A stretch of DNA of 64,000 bases from Proales similis (lineage: Eukaryota > Rotifera > Eurotatoria > Ploima > Proalidae), in the NCBI GenBank assembly GCA_019059635.1, contig JAGVRJ010000004.1:2232001-2296000 (forward strand). The letters are read 5' to 3'. Below are positions 1 to 64,000 of the stretch, piece by piece. The position numbers and the translations under genes were made by a program. The notes below the pieces were generated by a model. The model searched no databases and was not told the DNA's origin. It saw only the letters and a list, made by a program, of their open reading frames with translations. Within the stretch, counting starts at the first letter, position 1, and each line of letters starts with the position of its first letter.

Positions 1-173
1 ACTATGGCGATCCACCGATTCCTCCTGAGATCAAGCCCTTGTCCACCGACTATGGCGCGTGGATGCACTTTCGCAGATCGGTGAAGCCCACCTCGATGGC
101 AAGTCTTCGCGGCGACGATCTATTCATTGACTATCAGTTCTTCCATTGTATTTACCAAAAATTGTTTTTTTGA
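1..173 (+). CDS. GT92-like glycosyltransferase, 3' end only (cut by window edge)
   Basis: This is the last 57 codons of a gene whose body lies left of the window. The bases match the 3' end of the complete gene downstream (position n here equals n+2106 there) with one clear mismatch, cccttg against cctttg, until the last codons. The final residue changes from Tyr to Phe and the stop from TAA to TGA at 171-173. Past the stop the two copies share nothing obvious. It is therefore a tandem paralogue of the 717-2279 gene. Function is inferred only from that copy. Confidence 0.85.
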   Translation, partial: YGDPPIPPEIKPLSTDYGAWMHFRRSVKPTSMASLRGDDLFIDYQFFHCIYQKLFF

Positions 174-716
174 ATCTTTCATTCAAGCTGGCATTTTTTC
201 TTATTTCAAATACATTTTAAAGCACCCACGTAGGTATCAAACTAGTCTGAACGAGTTCGATATTCTCTAAGCTTCTCGCCACTTTTTCGCTGATTTTAGG
301 TAAAACACTCATAATTCACCATAACATCCATTTTCCTCATCTTGACTTTTTCCATACCTAATTTGAGTTGAAAATTTTCCCTCAACTGAAAGCCAAAGAT
401 AAAATGCCTCCTTATCCAATTCTTTTCCCATAGCCCAACATTTTTTTTCGGCGAAAACGAAGAAAATTAGCCAAGTGGAACGTGGACTATAATTGTTCTA
501 GTTTATTCTTTTCTTTTCCAAAGTTGGGAGCAATTTAAAGGAGTACATATTCTCTGCTAGCTTTCTTTTGAAAGTTTTTTTTCGGTCTCGCCAAATAGAC
601 CGCACTTTTTTAAATATTCCAAGTCGAAGTCGATTTTAAAACGATAAGAATGAATGAACTATTTTGATCTATTCCAAAATTATTTAATATTAACGACATT
701 TTAATAGATTGACCAA
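174..716. other. AT-rich intergenic spacer between tandem GT92-like genes
   Basis: This stretch has many T runs. I see no reading frame, RNA gene or repeat. It presumably holds the 3' UTR of the first copy and the promoter of the second. Confidence 0.6.
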
Positions 717-2279
717 ATGAGAAAAAAGCATCTTATTATTTTGATATTAGTCCTAGGTACAATATGGCTCACAAACTTGATTATTTTGTCAAAAATTCAA
801 AGAAGCGTTAACGAGAAGAATTCACATCAATTTAACGGATCTGTGAAAAAATTTTATTCGTCGTTATGGGCAATAAGAAATGAGGACTGGTGTGCGATAA
901 AAAATTATTTTTTTCGGCAAAAAGTGTACTTTTATGTTAGAGGACAATTTTTAATGATAAACTATTGGAAGGCGAAATTTCACTCCAACATAAACAATTA
1001 CTTTAAACTCAATATCACTCACATCGACAGTGAACTAAGAAAGGAAACAATATTGTTGGAAAAAAAAATTTTCAGAAAATCTGTTGATGACAACTATTAT
1101 ATTGATGTCTCATTTAAAGAACGCGTATCAAAACAGTCAAGGGTAATAGTTACGATTGGTCATCAACACACTTTGCAGAAGTGCACCTTGTCGACCAACT
1201 TGGTGTTCGACGAGAAGCCGTTCGAACAGAAGCCGGGCAACTTTGTCGCCTGTATGCAGATGACCAACTTCGGCAGCGAGGCGGGCATCAAGCAGCTCGA
1301 CGCCCACCTCCAGGTGATGCGTCTGGTCGGCTTCGAGAAAGTGGTCACCTTCGACTTTCCGTACAGGAACCCGGCCACGCGCAAGATGGTCGACGAGGTA
1401 TTCAACAAGCACAGTGACATTCTCGAGCTGCACAAGCTCCGCTACTTGCCCAATATCGACAGACGCCTCGACGAGCCTTTCTACGTCGACGCATTCGAGG
1501 ACTACAAGGACATACGAGATTTTGCTGCTGACTCGTATCATGGATCTTTTCAACACATGCTCGCATACTTTTCGGTGATGGAATGCTTCGCAATAGTTGT
1601 CGAGCGATTCAAGTACTTCAGTCTGTTCGAGCACGACGAGTTTGTGCTGCCAAGGCCACATTCGCCATCCGACCCTGTTCAGAGTTGCAGTTACAGGAAA
1701 TCATTCCTACAAGACGGCCTGGAGCGGTCGCTCGCCTTCCAGAACTCGATCACTGGAACTATTAACCCGCACAAGCTGTTCCTCTATCGCCAGGTCATTT
1801 ACCTACCCACCACGTCAGTGGAGAAGCTGTGCGAGACATTCACAATTCAGCGACACATTCCCAGCTGGACGTATGAGCTGCGAATCGGCGACGAGAGCAG
1901 TTTCTTAAACTTGACTGTCGAAGGCGACAGGGATCACCAACGGCTGGGAGAAATCTGTTCATTTATCAGAGAGTTAATATTTCGTCCAGCAGTGAATGCC
2001 AGCATATTCAGCTCATTTGTATTTGCCAAAATGAACTTAGACCAATTCTACAATTTTAAGGCTTTGACCAACACGTCGTTTTGTCATCGAATATCAACCC
2101 ATGGCAACTATGGCGATCCACCGATTCCTCCTGAGATCAAGCCTTTGTCCACCGACTATGGCGCGTGGATGCACTTTCGCAGATCGGTGAAGCCCACCTC
2201 GATGGCAAGTCTTCGCGGCGACGATCTATTCATTGACTATCAGTTCTTCCATTGTATTTACCAAAAATTGTTTTATTAA
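717..2279 (+). CDS. GT92 (DUF23)-like glycosyltransferase, type II membrane protein
   Basis: A 520-residue single-exon protein beginning at an ATG. A hydrophobic stretch at about residues 6-25 follows MRKK, as in a Golgi signal-anchor, with a stem and then a catalytic region. The region around FKYFSLFEHDEFVLPR (about 299-314) matches the position where GT92 enzymes carry an acidic D-x-D/E metal-binding motif after a run like CxxRY. A late histidine-rich piece (CHRISTHGNYG) resembles the family's C-terminal His motif. GT92 enzymes add galactose or similar sugars to glycans in the Golgi; the exact substrate cannot be read here. The first roughly 140 codons are AT-rich while the catalytic part is GC-rich with C/G-ending codons. 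Family assignment is by motif only. Confidence 0.7.
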   Translation: MRKKHLIILILVLGTIWLTNLIILSKIQRSVNEKNSHQFNGSVKKFYSSLWAIRNEDWCAIKNYFFRQKVYFYVRGQFLMINYWKAKFHSNINNYFKLNITHIDSELRKETILLEKKIFRKSVDDNYYIDVSFKERVSKQSRVIVTIGHQHTLQKCTLSTNLVFDEKPFEQKPGNFVACMQMTNFGSEAGIKQLDAHLQVMRLVGFEKVVTFDFPYRNPATRKMVDEVFNKHSDILELHKLRYLPNIDRRLDEPFYVDAFEDYKDIRDFAADSYHGSFQHMLAYFSVMECFAIVVERFKYFSLFEHDEFVLPRPHSPSDPVQSCSYRKSFLQDGLERSLAFQNSITGTINPHKLFLYRQVIYLPTTSVEKLCETFTIQRHIPSWTYELRIGDESSFLNLTVEGDRDHQRLGEICSFIRELIFRPAVNASIFSSFVFAKMNLDQFYNFKALTNTSFCHRISTHGNYGDPPIPPEIKPLSTDYGAWMHFRRSVKPTSMASLRGDDLFIDYQFFHCIYQKLFY

Positions 2280-2325
2280 AACTGGTTGCGTTCTTTACTT
2301 GATGGTTTAAATTCAAATCTCTTCA

Positions 2326-3986
2326 TTAAGCGCAGGTGTTTGTTGTAGTTTGCCAGGTGGTGCCTTGCTTGCAATAGCATGTTCCTGCAAGGCAGTTTGT
2401 AACATCAAGGTCTGTTTTGCATTCGTCCGAACGGCGACAATATTGATTTCTCGATGCTGCGTCGATTCCCTTTCTTATTTCACACTCTTGGCCGTTGTAA
2501 AAGTGCGTTGTCGGGCATGTGCATCGGCTAGATATGCATTCAAGCCCAATCAAGCTGTCACATTCGTCGCTATTTGAACAAATGTCCGAATACTTTTTCA
2601 GCAAGAGGCATTGATTTGTTCCTGTCACGCGATATTGAAAATTTTCCGCACATATGCATATTCTTGCCGAGCTAGCTGCCACATACGTACAAGTAGAGTT
2701 CAAAGGACACTGATAGTTTTCACTGCAAACGTCACCCAAGTCCAAGTAGGCCACACAGTCTCGACTACTCAGATCGAAATAGGTTTCGTCTGGACACATG
2801 CATCCGTAATCTTGCTTCTCTGGTCGATACGCACATATCGTTCCTGTGTCCAAACATTCATCGGTTCGATTGCAAACTGCTCCGTACGGCTTTTTAACAA
2901 CACTGGCTCAGAGCGGAATGGCGGTTGCACGTTGATTTTTGAAGGCGAATATTACACTTACCAGTCAGTACCATTCCACGTGGCGCTTGACGGACACGCG
3001 CAGACACTCGAAACGCAGGAATGGCCAAGGTAATCCAAACACTGATACGACTGGCTACATCCTTTGCCGTAGGAAAGCTTTTCAATGCAACTGCCGCTTG
3101 TCGAGTCCCAATAGTGTGAAGGAAAGCTAGAAAATAATGATTTTGAACGGAGAAAATTTAAAGAGCGCTCGTTGTTTTTGTTTACCAATTGCAGCGGAGC
3201 TGAGCGTCGCCTGTATACGTTGTGCACCAAGCGTTCTCCACGCATTCAAAATGCGAATATTCAGTGGTGCACGCTTCGGCATGGCCTTTTCTCAGTTGGC
3301 AGGAGAGCGTCTGATAGGAAAAGTAATAGTCGGTCGATGAGCATACGCAATGCTTGGTGCTGCTTCCATTGAAAGTTTGACACACCATTGAGCTGGAAAT
3401 GCACTCAGTTGTGTCAAAACACTCCTGGGCGAGGCCTTTTTTCTCTTTGCATTTGCCATCGCTCGAATCCCAGTACATGGTGGACGGGTCGCATGAGCAA
3501 ACGTTACTTTCACAGCTGAGGAATTTGAAGTATTCACATTCGTTTGATGAAACACACGACTCTCCATAGCCTTTTCGAGGCACACAACTGCTCGTCACAG
3601 TGTCCTGATGCCATTGAGGACTGCAAGTGCACAGACCGGTGCCACCGTAGTCACAATAGCTGGATTCGGTGCACAAGTTAGACGCGGTGCAAGGTTCACC
3701 TTTTAAGATTTGGCTTTTTCAATTTCATATGAGCTCAGCCAATTTAGTTTTCTGTCTTAGACTTGCCTATGCCGACCAGAACTCGAGCTTTTGTAGTTGC
3801 CTCTGTGGTAGAGGAGGGCGATGTTGGCTGGTCTAGTTGTAGTCCAAAGACAAGGCCCACGATCAGCCCCATTAGGAGAAGTGACCCGATGCCGGTGACC
3901 AACAAGAACGGCATCAGACGCTTTATAATATTCAGCTGTTGGTCAGAGTTTTTCCATAGTTCAATCTCTTGCTCGTAATCCATCAT
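2326..3986 (-). CDS. Type II membrane protein with EB-like cysteine-rich repeats
   Basis: Four exons read on the minus strand: 3986-3767, 3699-3186, 3126-2962, 2902-2326, giving about 491 aa. The joins are phase-consistent; the first intron has a GC donor (GCAAGT). Residues 1-23 are cytoplasmic, a strong transmembrane segment spans about 24-49, and a short Thr/Ser stalk follows. The rest is a chain of roughly 50-60-residue Cys-rich units with recurring features such as KGYGESC and cysteine pairs, typical of EB modules known mainly from invertebrate surface and secreted proteins. The start is the MMDYEQ methionine pair; upstream frame has no ATG. No enzymatic motif is seen. An extracellular binding or adhesion role is inference. 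Confidence 0.75.
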
Positions 3987-4276
3987 TTCTGCGTATGTGA
4001 ATTTATTTAAGTGAGAAATGTTCAGACTAAACAGGCAAAACAAGTGTTGTTGGCAAATTTTATTCGGAAAATTTTATAAACAAAGCAAACGCAATTTTGA
4101 ACACAGCTATGAAGCCGTACAGATCGTCATTGGGACCGTTGGCTTGTTTGTTTATGTATTTCATGTGTTCAAGTGTTTGTGAGTCGAAAAAGAAAAACAT
4201 TGCTCGATTGCGAAAACAAAATTTAAGATTCTCTGGTTTTCGAACGAGAGTAAAAGCCAAAAACTGCTCTCGGCTA

Positions 4277-5059
4277 TTAGTCAATGTCCATCTCATGCTC
4301 TAGACGGTATTGAGATGGAGTGGTAGGTAGGTTGCATTTGCTCAAGTCGTACAATTCGCTCTTGTGAAATCTCTCAAACTCTTCCAAATGATTTATCTGA
4401 TACTCAATGCTAGTTCTCTTCAAATGGATCTTCTTTTCCTCTGGCTCTCTGCACGCACGAGACTGGAGCAAATGATATCCGATCGCGAGCAGAATCAACA
4501 CCGCTGTGGTGATGGCGAGCAGCATCAGACCGAGCGATCCGGTCTTTGAATGGTAGTAGGCGTTTATAATAAACTCGTTGCCGAAATAAATGTCAACACA
4601 CATTCCACTCGTGCTCAATATTGCCTCTTGTTCTGCCGAATATAGAGTGACACAGACTACGTATAGGGCACTGGCAAAGTTTTGGAAGACCACCGTATTT
4701 GATTCGTTTGTCGACAACGTATAGTTTTTGCTGGTAAAATCCTGCCGACCGTGGTAGCGTATTCTAAACGAATATCGATCGTATATGCTTGTATTGGAAT
4801 AATTGAAGCTCACACTGATCATGTTCTTCTTGATGGACTTGGACGATATGGAAAACCCATTTGGTCTGTAGTCGCGGTAGTCCGGTCTGAGTTGGTAGGA
4901 TATGAGCGGGACATCATGATTTCGCTGCTCGATTTCATTTAGCTCACTTGTTGCTGTAGTGGCCAGACTGCTGGTCAACACAAGCAAGCAAACAAATAAA
5001 CTGCCAGTGAAGCTGAAAATTCTATTCGAACCTGTTATCGCAGACTGATTCAGAAACAT
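4277..5059 (-). CDS. Single-pass type I surface protein, fibronectin-III-like ectodomain
   Basis: A 260-residue single-exon protein. An ATG at 5059 starts an N-terminal hydrophobic segment (about 15-35) that reads as a signal peptide. The ectodomain has several N-glycosylation sequons and a strand pattern (YSFRIRYHG, then YVVCVTLYSAE) like one fibronectin type III fold. A transmembrane segment lies at about 177-200 and is followed by a charged tail of about 60 residues rich in Glu, Lys and Tyr. I do not recognise an orthologue. It lies between the EB protein and S1P lyase on the same strand, with gaps of about 290 and 340 nt. The fold is a guess from pattern; membrane topology is well supported. 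Confidence 0.7.
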   Translation of the reverse strand: MFLNQSAITGSNRIFSFTGSLFVCLLVLTSSLATTATSELNEIEQRNHDVPLISYQLRPDYRDYRPNGFSISSKSIKKNMISVSFNYSNTSIYDRYSFRIRYHGRQDFTSKNYTLSTNESNTVVFQNFASALYVVCVTLYSAEQEAILSTSGMCVDIYFGNEFIINAYYHSKTGSLGLMLLAITTAVLILLAIGYHLLQSRACREPEEKKIHLKRTSIEYQINHLEEFERFHKSELYDLSKCNLPTTPSQYRLEHEMDID

Positions 5060-5395
5060 CGAAATGGCTGCCGAGTTGAATGCATTTCTGTCGAAAAGAA
5101 TTTTTTCGTCGGCACAAAATCATCACCTAAATAACCTGTCTGTCATCAATCATTCACACAGTCAGGACAAATGTGCTGATTGCTTTGCCCATAAGTTTTT
5201 CAGACTCTGTTGTCATCAAGCGCTTTTTGATTTCTTTCTCTAGAATCCAATCAGAAATGCAAACGTCAAAATCAAGTAGCTCATGAAATAAGAAGACTCG
5301 ACTTAGATTAAGTAATATTTTATTATTCAACCTAGGTGTCTAAAATGCTCAACGCTTTCTGAGTATCTGCTTTGTTGTCTAATGACGAGTCATAT
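5060..5395. other. Intergenic spacer
   Basis: This lies between the FN3-like gene and the S1P lyase stop codon. It contains no convincing reading frame. It should hold the S1P lyase 3' UTR and the promoter of the next minus-strand gene. Confidence 0.5.
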
Positions 5396-7419
5396 TTATT
5401 TGCTTGCGGTGCGATTTTTAGTGTCATAGCAGGCATCTAAGAACATGTAGGCTACGTCTGCCACCAAGCTTTTGTCCGGAATGCTTTGGGTACTGCAATA
5501 GATTGCAGCCTTTCATTTCGAATTGAATTTCTAATTGAAAATTCAACTCGAATATTTTGGCACTTACCATTTTACCCAGCTGCCTATCGTCTCTCTTCAT
5601 GATTTCTTTTACGCTCTCTTTTAGATCATTCACAAACTTTTGAGCAATGCCAGGCTTTGTATGCAGTTTCGTCACAGCGATGTGAATGCTTAAGGAGCCA
5701 ATTTTCATGCTCAATCGCTATAAAACTGATTTAGCTCGAAGTAGTTACCCGGTCGGATTTTGGATGGCATTAAGATGCCAGCCTTTTGCGCCCATTTCGT
5801 CCAGAAGGCGAAGAATGTTAAAATGCTTTGAGTCAAAAGCCACAACGCTGACCTCAGGCTCACACATAAGCTCAAGCTCTTTAATGGTTCGAATCCTTTA
5901 ATGGTTCGTCGGAACAAATCAATTTTCGTGTTCAGATGGGTGGGCAGATTATCAGTAAATTACTCGTTAGCGATAAATCTGGCTGTCTTGATTATGTCCT
6001 TTGTGATATCAACGTAACCTTGGCGGCCGAACGAGACTAAAGTGGCCCAGGTCATTGCGATCAAGCTGCCAGCTCGCGAGCCCGCAAACGTTGGTGAGAC
6101 ATATATACCGCCGGGCCACTCGACCGCAGAGAAAAATTGATGCTTTCGGTAGTCCTTGTTTCGATAAACGACCACCGACGAGCCTTTGGGTGTATAGGCA
6201 TACTTGAGGGGAATTTTGAATTGAAAGAAGACTATGAAAGTAGCTGAATGCCTACCTTGTGAGTATCACAGCTCATTGATGTCACTCCTGGTAGACGAAA
6301 GTCGAATGGCGCTAGTTTGTAGCCTGCTTCGTCCATGAAGGCGATGAGAAAGCCGCCAAGACATGCGTCAACATGCATGGGAATATTGTATTTGACAGCA
6401 AGCTTGGAAATTTCTTCTAACGGGTCAATGGCTCCATGGGCAAATTGAGGTGCCGATCCAACCAGCAAGCAGGTGTTTGAATTTATGTACGACTTGAATA
6501 CACGCATGTTTGGCTTTCGGGTCTTGGCATCAACGGGTACGTGACGGACTTTGATGCGGAAAAAATGTCCGGCCTTGTCGAATGCAGCGTGTGCAGTCAC
6601 CGGAATAACCCTTAAAAAAGTTCAAAATTAAAATCCGAAAGATTTTGACACTCGGGGGCTTACATTTCAGGATGCGAAATGCCTCTCTCGTAAGCTAAAT
6701 CTCGATAGGCTTTACAGGCCATCATAATTGACTCTGTGCCTCCTGATGTCATCTATCGGAAAGGACTTTCTAAGTCGGAGTTTGAGAATGATAATAAAAC
6801 AGCGACTCACCGTTCCACAGGTGTCCTCATCACCATGGAACATATGGCAAACCATGCGGACAACCTCGGCCTCCATCTTTCTGACATCGGGGAAAACGTC
6901 CGCGTGAAGTGGATTAGACCAAGCAAACTTTTCATAAACCTGAGTTGTAAGCTGGGTCAGATTTTCATCGGCTCCGTAAACACAGCCGGAGACTGCGCCG
7001 TCTCTCCATGGCAGCTCATTCATTTTGAGATAATCCTGGACGAGCTCAAGCACTTTCTCATTCGAACGTCCTTTTTCGGGAAGCTCTTGGATATACTTGT
7101 TGCCCTTGTTCGACTTTACAATGTCATCTTCAAGGCCTTGACGCGTTTTTTCCAACTCTTGCATGATTTTCGAGTTGAGAAACGGCAGCTTTTTGGCCAT
7201 TCGAAACGCTTGACGCTTCAAGTAGCCCAAAAGACCGCCCGGTTCGATCAAGTTGAGCATGAAATGTCTGAAGCTCACGTAGATGTAGGTAATGAGAACA
7301 CTGAGAAATACGAGCTCCCATTTTTCGAATAGATTTATCAAGTCGCAAGTAGATTTTACAAGCAACTTGCTCATGTCGACAAGTTCAATGTAAAGAGGAT
7401 GCTCTGTCAGCTTTTCCAT
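5396..7419 (-). CDS. SGPL1: Sphingosine-1-phosphate lyase
   Basis: Seven exons on the minus strand: 7419-6811, 6752-6664, 6610-6256, 6202-5964, 5895-5749, 5709-5568, 5509-5396. They join in phase to 564 aa, the usual length of the family (about 568). The enzyme uses pyridoxal phosphate to cleave sphingosine-1-phosphate to phosphoethanolamine and hexadecenal at the ER. Visible hallmarks are the N-terminal membrane anchor ([17 protein letters not shown]), [18 protein letters not shown], and DTHK ending exon 3, which places the PLP lysine at about residue 351, then [10 protein letters not shown]. The last exon gives [12 protein letters not shown]. An additional 5' exon holding only an ATG at 7504-7502, spliced to 7440, would add seven residues after the new Met (see findings). 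Confidence 0.93.
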
Positions 7420-7504
7420 GCCGAGCTGTTCTAAAAGCGCCTGTGTGCTGAAAGTTAAGAACCGAAATTCCGCTTTGAATATTTATTCGAAAGTTCCCTA
7501 CCAT

Positions 7505-7949
7505 GTTTGGCTTCTATATAGATGCGAACAATGATGAAAGATTGGATGAAGAGTCTGTCTTTTTCTAGGCCAAAGGTTCAATTTTATCTAATATTACGAA
7601 AGAATATGATAATTAGATTTTTTATAAGTAGATTGTTGAACGGCTTCATGTGATAGCCTTTTTGAAGGTATTATGCCACGCCTGCTTTTTTCGACGATGG
7701 ATCAGTAGTCATATGAAGCAAGCCGGCGGTGAATTGTGATCAGGCCTGATCTTTATCTGTGACACCTCGCCTAATCTGACTCTCTAGAAAGCAGAATAAA
7801 TAAATTATGCAAAATTTGTTTCCGAATGCAAACTCTCGCAGAAAAATCTATTTAAATCTTTCATGCTATTTATGCATTGCTTGCCGGTTAATTAAATTCA
7901 AAAAGACCGATTTTGTGACATAGCATACTAATAGCTGAAAGAAAAAATT
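7505..7949. other. Intergenic, upstream of S1P lyase
   Basis: AT-rich; no reading frame or repeat seen. It probably contains the S1P lyase promoter and 5' UTR. Confidence 0.5.
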
Positions 7950-8031
7950 CGACGAGGAAGGGATTCGAACCCTCGCGGGCAAAACCCAATGGATTAGCAG
8001 TCCATCGCCTTAACCACTCGGCCACCTCGTC
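7950..8031 (-). tRNA. tRNA-Ser (GCU anticodon)
   Basis: On the minus strand the gene starts GACGAGGTGGCCGAGTGG and closes with the complementary 7-bp acceptor stem. The anticodon loop is CTGCTAA, giving GCU for AGC/AGU codons. A long variable arm and the 82-nt length are typical of tRNA-Ser. The T arm carries GGTTCGAATCC. A T run follows the 3' end as an RNA polymerase III terminator. No intron. Confidence 0.95.
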
Positions 8032-8395
8032 TTGAAATCTCATCGGCGATGCTTCGTATTTATACTGGTCTGCTTATTACTGAAAAAGACGATTAAACAA
8101 GAATCGCCAAAACGATATCTGAGGCGAAAAGTATCTGAGCGTGCCGCAATTCCTAACACAAACGGCCTAAACTTCTGGTCGTTCTATTCTTTCAGTTTCC
8201 TAGCCGTTCAAATTAAAAAGAAAACAACTCAAAGCAATCACTATGGTTGTTGGCAAGTGCGGTTTTTGATTCAAAAATAGCCATTCAGCCAATAGGAACA
8301 GGTCTCATTTTTGTAAACTTTTTTTTTAAATATTGAGAGCTCTCGTGTTCTAGTTAAAAAATTGAAAATGTCAGTTTGCGAACCTGTTTGACATA

Positions 8396-8484
8396 GCCCT
8401 AGTAGCTCAGTCGGTTAGAGCGCTGTACTTATAATCACAGTATTAGCGATGCGGAGGTCGAGAGTTCGAGCCTCTCCTAGGGCA
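8396..8484 (+). tRNA. tRNA-Ile (UAU anticodon) with 15-nt intron
   Basis: The acceptor strands GCCCTAG (8396-8402) and CTAGGGC (8477-8483) pair, and A8484 is the discriminator. The anticodon loop CTTATAA reads UAU, the isoacceptor for ATA. It is interrupted after position 37 by about 15 nt (8434-8448); removing them restores the stem CTGTA/TGCGG. Animal tRNA-Ile(UAU) genes characteristically carry an intron here. A run of eight T follows at once as terminator. Confidence 0.95.
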
Positions 8485-8795
8485 ATCGTTTTTTTTTCTC
8501 TACTGATTTTGAAAAAGTAAAAACTGCTAATCGCACTAAATTTCGATATAAATCAAGCAGTCTAAAACAAGTTTAAGCATTAAGTTTAATTTAATTTTCG
8601 GTTTACTTTTCAATCATTAAGAAATATTCGCCAATAAGATTTTACTTTTTTTTTGTTTCAATGAGCTCTATTTCTAGGCAGATTGGAAATTGAAGAACAA
8701 GAGATTTGCTTAAAGCATCCTAATTTTCAGAGCAAGAGTCCTCGTCTTTGAAATCTTCTCTTAGCCGATCTAAGCATGGATCAATTTATCATAGA

Positions 8796-8867
8796 TCCGT
8801 GATAGTATAGTGGTGAGTATCCCCGCCTGTCACGCGGGAGACCCGGGTTCAATTCCCGGTCACGGAG
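8796..8867 (+). tRNA. tRNA-Asp (GUC anticodon), copy 1
   Basis: A 72-nt gene starting TCCGTGATAGTATAGTGG with anticodon loop CTGTCAC (GUC) and T arm GGTTCAATTCC. The 7-bp acceptor stem pairs fully and G8867 is the discriminator. A T run follows after a few bases. Two further copies with the same body lie at 13012-13083 and 17034-17105 on the minus strand. Confidence 0.96.
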
Positions 8868-8955
8868 AATCTTTTTTTCGATCATTCCCACGCTCCAACA
8901 TCTTAATCAGATCGAAGTTGAAAGAGGATAATTTATTCCATTCAAACGATAACTT

Positions 8956-10502
8956 TTAGCATCGTCCACAAGTTGCCCGGCACTTGTACGCTATCGAAGG
9001 CTCAGAGCAGAGCTCCTGCACCGAACCGCAGAATGGATGAATGTCCACGCAAGTCCTTGATTTTGCAATTTTGATTTCTTGGTCACAGAGCTTTCCTGTA
9101 AAATCAGGAGTACACTCGCAGAAGGCTTCATCGTTAACAACGCTACAAGTGGCACCATTTTGACATGGCTGCTCAAAGCAAGGATTTTCTATTTTTACAC
9201 GTATTAGATAATGGGTCTCGATGAATGAAAAAAATGAGCATCCTCACTCTTTTCGCAGTTCTGGCCAAAGAATGTGACTGGACATAGGCATCTTTCGGTT
9301 GAATCGCCATTTATTTCCAGTGATCTACAAAATCCACCATTTTGGCATGGATTCGGCCAGCATTTGTCTGTATGATTGCACAATAGACCCGCGAATCCAG
9401 CTTAAACCACAAAAATGATTTGAATTTGTTTGAAATTAAGCGAGTAATCGCTTACGGTTGCATATGCACGAGAAGCCATTCGGTCTAGGAACGCAGACGG
9501 CATCGTTCTGGCAAGGATTGTTCACGCATGGACTTTCTTTCTCACAGTGTAATCCAGAGTAGTTTTCTTATTTTAGAATTTGATTAATTAGACAAAAGCT
9601 ACTGAGTCGGAAACTCATGTACCTGAACATTCACAGAAATAGTACTCCTTTCCGTGGGCATGGCATGCTGCGTTGTTTTTGCATGGAGAATCTTGACATG
9701 CGTCCTTTTCTTCACACTTGTCACCAGCATAGCCGTCTATAAATCAAATAACCCATCAGCGTATTGTCTTTGGTCTGAATTGGTCAATTTTCTCTCTTAC
9801 CGTCGCATACACATGAAAAATACGGCTCTTGGTTGAGCTCAATGCATATTCCATTTTCACAAGGGCTTTCAGCGCACAAGTCAGGGAGTTGACAAAACTC
9901 TCCTCTAAACCCTTTGCGACATTTACAGTGCGCAGCTCCACTCTTATCCACAGCGCATTCTCCATCATTCAAGCAAGTGCGGTTAACACAGCTTGTTTCT
10001 GTGCATCAGATTAAAGATGCCTGCTTAGTATGTGTGAGTTCTAAAACCTCTTATCTGCCAAAGTGTACCTTTTTCACACAATTCTCCTTCATAGTGCGCA
10101 GCACATTTGCATTTGAAAGTACCGTCCTGGTGAGAGACGCATGATCCATCATTGAGGCATGGGCTTTTTTGGCACGGATTTTCAATTTCACAATATGTGC
10201 CAATAAAACCCTCTGTAGCCAAGAATAAGATGGGCCTTTTAAAATGCCGCTTAAGAATTGCTCACAGACCTTGACAGTCGCAAAATGCTAGTTGGTCTCT
10301 GAATTGATAGCAGACACCTCCATTTTGGCAGACTACTCCGTCTTCTGAACAACTGATCAGCTTTGAGGATGAAAAGGCTGGAAAAGTCTTACAGGCAAGC
10401 ACGCAACCTTGTTTAAGTGAAACTGAATTTACCTGATCGAGTAAGAAATAGAAATTGAAAAGAAATGATGAAAATCAAGTTCTGAACTTTCATGATCGAC
10501 AT
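8956..10502 (-). CDS. Secreted protein with eight EGF repeats and C-terminal ShK domain
   Basis: About eight exons on the minus strand, with introns of roughly 50-70 nt, nearly all phase 1 inside EGF units. The start is MSIMKVQ at 10502 (or the in-frame Met at 10493), leading a hydrophobic signal peptide. I count eight EGF-like repeats of the form CxxxPCxNxGxC...CxC...GxxCE; one exon (about 10000-9805) holds two. The chain ends in a six-cysteine piece beginning TCVDIHPFCG and ending CRATCGRC, then TAA at 8956. That pattern is an ShK toxin-like domain, a disulfide fold common in ordinary secreted invertebrate proteins. No transmembrane segment follows. The role is presumably extracellular matrix or ligand; ligand unknown. 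Confidence 0.85.
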
Positions 10503-11216
10503 ACTTAGGACTGTGTTCGAATGGAGCGTTAAACAGCGAATTTATACCTTCTTCCCTTAATAAATGTGGGATGACATAATAGCAAAATACAATGTTCTCG
10601 GCTGATTCGTTGATTTCGGCTTGTTTATTTTTGCAGTAAAATCAGCGTGCGCAAGTCCTGCTATTCGAATGAAAATCTTTTGAATACAATTCAACATCTC
10701 GTTCTTAATAGGCTTTAAACTGAATTGTAATCATTCGACGAAATAAAAACACAAAAACATTCAAAATGATTACATAATAGAATTTGTGAGTCAACTTGCT
10801 TTGCGAGCTTTTGATTTAGGAAATTATGAGAAATATGCGAATTGGATTTGTATAAAAATGCCGTCTTAGTTAGCCTCTATCAAGACGTTATCTTACCCAA
10901 AGTGTCCGGGCTTCAGGATACTTATCATCCGCCTTGCTTTAAGTGCGATTCATTTGCTTGAGGCTGAATGTTTGAATTTGAGAACTAAATTTTTAAATTG
11001 TTTCGCTCTGACCTATCACTTTGATTTTTTCAATTCTTACTTACCTTTGTCAAAGAATCGTGATGAGGCCGATTTCAGACAACTAAAGTTCAATGTGTCT
11101 ATTGTACATGAATGAAGGGGTCAAGAAAACTTTTCGGGGCGAAGAGGTTTCATCGTCTTGTATGGATAAAAGCCTAAAGATTGTGATGGCTCTAATAATA
11201 GAGCTCTAGAACAAAA
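10503..11216. other. Intergenic region between divergent genes
   Basis: AT-rich, with no gene that I can support. It separates the minus-strand EGF/ShK gene from the plus-strand SLC5-like gene and so must carry both promoters. Confidence 0.55.
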
Positions 11217-12923
11217 ATGCGCACGCACGATAGCGATTTAAACGGTTTTGATTGGGAAAAAGCGGTTTTCGCCTTGTTCACGGTAGTATTCATGTTAATA
11301 GCCTTTCTTCAAAAAATAGAGGATAAGAAAGGAAACGACTTGAGCAAACAAAACTTTATTCGCCTCAGCATCAATTCGATCGGGTCTTTTAACTCGAGCG
11401 TGGTGTTCATTGGCCTTGTATCAGAAACCTACTCGTCCGGGGCGTTCATAATTGGCAATGCGATCGGCACTGCTCTTGCTTACATCATTTGCGCCTACTT
11501 GCTGGTGCCAGTCGTTCAGAATTTAAGCCACGACGTTTTTACTTCGCATGTTCTACTGCAACGGTGCTTCGAGGGCAACACCTGTATAAGTGTTCTTACT
11601 TCATTGTCAAGTGTCTTGTTCTCGCTGCTGTACATGACGCTTTATCTGAACAGCTGTGTTATCATACTTGGCACCTTGTTTCCTTCTTATTCTAAATTTA
11701 AACTGCTTATATGGTTGGCCCTGATTATTTTATTCGGCCGGCTCACCAAGTCATTTGAGAACTTTAGCTACGTAAGCCCTTTGCAACTGCTCATATTGAT
11801 TGTCGGCTATTTACTGGCCATCAGTTTCTCAATCGCTGACAAAGAAATTCAAACTGGATCGTTCGAAGGTCTTTGGAAGATATTGGTCGACGCAGAGAAG
11901 ACAAAAATTATCAACACTGCCACCGATTTAAATGTCCGGTACACAGTCTGGAACCAGCTGTTTTCACTGCCTTTTGCATGGTGCTTCATGCATCTGTTCA
12001 GAAATAAAAATTTCAAAAAGTACCATTCAATACAAAGCAAGAAAAAAGGAAGACATCTGATGCTGCTCAACATCCCAATTCTGATTATTGTAAACATAGT
12101 TGTCATTGCGGCTGGACTTGTGAGCTTTCTCTACTTTGCTCAGCCCAACTCACCAAACATTCCGCCCGCGACAAACAAGAACAAAATAGCTACATTATGG
12201 CTTATGGACAGTCTAAATGAGCACTCTCCTTGGCTCACAGGCCTTATATTCGCTTCACTATTCTCAGATTCGATTTTCCAGCACTTGGCTGGTATAAAGA
12301 ATTCAGTCAATCTGATTGTCTATGACCAAATTGCTCCGATCTATGCACAAACGAATAGGGGACAGATTCAAACAAAAAATATAATTCGGTTTTTCTACGT
12401 TCTTCTTCATCTCACAAGTTTGGGCCTGTGCTATTTAATTGACCTGTCAGGCCAGTCTCTCATATCCATATTTTACTGGATAAACAACTGTATAAATGCC
12501 CCGTTTATTGCATTAGTCCTGCTTGCCATTATAAATCCTTACTCTAATCATTTCGGAGCAATTTCTAGCTTCGGATTTTGTATCTCAATATCGGTTCTTT
12601 TAACATTTATCAGATTTATATGCAGTGTGATTGAGGCATCAGAGAACAATGTGATCGCTTTAGACGCTTTGCTATTGAACATGTCTTATACCGATGCTTC
12701 AAAATGGCGTTCAGGGCATTTTAACCGCACAAATGATTTGAAGCTTGAAACTTACTTTACTGTAGTATCAATTTGGTATGGGACAATTTGCGTTTTTTTC
12801 GTTCTAACATTTGGAAGTATTATTAGCCTAGCTTTCTCATTAATCAAACGAAGATCATTTTATCTAAATGAAGATTCAATTGCGCAGCGAAAAAAATATC
12901 TTTTGTGGAATTTAATAAAATAA
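11217..12923 (+). CDS. SLC5-like sodium:solute symporter, divergent, intronless
   Basis: A 568-residue single-exon protein beginning at ATG 11217, with about 12-13 hydrophobic segments along its length. The length, the spacing of segments and stretches such as FSLLYMTLYLNSCVIILGTL and VYDQIAPIYAQTNRGQ fit the sodium:solute symporter fold (SLC5 family, nearest in feel to SLC5A5/6/8/12). Such carriers use the sodium gradient to import iodide, vitamins, monocarboxylates or sugars at the plasma membrane. The substrate cannot be inferred because the usual sodium-site motifs are weak. AT-rich codon use. The stop TAA overlaps a run of AATAAA, the likely polyadenylation signal. Confidence 0.7.
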   Translation: MRTHDSDLNGFDWEKAVFALFTVVFMLIAFLQKIEDKKGNDLSKQNFIRLSINSIGSFNSSVVFIGLVSETYSSGAFIIGNAIGTALAYIICAYLLVPVVQNLSHDVFTSHVLLQRCFEGNTCISVLTSLSSVLFSLLYMTLYLNSCVIILGTLFPSYSKFKLLIWLALIILFGRLTKSFENFSYVSPLQLLILIVGYLLAISFSIADKEIQTGSFEGLWKILVDAEKTKIINTATDLNVRYTVWNQLFSLPFAWCFMHLFRNKNFKKYHSIQSKKKGRHLMLLNIPILIIVNIVVIAAGLVSFLYFAQPNSPNIPPATNKNKIATLWLMDSLNEHSPWLTGLIFASLFSDSIFQHLAGIKNSVNLIVYDQIAPIYAQTNRGQIQTKNIIRFFYVLLHLTSLGLCYLIDLSGQSLISIFYWINNCINAPFIALVLLAIINPYSNHFGAISSFGFCISISVLLTFIRFICSVIEASENNVIALDALLLNMSYTDASKWRSGHFNRTNDLKLETYFTVVSIWYGTICVFFVLTFGSIISLAFSLIKRRSFYLNEDSIAQRKKYLLWNLIK

Positions 12924-13011
12924 GCCAATAGAAATCTTCTGTTTCTTTTGCAATTTATCAAGTCTTGTGCATGGACTTAGTTGATTTTACAGACTCGGAA
13001 AAAAAAATATT

Positions 13012-13083
13012 CTCCGTGACCGGGAATTGAACCCGGGTCTCCCGCGTGACAGGCGGGGATACTCACCACTATACTATCACGGA
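13012..13083 (-). tRNA. tRNA-Asp (GUC anticodon), copy 2
   Basis: Reverse-complement copy of the 8796-8867 gene with the same body over 72 nt. A T run follows the 3' end (read on minus). It sits between the SLC5-like gene and the second EGF gene. Confidence 0.96.
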
Positions 13084-13187
13084 TCGATAGTTCCGTGAGT
13101 ATATTTTTTAAGCTCTATTTTTTTTTATTCTAAAAGCATTTTGTCAATTTTGTTTGAAGAGAGTCTCTATGAATCGAGGTTAAATAT

Positions 13188-14869
13188 TTAGCCCCTAAAA
13201 GGTCGAGTAGGGTTAGTCTTGCTGCTTTCAGTACAGAACTGGCCTGTAAATCCACGAGTGCAAATGCAGGTTAGCATATCATTTCTCAGATAACAGTAGC
13301 CACCGTTTTGGCATGGATTTGATGCACAAGGATTCACTATTTAGCAGTTTTATGATTTTGCAATTTTCTAAATTTTAAAGCTTTTTCGGACTTACTAGTT
13401 TCGCATGTCTTTCCTATAAATTCCGATGGACAGCTACAGAAGAAGTCTTGTCCCTCATTCACAGTGTACGAGTTACACGTTCCTCCATTTTGGCAGGGTT
13501 CAGACGTGCATATATCAACTTGATCACAATTTTTTCCCCGGAAATCCTCTTTGATTTGATGTAAAACTGTAAAGCTATTCTTTTCTGCCTGGATATTCAA
13601 TTCCAACCTGGACATTCACAATAGTAGTTCGGCTCATTATTATATCCTCCCCAAGATGTGCAGGTGCCTCCGTTAGCACATGGCTGTGAAGTACATGGGT
13701 CTTGTTTCTCGCATTGGATGCCCATGTAACCGTCTAAGGAAATTTTCTAATGAAATAGCTCATGGCTTAGATTTTACTTAACAGACCTGAACAATAGCAG
13801 TAGTATGAAGCTCCATAAGAATAGCACTCTCCGCCGTTTTGACAAGGCTGAGATGCACATGCGGTCTTGTATTGGCACAAATTTCCGTAGAAATCATCTA
13901 GAACACATTTTTTGCAACTATGAAGGTGGGGAATAAGAGCTGAATTGCGAGCTTTACCCACCAGAGCATTTACAAACAAAACTCTCTTCCGAATAATGTT
14001 CGCATATTCCATCATTCTGACAAGGTGAGCTCTGACATGGATCCAGCTGCTCGCAGTTTTGTCCAAAATATCCCGCTATTCGAGCAGAATCCAAGCTAAG
14101 AATTTGAATAGAACTTTTATAGCGATAATTTACGATTGCAAGTGCACTGGTAATAGGGCCAATTCTGGTTGAGACTGCATGCGCCATTCACGCAGGGATT
14201 TGAGTCGCAAGCTCTTAGATTGACTTCACACATTTTTCCAGAGAAACCGTCGGTACAAGCGCAAACAGCTTTGCCATCGTTGTTTATCTGACACTGGCCG
14301 TCGTTTTTACACTTGATACGTTCGCACTGGTTGTCTATTTACAATATCACTTATTCGGCTTATTCTAAGCAATGTTTAATTCAAATGAATTTAGAATTAC
14401 AAACCTTGTTCACAATTCACTCCACTATATTGAAAATTACAAAAGCATTCGTATTTATCTTGAGTAATTGGCTGGCAAAAACCATCATTCATGCAGGGTT
14501 TTGCCTGGCATGGGTTAGATTTTTCACACTTGGCCCCGAAGAATTCGGCTGGAAAATTCATTAGAGTTATCATTTTTAAAAGTTCATTCTCTGTTACGTG
14601 GACAAGAGCAGAAGCTCGAGTAGCTATTGTTGAAGCATGTTCCACCGTTTAAGCAAATGCGATCAGCTGAGCAGAGATAATATCCGAGCGAATCTGTCAT
14701 CCAATCAGGCTTGTCGACTTGATCTATCATATTGTTTCCGTAATCGTCATCAATTGACCCTGAAAAAATTCGATTAGAAAAATCATATTTATGTAGTCTC
14801 GTATTTACCTTGGCAAAAGATTGCCTTTAGCAAAAATGCTACATAGAGCGCTGCGATGAAAAATTTCAT
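13188..14869 (-). CDS. Secreted protein with nine EGF repeats
   Basis: About nine exons on the minus strand with introns of 50-70 nt, phase 1. MKFFIAALYVAFLLKAIFC at 14869 is a clear signal peptide. A short acidic N-terminus follows, then nine EGF-like repeats, most of the CxxxPCQNGGxC type; one exon (about 14335-14125) carries parts of three. The final repeat (NPCASNPCQNGGYC) is followed by a short basic tail and TAA at 13188. There is no transmembrane segment and, unlike the neighbour at 8956-10502, no ShK domain. Shared exon phase and orientation suggest that the two are old duplicates. Notch/Delta membership is not supported: there is no DSL, LNR or ankyrin sequence. Confidence 0.85.
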
Positions 14870-15206
14870 TTTGAAGGATATATTTTGTATGATGTATGAA
14901 ATGAGATTAAATTTATAGACAGTCTCACCAACAGCAGGACCCTGGCTTCTATTTAGACAAGAACTAGATATTCGCGACAACCTTGAAAAAAAAAAGTTGA
15001 AAAATCCTTCCAGTGGAGCTAACCAGAGTTCTTAAAGCTTTACTCAATTACCACCATCGAGTTAGTAAACATTTTTGATTAAAAAAAACTCGAAATATGT
15101 CTGGAGGAATCTTGATTTTCATCTGAATCTTGTTTCATTAAGACTCAACTTGACTCTGAGAATCTTTTGAAATGTTTGGAAAAGTTGGGTAGGAAAGAAA
15201 AAAATT
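14870..15206. other. Intergenic, nothing recognised
   Basis: Upstream flank of the second EGF gene. No reading frame or RNA gene seen. Confidence 0.5.
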
Positions 15207-15287
15207 CGCTGCGAACAGGATTTGAACCTGTGCGGGTGACCCCAACAGATTTCGAGTCTGTCGCCTTAACCACTCGGCCATCGCAGC
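15207..15287 (-). tRNA. tRNA-Ser (CGA anticodon)
   Basis: On the minus strand it begins GCTGCGATGGCCGAGTGG and ends with the pairing strand TCGCAGC. The anticodon loop CTCGAAA gives CGA for UCG codons. It has a long variable arm and a T-run terminator, as in tRNA-Ser(GCU) at 7950. Confidence 0.95.
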
Positions 15288-15545
15288 CATGTTGCCAATG
15301 AGTCATGTAAATAGCTAAAATTTAGCTTATGACTCTAAAATACTGTTGCCCAGTGTAGTGGCTAAAAGAACTAAACGATGATTGAGTTTCAGAGGTTAAC
15401 TAGACTTTAAAGATAAAAAAGGTTAATGTTGATTTGAATGATGTAAAAGCCTGTAGGAAATTCGTGAGACTAGTGGATGTTGGATTGAATCTTATAAAAA
15501 TCTTAAAACCTTAATAAATGGCCATATGGTGCCTTCGGCGAGAGA

Positions 15546-16943
15546 ATGCCGCGTTTATGGCTGAGCTACATAATAAGTACGCAACAGAAAAAAAGTTTGA
15601 TTCTCGAAATGCTTCGTGCATATTCAACTGAATTAGCGAATGCGGAGGAGACCGGTAATGGAGAGACATGTCCAATTCAACAAGGTCAAGAGACAACATA
15701 CAATTCTATTCAGCTGCTTACTATGGTTATTGTTTGCACAGCTTTACTTGTTGACGGCATGCTTAACATGGCAATTTTACCACTGATTCCCAGCTTTGTG
15801 AAAGAGTTATCCATTGAGGCCAATCGTTCAGATGCAAACCATCTCCAAGTCCTAATGAGTAAAAATGACATCGCAGTTGGATTTCTTTTCGCAACTAAGC
15901 CAATTGTGCAGCTTATTGTCAATCCGCTAAGTGGCACCTGGGTTGATCATGTTGGCTACGACCTACCCATGACAATCGGGCTTTTGATTGAAATAGGCGC
16001 CACTCTCGGATTCGCCTTGACTGACCAACTTGTTGGATGGTTTTCATCGCGTTTCATGCAAGGTATCGGGAGTGCACTGGCTGTAACAAGCGGGTTCACA
16101 ATGGTTGCCAACTCTTTTCGAGATAACTACAGCCGATCCAAATCCCTAGGCCTGGCAACGACTGCTTTAGCAATAGGGAGCTTCCTATCTGTCCCATTCA
16201 GCGCTTTTTTCTTCCAATTGATTGGGAAAAGAGCTCCATTCATAGCTCTCTCAGTCTTGGCTTTCTTTAACCTAAGTCTACTAATGTTCAAGCTCTTTCT
16301 CAATCGAAGAAAAAGTGCTGAACCAAGTCATACGGCAAAACGACCAATTCCTATTTGGCATCTACTTGCAGATCCTTATATTCTCATTTGTGCAGGTGCT
16401 CTAATAATGGCAAATGCTCCGCTAGCCTTTACAGAGCCGACCATAGCTGTTTGGATGAAGCAAACCTTTGGATCAAGCGAAGGTCAAATTGGACTAATTT
16501 GGCTCTCGGGCTTCCTGCCAAACTTACTCGGCGTGTACTTTGCCGTGAAAATAACCAAGACGCGAACGGACCGGCGATGGCTTTTGATTTTTATCGGACT
16601 GGTGATGGAAGCTCTTTCCTGTCTAAGTTTTCCTTTTATTAAAACGTATTATCTGCTTACACTGCCAATCGCTGTGATATGTTTTGGCTACGGAATGATT
16701 GATGCAACAATACTGCCTACGATGGGCCACTTGGTTGACACACGGCATGAGTCAATTTATGGAAGTGTTTATGCGATCGTAGATATATCTTATTCGTTTG
16801 TTTACGGCTTTGGGCCGATGCTGGCCGGATTTCTCCTTCATTGGCTTAAATTCTTAGGCCTAAGCATTTGCACCTTTCTCCTGATAATTCTGTTTTCTCC
16901 TCTCAGCATCGCACTACGCAAAGTCTATTTTACTGATTTCTAA
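15546..16943 (+). CDS. SLC18-like vesicular transporter (MFS), intronless
   Basis: A major facilitator protein of 444-465 aa with twelve hydrophobic segments. The start is either ATG 15546 or, more likely from the family, the in-frame ATG 15609. Similarity to vesicular monoamine/acetylcholine transporters is strong: LVDGMLNMAILPLIPS in TM1 keeps the Asp needed for amine recognition, and FATKPIVQLIVNPLSG, MQGIGSALAVTSGF, DPYILICAG and VDTRHESIYGSVYAIVD follow in family order. These carriers exchange protons for amines to load synaptic vesicles. The large glycosylated luminal loop after TM1 found in VMATs is only about 25 residues here. It could be an orphan SLC18 rather than a true VMAT or VAChT. 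AATAAA directly follows the stop. Confidence 0.8.
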   Translation: MPRLWLSYIISTQQKKSLILEMLRAYSTELANAEETGNGETCPIQQGQETTYNSIQLLTMVIVCTALLVDGMLNMAILPLIPSFVKELSIEANRSDANHLQVLMSKNDIAVGFLFATKPIVQLIVNPLSGTWVDHVGYDLPMTIGLLIEIGATLGFALTDQLVGWFSSRFMQGIGSALAVTSGFTMVANSFRDNYSRSKSLGLATTALAIGSFLSVPFSAFFFQLIGKRAPFIALSVLAFFNLSLLMFKLFLNRRKSAEPSHTAKRPIPIWHLLADPYILICAGALIMANAPLAFTEPTIAVWMKQTFGSSEGQIGLIWLSGFLPNLLGVYFAVKITKTRTDRRWLLIFIGLVMEALSCLSFPFIKTYYLLTLPIAVICFGYGMIDATILPTMGHLVDTRHESIYGSVYAIVDISYSFVYGFGPMLAGFLLHWLKFLGLSICTFLLIILFSPLSIALRKVYFTDF

Positions 16944-17033
16944 ATAAAAAACGATTTAGTTGCGCTCTTAGCCAATGTGAAATGTTCTATGGGAGCAGCT
17001 GCTTTTCAGTTTGCTGAAATGAAGAAAAAGATT

Positions 17034-17105
17034 CTCCGTGACCGGGAATTGAACCCGGGTCTCCCGCGTGACAGGCGGGGATACTCACCACTATACTATC
17101 ACGGA
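17034..17105 (-). tRNA. tRNA-Asp (GUC anticodon), copy 3
   Basis: Third copy of tRNA-Asp with the same body as 8796-8867, again on the minus strand. A short T run follows its 3' end. It lies between the SLC18-like gene and the small CD225-like gene. Confidence 0.96.
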
Positions 17106-17303
17106 TCGATGAGAAGGCGGCGTAGTTTAAGAATTTTATTTTCCCTAAAAGAACAGCTCTCAAATTATTTAAACATTAACTTCATGTATTGATTAAGTTT
17201 TTAACAGTCGAATGTAAACTTAATTTTCTTCTGATATTGTTCTCGAGCCAAATGTTTTTTTTATCTTTTTCTTCTTTTAATTACGACCAGAAACCAGCTC
17301 AGA

Positions 17304-17717
17304 ATGGAAGGGCAAGAGAATGTCGAGCTAAACCTAATCGAGGATGCTGGTCAGACTCCAAATCAAAAAGAACCAGAGCCATCAAATAAATCAAAGCTAT
17401 GGCTAGTTCTTTCATTATTTGCCTCATTTTTTTGTTGTTGGCCAATCGGTAAAAACTATTTCTTGATTACAACTGATCACATTAATTTAGTTCAGCAATT
17501 GCACGACGATATTTAAGGTGTTGCTGCTGTCTACTTTTCAGGCAAATGGCGGGCGTATGAAAAGAGTAGAAAGCTAGAAGAAGCAAGAAGGGCACGAAAA
17601 ACTGTCATAAAACTAAATTTATTTGCTGTTGCATTCGGGATGTCACTCATTCTGTTATTGGTACTGGCTTTCACATTTATCTGTGATATTGAAGCTCTTT
17701 TTCACCCTATCGATTAA
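17304..17717 (+). CDS. Small CD225/dispanin-like two-pass membrane protein
   Basis: Two exons, 17304-17448 and 17542-17717, joined in phase 1 to 106 aa. An acidic N-terminus of about 30 residues precedes a first hydrophobic segment, LWLVLSLFASFFCCWPIG. Its double Cys and WPIG resemble the CD225 (dispanin, IFITM-like) domain. A basic, Arg/Lys-rich intracellular loop follows, then a second hydrophobic segment (about 77-99) and a short C-terminus. CD225 proteins act in membrane fusion and traffic. Too short for a firm assignment, but loop composition and order of segments agree. Confidence 0.65.
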
Positions 17718-18058
17718 GCTCTTTCTCTAAGTTCTGTAGCAATATGTGAAATTTGAATAAAATGCTCAAGTTTTTACTCAACTCATTCGGTTCGATAATA
17801 AGACGACTTGGCCAATTAACTAGTCATATCAGAGCGTTTTCTTTACTTAAAGGTCAACTGACTGCTTGACATTTTTATGATAAAAATCCATCCGAATGTT
17901 TGCCGTGCTTGCTATCAAGAGCTCAGCTTGAGAGTTGATCGAAGGTTTGCGTTTTAGCGTTATCTTTAGCTGGTGCTTATTTTTCGATAACACACTTTGC
18001 CAATTGCCAACTGCCTTTTTGCTATTCTGAAGTGGCAAGTTTTTATTCTATTTAGAAA
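17718..18058. other. Intergenic, nothing recognised
   Basis: AT-rich gap between the CD225-like gene and the amidase. It contains an AATAAA soon after the stop of the former, near 17757. Confidence 0.5.
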
Positions 18059-19447
18059 ATGATGCCCAGCGAAAGTTTCTCAGCAGTTCTCCCTAGAATT
18101 CAATCAGGCCAAGTAAAATCAGAAACACTGGTCCAAGAATGTTTAGCCAACATCGAAAAAAACTCACATTTGAACGCCCTTATAAATGTGTGCAAGGACT
18201 CGGCCCTTCAAGAAGCCAGAAAACTTGACGAGCAAGCTGCCCAGGGCCACTTTCAGGGCCGGCTTCATGGATGTCCAATTATTGTTAAAGATAATATTCA
18301 CGTGCGCCAATTGCCCAACACAGCCGGATGCCCAGCATTAAATAATTTCATTCCCGAGGTAGACGCTCCTGTTGTAGCCGAACTGAGGAGAGAGGGAGCT
18401 ATTGTTTTAGCGAAAGCCAACATGCATGAGCTTGCGTTTGGTGTGACAAGCAACAATAGAGCATTCGGAGCCGTAGGCAATGCTCATAACGCTCAGTATA
18501 GTGCGGGCGGCAGTAGCGGAGGAACCGGAGCGGCAATCGCAGCCCATATGGCTCCTATAGGACTAGGAACCGACACTGGAGGTTCAGTTCGAATACCGTC
18601 AAGTGTAAATGGTGTGTTTGGACTTCGGCCAACAATCGGCAGATATTCTCAAGAGGGTGTCACGCCGCTTTCGACTTCCAGAGACACGATCGGCCCAATA
18701 TGTAGCCATTTAGAGGATTTGATTCTTATTCACGAAATTGTGACAAAAGAAGAATTCAAATTCGACCAAGTTCTCAAGTTCGGTTTGAAAGGACTAAGAC
18801 TCGGAGTGGCCTGTAATTATCTCTGCGCCGATTTGGACCCGGAAGTCGCAGATGCCTTTGAAAAAGCTAAAGAAAAGCTCGAGCAGCAAGGCGTTGTTCT
18901 GGTGCCGGTCGATATGGAGAGCATAAAAAAAATCGATCAAGAACAACAACTTAAGTTGCTTCACTACGAAGCCAGAGTTGACTTGATTCGATATCTTGCG
19001 AAATACGGAATCGAGAAAACTTTGGCGGAGATTGTCGATGAAATAGCGAGCCCAGATGTGAAAGAAGCTTACAAGAAGTATGTTCTTGAATCGTCACCAG
19101 ACACAGTTCATAAAGACGAGCATGAGCATTTGCTTAAGCAAAGGCAGCAACTTCAAGACGAATACAAAGCTCTATTTGAAACTTATAAGCTTGACGCGTT
19201 GGTCTTTCCGACTCTAAAGCGATTGCCTATCAAATTCAGCGATATCAGTGAGCCTGATAGCACTATACCGCAGTTTATTCGAAACATGAACGCCAACAGC
19301 ATAGCTGGGATACCAGGCCTCACTTTACCAATGGGCAAATCAACTGAAGGTCTGCCTATTGGTATTGAATTCGACACTCTTTGGGGCGGCGAGAATCTTT
19401 TATTTAAAATTGCCACTCTTTCAAAGGACCTTTTCAATCAACATTAG
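18059..19447 (+). CDS. Amidase-signature hydrolase, indoleacetamide hydrolase type
   Basis: A 462-residue, single-exon enzyme of the amidase signature family, starting at MMPSES. The Ser-cisSer-Lys triad is visible: Lys77 in IIVKDNIH, the serine pair 152-153 in AGGSSGGTGAA, and Ser176 in GTDTGGSVRIP. The order and wording of motifs (KANMHELAFGVTSNN, GLRPTIGRYSQEGVTPLS, TRDT-like SRDTIGP) follow bacterial indoleacetamide hydrolase-type amidases more closely than animal FAAH or mitochondrial GatA, as far as I recall those families. It cleaves an amide to acid and ammonia; the real substrate is unknown. No signal peptide. Lack of introns next to intron-rich genes agrees with a bacterial origin but does not prove it. 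Confidence 0.85.
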   Translation: MMPSESFSAVLPRIQSGQVKSETLVQECLANIEKNSHLNALINVCKDSALQEARKLDEQAAQGHFQGRLHGCPIIVKDNIHVRQLPNTAGCPALNNFIPEVDAPVVAELRREGAIVLAKANMHELAFGVTSNNRAFGAVGNAHNAQYSAGGSSGGTGAAIAAHMAPIGLGTDTGGSVRIPSSVNGVFGLRPTIGRYSQEGVTPLSTSRDTIGPICSHLEDLILIHEIVTKEEFKFDQVLKFGLKGLRLGVACNYLCADLDPEVADAFEKAKEKLEQQGVVLVPVDMESIKKIDQEQQLKLLHYEARVDLIRYLAKYGIEKTLAEIVDEIASPDVKEAYKKYVLESSPDTVHKDEHEHLLKQRQQLQDEYKALFETYKLDALVFPTLKRLPIKFSDISEPDSTIPQFIRNMNANSIAGIPGLTLPMGKSTEGLPIGIEFDTLWGGENLLFKIATLSKDLFNQH

Positions 19448-19833
19448 ACAAGGTGGAGAAGATGTGCGATTGAAAATAAAATGTTTTAAATAAACCGGCT
19501 TTGATCAAGCAGTTTCTTAATCAAAGGTGATTAGCTCACTTGTCCGCCGTATCGATTTTAATGATTGAATAAATCCTCCCCCAAAGCCGGATGGCTTCAA
19601 GGTGATAAGCATCAGCTCCTCTACTGATTACATGTGTGCATGAGGTTTTTTGTGAATTTTTATTTGTCAGCGATGAGGCAATAATTAGATGCAGGAAAGA
19701 TTCTGTCATATCACAACAGATTCGATAAGAAAAAAAGAGAGCGAGAGAAGCAGAAAGATAAGCGAATTTATGAGATGATGAATAATACTCGGGTTGCCAT
19801 GGTTGTCTATTCAACGTGAATTTTTCAACAATC
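19448..19833. other. Intergenic spacer
   Basis: It contains AATAAA-like signals for the amidase near 19475-19493 and then the upstream region of the next gene. Nothing else recognised. Confidence 0.5.
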
Positions 19834-20979
19834 ATGAAAAGAGAATCGATTTTACCAGACATTCAAGTCTCAGCCAAGAGCCATGCAACTGAGCCATTGA
19901 AATCAGACTCAGAAAGAGATCATGACTCGCAAGTTTCTGCGCAAAGGACAATTAGAACTGAAGCTTTGAATAAACTTGAATTATTGCGCATTAGTCTGAC
20001 CGGTCCTGGCGAGTCGATCGATTTTCACACTAGTAGCCGAATTAATCAACTATTGGCAAGAACACTTCAACTCGTCGACGAACATTCGGCTTTGAAAGCT
20101 TTCGACTCTCCGACTGGCTTGGATACATTGGTTTTTAATTTCGCTCGGCAAAACTATGCTTTGGAACCAACAGATCCGCTTTTCACGCAGGCGCTTCAAA
20201 TAAAACCGCTGATGGAAGGGAAATTCGCCATAATCTATCGAACTCGATCTAGTGTCCAGCTGGAGCTTTACGATGCCGAAAAACGCATCAAGGCATGCCA
20301 CTTGGGTCGCAGTGTCGATATTCTCAACTACTTGATCGACACGAGCGAAGAAAAGTTGCTTCTCTACTTGGCGCATGTGCATCACGGACGACCTCAGTCA
20401 ATTCTGCAAATATTCGACTCGGCGCTGGATAATTTAAATCAGAATCAAATTAATCAGGCAGTCGAGTCCGTGTGTTTTGATCAGAAGCTGATTGTTTGTC
20501 TTCGGGATTTCACATGTACAAATGACTGTCCCAGAGTATCGATATATCATAGTAAAGACCTCAAGCTCATGTCTCAAATAGGTCAATCCAGTGATCCTAG
20601 CGCCTCGCATTTCATTCCGTCCTCGTTTGCTTTTGTTCAATGTGTAGACCACACTCTCTATTTCAGAGATTTAGAGAGAAAAAAAATCGCTAGTTGCAGT
20701 CTATTCTCACTGAAAGGTGGCTCCGACACACATTTCAGCTCCGAATCGAACGAGCAGTTTTTCATACTCGATTCAAAGTATTTGATTGAGTTCGCCTCGA
20801 GGTACTTGAGAGTATATGATTTGCATGGTCGTCACTTGGCAGCGATTAGAATCAAAATTGACTCGCCATATTTAAAATTGGTTGCAACCGCCGGGCGAGC
20901 GGTCTTTTTCCTTCAGTTCGATGCATGTAAGCTATTTGTGTTCACGCAAGTAATCGAAAAAATAAATGAATTGCAATGA
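19834..20979 (+). CDS. Uncharacterised protein with beta-propeller-like C-terminal region
   Basis: A 381-residue single-exon frame starting at ATG 19834 (MKRESIL). A charged N-terminus of about 40 residues and a helical stretch with leucines (LNKLELLRISL, INQLLARTLQLVDEHSAL) come first. From about residue 110 the sequence alternates short hydrophobic strands with turns (FAIIYRTRSSVQLELYD, LLLYLAHVHHG, ESVCFDQKLIVCLRDF, LIEFASRYLRVYDLHGRHL), which suggests a divergent propeller of the WD/NHL kind. No signal peptide or membrane segment. I do not recognise a family. Good codon structure and length make it a real gene. Confidence 0.65.
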   Translation: MKRESILPDIQVSAKSHATEPLKSDSERDHDSQVSAQRTIRTEALNKLELLRISLTGPGESIDFHTSSRINQLLARTLQLVDEHSALKAFDSPTGLDTLVFNFARQNYALEPTDPLFTQALQIKPLMEGKFAIIYRTRSSVQLELYDAEKRIKACHLGRSVDILNYLIDTSEEKLLLYLAHVHHGRPQSILQIFDSALDNLNQNQINQAVESVCFDQKLIVCLRDFTCTNDCPRVSIYHSKDLKLMSQIGQSSDPSASHFIPSSFAFVQCVDHTLYFRDLERKKIASCSLFSLKGGSDTHFSSESNEQFFILDSKYLIEFASRYLRVYDLHGRHLAAIRIKIDSPYLKLVATAGRAVFFLQFDACKLFVFTQVIEKINELQ

Positions 20980-21083
20980 GCTGCAGCTGTCTGCTTGGTT
21001 TAAAATTCATTTCTTTGATATTTCGGGCAAGTCTAGGGAACACACGAACACACACGAAGTTTGAGTGAGAAAACGAGAGCGGC

Positions 21084-21317
21084 CTACACCGGAGCGTTTG
21101 ACACACGATAAATTGTATAAGAAATAATGAAAAAGATAACAGCGATGCATAAAATTGCAATTAAGATAAGTACAACAAGGAACCAAGTTGAATCATAGAA
21201 CTGAAGCTGGCTCGGTTTGGCATCTTCTTTCCGACAGGTGACTCTCACCAGTTCAAAGTCAATCGGTTCATATGGCTCTTGATGGCTTGTATTGTCTGAT
21301 TCATGTTTCGGGTTCAT
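21084..21317 (-). CDS. Small single-pass membrane protein
   Basis: A 77-residue frame starting at ATG 21317. An acidic N-terminus of about 45 residues precedes a strong transmembrane segment (FLVVLILIAILCIAVIFFII), leaving about ten residues after it, as in a tail-anchored protein. No similarity recognised. The clear hydrophobic segment favours a real gene; the small size keeps confidence moderate. Additional exons upstream (higher coordinates) are possible. Confidence 0.45.
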   Translation of the reverse strand: MNPKHESDNTSHQEPYEPIDFELVRVTCRKEDAKPSQLQFYDSTWFLVVLILIAILCIAVIFFIISYTIYRVSNAPV

Positions 21318-22494
21318 TTCTGGCCGACTTTTTTTTCTTCAATGAAACTCCTTTCGAAATTCAATTCTTTAAGGGTCCGGTGACCGAATAACGACCGAAT
21401 ATTGTCGCAATTCACGCCAGCTCCTCTTCGTCTGAAACAAGAAAAAAATCATTTAAATTCTGGTCTTGTTAAACGTTGCCTAGCTCAGCTTTACGAGCTG
21501 AATTTCAAATGAGGACCAGAGTTGTCTGATGTTTGAGTTTTGCATATTTTTATTTCGTTGCTGGCTTTAATTAGAGATAGGACGAGCAGTTATTTGGGTT
21601 ATAGCACTCACGCATCTAAAACATAAAATATATGTCGAAAAGAGCCAGCGAGAGGAACGGCTTCATTTAAGTAAATAATCATTTGCTCTGCGCCTGTACT
21701 CAACTCAGGCGTGCCCTAACGCCTCATAAAACTTGGACGATCGCCGCATTGTTTTCTGTGTGTGCCATTTGGGAAGACTTGTAACGGCGTCTGAGAGGAT
21801 ACTTGATCGGCCGATTTATACATTTCTTTAGTTCTTTTCTAACGTGCCAACAATCTACTGCAAAAGTCAAACCAGACATGGGCATAATCCGAGCGGATAA
21901 AGAATTCAGATCAGTTCAATTGATGTAAATCATTTTCTGAGGATAATAGCTAAGTAACGCTTGTTTTTCTTCGCCTTGGCTTTTTACAAACTGCATGAGT
22001 ACCAGTTGATGGCGCCACTATCAATTGTATACCTGCAAATAGTTAAAGTTTGAGCTATTAGGTCATAGCTGGCTTTCAAGTGAGCAATAAGTTAGAATAA
22101 AAAAAGCATGATCAATTATTGGGAACAATATTCAGTCAAAGAAAATACAGAAGCATGACGTTAATGCAAAATCGAAAAACGCAATTTCTACGTTAAAAGC
22201 CGGCTCTTTGATTGAAAAGCTTGAAACATTTGGTGTTGGCGGCAGCCTCACTCAGCTTGAAAAGCTGTCCTAAAACACCGGAAAAGAGTCACAGTCTGCT
22301 TGGAACTTTTTCTTTTTGAATCCGGTCGAAAGCTAAATGATTTGTCTACAGTTAAGTAAACATGATCGACTTTGGGATTAAATAGTCAGGAAATAGAAGT
22401 CGAACGAGAGTGAAAGAGAAAAATACCGATTGACTTTATTTAAAAGTGAATCACGGCTTCATTTTTCAAAGTATAACGTTTGAGCTGGTTGAAA
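21318..22494. other. 1.2-kb gap, no gene seen
   Basis: AT-rich; both strands lack a long frame. It contains the upstream region of WD40-EGF gene A. I see no repeat family or RNA gene. Confidence 0.55.
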
Positions 22495-24808
22495 ATGAAA
22501 ATTGTTGTTTTGCTCTTGTTGCCTTTGATCAGAGCCATCGAATCAAAATGCAAGTTTGCTCTTTTTGTCGATTATCAATTTTAGGTAAACGTTCTAGATC
22601 TTGAACATTTTTCTATCTTAAGGGTTGGCATCGGCTGGATCGCAAGGAAAGCTGATGGTTTGGGATTTAGAGAACGGCGATCGAATAAGAACATATGACT
22701 CAAGTGGCAGGATTGAATCGAGCAGGTATTTGTCAAAGGGACGAATCGCAGTCGGCTCCAGAAACGGTCATTTCGAGATCTGGGACATTTGTCTAAATAC
22801 CTCAAGAAGATATGCGGCTCACGATGAAAGATTAACGCAGATTGCTGTCGCTGCTCACTACGATCTTATAGTCACGGGATCGAAAGCGAGAAATTACAAA
22901 ACGTGGAATTTAACAAGCGAAAGAGAAGAGTATGAATTTGACGATTTGTCAGGTTCTGTATCAGCTGTCGAAATATTAAGTAAAAACAGATTTGCAGTGG
23001 CTGACTCCAGTGGAGAATTAAGAGTGAGAGACGCCGTTAGCGGTAGATTATTGTATTCAGACGACCTTAACAGCCAAGTGACGTGTTTGAAGGAGCTTGA
23101 AATCGATTTTCTAGCTGCCGGCTTGGCCAATGGAAGAATTATCACGTTTTATTTAGACCAGAACCCGATAGCCAGTCAAAACTTGAATTGGCACTCGCAA
23201 GAAATTACGGCTTTGCTCAAGTTGAACGCTCAGTATTTTGCAAGCGCTTCCAGGGATAACTCCATAGTTATTTGGTCTCTTCAAGATAACCATTTCATAC
23301 GAGAGTTAACGGATCATTCGGCAGATGTGAACGTCTTGCTCAATTCTGGGTCTGGCGCCTTTTTAAGCGGCTCAAACGATCGAAAAATAATTATTCGATC
23401 GGAAAACGGCCAATCCAACTTGGCAATCCTAACCGACTCGATGGACATTGAGAGAATGGACCTGGTCGAAGAAGATTTATTAGTGACTGCTGATGAAAAG
23501 CTAATAGGCGTATGGAATTTGACTAAAAATGAGAGAATCATGTTAATCGAAATTCCCAGCTCGGAGCAAAATCTCTTGTCGCTTGAATCGTTCGATGATC
23601 CTTGCGCTCCAAAAAAGCAAAATGAAACAAAAATTAGCGATAACGGCACCACCGCGTGGACAGCTGCTGAACAAACAACAACTCGGATTGAAGAAGAAAT
23701 GAACCCACTGGTGGCGGAAGGAGAGACATCGACTCACTCCTACCTTGCCACCAACTCAAGCGTCCAGGTACCAAATGACCCTCGGAATTCTTCTCATCAG
23801 ACCCTAGAGCCAGAGGAGACAACTAGAGCGGCTTGGCTACCTCAGACGAGCAGTGTCGGCGAACACATTTCAGAATGGCCCGGCACTAGCCAAGCATCAC
23901 TAAACATGACCGAGTCTTACGATTCTGCTGCCACGTCAAGTAGGATGCGATTGACTGCTTTGTTTCGATCACCTTGTTTAAGACCACTAATGCAATCTAG
24001 GTGAGCCAAATTTAGAGACAAGTCTGGCGCCATCGGAAGAAGTGATCACAGCCCAAGTTCTACTATCCTCAGTACCAAGTATGAGTCTCTCATGTGCTTA
24101 TTAACTCCTTCTCAATGAGCTTGCCTGCTAGATAATCAGCCATTCGACATTGCTGACCTGTCAGAAGAAGCTGTTCTTCAGCTACTGGAGAGCGGACTCG
24201 ATCCGTCAGTATGTGTGGTGAACTGCACCAACCAAGGCCACTGCTTGTTCGACGGAGTGGCTCTGCGATGCAACTGCGAGAAACATTACTCAGGCGCGGC
24301 GTGTTCAGTTGAACAGCGCAAGTGCGCCTCGTCTCCCTGCTTGAACAACGGCACCTGCCACAATCTACTGCCAATCAACATCTCCTCTGGCCAGTATGAC
24401 TTTGACTGCGAGTGTGCGCCATTATTCTATGGACGCAACTGCCAGTTCAAGATTGACTTGTGTGCAAATGTGACCTGTTCAGGCAATGGGAAATGCGTGC
24501 CGGGCGCAGACGGCCGCTCTGTCTCGTGCAAGTGTTTCTATCTTTTTGAAGGCGATCAATGTGAAACACAGTCCTCTGATTTGGAGGTTGCCAAATCTGT
24601 GATCTCATACTCGACTATCGTGGCCATTATAGTGATTGTGCTGATTCTCTCGCTTTTCCCTCTTCTGGATCTAATCCGCATTTTTAGCCCAGCTGTCAAG
24701 TCAAAGCCTTTCAAGTCAAAGTGGTTCAAGCCAAAACAGTTCAAGTCACAGCCGCCGCTCAAACAGAAGCGGCGCCTGGTTAAAAAGCATCCGGTCTACG
24801 TTTCTTGA
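22495..24808 (+). CDS. WD40-EGF transmembrane receptor A
   Basis: Four exons joined by phase 1: 22495-22549, 22623-23939, 24001-24078, 24165-24808, about 697 aa. Order: signal peptide (MKIVVLLLLPLIRAIE), seven or so WD40-like blades (for example GKLMVWDLENG, GHFEIWDI, NSIVIWSLQDN, KLIGVWNLTKN), a long Ser/Thr-rich linker (about 330-480), three EGF-like repeats, a transmembrane segment at about 628-651 and a basic tail. The first intron uses a GC donor. The placing of a signal peptide before the propeller and a membrane segment after the EGFs puts the propeller outside the cell. The tail repeats a K-x-FKSK-like unit. Two close relatives lie at 44536 and 46946. Function unknown; a surface recognition role is inference. 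Confidence 0.82.
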
Positions 24809-26734
24809 TCGTTCCCTTCTGACTGCATTTACTCCCTTTTTGCAGCATATTCGCGTAGTAAATTGTTATTTTGTGCATTTGTCAATCTTCGAGAGGAAGT
24901 GAGACGGGATCGATGGGGCCAAATCTATCAATAGGGGAAAAAGTGTTTGCTACGGACTCAAACGGTCGAACTATTTACATTGTCCTACGTGTTGGAGCAT
25001 TGTTAGGTTGGAAACAATATCCACAAAGCTTAATGAGCAAACTCAGGCGCGAATCAGCAAACAAAAGCGCGCGGGACAAACAGAGCTGCATGCTTGCTGC
25101 CCGAACTGCTTGACTCTTTGAGCGAGTCTTCTTTTGAATGCAAATATCGCAATAGAAATTAAATTGTAACATTTATTTGAAGAAGCATTATAAACACCGA
25201 AGCTTATCGTCGCTCTGGGCTCATAAAGCAATTAATTGAATTAATTAGACGCTGAGATAGGCATGCGTCAGTTTGTCGGAGGCAAGCACGTCGCTCTCGA
25301 GGGAGCGGCTCTAAGTTCCGCGCCCATGTTCTAGGGCACGGGGCCGGGGGCTTTCGGTGTCGGTTTTATTCATCGCGCGTTTATCTTAAGACGAGCTGAC
25401 CGATTTGATGGTCGCTGCCGTCGGCTCGTCGTCATCAGAAGACGATCATGCCCAACAGCCATTAGTTGTTCGGAGCGCAACCGGTTTGAATTAACAGCAG
25501 TTAAATTGGATGCATGCGAGTGCAGCAAAATATATATATTGGCAACAGAAGCACTTGAGAGGAGAGGGCGCCGCGCCAGCTAGCCAGTAATACTCTCGCT
25601 TTAGCTTGATTGATCGACTCAAAATTGCAATCTATTGAGAGAGTGAAAAATGAGGTCAATCAAATAGCTGGCTCACACAGGCACTCGCACAGGCAGAGAG
25701 AAACACTTGGCGGCGCAGTTTCGCAGTCTCAATTTCCACGCTCGCTAATCGAGCGAAATGTGATCGCCACGATTAATTTAACAATGCAATGATTTGAATC
25801 GGCTCATTGCAGCGAGCTTTGCCCTTCTCTATTTTCTCACTGTCTCTCTCTCTCTTACTCTTTCTCTTTTCTGCGGCTCATCTCTGTTGCTGCGCTTCTC
25901 TTTTCCAGCCGCTGTCGATCAGTCGCTCTCATTTCCATTCAATACAATGCTAGAGACGCGGTTTAATTGAAGGGCGTTTGCAAATAGACTCGAGCTTTCA
26001 AGTTGAAGCTGCGCGCATTTGCTCGATTTCATGTTCCGACAGAAAAGTAATCAGGCAGTGCCAATCAAATAAATATCGATCAACACGCTCGTCAAGAAAA
26101 GACGAGTTTTGACGGCAGCCACAATAGCAGCGTCATGTGTGCTTGGTCGGTCGACGGTAAATTGCCCATTTCCTGCCTTGCTCTCCATAATTCATCGAAT
26201 GCGGACGTCCAATTCCGCATAATGGCCAGAGTTAAGCAGCCGTTTATGTCAATTTATGATTAGTAGACGTACAATGTCCGTCAGTGAAAATGCTAATCTC
26301 ATTCACGATTATAGAGTGAAATGAGAGGTCTCGAAGAGGCTATCGCTAATAAGCAAATGCTAACGATGATGAATGTGTGAGATTAAGCGAGACCAATAGA
26401 CCAGACACACATCCGGCGCTCTCGCATATTACACACTCACACACACACACACACACATGCACTTTACGAACACACAAACTCGCTTAATTCCGCTCTCGCA
26501 TATATGCCCGGCCATATTCATTATTCACGCGAATGTCAATGAAGAGCGCTGGCACGGACCCATGAGCGCATGTCCTCGAATGCAGATCATGATGCCTCTC
26601 GTTGATGAGAGAGTTCTCTGTGTGTTTATGGACGTTTTGTTCATTCGAACTTTTTCTTTTCCAGATGTGAATATGTTTCTGTAAAAGCGAACGAGAAGCC
26701 GACACCAAATAGCGCGAGTGAATTGAAAAAAAAA
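24809..26734. other. 1.9-kb region upstream of MAGI
   Basis: No coding frame is supportable. It holds the probable MAGI promoter and 5' UTR, with pyrimidine-rich and GC-rich parts (25260-25460, 25840-25910). Confidence 0.5.
26439..26457. repeat. AC dinucleotide microsatellite
   Basis: About nine AC units upstream of MAGI. Similar short AC/CA runs occur at 43625-43640, 52331-52348 and 59678-59691. Confidence 0.9.
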
Positions 26735-29700
26735 ATGAGCAGTCAACAGCAGCAGACATCATCGTCATCGAGCGATCGTCATCAGGCGATTAAGCAGCAG
26801 CAGCAGTCGCCGATGAAAGAAAAAGCAGAATCCAGCAAGCATTGGTCGCACCGTTTACGTCGAGTGCAAATACCGAGTAGAGCAGTGCCAGAGTTATTGC
26901 AGGCAGTGAACGGGGGCTCGGACAACGGACAGTTTGTTTACACTCGCGACTGCCTCCAAATCGACAACACGAGCCTGCTTCAGCCGGGCGATATAATTTT
27001 AGAGGCGAACGCAGAGCACAAGCTGAGCGGCTACACGCTGAGCGACGTAAGAGCCCTGCTCGAGCAACTCGGCTCCAGTGGCCAACACATAGAGCTGCAA
27101 GTGTGTCGAAGCAAGACGGCGCTCGAACAGCTTGTCTCGTCGACTTCAAATATGTCGCTGACGTCGTCCGCCTCCAACTCGAGCGCGTCGGCGGCCGAAG
27201 ACGCGCCACACGTGCTTGCTCACTTGCCGCTCGAGCTGCGCGCCTATCTAGACGAGCGATTTGAAAAAGACTCTCACGACTACCAACTGCAGCAAGTTAT
27301 TCGCGAGAACGTTTACATGCGAACGGTTCCCTGCACCACTCGACCGCCCCGTCCTGGCGAGCAGAACGGCCGCGACTACATATTCCTGAGCCACGACCAG
27401 TTCATGCAGCTGGAACAGTGCGGCGATCTACTCGAGTACGGTGTTTACAACGGCCACTTGTACGGCACGCCCAAGCCACCGAAGCAGCCGAGCGAGCCCT
27501 CAGGTGAGTTTTTGTCGACCTTCTGAGCAGCGCAGAATAGAAGCACCCTAGGCTCGCGCAATTAGCTCCTTATCGTGTGCACGAGCAATTAAAATAGCTG
27601 AGCTTATCGCACGCCTAATTGGCCTCGATATTTAAAGCTCTCTGTTTGAGGCCGAGTTTGCCCGCGGTCCCAGATCTCTGGTCGCCTCTGTTTCCATTCG
27701 CATTCTCTTGTTTTCGCCCAACTCAGACTTAATTGCTTTTTAAAACCGACCAGATTTGTTCAAAGCCGATTCGGAAGAAAGAGAGCAGCAAAGAGAGCCC
27801 GAGTCGGACAGAGCGATCCCGGCCACTAGACTGGTGTCGTCCGCCGAGCGAGACGTCGACGAGAAGAAAGGCGAAGAGTTGTTGCCCTACGGTTGGGAGA
27901 AGGTCGAAGACCCGGAGTACGGAACTTTCTACATAGAGTGAGTAGCTCCATTCTAACACTTGCAAGCTAAGAATTAGAAATGAATCATCACAATCGCTCG
28001 CTAAGCCGTCGGTTTATGTTTATTCCGCATACTCGATTTAAATTAAAAACGAAGAAAACTCTAATTTGTCCATAATCACTCTGACCGAGCGGTTGAATCT
28101 TGCTCTTACGAGCGACCCTTTGCATTGCCCGCCGATCGTTTCTAATTTCTCTCGCTTTTTTAAGCCACGTGAACAAGAAAACAACTTACGAGCATCCGTC
28201 GGTAGAAGAGGCTCGAATGAGAACATTCAAACCGGAGGTGGCGGCGGCGGCGGCAGAAGATGAGGAGGAAGAGGAGGCTATCGACCAGGCGCCCAAGCCA
28301 CCGCTTCCACCACGCCGCAACGTCTATTTCACTCGCGAGCCGAACGAACTGAGAGGACAGTTTATAAAAACCTCGTTGCGCAAAAGCTCGAACGGATTCG
28401 GCTTCACCATAATCGGCGCCAACGAGACGAGCGAAGACTTCCTTCAGATCAAACTGATTGTGCCAGAGGGCCCCGCAGCCCGAGATGGACGCCTCAGACA
28501 GGGCGACGTGCTTGTCTACGTGAACAATGAATGTGTGCTCGGCTACACGCATCAGGACGTGGTTGAAATATTTCAGTCGATCGCGGTCGGCAATCAAGTC
28601 CATTTGACTGTGTGTCGCGGCTATCCGCTCTGCATTGATCCGAACGATCCGAATATTGAAATCATGTCGCTGCCGGCCATCAACAACCCGGCCCGACCAC
28701 AGGCGGCCGTAGAGAGTGAGGAGCCTGCGCAAGCCACACTTGACACCGACTCTGAATATTACTGCGAGGAGTACGAAGAGATTTATGTGCCGATCGTGAA
28801 GGGCGCGCAAGGGTTCGGCTTCACGATTGCCGACGATGCTCAAATGAACCATCAAAAAGTAAAGCAAATATTCGACAGGGCCCGATGTCGCCTCCTCATG
28901 GAGAACGACATTCTGCTCAGCATAAACGGAGTCGAGCTGAAAAACAAGCCTCACGTCCAAGTGGTCGAACTGCTAAAAGAGTGTCCGAGTGGCCAAGAGG
29001 CGGTTTTAAAGCTCAAGCGTCGTAAATATGAAATATTCAAGTCAAAGCCGCCCCCAGCGCCCTCTAGCGTCAGTCAGGTGGAAGCACGCCGCCTAGTCAA
29101 CTCCAACAGCCACCACTCGCTCTTGGCCGAACGCGAACCAAGTCAAATGCAGCTGCAGCACGAGCGACGAGCCAAAACGCCCAACATTCTTATGAGCAGC
29201 AACTACCAAGAGCTGAGCGCTCATCGAAGCGGCGCTGAACTCCGCTCCAAAACGCCGACAACCGATCGAATGCTGAGCGGCGCCGCCGAGCCTCACGACT
29301 ACATTTACTTGACCAACACAAACGAACGACGCGAGACAGCTGCGATCAGCCGCAAAGAGGCCAGTCCTGCTCCTCATGCTCCGATCTACGACCGAACCAC
29401 CGACATTCAATACGAAAGGATCCAACAGAATGGTGCCGTGATGCGGTCGAAAACGCCCGGGCCCGAGTTCAATTACTTTCGTTCGCAGAACGCGGCTCAA
29501 ACTGATTATCAGACAATCGGCTCATTGGGCGCAAATCGATCGAACGGTCTGAGTCGAAGTAAAACGCCCACCGCCGACATGCTCTTTTATCCGAGTCAAG
29601 ATAGATCGAACGGAGCAGACATGAGCGAATTGCTGAGTCGAGATCTGCTCGAACTAATGCTCAGCAGCAATGGCAGCGAGATAAGCCTGAGCAGCGACGT

Positions 29701-31216
29701 CGACGGCAACAACTTTCTGGAGCTCAGCGTCGACTTGGTCAGACAAGAGAGCGGTTTCGGATTTCGCATAGTCGGCGGCGAAGAAGAAGGCTCTCAGGTG
29801 GCGGTCGGTTTCATTGTGCCCGACGGAGCAGCGCATTTGGATAATCGACTCAGGCCGGGCGACGAGCTGATCATGATCGACGACGAATGCGTTCTGGGCG
29901 CAACACATCGCCGCGTGGTCCAGCTCATGACCATTGCCGGCCTCAAGAGACACGTGCGACTCTTGGCCCGTCGCCGTCTCACTCACCAGCAGTATCAGGC
30001 GATTCTACAGCTTCAACAGAACAGACAGCCGGCGGCCGACTCGCGTCAATACCCCTACACGGTCACGTTGTTCCGCAACAATAACGAAGGCTTCGGCTTC
30101 GTGATCATTTCGACCACAAGCCGCAACGGACCCTCAATAGGTAAATTTCGTCGCCATAGTCTCATTCCACACCAGGCGGCCCATTTAGCCAGTGGCCCAT
30201 ATGCGCGCATTTCGTTCGCCAACATAGGTAACATGTGTCAGAGATTTGACTGCTTGCTGATGCTGTTATGAGTGTGCTGGTCTACCTGCTCATCAGATTG
30301 CGTTTGCCTAGCTGAACTGAAGCCGCACGGTGTTGAGTGAAGCTGCACATTTGTTTGCCATTTGCAACTAATCTAATCTCATGTTGTAGGAAAAATAGTC
30401 GAGAACAGTCCGGCAGAGAGAAGTCAGCGGTTAAATGTGGGCGATCGAATTCTGGCCGTCAATGGAATAAACATAACCCAAATGAACCATCTGGAGATTG
30501 TGCGACTCATAAAAGAGTCGGGCAATTCAATTACTTTGACCATCGGAGCGCCTATTCAAACAACGGCTGCCGAAGCAAATCAAATGGCTGCCACTCGTGC
30601 GATCAATTATCAGTCGATGCCATCATTCCCGCCTGTTGCTCCTCGGCCGGTCGTAAATCAGAACGAATATCACGTGATCGAGTTGCGTAAAACGGGCGCT
30701 GGCGGATTCGGCTTCAGCATTCGCGGTGGCAAAGAGTTCAACATTCCTCTGTTTGTTCTCAAACTCGCCGATAACGGCCCGGCCACTCTTGACGGCCGTC
30801 TTCAAGTCGGCGACCAGATTCTGGAGATAAACGGCATCGACGCCTACCACATGACTCACAGCGAAGCGATCGAGCGAATCAAGTCGGCCGGCAACATGGT
30901 CACTCTGCTGATTAGGAGAACGGGCTTGCCGCCGCCTTCGATCACCGACATAATCGCGGCCAACTCGTCTGCAGCCGTGTTATCTGCCCAACCGCAGCAG
31001 CAAGCGCCAATTCCGCCGCACATTTCGCCTGTCGACCAATTTCAGCCGATCGTCGGCGGTGGTGGTTACTCCGTCTACTATCCGCCAGCAGCCGGCATGC
31101 CCAACAATCATCTGAGCAGCCATGATCTCGGTCGAATGAGAGCCAAATCGCCCTACATTGGAGCGAACGTGAAGCCCTATAGTTCGTTCGGCACCTTAGT
31201 GAACCGTCATTATTGA
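26735..31216 (+). CDS. MAGI: MAGI-type scaffold (PDZ-GK-WW-five PDZ)
   Basis: Four exons: 26735-27503, 27754-27937, 28165-30140, 30390-31216, in phase, about 1251 aa. Order matches MAGI junctional scaffolds: a divergent PDZ0 (about 30-130), a partial inactive guanylate kinase region (about 165-256), one WW domain (LPYGWEKVEDPEYG, about 302-333), then PDZ1 (383-471), PDZ2 (523-605), PDZ3 (834-920), PDZ4 (948-1030) and PDZ5 (1071-1153). The protein binds tails of membrane proteins at cell junctions and synapses. The WW is like the second WW of vertebrate MAGI; no first WW is seen in the exons or in intron 1. The region between PDZ2 and PDZ3 carries repeated RSKTP motifs (see findings). The start ATG follows an A run. 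Confidence 0.92.
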
Positions 31217-31814
31217 AATCTCAGCACCCGATGCTCCCAACTGTCGACCAGCCCTGAGCTAGAACGTGTCTAATTTACCAATCTCTGGAGTCTGCATCAT
31301 ATTCAAGGTTTCAAGTTTCGAAATCACGATTCGCACTTGACTTGTTCGCATGTATCTCGACTCATTTCTCACTTTGTCCGCTTTATTCTCTATTCGCTAA
31401 GGCAAACAATTATTTCTGACGATGGTTATTATTATTAATTGGCAGACAAATTGACTTTTGCCTGTATGCTCGTCGTCGTCAATTCGTTCGTCGTTCGTAC
31501 AGCGCATGTTCTTATGATTTCGGAAAAAAGATTTTTTTCTTTCTGTTTCACTCAAATAAGAGGAGAGCAACAACAACAACAACAACAAACCAAAAACAAA
31601 ATTATTAATATTTAAACGCTTTTCTATTCTCTTTTCTTTTTGTTCACTGTCTAAAATAAAACGAATCAATTGAGCCGCTGCCGACAAACAAGAGTGAATA
31701 AGGGAAAACTGGAGGAGATCTGCGTCTGTGCTCATGCGAAATTCAGATTTAACGAGTCGAATGAGAGGGAAACGCAGAGAGCTCAGTTTAAACAAAGTTT
31801 AAATTGCCGGCTGA
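31217..31814. other. Intergenic between MAGI and SLX1, with CAA repeat
   Basis: MAGI 3' flank and SLX1 promoter. A CAA trinucleotide run lies at about 31568-31589. No gene seen. Confidence 0.6.
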
Positions 31815-32702
31815 ATGCAGTCCAACGAGGAAAATCGTCACATATACAAAGCGGGGCACTTTTTCGGCTGCTATTTATTGGTGAGCACCAATCCGAAGTA
31901 CAAAGGCCGCACCTACATCGGATTCACAGTAAATCCGAGCCGGCGAATAAACCAGCACAATGCCGGCTACCAGAAAGGCGGCGCCAAACGAACGAGCGGC
32001 CGCGGCCCCTGGAACATGGTGCTGATTGTTCACGGCTTTCCCAACGAGATATCTGCGCTTCGATTCGAATGGGCTTGGCAGAATCCGGAAAAGTCGCTGC
32101 GCCTCAAACACATCGTGCCCAAAACAAAACAGTTCAATTTTAGCGCCAAATTCAGCGTTCTTGTCGAAATGCTTCGCATCGGGCCTTGGTGCAGACTGCC
32201 GCTCACTATTCGCTGGCTGAGGCAAGAATACCGTTGTGAATTCCCGCTCAACAAACTGCCCCCACCGCACATGCCGATCGAGTACGGGCTTGTTCAGATA
32301 AAAGGCAAAGTCAGCCAGCCCGATCAGCCGCAGCCACTTTTCTCACTCAGCGATCAATGCCAAATCTGCATGCATCCGATTATCGATCAGAACTGTTTGC
32401 AGCCAAACAACGCCGGCCTCAAATGCATCAAATGTCAGTCGAAATTTCACACAATCTGCTTGTGCAACATGTTTCTGATCGAACAAGCCGAAAGCACAAA
32501 CAGCAAACAGCTCATACCCATAGAGGGAACATGCTCGTCGTGCGACACAGTCCTCAACTGGGGCGAGCTGATCAATTATCGCCTAAAAGGTTTTCAAACG
32601 GCACATTCAACTGAAATGGAAGATGATGACTCTGAAGGAGACGAAGAGCATGACGAACAGGTATCGACCGATGACGAAATCTCCGCCGCATCCCAGCTCT
32701 GA
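31815..32702 (+). CDS. SLX1: SLX1 structure-specific endonuclease subunit
   Basis: A 295-residue single-exon protein. The N-terminal GIY-YIG nuclease domain (about 14-100) shows GCYLLVSTNPKYKGRTYIGFT and the family's NPSRRINQHN, GPWNMVLIVHGFP and ALRFEWAWQNP. A C-terminal zinc finger of RING/PHD type follows (CQICMHPI, CIKCQSKFHTICLCNMF, CSSCDTVLNWGELI, about 178-250), and then an acidic tail. SLX1 pairs with SLX4 in the nucleus to cut Holliday junctions and branched DNA. Length and domain order are standard. An AATAAA at 32718 follows the stop, only about 40 nt before the next gene's ATG. Confidence 0.95.
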   Translation: MQSNEENRHIYKAGHFFGCYLLVSTNPKYKGRTYIGFTVNPSRRINQHNAGYQKGGAKRTSGRGPWNMVLIVHGFPNEISALRFEWAWQNPEKSLRLKHIVPKTKQFNFSAKFSVLVEMLRIGPWCRLPLTIRWLRQEYRCEFPLNKLPPPHMPIEYGLVQIKGKVSQPDQPQPLFSLSDQCQICMHPIIDQNCLQPNNAGLKCIKCQSKFHTICLCNMFLIEQAESTNSKQLIPIEGTCSSCDTVLNWGELINYRLKGFQTAHSTEMEDDDSEGDEEHDEQVSTDDEISAASQL

Positions 32703-32756
32703 TTTCAGCCAAACGAGAATAAAATCAAGCGTTGGAAACGAGCCATCGCATACAAA

Positions 32757-34730
32757 ATGAGTCTTCATTTGACTCTGATTCGAACTTTTTTCATATTTAC
32801 TTTGATGATGCTAATAAACGGCGACGAACTCTTCTGCAGGGAAACAGTAAAATCAAAGAGCCAGGCGAAATGTGAAAAACCGACCAAACATCATGAGATA
32901 ATTGATCTTTTAAGGCAGAATCGAACTTTTTTCACTCTATGTTCGCCAGATTCTCTCACAATAAGGCTTTTAACTCAAGCTCGAGTGTTGGAAATATTGA
33001 TCATCCGAAATTTTTTCGTCAGCTGGTCCTTAGTGACTTCATTGCTTCAGCGAATGGACTTGGAAACGCTGATTATCAACGAATCACAATTGAAGAGTTT
33101 ACCGCTTCGGAGCCTCTCAGGTCCGCTCTCGATCGAGACATTGGACTTTTCTAAGAACATGCTTCGGTCATTGAAGGGCATAGAGGCATTTGACAGTCTG
33201 TGTCACTTGCGTGTCGCTTCCAACCAGCTAAGGCAGATCAACGAGCTGGCCTCGCTCTCAAATCTCCAAACACTGGACGTCTCCAATAATTGGATCTCGG
33301 ACGTCAAGCCCATCGGCCATGCTTTGACTGCGCTCGAGAGTTTGGATTTGAGCTTCAATCCGTTTGAAGATCATCTCACGCTCAGTTCGATGAGCAGTCT
33401 CAAGATACTCAAACTGAATGGACACCGAATCGTGTCAGTCGAGTTTCTGGCCGGCATGAATCAGCTATTGGAGCTACAAGTCAGCAACTGCCAGTTCATA
33501 AATGCTCGGCCGTTTTTGTTCTCCTTGAACTTGTCCGAAGGCCAACACAGCTTGGCAAGTTTGGACGCCGAAGCGAGCGGCATATTCAATCTAGCGGGCA
33601 TTGAGAAGCTGCTCAATTTGACCAGAGTAAACCTGAACGACAATCGACTGGAAGACATTGAGCCGATTGTATCCTTGGTCAACCTGCGCTACTTGTACCT
33701 GAGCAACAACCGAGTGCGCACACTGCCGTCTAGATTCAGTCGCATGCGAGAGCTTGTCGAGTTGAGAATATCGAGCAACCTGCTAAGGCGGATTGACTCC
33801 GACCAAATGGCACCGAATCTGGCGAGCTTATTTGCATCTAAAAACATTCTGGAGAGCATTGATGGCCTATCAAGCGGCGAAAATCTGTTCGAAGTCTATT
33901 TATCGAGCAATTTCCTGACCGATCTGACGCCTCTTGGGCATCACTTGAACCTAACGACCGTCTGCCTGTCAAACAACTCAATCGAGAATGCAAACGACTT
34001 GTTCAATTCGAAGAGCTTGAAGCAAATCGACTTGTCTCTAAACAAAATACGAGAAATCACCTGTCCCGAGCCTATTGACCTTAACTTGATCAATCTGGCC
34101 TCCAACAATATCGAGCGCATTGACTGCAATTTAAGCACTTATTACTTTGACGCGTCAAACAACCGTCTTTCAGATTTGTCTTTTTTAAATCACTCAACCA
34201 AGATCAATTACGTGAGCCTTTCCAACAACCCGATTCCATCCCTAGACCAAATTCCGTTTGATATGTATTTCTATTCGCTTGAGATGAGCGGCAACAATAT
34301 AAGTGATATCACAGTCCTCTTGAACATCACCTACTTAAGCTATCTCAACTTGTCAAACAACTGTCTGCTCGATCTCTGCGTAGTGTCCAGCCTTGAGCAC
34401 CTGCAGACTGCCGATTTCAGACAGAATCCGATTCAAAGCTGGTGCTCGTTTAAGAAGAATTCTTTTCTCAAGCGGATTTGGATCGACTTCGACCGTGATC
34501 AAGCGGAACAGCTGCTGCATTCACTGCGAGAACTACAAGAGCGAAGGTTAAGCACCAAGAAATTCGGAGTCTATTATTCAGCCATTTTCGTCAATTCAGC
34601 TTTTACGTTCGACTGCGAACTCACCATCAGAGGAATTCGAGTCGGAGTGTTTCTTAACTTATTCTACGATTGGCAATTTGAACAATTTCTGTCCGTGTGC
34701 GCCTCCGAAGTTAATCTTGAAACGCTTTAG
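32757..34730 (+). CDS. Secreted leucine-rich repeat protein
   Basis: A 657-residue single-exon protein. A signal peptide (LTLIRTFFIFTLMMLING) is followed by a short cysteine-containing region and about twenty LRRs of 21-23 residues with the form L-x-x-L-x-L-S-x-N-x-I (for example LQTLDVSNNWISDVKPI, LRYLYLSNNRVRTLPS). A C-terminal piece with cysteines (WCSFKKNSF, FDCELTIRG, SVCASEV) may act as a cap. There is no transmembrane segment or GPI-like tail, so it is probably secreted. Many N-glycosylation sequons. Its start lies 54 nt after the SLX1 stop on the same strand. It converges with the BLM gene. Ligand unknown. Confidence 0.82.
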   Translation: MSLHLTLIRTFFIFTLMMLINGDELFCRETVKSKSQAKCEKPTKHHEIIDLLRQNRTFFTLCSPDSLTIRLLTQARVLEILIIRNFFVSWSLVTSLLQRMDLETLIINESQLKSLPLRSLSGPLSIETLDFSKNMLRSLKGIEAFDSLCHLRVASNQLRQINELASLSNLQTLDVSNNWISDVKPIGHALTALESLDLSFNPFEDHLTLSSMSSLKILKLNGHRIVSVEFLAGMNQLLELQVSNCQFINARPFLFSLNLSEGQHSLASLDAEASGIFNLAGIEKLLNLTRVNLNDNRLEDIEPIVSLVNLRYLYLSNNRVRTLPSRFSRMRELVELRISSNLLRRIDSDQMAPNLASLFASKNILESIDGLSSGENLFEVYLSSNFLTDLTPLGHHLNLTTVCLSNNSIENANDLFNSKSLKQIDLSLNKIREITCPEPIDLNLINLASNNIERIDCNLSTYYFDASNNRLSDLSFLNHSTKINYVSLSNNPIPSLDQIPFDMYFYSLEMSGNNISDITVLLNITYLSYLNLSNNCLLDLCVVSSLEHLQTADFRQNPIQSWCSFKKNSFLKRIWIDFDRDQAEQLLHSLRELQERRLSTKKFGVYYSAIFVNSAFTFDCELTIRGIRVGVFLNLFYDWQFEQFLSVCASEVNLETL

Positions 34731-34945
34731 CTTTATCCAATCCTCTTGGTTGCAACTCATTTGAAAGCTTCATTTCTTAACTTGCCTTGTTAGTCTTATC
34801 AAAACCAATTTAACTTATTTCAAACTGCTCTGGTTTGCCGCATTTATTGAGAGTTTAAAGAAAGTGATTGTGCTTAGTGTACAGAAGACTGTTAGGGCGT
34901 GCGAAACAGGCGGATTTGTAAAAGACGACGAGCATCATGCTCATT

Positions 34946-37900
34946 TTACTTTTTTTTGAATTTCCAAAAATTGTTTTTGCGCTTGAAATTGAATTTCTTC
35001 TTGGAGCCGCCCTTCCAGCCGGAGCCACTCGCCTGGTCTCCGTCCGAATTGAAGTAGCTGCTGGAAAAGTCGCTCTCTCCGTTGCCGTACTTGGCGCGTT
35101 TATTTTTGTTCGAGCTGATCGCGCCGATTGCAGGTCGTTTGCTCGAGTCATAGTCGATGCTTGTCGGCTCATTGTCCAGTAGTCCATAAGTTTTCGAGTT
35201 CTTGGCGTTTGCTATGCTCGAATGGACCTTCTTTTGCACGAGCGCCTGCTCACGCCGCAGTTCGTCTATGATGCCGCCGTAGTGCTGACAGATGGTCACC
35301 AGCTCTTCGCCCTGATAATTTTTGAATATAGACTCCGTGTAGCCGGTCACCCGCAGCATTTCTTCTCGATCTCGCGGCATGAGTCGAACCATTTCGTTGA
35401 TCATTTTGGCCGGGAATATTGCGCTCGAATTAGCCGACTGCTTGGCTGCGCATATTTCCTTGCACTTTTTGAGCAAGTCCTCCTTGCATCGACGTTTGAC
35501 AAGAGTTTCTTGATTGTTGGCGCTCTTGGCCGATTGATTCTGGCCACCGTCGGCCTTTTCGCTCGACTCTTCATCTGCGCCCATTTCAATTGTTATTCGC
35601 GAGCTGTTCACCTGATATGCCTTCGAGCCGACTCGAATGTAAGAGGCAACCGTGTCCGTGTGCTGCAGAATTTTGACCTCTTCTTTTAAATAGTCGAGGT
35701 AGATCAACTTGCGCACAATGCGCTCAATGTCGGTCTTTTTGTAGCCGGCCAATATCGAGTGCATTTCGAGTTTGTTGTGCTGGCGTTCGGTAATTTTGGA
35801 GCTCATCGAGCCTTTGAGAATTTCGGCCAAATGAACGAGCGTGACGTCCTCGTGCGCCTGTAGACGCTGAACTCCTTGGCAGATTAGAGCCGCCTCTCGA
35901 CTTATGTCCTTGAGAGTGAACTGCTGTGTTCTGTAGGCGCGGCAGTTGTCGCACTCGGTCTTGGAGCCGGCGCAAGCAGATCTGTCGAACTGTTCGCCGA
36001 AGTACTCCAACACTTGAGTACGGCGGCAGTCGGTGCGATTGTCACAGTACTGGGCCATTCGGTAAAGATTGTCCGTGTGCAGTTTGAATATTTCGTAGTT
36101 GGCGCCTCGACCTTGGCCAAACTCTTGCTTGAGCAGCCGAAGCCACTTGTGTCGGTCTTGATTGTTGTACATGAGCAGACAAAAAGACATTTGTCCGTCG
36201 CGGCCTGCGCGTCCCGACTCCTGGTAGTAGCCTTCCAGTGACTTGGGCAAGCCAAGATGAATCACGTAGCGCACGTCTGGCTTGTCGACGCCCATGCCGA
36301 ACGCGATCGTGGCGCACACAACCTATTTGAGAATATTTGACATCGAACGAGGTTAAGAGTGCACCGAAACGAACCTTGCAGTCTGCTCCGCTGGTCCATT
36401 TGCCCTGCACTTCACTTCGCTGCTTGTCGCTCATTCCTGCATGGTACGGAAGCGCTCTGATTCGATTCGAGCAGAGAAATCTGCTGACCGACTCGCATTC
36501 GTTGCGTGAGATGCAGTAGACGATGCCGCATTTGTTGGCGAAGCGAGTCTTGATTATTGTCAATATTCGCTGCAGAGCGGCCTGATTGCTGCTCTTGTAC
36601 TCGCAGGCGTACTGCAGATTGTCTCGGTTGAAACTCTGAATGAAAAACGCACAGTCGTCCTTGGCCGCCGAGTGGTTTACGTACGAGCGTTTCTCAAACG
36701 AGCTGCCCTGGCAGTGCAAGCCCATTTGAAGTAAAATGTCCTTGCGGACTCGAGGCGTGGCAGTTGCAGTTAACAACATTACTGGCACGCGAGGATAGAG
36801 GCGAGAGCGCAATGCGCCTAATTGAGTGTAGTCTTTGCGAAAGTCGTGGCCCCAAGTAGACACGCAGTGCGCTTCGTCGATTACGATTCGAGCAAACAAG
36901 TCGCGGTTGTACAGGCCTGTGAGGACACGAGTGAGCTTGCCACTTCCGTTCAGCTTTTCGGGTGTTACGTAGAGCAATCGCAATTCGGGCTCTTGTTTGC
37001 TCAGTTTTTGGTAGACTTCGGCTGCACCGGCGGCAGCCGTCTCGTCATCGCTCACCGATCCGAGCAAATGGGCCGCTGCGATGCCCAACGCGTTCAGTTT
37101 GTTCACCTGGTCGAGGATAAGACTTTTGAGAGGAGAGACAACAATGGTGACGCCGTTGCTCAGCAACGCCGGCAATTGATAACACAACGATTTGCCGCCG
37201 CCAGTCGGCATCAGAATAAAACAGTTGTTGCCGAGTAGGGCAGCATTGACCGCTTCGAACTGCTGCGGTCTAAAACGCTTGAGGCCAAAGCTGGCCCTGA
37301 ACGCTTTGAGCATTCGATCTGTGTGCGGATAGGACATAGATCTGTAAAGAGCGGAGCAGTCGGACACGTCGTTGAAAAGCCATTTAATCTTGGCGTAAGA
37401 GCCAAGCTCTGGAATTACAATATCTTGACCGTTAAAAGGCTCGTCCAGGGCAGTTAACTCTTCAAGGTCATCATCGTCATCGTCTATCTCTTCGTCGCCT
37501 TCATTTGCTTGCTTCAGCTTCTCGAGCATCGCACTCACTTTGTTTATTTGCTCTCGTCTTTGCTCGGCGTGAACGCTCACCGGATCTTCTTCAATTATTT
37601 CCAAGTCATCTTCGTCCGAGTCCAGATAGACCAAGCTGCGTCGCCCCACTGTCCCTGTGGACTGTTCTTTGCTGCAAAACGCCGGCTCCGACGAGGACAT
37701 TGTCATGCTTGTCTGATACGGCGCTTTGTCTGGCACCACTTTCTTGAACGTGGGTATTTGAAACTCGGCCGATCTGACAGGCGGCGATTCGTCCGGCTGT
37801 GATTTGCTAATCAGAATGGGCGACGATGGCTCACCGCCCTGGCACAATAAGCAAGCTTTGCCGTTTATGATGCATTGAGCGCAAAGACCGTGACCGCACT

Positions 37901-38519
37901 GCTCGATCAATTTGCGATGCTTGCCCGAGTCAAAGTCTGTTTGGCACACGTGACACTTCTCTTTGACACTTTTCTCATCTCTGATGACTTTTAGCTTTTT
38001 TTCTTGCCGATCTGGCATAAACTGCTGTCTGCACGGGGTCCTAGACTCGTTCGGTTGCATTTTACTCGCCGCGCCAGTCCAACCGCTCTCGCCATAGTTG
38101 TCGAGCGACTTGAGCAGTTGCGGTTCTACTTGCCTCTCAGTCACTCTCTCCTGGCTCACCTCTCTCACCTGTCTGCGAATGTCTAGTTGAAGCAGAGTTG
38201 ACGAATCAAATGGTTAAGAACAAGCGATTTACGGTCGAATGGCGGCCGTCGGCTTTTCCAAACAAGGCTTAACCATTGGCTTGAACGGCGAGTTCTCCCT
38301 GAACTCTTCGTCGAACTCGTCGTCTTTTTGCAGCAGACGAAAACAGGACTCGATCTCATCACAAGACTCATTCTTGCTCAATGCTTTCTTTGCCGAGTTC
38401 ACCTTGGCTATTTGAAATAGACTCGATTGGACTGGCGGCGCCTGTGCAGCCAAATTGCCCGTGCCAGGCGAGTTCGATGACAGCTGTCCGGGTTTTTTAA
38501 ACACGAACTTACGCTGCAT
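34946..38519 (-). CDS. BLM: BLM-type RecQ helicase with N-terminal RING finger
   Basis: Three exons on the minus strand: 38519-38233, 38172-36375, 36322-34946, in phase, about 1153 aa. The helicase core shows [28 protein letters not shown] (Walker A), [15 protein letters not shown] and [12 protein letters not shown]. The RQC zinc site (YCDNRTDC...CDNC), winged helix and an HRDC domain (about 35500-35250 on DNA) follow, then a Lys/Phe-rich tail like a nuclear signal. This full set identifies BLM, the nuclear 3'-5' helicase that unwinds recombination intermediates. The odd feature is a C3HC4 pattern at about residues 169-207 (CHVC...[10 protein letters not shown]...CLLC), before the helicase. 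The small intron between motifs is 52 nt. Confidence 0.93.
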
Positions 38520-38871
38520 ACCTAGTCCCCGAGTGTTTGTGTCTCTGTGCGCGTGTGTGTGTCTGTCTGTGTGGGATTGAACCAAGTTGCGGAAAATTCA
38601 TTCAAATTGAGCCGCGCTGACCTTGGCCATCCACTTGGTCGATGCCTCGTACTCTATTTGTCCGATATTCGCATTCAACTTATTACATGAGTTTACTATT
38701 CACTTTCTACTTCCCTCCCTCTCTTTCTCTCTCTCTTGCTCGCTCGCTTTATGAATTGCCCCGATTTTAAACGCTCACTATCCCTCTTGTCCGTAAACTC
38801 GATTCATTCGTTGCAACAATTTTTGCATATATTCTAACAATTTGACCTCACAGCAGCTCGCAAAAACAAAT
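38520..38871. other. Divergent promoter region, BLM and small secreted gene
   Basis: About 350 nt between two ATGs on opposite strands; pyrimidine-rich in the middle (38700-38750). It must carry both promoters and leaders. Confidence 0.5.
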
Positions 38872-39227
38872 ATGCTCAAGTTTGGCCAACTCTACCTGTT
38901 GATTCTGATTGTCTGCTGCTCGATACAACATTGTAAGTTTGAACTGCACGATCCTCTAGTCCGACTCGGTTGGAAGAAATAACCGATTTTCGAAAAGATC
39001 GAGCCGCCTACATGAGCGTACTTGAAGCAGCACCCGAGCGTACAGAAGGAAATGATCGAATTGACGACGACCGCTTTGTGGCACATCGGCCCAAAGAGCC
39101 AACTGGAGGCATAAAGGAGAAATTCGAAGAGGGAGTCAACAATCCGGATAATGTTGAGCTGCTCGAGCTACTGCTCATCTCACAGGGCTCTTATGTATTT
39201 ATTGACAAATTCAATCCGCCCAAATGA
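38872..39227 (+). CDS. Small secreted protein, unknown family
   Basis: Two exons, 38872-38932 and 38998-39227, joined in phase 1 across a 65-nt GT-AG intron, giving 96 aa. A strong signal peptide (FGQLYLLILIVCCSIQ) is followed by about 75 acidic residues with no cysteine. There are no dibasic cleavage sites with amidation glycine, so a classical neuropeptide precursor is not supported. The C-terminal part ends SQGSYVFIDKFNPPK. No family recognised. An AATAAA lies downstream near 39287. It converges on the EF-hand gene 127 nt away. Confidence 0.6.
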
Positions 39228-39354
39228 GCGCCGCCAGCTCGCCGGAATGCACTTCAAATTCAAAATTGTAATCTGTATAGGGAATGAATAAAGCAGTTGT
39301 AAATAAAGCGGAATATTTATTCTAAGACTCTACGTTGATGGTCTAATTTAAGGT

Positions 39355-40084
39355 CTAGTCTACAAGGGGTCCGAAAAATAGTCGAGATGCATCAGCTTCG
39401 TCAGTGCTCGAGAAGAAACTTCGACCGAAATTGACAAACTCTACAAAAGCACAGACGCTGCTCAAGTCAAATTTGACATTCGAAAGTTCTAAAAAAAAAA
39501 CTTGCCTTCTTTTGCCAGCGATCCGTCAGAATCAGAGTCAATGTCGGCAAATACTTTGGCGGCCACTCCCTCTTCAGTCACATTTAAGCTTTTAAAGTAA
39601 TTGTCGAACTCGACCGGTGAGATGCTGCCGTCTTTGTTCGAATCGATTGCGTCGAAAATGACTGGAAGCGTTTGACGCAGGGTGGCTTTCTTTTCCTCGT
39701 CGCCCAATACCTTTTACCGGTCGACATTAGACGGCAATATGAATAAATACACCTGCACTGACCTGCTTGATGTGAGCGGCCAGCTCCAGACACGAGATAC
39801 TTCCGTCTCCGTTGTTGTCAGCCGGCGCGAAGTAAACGTCCCACAAGCTGCTCAAGTGTTGTCTCAGCTCATCGCATTGCGTTTCGTTCAAGTTTCCTAT
39901 ATTTTGCGGATTTTTTTTCTCAATCTCTCTATGCAGTGGAATTTCAAAATGTAAATTTACCGATTGCAATCAAACGGTCAGCCCATTGGTTAAAGTCTGA
40001 ACGTTCAATGCTGCCGCTGTTGTCCGCGTCAAATCGAGCGAACAGAGTTTTCACTTTTCGCATAAAAAACTGCTCGGCGGCCAT
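39355..40084 (-). CDS. Sarcoplasmic calcium-binding-like protein, four EF-hands
   Basis: Four exons on the minus strand: 40084-39961, 39896-39763, 39710-39506, 39440-39355, in phase, 182 aa. Four EF-hand loops are visible and all look competent: DADNSGSIERSDF, DNNGDGSISCLEL, DSNKDGSISPVEF and DSDSDGSLAKEEF. Length, even spacing and an end in FFGPLVD fit invertebrate sarcoplasmic calcium-binding proteins, which buffer calcium in muscle and neurons. The last intron has a GC donor (GCAAGT). Calmodulin-type alternatives are less likely because of the length and C-terminus. Confidence 0.88.
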
Positions 40085-40990
40085 TTCACTGCTCAAAAGT
40101 ACTCTTTCAAGTTGTCTATTCTCAATTAATAGCAAACGCTTATTGAGTCTTATTTATAGGCCGAGAAGCCATCGGGCTTATCGCTTCACTTTCGCAAGCA
40201 CTTTTCTCTTGGTCTATCTTTTTCTCTCTTCGCCTCTCTCTCTAATTCAAGTCAGCCAGCTGCCAGGCTAGAAAGGCGTGATTTTTCATTCGGCCAGGCG
40301 GTTGATAAAAAAGTGTCAAAGGCCAAATGCGGTGTGAGCCACTGAACTTGGATCAGTCAATTTACGTCACAGTTAATCGCAATCAAAACTTCAAGATATA
40401 CCCCTAATCTCTCTCTCTGTCTATCTATCGCTCTCACTTTGTGTCGTCAGCTTGAGCCGCGTCGCTGTTGAGAAGCTATCAGAGAGCTGCTGACAGATGA
40501 TCAACACGTCACCCTTTACGTAGAAGAGACGACGCGGGGTTCGATCAGTTCACGCGTGCTAGCTCACTTTAAAGATGGCTCGAATTGAAAGCCTAGCGCT
40601 GAAATGAGTGCCGAACGAGACGATGCTATGAGACGAGCTAATGCTAATTCTGCTGGTTGATTAAAAGCTTTTATTTAAGCGTTAAATTGTTACAGAATCG
40701 TTGCAGGCGGAGTTGGGCTGTCTTTGGTAGACCTGATCGTTTTATTCTATTTTATTTGCTGCTTCTTATTATTATGAAATTGTTCGTTTGCAAACAATCT
40801 CAAACAGTTCAGTGTTTCATGTGTTTAGTTCTTATGAGACAAATGAAAATGAGGAGGTAAACGCCACCGTTCAGCTGTGGTCCGAGAAAAGGAGATAATG
40901 GGTAAGAAAAAAAAAAGAGGAAAAGAAAAAAAGATAAAGAGGCAAACACAACGGGGCCGTTAAATGGCCATTTAGAACGACATCGTCGCT
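40085..40990. other. Intergenic, about 900 nt
   Basis: Upstream flank of the EF-hand gene and 3' flank of ERK7. It contains CT-rich and A-rich runs. No gene seen. Confidence 0.5.
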
Positions 40991-43244
40991 CTACCACCAT
41001 TTCCGGAGCGCATTGAGACCGTTTGCGGTTATGGTGCTGTGATTCTGTGTGTAATTGCCGAACATGGTTCGTGCGGCCAGGTTCGCCGTCATGTTGGTCT
41101 GATTTTGAAACTGCTTGCGACCGAAGCTCGGCTTCGTGTTTGCTCTCAAGTCGGTCGCCGAGATCGGCCTGTACAAAACAGAACTGGTGCCGTTGCCGCT
41201 GGTCTGGCCCTTTGTGAGCAACGAGTTTTTATTGTTGAAATTCTTGGTTGGGTTCAAAGAAATGATCTGACTCACAGTTTCCTTCATGGTGCGGACCTGA
41301 GTTCCGATGCCAGAGCTCTTGTCAATGTTCCTCATGACCAGAGGCCCCTTGGTCTGACCAAACGAAGAGCCTGAGCGATAATTTATTTGCCCAGCTGCGT
41401 TGAGCTGACTCGGCGTAGGCGCCGAATTGGAATTCCTCGACAGATTGCCGTAACTCGTAAAGCTACTGGTCCTATTCAGGCCGACGCCGGTGTTGGTCTG
41501 TATAAAGAAAATTTTGGCCATTCAAATCAATTCAAGTGTGCGAATTGAATGCTTACCATGGCAGCAGTTGTTGCAGCGCTCACATTCTCGAAGCTCTTTT
41601 GTCGTTGTACAGCCAACGCGCGCTGTCTGGCATGCGTTTTCACGTATGTGTTCGGCTGTGGCGGCTGCGAATGCGTAGTGCGACCAAACGCCACACCAGT
41701 GAAAGCGGAGCCAACGCCGGTCAACACGTTCGCTTGAACTGGAGTGGCCGAGCCGCCGGTGCCACTGTGCATGTAGTCACTTGGATGCTTCTTGCGGTAG
41801 TAGCCAGCCGAGTTGGCCGCGTAATTGTTCTCCATCGGCTTGTGTGTTGAAGTCTTCTCTGACGACGAGGGCGGCGTCGGAGTGGCCGAGTTGTCGTCCG
41901 AATGATTGTAGTTGTTGGCATCCACAGTCTCCACTTCTACATCGGCTCGCTCGTAGGCGGAGAGCACGTCCGGCTTTGCTGAGAGACGCGAGTCGCTTAT
42001 GAGCTGCTGCTTTCGTGCGTTTATCTTTTGCTTGTTCTGAATGAACTGGTAGAGTTTGTTGCGGTACTCGTCAATAGTCAGACGCACATTGTCGTCAAGC
42101 AGCGGCACCACGTCATAGCCTTTGTCGATTTCCTCGCGCGAGTTGTGAAACGCGATCACATACGGATGCCTGAGCGCCTCCTCGGCCGTGATTCGCTTGT
42201 TCGGATTGAACTGAAGCAAACGCTTGAGCAGGTCCATGGCTTCACGACTCGCGTTGGGCACAAGCTCTTCGAGGCTTTTGCGCGGTCCGGTTGCGGCGCG
42301 TTCGATCACTGTCGGACCGTAGTGCGATTGTATGCTGTCCACGTCCGCCTTGCTCGGCGTCGGTATGTACTTGAGAATGCGCTCTAGCTGGTTGAAAGTG
42401 GAAGTTCCCTGAAATATGGGCGCGCCGACCAGCATCTCGCCAAGTATGCAGCCTATGCTCCACATGTCCACGCCCTTGGTGTATTTGGGCGAGGCGAGAA
42501 GAATCTCGGGCGCCCGATACCATCTAGTTGCCACGTACTCAGTGAGAGCCGGGTTGCTATGCTCGCTCTCATGCGACTCGTGTGTAAGCGATCGCGCCAG
42601 GCCGAAATCGCACAACTTCATGTGACACTCTTGATTGAGCAGAATATTGGACGGCTTTTGATCGCGGTGAATCACATTCGCCGAGTGCAGGTATTTGGTC
42701 GCCTTGAGCAGCTGGTACATGATGTACTGCTTGTGCACATCCTTCAGAATGGTCTTTCTCTTGATCACATTGTGAAGGTCGGTCTCTGTCATTCTACAGC
42801 TTAGAACAGAGGCGGCTGTAGGCTCACTCAGCTCACTTACCCATATGCTCGAAGACGAGATAAATATCTCGATCGTTGTCCGCCTTGATCACATCGTACA
42901 GTTTGATTATGTTCGGATGTTCGCCGAACTCTTGCAGGAACACAATCTCTCGGTATGTTCTCTGAAGCGGCAAATTGTGAACATACAAGAGCATTTCGTT
43001 TGAAATATGAAGCCAACCTGGGCGTCTGTTTCGTTGCGGAACGCGTCAAATATCTTTTTGAGCGCCACAGTCTCATTGCTTTTGCGATCCGTTGCCTTCC
43101 ATACGATTCCATAAGCCTTAAACCCGGAGCGACCGCTTTAATTCCTACCAACTCAACTTGCTCCATTCAGGCACTTACCCCTTTGCCTAATCGCTTCTTA
43201 ATCTCATACTTTCTTAAAATGTGATTTTCGAGCTCATCCGGCAT
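40991..43244 (-). CDS. MAPK15: ERK7/MAPK15-type atypical MAP kinase
   Basis: About five exons on the minus strand starting [22 protein letters not shown] at 43244-43180, then kinase exons (including [16 protein letters not shown] and [21 protein letters not shown]), the large exon ending near 41560, and a final exon ending at 40991. The kinase core has [11 protein letters not shown] (Gln replaces the usual Leu, as in ERK7/8), DFGLARS, the TEY activation loop and [11 protein letters not shown] long Ser/Thr/Asn-rich C-terminal region follows, also typical of ERK7, which regulates cilia, secretion and autophagy and self-activates. The exact boundaries of the small 5' exons were not all resolved. 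Confidence 0.9.
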
Positions 43245-44535
43245 CGTACGTTTCAGCACATTAATTGTGCGTTTCTTAACAAAATCAAACTCAAATTTAA
43301 TACAGAAAGACCAGTGAGAAGAGCTTGAAAATGAATTTGAATTGACGATCGGCCGCCAACAAATTGACCCACCAACGCAACGACTGGCGGCTCTGGCTGC
43401 CCGTGCCGACAGCCAAACACCGCAAAATATTTTGAATCAAACAAAGAATGAGAGAAATGCCTGCCTCATAATTTATGAACGCTGATTTGTCGTCGTCGTT
43501 AATGGTGGTAGTTGCGGCGGCGCCGTTCTCTTTTTATTTACGGTTGCCATGGACAACTGATTAAATTCGGTCGAGACTTGGCTACCAATAAGCATGCGCA
43601 CCTTCGCACAACCTCAAATACTTGCACACACACACACACATTGGCGCATAGAAAATTCCTCGCATCCATTTTTATCTTGTGGAGGGTAGTCAAGAGAACT
43701 GCTCATTGCCGGACCCAGCAGAAATAAGTCACTGACCTCTTTCTTTCTGCCTTCATTTTCAATGGCGGGATTAAACGGCTTTTCAGCAGCTTCGCTTTAT
43801 TTGGGACAAGGCGTCATTGAGGCCGGCTTGGCTCGCCTGAGAATTAAAGACTCCCCAACTGAAAAATAAGAAACCAACGGTTTTCAGGACTTTTAAAAGT
43901 TCTTGCCAAAAAGGCCCAACTGCCAGCACAGAGAGCGCTTGACAAAAGACCAGTTTCAAAAACGTCTTTTTCAATCGGATCTTATGCTTAAAGCGACGGC
44001 TATACAGAATCTTCAGATCAATTTAAATTGCAGCAAAAACCAGTTTCGATCGAAGTTTCGATCTGAGTAAAAATAGCTCGGCTACTGTTTGAAGAGAAAG
44101 AGCTTATTTGATCTTGTTTGTTTGTGTTACTGGTTTTGAGCTGCTGAGTCGAATAAGAGACACGCCCGAGTCTTGTGGGAATATTGACCTTGAATTTAAA
44201 TTACTGAAAAAGAGTATCGGATTTTGTTCAAAAAAAATACTCAATTGTTTCCTCGAGCAAATATAATCACGAACCACAATCAATGAAGCTGTTGAGTGAG
44301 TTTGCTCGGCATATATTGCTGATTGATTCCCACAGCTCTAACTAAACAACTAAAAATTCTAGTTGTAGCTACAGAGTAAACAAAATGTTTAACGTTGACT
44401 GACACCGGGAAACAAGAAAATGTGCAAAAAGAGGCTGCTGGTGTTCTTGATTAAAAGCTAACGCAAGAAGGAGTAGGATATGCCCGCCTTTATTTAGTCG
44501 AGACAACTAGCTAGAATCTAGGCCAGTTGGCGAAA
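43245..44535. other. 1.3-kb divergent intergenic region
   Basis: Between ERK7 and WD40-EGF gene B. No supportable gene; a short CA run at 43625-43640. Confidence 0.55.
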
Positions 44536-46508
44536 ATGGAAAATCTAGCTTCACTCGTTCTGCTTGTGTTGGCAGGCAAGAGTCTGCAGACAAGTAAGTA
44601 ATTTCAAACCTTAATAGATATATCGATGAAAACTAAATAGTAAACGAAAGATTTCGCCGCGGTTGACGATGGTGGTTATCTTAATGTTTGGAATTTGAAT
44701 TCGTCCTCGACAACACCGACAAGAATGAGCGATAACAGCAATGGCCTCATAGCGGTAGAATATTTGCCAACAGGCAGATTCGCCACTGGGGGAAAAGACA
44801 ATTATCTAAGATTCTGGAACGCGACAGGCCAGCAAAATACAAATAGCAACCAACTTGAAGCCGATGTAGTGGTTGTAGCATTAATCGACGTAAATCGTTT
44901 GGTTACAATGTGTGACAATCACGTCAGAATCTGGGATATTAACACCGAACTTGAAGTGTATGATTTAACAATGCCTGCTCAAGTAAAGGAAGTAGTTGCA
45001 ATTCGAAACGGCCAAGTCGCAGCTGGAGATGATTCTGGAAATGTCAAAGTATGGGATGCTTACACTGGCCAAGAGATATTATCCAAAAGCCGCACCAATC
45101 CGGCTAAAGTAAAATCAATGGTTGATCTTCACAACGGTCGATTTGCTGCTGCATTTGAAGATGATCTGATCGGCATCTTTGATATTAACGATCAGTCGAA
45201 TTGGCCTCAATTCACTCCTTCTGCATATGCTCATACGGGCAATATCGAAACAATGTTACGCCTTGATGATCAAAACTTTGCCAGTGGCTCGCATGACTTG
45301 ACAATTAAAGTTTGGCGCATAAGTGATTTGGGCTACTACACAACAATTACAGGTCATCAAAGTCACATTCGGGACATGGTCAAGCTAAGTGACACCAAAT
45401 TTGCAACTGCCGATAAGAATGGACTTTTGATCATCTGGCACCTAACTGCTTTCACCCACTATAACACATTGACCACTGGGACTGAAATAAAAAAGTTGCT
45501 CAGAATTCAATCTGATGTGGTGGCGGCTATGACTTCTGATTGGATCAAGTTATGGAATTCTGAAACTTACCAACTACTCAAAACTTACAATAAGCCTGAT
45601 GCTCCCTTCAAAGACATGGCTATTGGTGTGATCGACTGGACTCAAATTTCAACAGTTACCCCGGGCCAATCGACCACTAGCCCATCGAGCACCAGTGCAT
45701 CGACAACTACCAGTGATACTACCACCCCTCCAACGACTACTACAACAGAAACCACCACGACCAGCGCCATAACAACAACAGTTCAAAGTAATAATGCCTC
45801 AATCCTAAAACAAATTCAAAAAAGAAATGACAAAATTAAAAAGCAAATAGCCGATTTTCAATTTCACAATTAACAACAGCCGGGGTCCTAAACATTTTAG
45901 AAGGAATCTTGGACGCGAGTAATTGTTTATCGAACTGCTCCAACCGAGGCAGCTGCATGTTCGACGGCACGGCCTATCGCTGCGATTGCCAGCAGCACTT
46001 CTCGGGCCAGTCCTGCCTGGTCGACCTGCGCCAGTGCTCTTCGTCGCCCTGTCTGAACAACGGCACTTGCCGCGACCTGTTGCCTCCGGCTCACAACAGC
46101 ACGGGCCAGTACGACTTTGAGTGCGAGTGCGCGCCGCTGTTCTACGGACGGAACTGCCAGTTCGAGGTCGATCTGTGCGCGAACGTGACATGCTCGGGCA
46201 ACGGCAAGTGTGTCCAGGCCACTCGGGGCGGCACAGTCTCCTGCAGCTGCTTCTATCTGTTCGAGGGCGAGCAGTGCGAGATTGAGTCTGATGATAAGAA
46301 GGCTGTTCAAAGAGTGATGACAATTACTTCCATAATAGCAATTGTGGTCCTGTGCTCTTTCTTTCTGTTCACATTGCTTATGGATCTGTCAAAATTGTGT
46401 GACTACCTGGGCTCACGTCGCAAAACTCGCCCAGTTAAAAGAAAAAGGATCATTGTGTGGAAAGCAAAAAAGCAAACCGAGCCTCAACGACTAGTCTATA
46501 TAAACTGA
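44536..46508 (+). CDS. WD40-EGF transmembrane receptor B
   Basis: Three exons, 44536-44593, 44651-45787, 45880-46508, all joined in phase 1, about 607 aa. Signal peptide (MENLASLVLLVLAG), WD40-like propeller (blades such as GYLNVWNLN, NYLRFWNATG, GNVKVWDAYTG, LTIKVWRISD, DWIKLWNSET), a Thr-rich linker of about 50 residues encoded around 45660-45787, then NCSNRGSCMFDG and the three EGF-like repeats, a transmembrane segment (about 537-560) and a basic tail of about 47 residues. The exon phases equal those of genes A and C. The EGF part is GC-rich and almost identical to that of gene C, whereas the propeller is AT-richer and only distantly alike. An AATAAA lies downstream near 46640. Confidence 0.87.
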
Positions 46509-46945
46509 CTCGATCGGTTGTAGGTTTCCTCGATTTAACAATTCTTGCCATTTTCATAGAATGCACTACATTTACCAACCCCTGAACAATCGCCATTCCC
46601 CTCAAATGTGCTGATTTAAAACTTAACTTTAATATAGCAATAAAAAATATTTTTGTGTTGTTTAAAAGCAGTTTGCAGTCGCTTTCATGGAAAATAAAAT
46701 TTCCTCGAAAAGAATATTTAGCTTAATAGCTATCGAAAATGCGTTTAGGTTTCTGACATTCCGATTATTTATTGCTCATCGGTGCATTTTAAACCAACAC
46801 AAATAAGCTTATCGCATATTTATTTCTTTCCACCACATTTTTCATTCATTACATCATCTCATTTATTTTATTTGCCGATCGCCTGTCTATTTGTGTTATG
46901 CCGAGTATACTGTTTACCCGAGATTCGACCCTTCGGCCTGCAGCC
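46509..46945. other. Intergenic between WD40-EGF genes B and C
   Basis: AT-rich, includes the polyadenylation signal of gene B. Nothing else recognised. Confidence 0.5.
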
Positions 46946-48895
46946 ATGACCTTCTTCTATCCAATTTTAGTCATTTTTTTGAACCTTGTGGGATATTCGT
47001 TCCAGTCTTCAGGCTGTAAATATCCTCTATTTCACTTCTTGCTTTAAATGATGCAGGCTTGGCTTATTGGATTGTGTGTAAGTGATCGCAACGAGCACAA
47101 CAAATGGTGACCTTTACATTTGGGACCTAGCGGCTGGCAATGAGTCGAAACATTCGATGAGCGTTCAAACACTGAACTCTGTTGAGTATGTTGCGAGCGG
47201 TGGGCTGGTCACAGGTAGCAGAGACGGCCAACTAGATCTACTTGACGTAACAAGTGGCGCGTCAATCAGCCTTGGCACGACCGGTTTGGAAATTAGAGAC
47301 TTGGTCACACTGGACCAAAGTCGACTTGCAGTAGTCAGAACTTTCACAATCGAAATATGGAACATGGAGAGTCGCTCAATCGAAAAAGATTTAACATTCT
47401 GGAGCACAATAACTGTTTGCATTCGAATAGAGCCGGACAAGGTCGCAGCCGGAAACAGTCAAGGAGCAATTCTGGTCTGGGACTTTTACTCTGGCCAAGT
47501 CCTGATAAACAAGCAAATGGCGTCTTTCTCAAATGTCAGATGCATGGCCGATTTGAAAAATGGCCAAATGGCTGCCGGATTTGACGATCGTAAAATTGTT
47601 GTCTTTTCGTATTTGGATCGAGACGAGCCACAAACATTTTTGCAAGTCGACTTGCGGCCAATAATTTCGATCGTTTGGCTCGACGCCGACTACTTTGCCA
47701 GCAGTTCTCAGCAAAACTGGATAAGAATTTGGCAGAGGAGAGATTTTTTTCTGTGGAAAACGTTGTATGCACATGGTGGCGATGTGAACGCCATGCTCAA
47801 GATCGATGACTGGAGGTTTGCCAGTGGATCAAATGACGATTCGGTGCGAATCTGGAAAAACTTCCAGGATCCGTTTCAAATCGGTTATTTGCATCACGGC
47901 GAAAATGTGCTCAAACTTGACTTGATAAATCAGACTCATATAGTTTCGATGTCCTTAAATCTTATTAAGGTCTGGAATGTCGACCTATTCGTCCTTGTAT
48001 TTAGTCGAATGGCGGAAAGTAATCAGGACTATGTGGACGTTGACGTCTTAATTCCAGACTGGTTCGTAAATCATTTCAGCCATTCGGAGCCTTCTTCAAC
48101 GGCGAAATACAGTGCTCAATCGGTAGCCGGCGGTTTTGAAACAATTAAAATATTCAATTCAATCGAGGCCAGTCCAACTACAAGAGAGACAAGTTATACA
48201 AGTAGTGAAACTAGCATCAGCTTTACAACGTCTTCACTAATACCAAGTAAGTAAATAACGTCTTTATACCGCCACCGGGCACGGGGATCTAACTCTGTCC
48301 TTTTGCGTTAATAGTGGAACAGTCATTTTCTGTCGAGACCCTCTCAGTTGCTTCTGTTTTGAGTATTCTGGAAGGTGATGGCGACGCGTCAAACTGCATT
48401 TCGAATTGCTCCAACCGAGGCAGCTGCATGTTCGACGGCACGGCCTATCGCTGCGATTGCCAGCAGCACTTCTCGGGCCAGTCCTGCCTGGTCGACCTGC
48501 GCCAGTGCTCTTCGTCGCCCTGTCTGAACAACGGCACTTGCCGCGACCTGTTGCCGCCGGCTCACAACAGCACGGGCCAGTACGACTTTGAGTGCGAGTG
48601 CGCACCGCTGTTCTACGGACGGAACTGCCAGTTCGAGGTCGATCTGTGCGCGAACGTGACATGCTCGGGCAACGGCAAGTGTGTCCAGGCCACTAGGAGC
48701 GGCACAGTCTCCTGCAGCTGCTTCTATCTGTTCGAGGGCGAGCATTGTGAGATCGAATCAGCAAATAGAAAAGTTGTAAAAAGAGTGTCGTCAATAACTT
48801 CGATCATTGCTTCTACGATTCTTTCGTCGTTCTTCATCCTGACACTCTCATTGGACATTTCCAAAGCTTTTAACTTTTTCTGTCGCAAATCTTAG
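46946..48895 (+). CDS. WD40-EGF transmembrane receptor C
   Basis: Three exons, 46946-47015, 47083-48246, 48315-48895, joined in phase 1, about 604 aa. Signal peptide (MTFFYPILVIFLNLVGYSF), WD40-like propeller (GDLYIWDLAAG, FTIEIWNMESR, GAILVWDFYSG, NWIRIWQRRD, DSVRIWKNFQD, NLIKVWNVDL), a Ser/Thr-rich linker, three EGF-like repeats and a transmembrane segment at about 570-592. The cytoplasmic tail is only about 12 residues, against about 47 in B, so any signalling through the tail must differ. It lies 437 nt behind gene B as a tandem copy. The linker keeps SILEG...DASNCISNCSNRG, matching B and A. Confidence 0.87.
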
Positions 48896-49275
48896 CGAAC
48901 GAGTTTCATCAAATTTAATCGCGACATAGCCGCCCGAAATATTATTTTTTTCCTCGAGTCCTCTTTAAGGCTGAGAATAAACTGGCCCATAAGCGAGATA
49001 TCTCTTTTAAATCGCCCATGGCAACAGAGGTTTCTCGCCCACTGACGAAACAAGTTCTGAATAATATTTTTATTCAAATGCGGGAATATATGACGAAATA
49101 ATTCCGAGAGCACAGAGAGCCGAATTGGCCACCTTTGAGTGGCTGATTAGTAGTAGTTGGTTCGGTTTTAGGTTGCTTGGCGAGCGAAGTCTTTGCAGTT
49201 TCATAAACACACACAAGGTAGGTAAATAGGAGAGCGGTAGCGAGACGATCATTGCGCTCAGTATAGAAACAAAAG
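48896..49275. other. Intergenic spacer
   Basis: Between receptor C and the RING/coiled-coil gene; no feature recognised beyond flanks. Confidence 0.5.
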
Positions 49276-50504
49276 ATGAATTCGATTGGAGTGAATTGTT
49301 TGACAAGGTGCGCACTCTGCTCGCAAGATCTCAGCTGGCCACTGCAGCTTCCCTGTGCGCACAGCTTTTGCAAAGAATGCATAGAACGAAAACATTCAGC
49401 ATCGAATTTAGTCGAATGCGCCACATGTGGCACAAAGCACACGGTCAAGGAGTTTGACAAGCTGAAGACAAGCGAGCTGAGCTCTTTTATAAATCGCTTA
49501 TACATGAACAAAGACGAAATGGAGGAGAACAATGTGCAAGCTGAAATTGTCGAAGAGGGCGTGTGCAGTGAGTGTCCACCATTGAAAGAGACGCAGAGCG
49601 AGAGCAGCGACGAGAAGCCAGACCCGATCAAGGTCACTCTGTCTAATTGTGTTCACTGCGATAAAAAGCTGTGCGAGAGCTGTCGCACCCGACATTACAC
49701 CGTTCAGAGACAAGAAACGCTCAAGCTGATCGCCATCTTCCAACAAGGCTCCGAGAGCATTTTGGCCACCAATGGTAGACCTTAGACAGCCAGATTTCTA
49801 CCGGCGGCCTTAAGCGTTTTCTTTTTGAATAGAGAAAATCACCGAGGTTAGAACCAACCGAATCGAAGAATATGCCCAGCTGAGGGGCCAAATCGGAGAA
49901 CGCAAGCAACAGCTTCTCAGGCAAATCGATGAAGAAGAAAAAACTCTGAATGCCAAGCTAGACCAGATGGTCGTCGACGAGAAGGCGTAGGTCTCTCCTT
50001 TTCTATTTGAGACCGACACTGATCGAGCTAGCCGGTAAAAAAGGCTCATCGAACGAGGCAAGCAAGACTCGTTACGAATGAAAGCCAGCGGTCAAGTGGC
50101 CTCCACTCTGAAGGAAAAGATAACAAAGTAAGTTGCCAAGTCTGAATGAGGGCGAATGCAAATTGACTATATTGTGCCTGTCCTGCACAAAGTGAAAAGG
50201 ATGTGAAAAAAATGAGTCGACTGTGCAAAGAGTTGGTGGCCATAAACGACGAATGGAAATCTCAGCTACAAAGCGACGCCAATCGAATTGATCCGAGCAA
50301 GCTCAACGTAAGCAAACGAGAACTATCTGACTCGGAATTGGCAGATTATTAAAATTCATTTCGCTCAAAAAGAAACTCGTGTTTGTGCCCAGCAAACTCA
50401 AACAGAACATCATTGGTGACATGGTCAACAAAAAAGACAAAGTAAAAATCAAACACGCCAACGTGCCAGACAGCACCAAAATCAAAGTCTGCACCGTGCT
50501 CTAG
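49276..50504 (+). CDS. RING/B-box-like coiled-coil protein (TRIM-like)
   Basis: Five exons, 49276-49774, 49833-49986, 50044-50127, 50193-50307, 50373-50504, in phase, about 327 aa. A RING finger at residues 12-60 (CALCSQDL, CAHSFCKECIERKH, CATCG) is followed by a second Cys/His cluster (CSECPP, CVHCDKKLCESCRTRHY, about 97-138) like a B-box, and then a coiled coil of charged residues. This order is that of TRIM-type E3 ubiquitin ligases. No C-terminal NHL, B30.2 or FN3 domain is present: the protein ends after a short basic region (VKIKHANVPDSTKIKV). The target is unknown. AATAAA follows near 50527. Confidence 0.8.
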
Positions 50505-50943
50505 CTCTCTTGACTTTTTTTCATTTAATAAAACTCGGCTTGAAGCTGCTGGCGATTATTTGGTCCGTTCCGACGTTTTTCCATGTAGCGCCGTCTAGCG
50601 CCATGTAGCCGCGCATCTCCTCTCTTTTCTCTCAGTTTTTCCCCACTCTCGCTATATTGTCCAAGTTAAATGTGAAATAGTTTGGCAAACAAAACTCTAG
50701 ACCAGGTTGGGGAAAAGCTTTGGCAAATATTTATTGACAGGGACTAGAGTTACAATTGATCCTGGCGCTCTACAACAGACTTCAGATAGGCCGAAACTGA
50801 AAAGAGAAAAAGATTCCAAAGCAAGATCGAAATGAAGCAAATAGCCGAGGTGAACTAAATTATTGATGAAGTGTGCGAGCGAAAAATGAGAGAAGCGACA
50901 CGAGAGTTGATCGACGTTGAAAGAGTCAATCAGAAGGTGTGAA
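50505..50943. other. Convergent intergenic spacer
   Basis: Between the stops of the TRIM-like gene and the GPCR. It holds both 3' UTRs; no gene seen. Confidence 0.5.
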
Positions 50944-52008
50944 TCAGTGGCCACAGAGTACCAAAGCGCGGCATTGCTTTCTAAAATGCTTGTTGAATAG
51001 AAAGTAGAGAGCGAACGACATGCTGTGAGAGGTGAAGAGCATAAAGTTGCCGAATATGAGATAGATGCCGTAATAGAAAGCGTTCAGACCGAAAGTAAAC
51101 AGCATGGGCGAGATCGAATTTGGAATGTTGCCGATTAAATAGTAAACACAAAACGTGAGCACCATTCGGGTGATGCGTTGCTCGCGTTTCATTTCGCGCG
51201 AAGACGACTCTCGGGCAGCTTGAAAAGGCTCCAAAAATTAAATCTGAAACATTCTGAACAGAGTGAGGAAGTTACCTGCTGAGGCCGACAGGAGGGTGGC
51301 GTTTCTTGTTTTGATGTATTGCGCAAATTTGAACGATATAAACAAATTCAACAGCGACTGAAGTATGTAGAGCAGAAAGCCTCTGAGCAGAGTCAGAATG
51401 AATAGGAGAATAGTGACCACATCATTGTCGCCCAGCGAATTGGAGCTACTTCGGTAGAGAGGCTCCAGAGTGCCGTCGCCTTGGTTCAAATACGCGAACA
51501 ATTTCACGTTCCTGGTGATCAAATAGCTCGGCGTGTTCATGAGCAGAGCAATTACGAACATGAACAGCACTTTGCCGCGCATAGACTTTTCGCTGAACCA
51601 ATTTTTCAGGCGACTACGCGCCGCAAAACTGCCCAAACGGTTCAGAGTGAGATAGACGTCGATCAACGAGTTGACGAGCAGAAATGTGTTGCCCACAAAC
51701 AAGTAAATGTACTGTTCGTAGACTTTTGACTCAAACTTGTAGGCGAGCGGGCAGTAGACACCGCACCTGAACAAGGCGATGAACACTGAGAAGATGAGAA
51801 ACGCCAAGTCGCAAAACGAATTGAGCACCATCAGTTTGTTGATGAGCGATGAGATGCCCATGCGGTAGAGGATCAGCATGTTGAGGGCGTTCAGAATGAT
51901 GCCAGTGAGAATGATCGGCGGAAAGACGAATACATTGAATGTGTCCGTTAGACGTGTGGTGAACACGCCAACTGTGTCCACAATGCGAGTCGAGTTGCCA
52001 GAGGACAT
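50944..52008 (-). CDS. Divergent class A-like G-protein coupled receptor
   Basis: Two exons, 52008-51276 and 51218-50944, joined in phase 1, about 335 aa. Start is MSSGNST at 52008; the frame is open further up but has no ATG there. Seven hydrophobic segments are visible (for example IILTGIILNALNMLILYRM as TM1 with GN-like NALN, and MVLTFCVYYLIGNIPNSI as TM6). The N-terminus carries a glycosylation sequon. It resembles the large peptide-receptor-like families of invertebrates (FMRFamide-receptor-like), but the DRY box is replaced by LNR and no NPxxY is found in TM7. G-protein coupling is inferred from topology. Ligand unknown. Confidence 0.75.
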
Positions 52009-53132
52009 GTTCAGACTGTATGCTCTGTCCAATAGATTGAAAAGTTCTTTTGATTTTCCCTCGGCGTTGTTTTGAATTCACTCTGCGACGTCTAGCGCTT
52101 CACCCTCACTCTGTCTGACACTTGCCGAGAGAGGGAAATTTAGACAGGAGGCAGTTTTTAAACAAGAGATGACATTTCAATATTAATTTTTTGGCCTGTT
52201 TTGATATACACCAACAGACGGACGAACAGAATTCTTTTGCCTCTCTCTCTCTCGGTCTCCTCACTTTATAGGTTGAAAGGTGCAGACATTTCTGATTAAA
52301 TTCATGCCTGGCTTGGTTCAAGCACTCAAGCACACACACACACACACAGGCGACGACGTTCTGATGTTAAATTTTTTATCTACAAACGTGTTCGAGTGAG
52401 AATTAATTCAATGAGAGAAAATCAATTGCTCAAGCAAAAGCAGGCCGTGCCAGGCAAACTTGTTTACTCAACGTCAAACATAGCCGAGCAGCGGAAACCG
52501 CAAGCGGAGGCGAGCTCAGACTGTACGCGTGATGTAGCGATGATTTTCGATTTTCAAATTGAACAATTGACAAAATGACACGATCTTGTTCTTCACGCCT
52601 AACTCATTTCATCATTGAGCATTTGGGCACAAGGACGAGGAGAAGTAAAAAAAAAATCCGTTTTTGCCACACCTGCCAACCAAATTTAATTTTGCAAAGC
52701 GACATGACAAATGAAATATTTTTTCCAATTATAAACGGACATTTTGTCTATCCGACTGTTTGCCAATTAGAAGAGGCAAAAATGCCAAAGTCGAGAAGAA
52801 GAAGAAGAAGAGAAATCCGCAAAGAGTTCGCTCTTCTTCAACTCTCAGATTAGAGCCTGAAGAGCGAGTGATGCGCGCAGCGCTAAATACAGATTAGAGC
52901 TTAATAGAAGAAAAATCTGCATCTCGTCCAATTGGCTGGCTTCGAACGAGCTCGAACGTCATGATCATGCAACAAAAATTAACATAATATTCAAAATCTC
53001 TTGCAATGGTTGACACCGGCGTTTTAGTGGCTTGCTTGGCGAGCTGCTTGTTCCTTGACTGCTGAAGAGGCGAGGCGTTTGATCGACGGGACAATTCTTT
53101 AGATTTCTGACGGCAGTGGCAGGGCGGCGAAC
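52009..53132. other. 1.1-kb divergent intergenic region
   Basis: Between the GPCR and rabaptin. CA microsatellite at 52331-52348. Short frames here have no family features. Confidence 0.5.
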
Positions 53133-55520
53133 ATGAACAGTGAACAGCCTGATGATACTGGCGCGAACGCAATGACAGTAGCAGCTCTTGATAAAGAGAA
53201 AAGAAGCGAGCCGAATGATAAGATAAGAGACAGCGCTAGCGATGAGCAGCAGGCCAACGTTGAGTTTGATGCTGAATCGCTAAAGGTTCTCATGCAGAGC
53301 GATTTTCTTTTTCTATTTCGTTGCCTTATCTGAGCATTGAGTTTAGCGCGAGCTCGACGAACTCCGCACCAAAGTGGTCATTATCGAGGCGACCAAACAG
53401 GACGAGTTGGACGAGCTGAAGCGAAAGAGTGAGCAAGAAATCGACTCGCTGAACCACATCATAAGTGAGTAACAGCATCTCTCCTGCCCTTCAATCCAAT
53501 CAAATGATTTTGAAACGGTTGGTCAAGGCGCGCTGCAAGGAGACCTGAATTCGATTCGAGTCGATTATGAGCAGCTGAGTCGAAACTACAAAGACTACAA
53601 AAAGCAAATGCAGAATCAGATCAATCAACAACATCTGAACGAGCTGCGCTCGCCAAGAGCCAACCTGACCAACAAGGTCAACTCGTCGCCGTCGTTCACA
53701 GCCGATGTGCAAAACCAGTCCATGTGCGAGAGCGAGAGTCTCGAAGAGGACATGAGAAAAGCAAAGGAAAGCGCTGACCTGCTACGATCGGTTGTTTTGC
53801 CACTCGAGACCGAAATCAGCTCGCTCAAGTCGCGCTCAAGCACCCAAGAGAGACGCACCCAGGAGCTTGAGAGACTGCTCGAACAGGTTTGCTCGATTCG
53901 TGCAAATATGCAAAACTGGCGCCATTACTCAACTTGAACAAAACAGAAAGAAAAAGAAAAACAAGAGCTGCTCGACTGCGAGCAAAAGCTGATCGATTCG
54001 TTCTTGTCCGAGTCGGACGAGGCGCCCTCCGACGACAAGTATTTCACGCGTTGTGTGAAATTGAAAAAGCATTTGTTAAACAGCGAAGCGCGATTCCTGG
54101 CACTCGAAGAGAAAAATCTGCGCGCCATTCGCCGCCTCTACAAACTGCTGAGCCGCGAGCAAAAGTTTGCGTTGATTCGTAAGTCAACTGGTCAATCGAT
54201 AAAGACTAGCAGGTCAGAAATAAAATCTTTCTCACAGCTTCGAACAGAGCCAGAGCAGGCTCATTGCTGCATCTCGGATCGAACAAGACCGACGGCACAG
54301 CTGGGCTCGGCCAAGAGCTAAACGACGAGTCAGAGGAGAATCAAGCTGTGCGAGAACTCGATCGACTTGTGAGTGTGTTGACCGATGATTTAAAAGAAGA
54401 GGGCGTACAGCATACGTACGACGAGCTGTTGGCAATGTACGAGAAAGAGCGCAATCAAAGAGTTGACTCGGAAATCGACTTCGAACGTCAAGCCAAAGAA
54501 TCGAGCAAGTTGGTCGAATCGCTGAGGCAAGAGATGTCAACGTTGTCGCTTATGATCGACGAACTGCGAGGCCAGTACGAGCAGATGCAGGCACAGCGCC
54601 AGTTCGAAATGGACAGTCTGGTCAGAGTGAACGAGCGAATCAGAAGCGAGCTGAAGACATGCGAGGCCAAGAACGGAGCTCTGGTAAAAGAGAACATGAA
54701 GCTGAAGGCAGAGAATATGCAGTGGCAAGGTGAACACGCTCGAGTCTACCGCGAGCTCGAGGAGCAGTTCGGCGAAGTGAGCAACCTTGAACAGGCGAAC
54801 AAACAGCTGCGAAAGCTACGAGCTGAGCTCGCTCGCTTGGTGATCACCAACCAGACGCTGAGCAAGCAGGCAACGGCGAGCACCGATCGCCTTAAACAGA
54901 TTAAGCGTGACACCAATCTGTCTGAAGATCAGATGGCGATTCAGCTTAGTCTGGAGAGCGAGCTTGAGCGTGAGCGCAAAGTCAGAGAGGCGATAGAAAA
55001 GGAGAAGCTCGACGCGGTGACCAAGCTGCGCGAGGTGAAGGAGAAAAGCCAGAGCATAGTCGACTCGCTCAGGCAGAGAGACGAACGAAACGATCTAGAG
55101 CTTAAAAAACTCAGAGAGGAGAAGCGCGAGCTCGACAATCAAATTCAGGCGTTGAAGAAAGACGCCCGCAATAGCCTGTCGGTGCAAGAGGATCTTGTCA
55201 AGCTAATTCAATCGCTTCAGATCGAGCTGAACGAGATGAAGAACGAGAGCGGCCAGAACACGGGCGAGCATTTCATAGTCCGCTGCCAGGACGAGGACGA
55301 CTTCTCTCAATGTTCTCACTGCAAGAGCCAGTTCGGCTTGTCGAGGAGAAAGCACCGATGCAAACACTGCTGCCGTATATTCTGCGCCGACTGCTGCTCC
55401 AAAACTGTCCTTAGTGGCCCGAACGCCCGTCCGCACAAGGTCTGTGACACTTGTCACGTGATTCTTGATCGCGACTCGGGTGCCAGGCCTACAGCCACAT
55501 CTGATCTAAAGGCGGACTAG
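53133..55520 (+). CDS. RABEP1: Rabaptin-5-like Rab effector with C-terminal FYVE finger
   Basis: Five exons: 53133-53285, 53347-53464, 53528-53886, 53947-54178, 54238-55520, in phase, about 714 aa. Long coiled-coil protein. Stretches such as LEEDMRKAKESADLLRSVV followed by LPLETEI, and QEDLVKLIQSLQIELNEMK near the end, match the Rabaptin-5 family (Rab4/Rab5 effectors on early endosomes). At residues 646-693 a zinc finger follows: CSHCKSQFGLSRRKHRCKHC...CADCC...KVCDTCH. It has the FYVE R-x-H-x-C-K/R core and would bind PI3P, although the WxxD start is absent. Exon 1's donor (GTTCTC) is weak, so that join is the least certain. Vertebrate rabaptins lack this finger as I recall. Confidence 0.82.
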
Positions 55521-55849
55521 CAGAGCGGCACTCACTCTCGCTAAATTTACTCCCAATTTCTATTCGCCTCTCAATTCTCGATCGATTTGACCACTTTCGC
55601 CTCAATTGGTCACACGACCGACGACGACGACGACGCAGTTGATCATTTGCTTCAAATACTTTCTTCCTTTACGCATCATTATGAATTTATTTTCCCTATA
55701 TTTTAACACGCCGAATTCTCCAACGAACAATCGAACAAATAAAGTCAGTGGAAAAAAAAAATAAAATGCGCTTTCGACAATTCAAAAATGGTCTGATTTA
55801 TTTGAACAAAAATGAACAAAGCGGGCACGAGCAGAAACAAAATTTAGAA
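55521..55849. other. Convergent intergenic spacer
   Basis: Holds the 3' ends of rabaptin and the ARF gene; an AATAAA lies near 55738. No gene. Confidence 0.55.
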
Positions 55850-56477
55850 TCATATAGATCGCTTTCGGACCATGTCGGCCATCTGCTTCATTGACTCGTA
55901 TATTCCTTCGCCGTTTACTGCACAGGCGCCCTGAATGAACCAATCGTTTCGAGTCGCGGTCAATTTGTCAAGACCGAGCAGCGCGACGAGTCGATGAGAA
56001 GGCAGAGCGTTGGGCAGATCCTGTTTGTTGGCGATGATTACCACCGGCAAACCTCTCATGTCTTCGTCGGCGACTATTGAGTGAAGCTCTTCGGCTGCCT
56101 CGGCCACACGTTCAGTGTCCGAGCTGTCTATCACAAACATCAAGCCGTTCGTGTTCTGAAAGTAATGTCTCCAGAGCGGTCTGATTCTCTCCTGGCCTCC
56201 GACGTCCCAGACTGTGAAAGAAATGCCTAAAATAAGCGAAGAAATTTAGAATTTTAGATACACTGGTCTAGCTGTCGAGCCACACACCTTTGACGGGCGA
56301 CACGGTTTCCACATTGAAGCCGATCGTCGGGATAGTGCTGATATTCTCATTTAGCTTCACTTTGTACAAAATTGTCGTCTTGCCGGCACCGTCTAGGCCG
56401 AGCAAAAGAATTCGAGCCGGCTTGTCGTTGCCGAACGCCGAGAACACTTCGATTAGCTTTGTCAAGTAGAGACCCAT
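55850..56477 (-). CDS. ARF/ARL-family small GTPase
   Basis: Two exons on the minus strand, 56477-56288 and 56226-55850, joined in phase 1, 188 aa. Gly2 after the initiator fits N-myristoylation. G-box motifs are visible: GLDGAGKTT (P loop), [12 protein letters not shown] (switch 1), [16 protein letters not shown] (switch 2), NKQDLPNA and CAVNGEG. It is closest to ARF1-6 in switch sequences and so likely recruits coats and effectors on Golgi or endosomal membranes. The P loop reads DGAGKT where ARF1 has DAAGKT, and the N-terminal helix differs from ARF1, so it may be a divergent ARF or an ARL. Confidence 0.9.
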
Positions 56478-57707
56478 GTCGGCTTGATTCTGACTGCTTG
56501 TCGTCTGGTTTGATATTTAATCTCTTCTACCGTTACTTGGCACGGCATTTCTTCTTTCCTCTTAAATAGCCGATTTGGGTGGCGACGTGTTCAATCCGAT
56601 TTGAACGCGCTTGATGCAAATCGCTACACGCTGGAACATTTCACGTAGCCGTAATTGCACATAATTTGATGAGTCATCCAGCGCAACCCAAACCTCAACC
56701 TGAGCATTCACACTTACACCTGAGCAGCATTCGCCCTTTATTTGTTTGAAATCTCTCTCAGTCTGCGTCCACCTTTCTATCTTCCTCTCTTCCCCTCTGT
56801 CTCTCTTTCGATTCTCTCAGCAGATTGGATCCTAGCCTCGGACAGAACAGGCGTTTCTTTAACTGGCGTTTTATTCCAAAATAATTATTATTTTCTCTCA
56901 TCGGAACCGATTTCCAAAAAAAAAAAGAATAATTTCGACAACGAGACGAAACAAGAAGATGGAAAAAAATTGAGAGGAGCGCAAAAAAGAAAAAGGGCTC
57001 AAAGGATAAATAATATGTTAGGCGAGTGTGTGTGCACGCAATGAAGTGAAACATTAAACTTGCTGACGCTGCGTTTGCTAATTGAGTGAGTTATTTTGAT
57101 TGAACCAGGGCAAGACTGGAGATTGAAAAACGACCACTGTTATAATTATTATTGCTGCTTGTAAGCTGTTTGACGTTGACGCGTGTGCGAGTTTGCACAT
57201 TTTCTTTTTTTTTTTTTTGAGTTGGCAAACGAGCTGCAAACGATCGGTCGAGTAGATATCGATTGAGTTGAATTCATTTTTTTTTGTCGTCGTCGGTATA
57301 AAAATAAATGCAAACGCGATCGCGTATGTTCGATCGGCCTCGATTTGTCAGTTGGCAACACAAAGCGTAATTTAATCTCTCTGGACTCAATTGAACAAGT
57401 AGAAAAGTAGCATTGCTGCTCGTCGTCGGCTGCGGAGGAGTGGGAGAGTCGTTATCAACGTTTGTATCAGTGAATTGAATTTCGTTTCTCTTTCAAATTA
57501 TCTCGAACGGCTCGTGCGCCTCATAAAAACATTCGCTTGGTGTGTGTGTGCCGGCTTATTTGAACAAATTACTGAGAAACAACTTTATGAGAGAGTGAGG
57601 ACAGAATTTCACTGTTTTACAATAAGAGAACAACGAAAGATTCAGGAAAAAAAAACTGGCTCGTTGGCTGACCACGAGCGAGTGGGCTCGTATGGTGGCA
57701 ATGGGCT
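56478..57707. other. 1.2-kb intergenic between ARF and DYRK2
   Basis: ARF promoter and DYRK2 3' flank, both on the minus strand. It has T and A runs (for example 57203-57219). I see no coding exon. Confidence 0.5.
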
Positions 57708-59503
57708 TCATGAGAAATCATCGATCGTATGGTTGCCGTTTATCCTTGGCAGCTTCATATGCTTGTTCAGCTCATTGTCTGGGCCGAACAGCTTTCCGAT
57801 AGTTGTATTCACCGTTGATTTGTTTGATGAGTTGTTTAGAACAGTGGCGTTGCCCAGCTTGGGAACCATGGTGTTCTTCACGGCCGATGCACGTCGTGAG
57901 CTGTTCTCACTTGGCGCTTTAGGCAACTTGCGTCTGAGCCACGGATGTCGAAGCGCTTGACTGGGCGTCATGCGCGTGTTGGGGTCCCAGTCGAGACATC
58001 GCTTGAGGAAATCGATGAACATGGTGTCGTCGCAGCCTTTGAGCGCCTGAACCCAGTCTTTAGAGCCGGGAACACCGCGGGGCTTTCCTCGTCGCGAGCG
58101 GCCTCCTTGCAACACTGTCGATCCATCGGGCAGAGTGATCACTTCACAGTAGCGAGGGTAGCCTTTCGAGCTGACGAAATTGCGCGCTCGCTTGGACGAT
58201 TCAAGAAGCTTATTGGGTGGCATGCCGAGCAGCTCGATTATACAGGCGAGCTGATCGCCCTCATCCTCGCCCGGAAATATCGGATAACCGGTGAGCAGCT
58301 CGGCTATAATGCAGCCTAAGCTCCACATGTCAATGGGCATGCCGTACTTGGCGCCCAGAATGACTTCGGGCGCTCGATAGAATCGAGATTGAATGTAAGT
58401 GTAAATCCGCTGATGCTCATAGCAGCTCGAGCCAAAGTCAATTACTTTGATGCCGCTGCGGCCCTGCTGCTTGAGCAGAATGTTCTCGGGCTTCAGGTCG
58501 CAGTGGATTATTTTGCTCTTGTTGAGCGCCTCCAAACACTGTAGAATGGAATGGGTGAACTTTCTGACAAGCTGCAGCGAAAAGCCGGCAAACTTGTTCT
58601 TCTTTATCAACTCGTACAAGTTCATCGAGAGAAGCTCGAACGTAATGCAAATGTGGTTGCGGAATGAGAACGATTCGAACATGTGAATCACATTGAACGT
58701 GTTGTCCTTGTCGCTTTTCTTCAAGTTGTCCAATATTCTGATCTCCTCCTGCGCCTGTCGGTGAAAGCGTTTCTCGTTTCGCACGATCTTTAGAGCGACA
58801 TGCTGTCCGAGCTTGTGGTCATAGCACTTGAGCACTTGGCCGAAACTGCCCTTGCCAAGTATTTTGAGCACCTCGTACCGGTAAATAATGTGATCGTGCT
58901 GCACTGGTTTGTAGCTTCCGTTCTCGTCGTCGTAGCCGTTGTTGTTGGCGCCGCCGATCACGCCGTTTATCTTCTTTGCCTCTTGGCCGACAAAATATAC
59001 TTCCGGATAGTTGAAGATCTCGTGGTGCTCGAAACTAGTCAGCTTCGACATGTAGCTTTTCATGGCCATCTCTGGTGTGAGCGCGTTGGATACTCGGCGA
59101 AGAGCGCTTGAGCCAGGCGCATTTGACATAGACGAGCCGTTCATCTTGCTGGGCGTTTTGTTATTTGTCTTTTGACTGGCAATGCTGTCGGCCGACGGAC
59201 TTTTTGCCTGAGAGTGATTTATGAGGCTGGTGATGGCCGTGTTGGACTTGCTTGCTTGTTGGCCTCTCGCTCCGTTGTATTGGACTTTGTTACTGTTGTC
59301 GTAGAGCTGTTGAACTTGAATGCCGCGTTCGGGCCGCACTGCGGACGTGGCAATCGTTGCGTTCAGATTGGTTGGACCACTGCTTAGACCGGCGCCGGTC
59401 AGATTCAGGCCCGAACCATAGAACTTGGTTGTGCGCGGCTTGAGCGGTGGCAGGGTGCTCGAGTTCATGTCGGATAAAAACAAACTCGTCGCCTCGCCGC
59501 TTC
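57708..59503 (-). CDS. DYRK2: DYRK2-type dual-specificity kinase, main coding exon
   Basis: A long exon on the minus strand with ATG 59468 and stop at 57708 (586 aa from that Met), preceded by a splice acceptor (AATTAG|GA) at 59504 and 35 open bases in frame. The N-terminal region keeps [13 protein letters not shown] and [19 protein letters not shown] (NAPA region), as in class II DYRKs. The kinase core has [36 protein letters not shown], the YTY activation loop ([15 protein letters not shown]) and [14 protein letters not shown]2 autophosphorylates the loop Tyr and then acts on Ser/Thr in proteasome, p53 or Hedgehog control. Identity to vertebrate DYRK2 over the core looks very high. Confidence 0.96.
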
Positions 59504-62201
59504 CTAATTGGCGAACAAATTCAAAATTAGAATTGAATCAAATCGGAAAAGAGGAAGATTTGAATCGGTCGGAGAGGATCGGCAAACTCAGAGTGGAATG
59601 ATTTGTTGAATGCAGGACATGGTTGTAAGGAAATCTTGATTTTTAAAGAGCTCCTTGACAAACGCTAACGCTCATGGCACACACACACACAAATAGGCGC
59701 AAGCTGGCTTATATTTCTAAGATGACTGGCTCGACTACTCGATTCTTCTGATTGAGTTAAAAATCAAGAGTCGCATAATCAAAGTGTTGCTGTTGGTTAT
59801 GGCACAATCAATGTAAAAGTGGCGATTTCGCTTGTGCAGACGCCGCCTCAGTCGTCTCACAATAGACGAATGCAAAGCCAAGCGTAAATGAAAAAAGAAA
59901 AATAAAAGAGAAAAGCCCTGGGTTATATAGAAATATAGAAGCAAAGTAGAAAAGAAGAAGAGGAGAAAATCAGAGAAAGGAGTTTGAACGATTAGGGCCA
60001 GCGCAACACTCGAGGCCAAATCAAGCATTAAAGAAACACGAGTTCTCAGACGCCGCTAGTTTTGTTGTTTTTTGTTGTTGGGGTGGCACTGATGGCGCTT
60101 GGTCCTAATTGATGGCATGTACTCAGAAAAAAAAAGAGAAGGGGCGTAGCAGAGGAAAAGAGGCGCCTGATGGCGCAACAAAATAAGAGAGCTAATAAGT
60201 TTTAATCCTGCGTCAATGTCTATTAAATGATGGATGCATTTACTGCCTGACTTTGTGATAGTGCGTGTCAGTTTCTGCTGGATATGGCCCGCTTGTCATA
60301 AAACTTGCACACATGCTGCTGCCGCCGCCAAGCTGCTGCACTTGAGACAGCCAGGCAATGTGGAATCGTATACTCGCGTGCTAGAATTCTCAACACGCTC
60401 CCTACTCGTCTTAATTGCTCAAGTGAGTTGAAAAAAAAAATGCGCTGCGCAAGAGCGCCTTTCCATACGCTCCAACTTTTCATTTTTTTTTTCTCTCTCT
60501 CTCTCTTTCTCGAATAGGTAAGAGCGCTGAGTGGATCTAGGGCTTGTTGTTTGGTCTGACTTTTCGAGTAGTGAGGGCGACCAAATGGTTTGGCTCGGCT
60601 ACTTGAGCAGCAAGTGTGACCCTGTTGCATTTAATTCAAAAATAAAAAATTAAGGCGTCGGCTAGAAAGCGGCTAATTCGCTGTTCTTGACTGTGGCCAA
60701 ATTAGACGATCAGAGATAGTAATCAGCAAATTAGAGAGTAGACGAAAAATAATGGAACGAGCGCTCGAGTCGAAAACCTTGAGACAAGCGAGGAGAATAA
60801 TATTCGCATGTTGTAAGGCGTGCAAATGCAAATGGAGAAAAAGAGGGCCAGTGGAGTAGAGTTTCACGTAGTCATCGCATCGAGGATGATGCAAACAAGT
60901 GAACTTGGCTGCTGATTGACTGACTTGCTGAGTGAACGTTGCGAGGCAAACGCAGGCATAGAAAGCTGCAAATAAACAGCGGCAGCCGGATGACAATTGA
61001 AAGCTAGTTTACACAATGCAAGCCGGAAACTAGATTGTGTGGCGGCAATAAGCGAACTAAACGAAATCGAACAGAGTCGAGCGCCAGCATAAAAATGGAC
61101 GCTTTGGGAAAAGGGCAGGCAGCTGAAGAGGGAGAGAGAAAACAGAGAGAGAGAGAGAAAAGCAGCGCAGGAGGAGGAAGGAGAAGAAAACTTGAAGAGA
61201 GAAAGAGAGGAAAAGTTCGACAAATATGAAATGAGTTGAGTAAACATGCAGGCGAATGCAGGCAACAAGAATAAAAAAATTATACCAAGTTCAAGCTAGT
61301 CAAGCATTTAAAACGCGCTTGCAAGCTGCAAATTAGCAGGCGCGAAATTAAATCGATTCGCGATTTTATGCCCCTTGTCAGACTAGTCAATGATGATGCG
61401 TTCGCAGTCGGTCTTTCGACGAAACCAAATTTTGAATGCATTTAGTCGCTCTCAAGCAGCCAGAGTAGCGCTTTACTCCCATATGTTTACTCGCTAGTGC
61501 CTCCAAGCGCGTGTCTATTGCTTATTAAATGGCCTCAAACTCGCACAATGGCAAACTCATTCTTAAAAATGCATTCTCATTCAATGAGAATCGCAAACTT
61601 GAATGAAGAAGGCAGAAGAATAAAAGAAAATTTCAAAGAAAGAATAGAAGAAAAGCGATGCCAGCATTGCCAGATTACAAGTGACAAAGAGAGAACGACC
61701 ACAGTGGCTTGATGAGGTGGTCACTCGCATCTGATGCGAGGGTGATGAACTCCAAGTGTGTGCGCAACTAAATAAAAAAAAAAAGCAACGAGCTCAACTT
61801 GTTTGAGTTCAAGCCCTTGGTGTCAGTGAACAAAGCGAACTGAAGCGACTCATTTGAGATTTGAGTTGGCCAATTTCTAATGAGGCAACTTAAGAAATTC
61901 GCACCAGCGTCTTCTAATTAACTAATGATCAGAGTGGGCTCGACTCAATTTTGTGACTCAGTTCATCTTGACTCGTCCCTGCTCGGCAAGAATTGCTGAT
62001 TCGTTGGTCCGGCACACCTCGCCACACCGCACTGCCGGTGCGCCGTGAACATGCGCATGCGCTTATTTATTTTTAATTAATATGGAAAAAGAGCCTCGTC
62101 GAGCACTTGGTTCATAATAAAGCCAAGATTAGTTGGTTGCCATTGTTACATATGTATTATGTGAGGAGAAAGGGAGAAAGAGACCCGGTGCCAAGAATTA
62201 C
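59504..62201 (-). other. Presumed long first intron of DYRK2
   Basis: No other gene is supportable on either strand. At 2.7 kb it is far longer than the 50-75 nt introns seen elsewhere, so it may hold regulatory sequence. Confidence 0.5.
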
Positions 62202-62514
62202 CCGCAACTTCGTCCGGGTTGGTCACGAAATAGGCCGGATACGGCTGCTCACTCTCGATTAAAGTGTTCTCGTTCACCAAATTGGTCTCGTTGCGTCTGT
62301 AGGCGCTGCTGCTTCCACTTTCTGCCACAGTCTGATAGGTGCCCATGACTGCGCGGCTACCGAGCAGATTTCTCTTGCGAATCAGATTACTCGAGAGGCG
62401 TCTGACTCCTGTTCGATTGATGGGTGGCGGGTTGGCGATCATTGTTCGCATACCGCTTGGCCCGTAGTAGGACTGATGCTGAACTGCGGCCGAGTTACTT
62501 AGCCATTCGTACAT
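62202..62514 (-). CDS. DYRK2: Possible DYRK2 first exon, long N-terminus
   Basis: An ATG at 62514 opens 104 codons beginning MYEWLSNSAAVQHQS, rich in Asn, Arg and Ser, and ending DEVAG at a GTAATT donor in phase 1. Joined to the acceptor at 59504 it continues in frame into the main DYRK2 exon without a stop. Its disordered, basic composition suits the variable N-terminus of DYRK2. Transcription is not shown by the sequence. Confidence 0.55.
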
Positions 62515-63348
62515 GATAGCAGTTTGCGCCGACTTTTCAATCGCAATATGCGAATTTATTTGGAAAGAAAATGCTTATGTGGAACCGCTTGACGCCCTTC
62601 GCGCTAATTCTTTCACTTTTCTGCCGCTTAATTTTCGCTTTTCAATTTTCCACTTGGATTCTCTTCACTCGCGCGACCTCTGCACACACAGGTAGCGCGA
62701 GCGACCTCGACACCGAAATGCTTTCAAAGAGTGTTGCCAAAAAAGGCTTCAGGCGCACATTTTAAGCGGCCTGCTCTTATTTGCTCAGCTCGAGTGTGAA
62801 CATTTTCGGATGAACAGCACTCAAGAAATTAAATAAAAAGAAAAACTGGAATAAGAGCAAAACCATGGCAGGCAGCGACGCAGGCAAGCGTCGTTCACCC
62901 TTGTTACCAGCCGTTCAATTCACAGTTGCTAACTCTTTCAAAGCAGGCACCTGTCACATAATCAAATAAGAGAAATTTAAATTTGCCGAGTCTACAGCCG
63001 GCCAAAGTCGACAAAGATCACTTTCAAATTAATTTAAGTATAAACGAAAAGAAAACAATATGCTCTCTATGCCACGAGCTTGGTCAAAAACAGGCGAAAA
63101 AAAAAAGAAACACGGGCATCTTTAACAAGAACAAGTAGTCGCTCAAGAAGTCTTACTATCCAAGCTGAGACTTGAATTCCAGTTGAAGAGATTGAACGCA
63201 AAGAAAGTGTACGAAAGGAATTCGTATGAGCAGAAAACGTTTGAGTGAAATATCGCGACTAATGCAATCAGCGAGATGAAATTGAAACATGCTGACAAGT
63301 CTAGATGGAATCGAGTGCCACGAATGGGCCACTCTGGGGCAAGCCTAC
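62515..63348. other. Region between the two possible DYRK2 first exons
   Basis: No coding sequence supported. If both first exons are used, a promoter for the nearer one lies here. Confidence 0.4.
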
Positions 63349-63418
63349 CTGATTGAGAGAGCAGCTCCTTTTCAATGGGACCGTCCGTTCGATAGTTGAG
63401 CTGATACACTTTAGGCAT
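63349..63418 (-). CDS. DYRK2: Possible DYRK2 alternative first exon, short N-terminus
   Basis: An ATG at 63418 opens 23 codons (MPKVYQLNYRTDGPIEKELL, then SQS) followed by a GTAGGC donor in phase 1, the same phase as the exon at 62202-62514. Spliced to 59504 it reads straight into the DYRK2 frame. Small size keeps confidence low; it could belong to another transcript. Confidence 0.4.
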
Positions 63419-64000
63419 GGTCAGCAGCGTTTCACAAATGTGGGTTAGTTCGCATATGAAAAGGGGGCGATCGTGGCCATCTAAATAATGTCAAAATTGA
63501 CCGTCGACTGTCTGGTCGTCTTTGTCGTCGCTCTCTCTATTTGCCAAACTAGATGCGAATGCAAATGTGACCGTTAGAAGCAACGAGGCCGCACATGAAC
63601 GATTAATTAATTGACGCTCATACGCGCTCGCCGAGTCGTCTGGCTACTTTATTTCTATCGAACAGCGCCCTGACTGGCTCCGCTCATTCGTTCATTCATT
63701 TAATTCTTTTTTTTTTTCTTTCTTTACTCTTTTACTCTCGCTCTTTCACTCACTGACTCAAGTTTCCCCTTCACGCACTCAGCCGCTCGTCGATCTTGGC
63801 TTTTTTTCTCGGCATTTTCTCAATTCATTTGGCTGCTCGGTTTCGAAAAAAGGCGCAAATATTTGCCAATCTCGACCGCATGGCCGTTGCGATTGTCGTC
63901 GTTGTTGCCGCAATCACCAACGTTGCAACCAAAATGCAGATTGTTTTTCGAGCTAATACTGCGACGTGGACGACAAGTTTGCACATTTTACCGAAACTAT
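63419..64000. other. Right-edge flank, nothing recognised
   Basis: CT-rich and A/T runs, with a possible promoter for the 63418 exon. No gene seen before the window ends. Confidence 0.5.

What the first reader, a model, noticed from the sequence alone, without database searches (positions are those of the whole stretch)
22495..48895. A family of three surface receptors that put a WD40 propeller outside the cell, joined to EGF repeats
Genes A (22495-24808), B (44536-46508) and C (46946-48895) each encode a signal peptide, WD40-like blades, a Ser/Thr linker, three EGF-like repeats, a transmembrane segment and a tail. WD40 domains are almost always intracellular; a secreted-side propeller fused to EGFs and a membrane anchor is not an architecture I know. 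Conserved phase-1 exon joins argue that it is one gene each, not neighbours. A role in recognition (immune, mating or adhesion) is inference.
Basis: partly seen in the sequence, partly recalled or inferred. Interest (0 to 1): 0.88.

Follow-up and report, generated by a model that had tools for sequence, protein, structure and literature searches.

The report
Rotifer surface receptors with outside WD40 propellers
A tiny marine rotifer has a large family of cell-surface proteins that share one EGF-and-membrane base but wear different outer heads; in the three genes found here the head is a WD40 propeller, a fold normally kept inside cells.

Summary
Genes A, B and C each encode a signal peptide, a WD40 propeller, a Ser/Thr linker, three EGF repeats (18 Cys), one membrane helix and a basic tail, in three exons joined by phase-1 introns. 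AlphaFold of B's head is confident (pLDDT 90; best matches are eight-bladed WD40 propellers). The assembly is Proales similis, a monogonont rotifer.

It goes further. The EGF3-membrane-tail "chassis" matches at 45 places with E below 1e-16; 34 of 35 inspected keep the 18-Cys pattern but heads differ: WD40 in 11, WSC or PKD-like in others, some unclassified. Brachionus and unnamed environmental contigs share the chassis. EGF-coding DNA is homogenised between neighbours (B/C 97% identical, dS 0.09) while heads (26% amino-acid identity) and tails are saturated: gene conversion. Three other genes read here carry signal peptide and WD40 in one unspliced ORF, so extracellular WD40 is not an artefact of one splice join.

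Most likely role: modular recognition or adhesion receptors. Ligand and signalling are inference.

The parts
22495..22549 (+). Gene A exon 1: signal peptide MKIVVLLLLPLIRAIES..., ends in phase 1
   Evidence: 1 of 400 random upstreams as good
22550..22622 (+). Gene A intron 1, GC-AG, phase 1
22623..23939 (+). Gene A exon 2: WD40 propeller and Ser/Thr-rich linker
24132..24808 (+). Gene A exon 3: pre-EGF segment, three EGF repeats (about 24212-24562), membrane helix, tail ending VYVS, stop
44536..44593 (+). Gene B exon 1: signal peptide MENLASLVLLVLAGKSLQT, phase 1
   Evidence: 0 of 400
44651..45787 (+). Gene B exon 2: WD40 propeller (modelled 44644-45630, pLDDT 90) and Thr-rich linker
45844..46508 (+). 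Gene B exon 3: three EGF repeats (about 45924-46277), membrane helix, basic tail ending LVYIN, stop
45934..46264 (+). Tract nearly identical to gene C (28 to 30 of 30 bases per block) with divergence on both sides
   Evidence: ends approximate, to within a 30-base block
46946..47015 (+). Gene C exon 1: signal peptide MTFFYPILVIFLNLVGYS..., phase 1
   Evidence: 1 of 400
47083..48246 (+). Gene C exon 2: WD40 propeller and Ser/Thr linker
48315..48895 (+). Gene C exon 3: three EGF repeats (about 48395-48748), membrane helix, short tail, stop

Best explanation
A, B and C are single-pass cell-surface receptors of a rotifer family built on one base: pre-EGF segment, three EGF repeats, membrane helix with an Asp just behind it, and a short basic tail often ending in a Tyr motif. 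The N-terminal head is exchangeable; here it is a canonical, probably eight-bladed WD40 propeller held outside the cell on a Ser/Thr-rich (probably O-glycosylated) stalk. The head binds a ligand (microbial, food, mate or neighbour-cell surface); gene conversion keeps the EGF part alike between neighbours while heads diverge, and the tail may pass on a signal or anchor the protein. Shown here: gene structure, domains, membrane topology by inference from sequence, the chassis family, different heads, homogenised EGF DNA. Inferred: surface display, ligand binding, kind of ligand, signalling.
Against: No transcript, protein or localisation data. N-glycosylation sequons are not enriched in A, B or C (3, 2 and 2; shuffles as high in 350, 455 and 362 of 500) and are below expectation over the 11 P. 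similis heads (26 against 36.5). The cysteine comparison is void: most of its supposed cytosolic WD40 controls proved to be secreted. The only close head pair tested shows no positive selection (L042/L043 dN 0.216, dS 0.527). C's tail is short and lacks the Tyr motif, which 13 of 34 copies lack. P0140 could be a chimeric assembly.
Confidence: 0.68

Rival explanations
1. Structural adhesion or cuticle/mucus-layer proteins rather than recognition receptors: the propeller is a sticky or cross-linking module and the many heads reflect tissue types.
For: Mucin-like stalks, EGF repeats, short tails without known domains; secreted WD40 proteins without membrane helix occur too, one with a Mucin2_WxxW domain.
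Against: Tandem arrays with strongly diverged heads on a conserved base are commoner in recognition families (established knowledge, not tested); conserved Asp and tail motif suggest a job inside the cell.
Confidence: 0.25
2. Adjacent separate genes: a WD40 gene followed by an EGF-membrane gene, joined only by the reader's splicing.
For: The linker introns have weak-looking donor sites (GTAGGA in A, GTAATA in B) and no cDNA was available.
Against: Order and phase-1 join repeat in A, B and C; annotated B. calyciflorus proteins and the 534-aa P0140 hold both parts; paralogues such as L048, L054 and L056 have head, linker and EGF in one ORF; the EGF exons have no leader of their own.
Confidence: 0.03
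3. The WD40 part faces the cytosol (inverted topology or no secretion).
For: WD40 domains are generally cytosolic or nuclear (established knowledge); sequons not enriched in A, B, C.
Against: Leader exons; same position taken by WSC and laminin-G heads in relatives; EGF with 6 Cys each must be outside and no membrane helix separates them from the head; secreted WD40 ORFs with leader in one exon, three read.
Confidence: 0.03

Closest known systems
WD40 repeat proteins (PF00400), eight-bladed type such as Fbw7/Cdc4, Rsa4/Notchless, TBLR1 (blade counts of these recalled)
   Same: Fold and sequence signature
   Different: Those are cytosolic or nuclear scaffolds; here the propeller follows a signal peptide and is tethered outside by EGF repeats and a membrane helix
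LDL-receptor/LRP-type proteins with YWTD propeller next to EGF repeats
   Same: Extracellular propeller beside EGF repeats and one membrane helix
   Different: Different propeller family (six-bladed YWTD, recalled); no YWTD family among C's 20 listed matches, or among the listed 25 each of A and B
Teneurins and Notch ligands (Delta, Jagged)
   Same: EGF repeats resemble EGF_TEN and EGF models; NCBI calls a B. plicatilis member 'delta C'
   Different: EGF_TEN is under its cut-off (42 of 65 bits) and no DSL domain is listed
Fungal HET-D/HET-E NLRs with WD40 repeats (recalled)
   Same: WD40 used for recognition, with near-identical repeats like the secreted C7 genes seen here
   Different: Intracellular NACHT proteins; no such domain here
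Lineage-specific invertebrate recognition families (FREPs, Alr, VLR; recalled)
   Same: Tandem copies, variable heads, conserved base
   Different: Heads are immunoglobulin, fibrinogen or LRR domains, not WD40

Membership tests
WD40 repeat propeller | Pfam WD40 above cut-off | tested here: met
   A 40.5, B 53.8, C 27.8 bits against 27
WD40 repeat propeller | Propeller fold | tested here: met
EGF-like domain | Six-cysteine repeats, Pfam EGF above cut-off | tested here: met
   Three repeats, 18 Cys in A, B, C; PF00008 34.1 to 48.9 bits against 21.5
LDL-receptor YWTD propeller family | YWTD repeats | tested here: not met
   Absent from C's complete list at E up to 0.1 and from the listed 25 of 34 (A) and 25 of 26 (B) families
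Teneurin | Teneurin EGF model above cut-off with NHL/YD shell | tested here: not met
   EGF_TEN 42 to 44 bits against 65; no NHL or YD family listed
Notch ligand (Delta/Jagged) | DSL domain | tested here: not met
   No DSL family listed in the EGF exons of A, B, C or in P0121, the 'delta C' record
Rotifer EGF3-membrane chassis family (defined here) | 18-Cys pattern, membrane helix, Asp behind it | tested here: met
   A, B and C among 34 of 35 inspected copies
Immune or mating receptor | Ligand, expression and phenotype | not testable with these tools
   No expression or binding data held

The most novel reading that the evidence does not exclude
Monogonont rotifers have turned the WD40 propeller into a general extracellular recognition module: as exchangeable heads of tandem EGF-membrane receptors whose shared base is kept uniform by GC-biased gene conversion while heads diverge, and as secreted propellers, some with the Trp-Asp signature replaced in every blade by a Trp-Asn-X-Thr glycosylation site. 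Together they form a lineage-specific recognition system (immune, allorecognition or mating) with no described counterpart.
Probability: 0.35. Interest if true: 0.9.

Novelty: new variant of a known kind. Interest (0 to 1): 0.76.

Why it matters
WD40 is among the commonest eukaryotic domains and is treated as intracellular. A phylum-level case of WD40 heads on the cell surface, swapped with lectin-type heads on one base, would show that the fold survives secretion and serves as an outside recognition module, and gives a compact animal in which head exchange, gene conversion and ligand binding can be tested. It would also correct automatic annotations (one member is filed as Delta).

Tried and rejected
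Separate-gene and cytosolic readings: weighed and rejected, see rivals. Sequon enrichment as proof of secretion: fails for A, B, C; over heads from other sources 60 sequons against 38.7 expected, over P. similis heads 26 against 36.5. Cysteine content against cytosolic WD40: void, because most of the 12 controls proved secreted on reading. Positive selection on heads: not seen in the one close pair. Fold of the unclassified beta-type head (P0002, folded alone): pLDDT 38, useless. Whole-B protein search: scored only the 8000 candidates with most words, mostly generic WD40; the region searches were more telling. One search found only 3 proteins, one of them (P0141, astacin type) not of this family, P0138 of 19 is not of this family. 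No bdelloid member was listed, but word-based sensitivity does not exclude one. PKD in WSC-type heads: only below Pfam's cut-off. C-type-lectin-like head of L070: seen by eye only, Pfam found none.

Literature: WD40 with EGF and rotifer, 0 papers; six phrases for extracellular or secreted WD40, 1 paper, on cyanobacteria; rotifer with WD40, 13 papers, 12 listed, none on this by title and abstract start; five terms on WD40, signal peptide and EGF, 7 papers, none on this by listing; WD40 repeats with gene conversion, 0; Brachionus, EGF-like, WSC, 10 papers, 8 listed; mate recognition with EGF, 2. PMC8878817, on rotifer secretory lectins with P. similis included, was seen in passages only: WSC, WD40 and laminin do not occur in its main text. 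PMC11954553 was seen in passages only. Subscription papers are mostly not in the library.

Full report
Source. The window is C4:2232001-2296000 of a 32,716,893-base assembly in 15 contigs. Contigs C1 (3,837,811) and C6 (2,428,301) equal the largest scaffold and the N50 given for Proales similis (15 scaffolds, 32,722,929 bp) in PMC11954553, seen in passages. I conclude it is this monogonont rotifer; the total differs by 6,036 bases, which I cannot explain.

Leader exons. I asked how often random window DNA placed upstream would offer a phase-1 join with an equally hydrophobic leader: 1, 0 and 1 of 400 for A, B and C. Six further genes have such an exon joined just before the first blade: L018, L039, L040, L043, L044, L046 (3, 1, 6, 4, 2 and 1 of 400). 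L042 gave a weak candidate (7 of 400). In one search no leader was found for L041, L045 or L047.

A chassis with exchangeable heads. B's EGF exon as query has 131 matches in the genome, 45 with E below 1e-16. I inspected 35 of these 45: 34 match a strict triple-EGF cysteine pattern; L067 does not. All 34 have an Asp just behind the helix, and 21 of 34 have Y-[VIM]-[NPS] in the last 12 residues; Tyr in the last eight residues occurs in 22 of 34, against a mean of 9.6 and a maximum of 19 in 2000 shuffles. Heads by Pfam: WD40 in 11 (A, B, C; L039-L044, L046, L047); L045 is a truncated remnant without a Pfam hit. WSC is found in L061 and L064 above cut-off and in L050, L060, L066, L068 below it; PKD in L062 below it. 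L049, L051, L059, L063 and L065 were put with the WSC/PKD type by eye. L048, L052-L054 and L056 share an unclassified beta-type head by eye, and L070's head looks like a C-type lectin by eye only.

Outside this genome. Region search with the chassis of P0003 gave 19 proteins including itself, 18 of which I count to the family; P0138 is another EGF protein. Eight are from Brachionus calyciflorus, most with WD40 domains (P0123 only weakly; P0137 has WSC below cut-off). P0121 of B. plicatilis is filed as 'delta C' without a DSL match. Nine with laminin-G heads come from environmental contigs without a named organism; I assume rotifers. A second region search added P0139 and P0140. P0140 holds WD40, EGF repeats and helix in one 534-aa protein.

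Exchange of heads. On a tree of 54 chassis sequences, P0140 (WD40) lies within the laminin-G clade (99/95; with P0136 99/92), and starred branches force at least three changes for WD40. Labels made by eye enter this tree, its bootstrap had not quite settled, and long branches meet (L057 with L066); P0134 did not match the pattern and was left out. A chimeric contig could fake the P0140 case. Heads are nevertheless far more clustered than shuffled labels (13 changes against 30.6), so exchange is occasional.

Gene conversion. B and C are nearly identical over about 330 bases of EGF code (28 to 30 of 30 bases per block) and fall to 13-16 before and 11-23 after. EGF DNA identity is 97%, dS 0.089; head identity is 26% over 322 residues with dS saturated, and tail dS is saturated too. 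Similar contrasts occur in L039/L041, L059/L063 and L062/L065. Third-position GC is 0.73 in EGF against 0.45 in heads, higher in 11 of 11, as GC-biased conversion would leave; over all 34 copies EGF exceeds tail in 27. Codon selection on the EGF part is an alternative for GC3, not for the sharp tract ends.

Secreted WD40 elsewhere. Meant as cytosolic controls, most other WD40 matches turned out to be secreted. Read in full: C6:1124 kb (leader plus propeller, 301 aa), C6:271 kb (leader, Cys-rich part, Thr linker, propeller), C7:306 kb (same plan). In the C7:306 kb and C7:302 kb genes the propeller has no Trp-Asp and seven Trp-Asn-X-Ser/Thr sites, 8 sequons against 3.0 and 2.9 by shuffling, and no cysteine. 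The C7:302 kb ORF carries a Mucin2_WxxW domain (E 2.2e-16); its leader was not in that ORF. About nine more places show both Cys-rich and WD40 parts with one open-frame length; these were not read. L020 (C7:2125 kb) has no leader in its ORF and looks cytosolic.

Against. Sequons are not enriched in A, B and C. The one close head pair shows dN/dS about 0.4. No expression, binding or localisation data exist here. The linker donors of A and B are not strong.

Function. The anatomy is that of single-pass surface receptors with a ligand-binding head on a mucin-like stalk. Tandem copies with diverged heads on a homogenised base fit recognition of varied partners. The tail's Y-V/I-N could be an SH2 docking site (Grb2-like pYxN, recalled); this is a guess. 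I put recognition at about two to one against a purely structural role.

Noticed in passing
L032:3833-4741 (C6:1124 kb), L034:3031-4443 (C6:271 kb), L021:901-2403 (C7:306 kb): Secreted WD40 proteins with signal peptide and propeller in one unspliced ORF, two of them behind a Cys-rich domain and Thr linker.
   Followed up: partly
L021 and L019 (C7:302-307 kb): WD40 propellers in which Trp-Asp is replaced by Trp-Asn-X-Ser/Thr in seven blades and cysteine is absent; near-identical repeats.
   Followed up: partly
L028, C4:2696.4-2699.9 kb, minus strand: A leader exon and a first WD40 ORF (L018), then a Thr-rich stretch, a second WD40 ORF without a leader of its own (L047) and a chassis: perhaps one double-propeller gene.
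   Followed up: no
L045 (C4:2707 kb): Chassis intact but WD40 head cut to 143 aa, with no Pfam hit: decaying or shortened copy.
   Followed up: no
P0121 (Brachionus plicatilis): Record named 'delta C isoform X2' belongs to this chassis family and has no DSL match.
   Followed up: partly
L066:1-1455 (C7:654.4 kb): 485-aa ORF ending in a hydrophobic stretch upstream of a WSC-headed chassis gene; not identified.
   Followed up: no
window 32703-34727 (+): Long intronless LRR ORF with a hydrophobic leader-like start (Pfam LRR).
   Followed up: partly
window 2329-3718 (-): Cys-rich EB-module ORFs (Pfam EB).
   Followed up: partly
window 31815-32699 (+): Intronless SLX1-type GIY-YIG nuclease ORF.
   Followed up: partly
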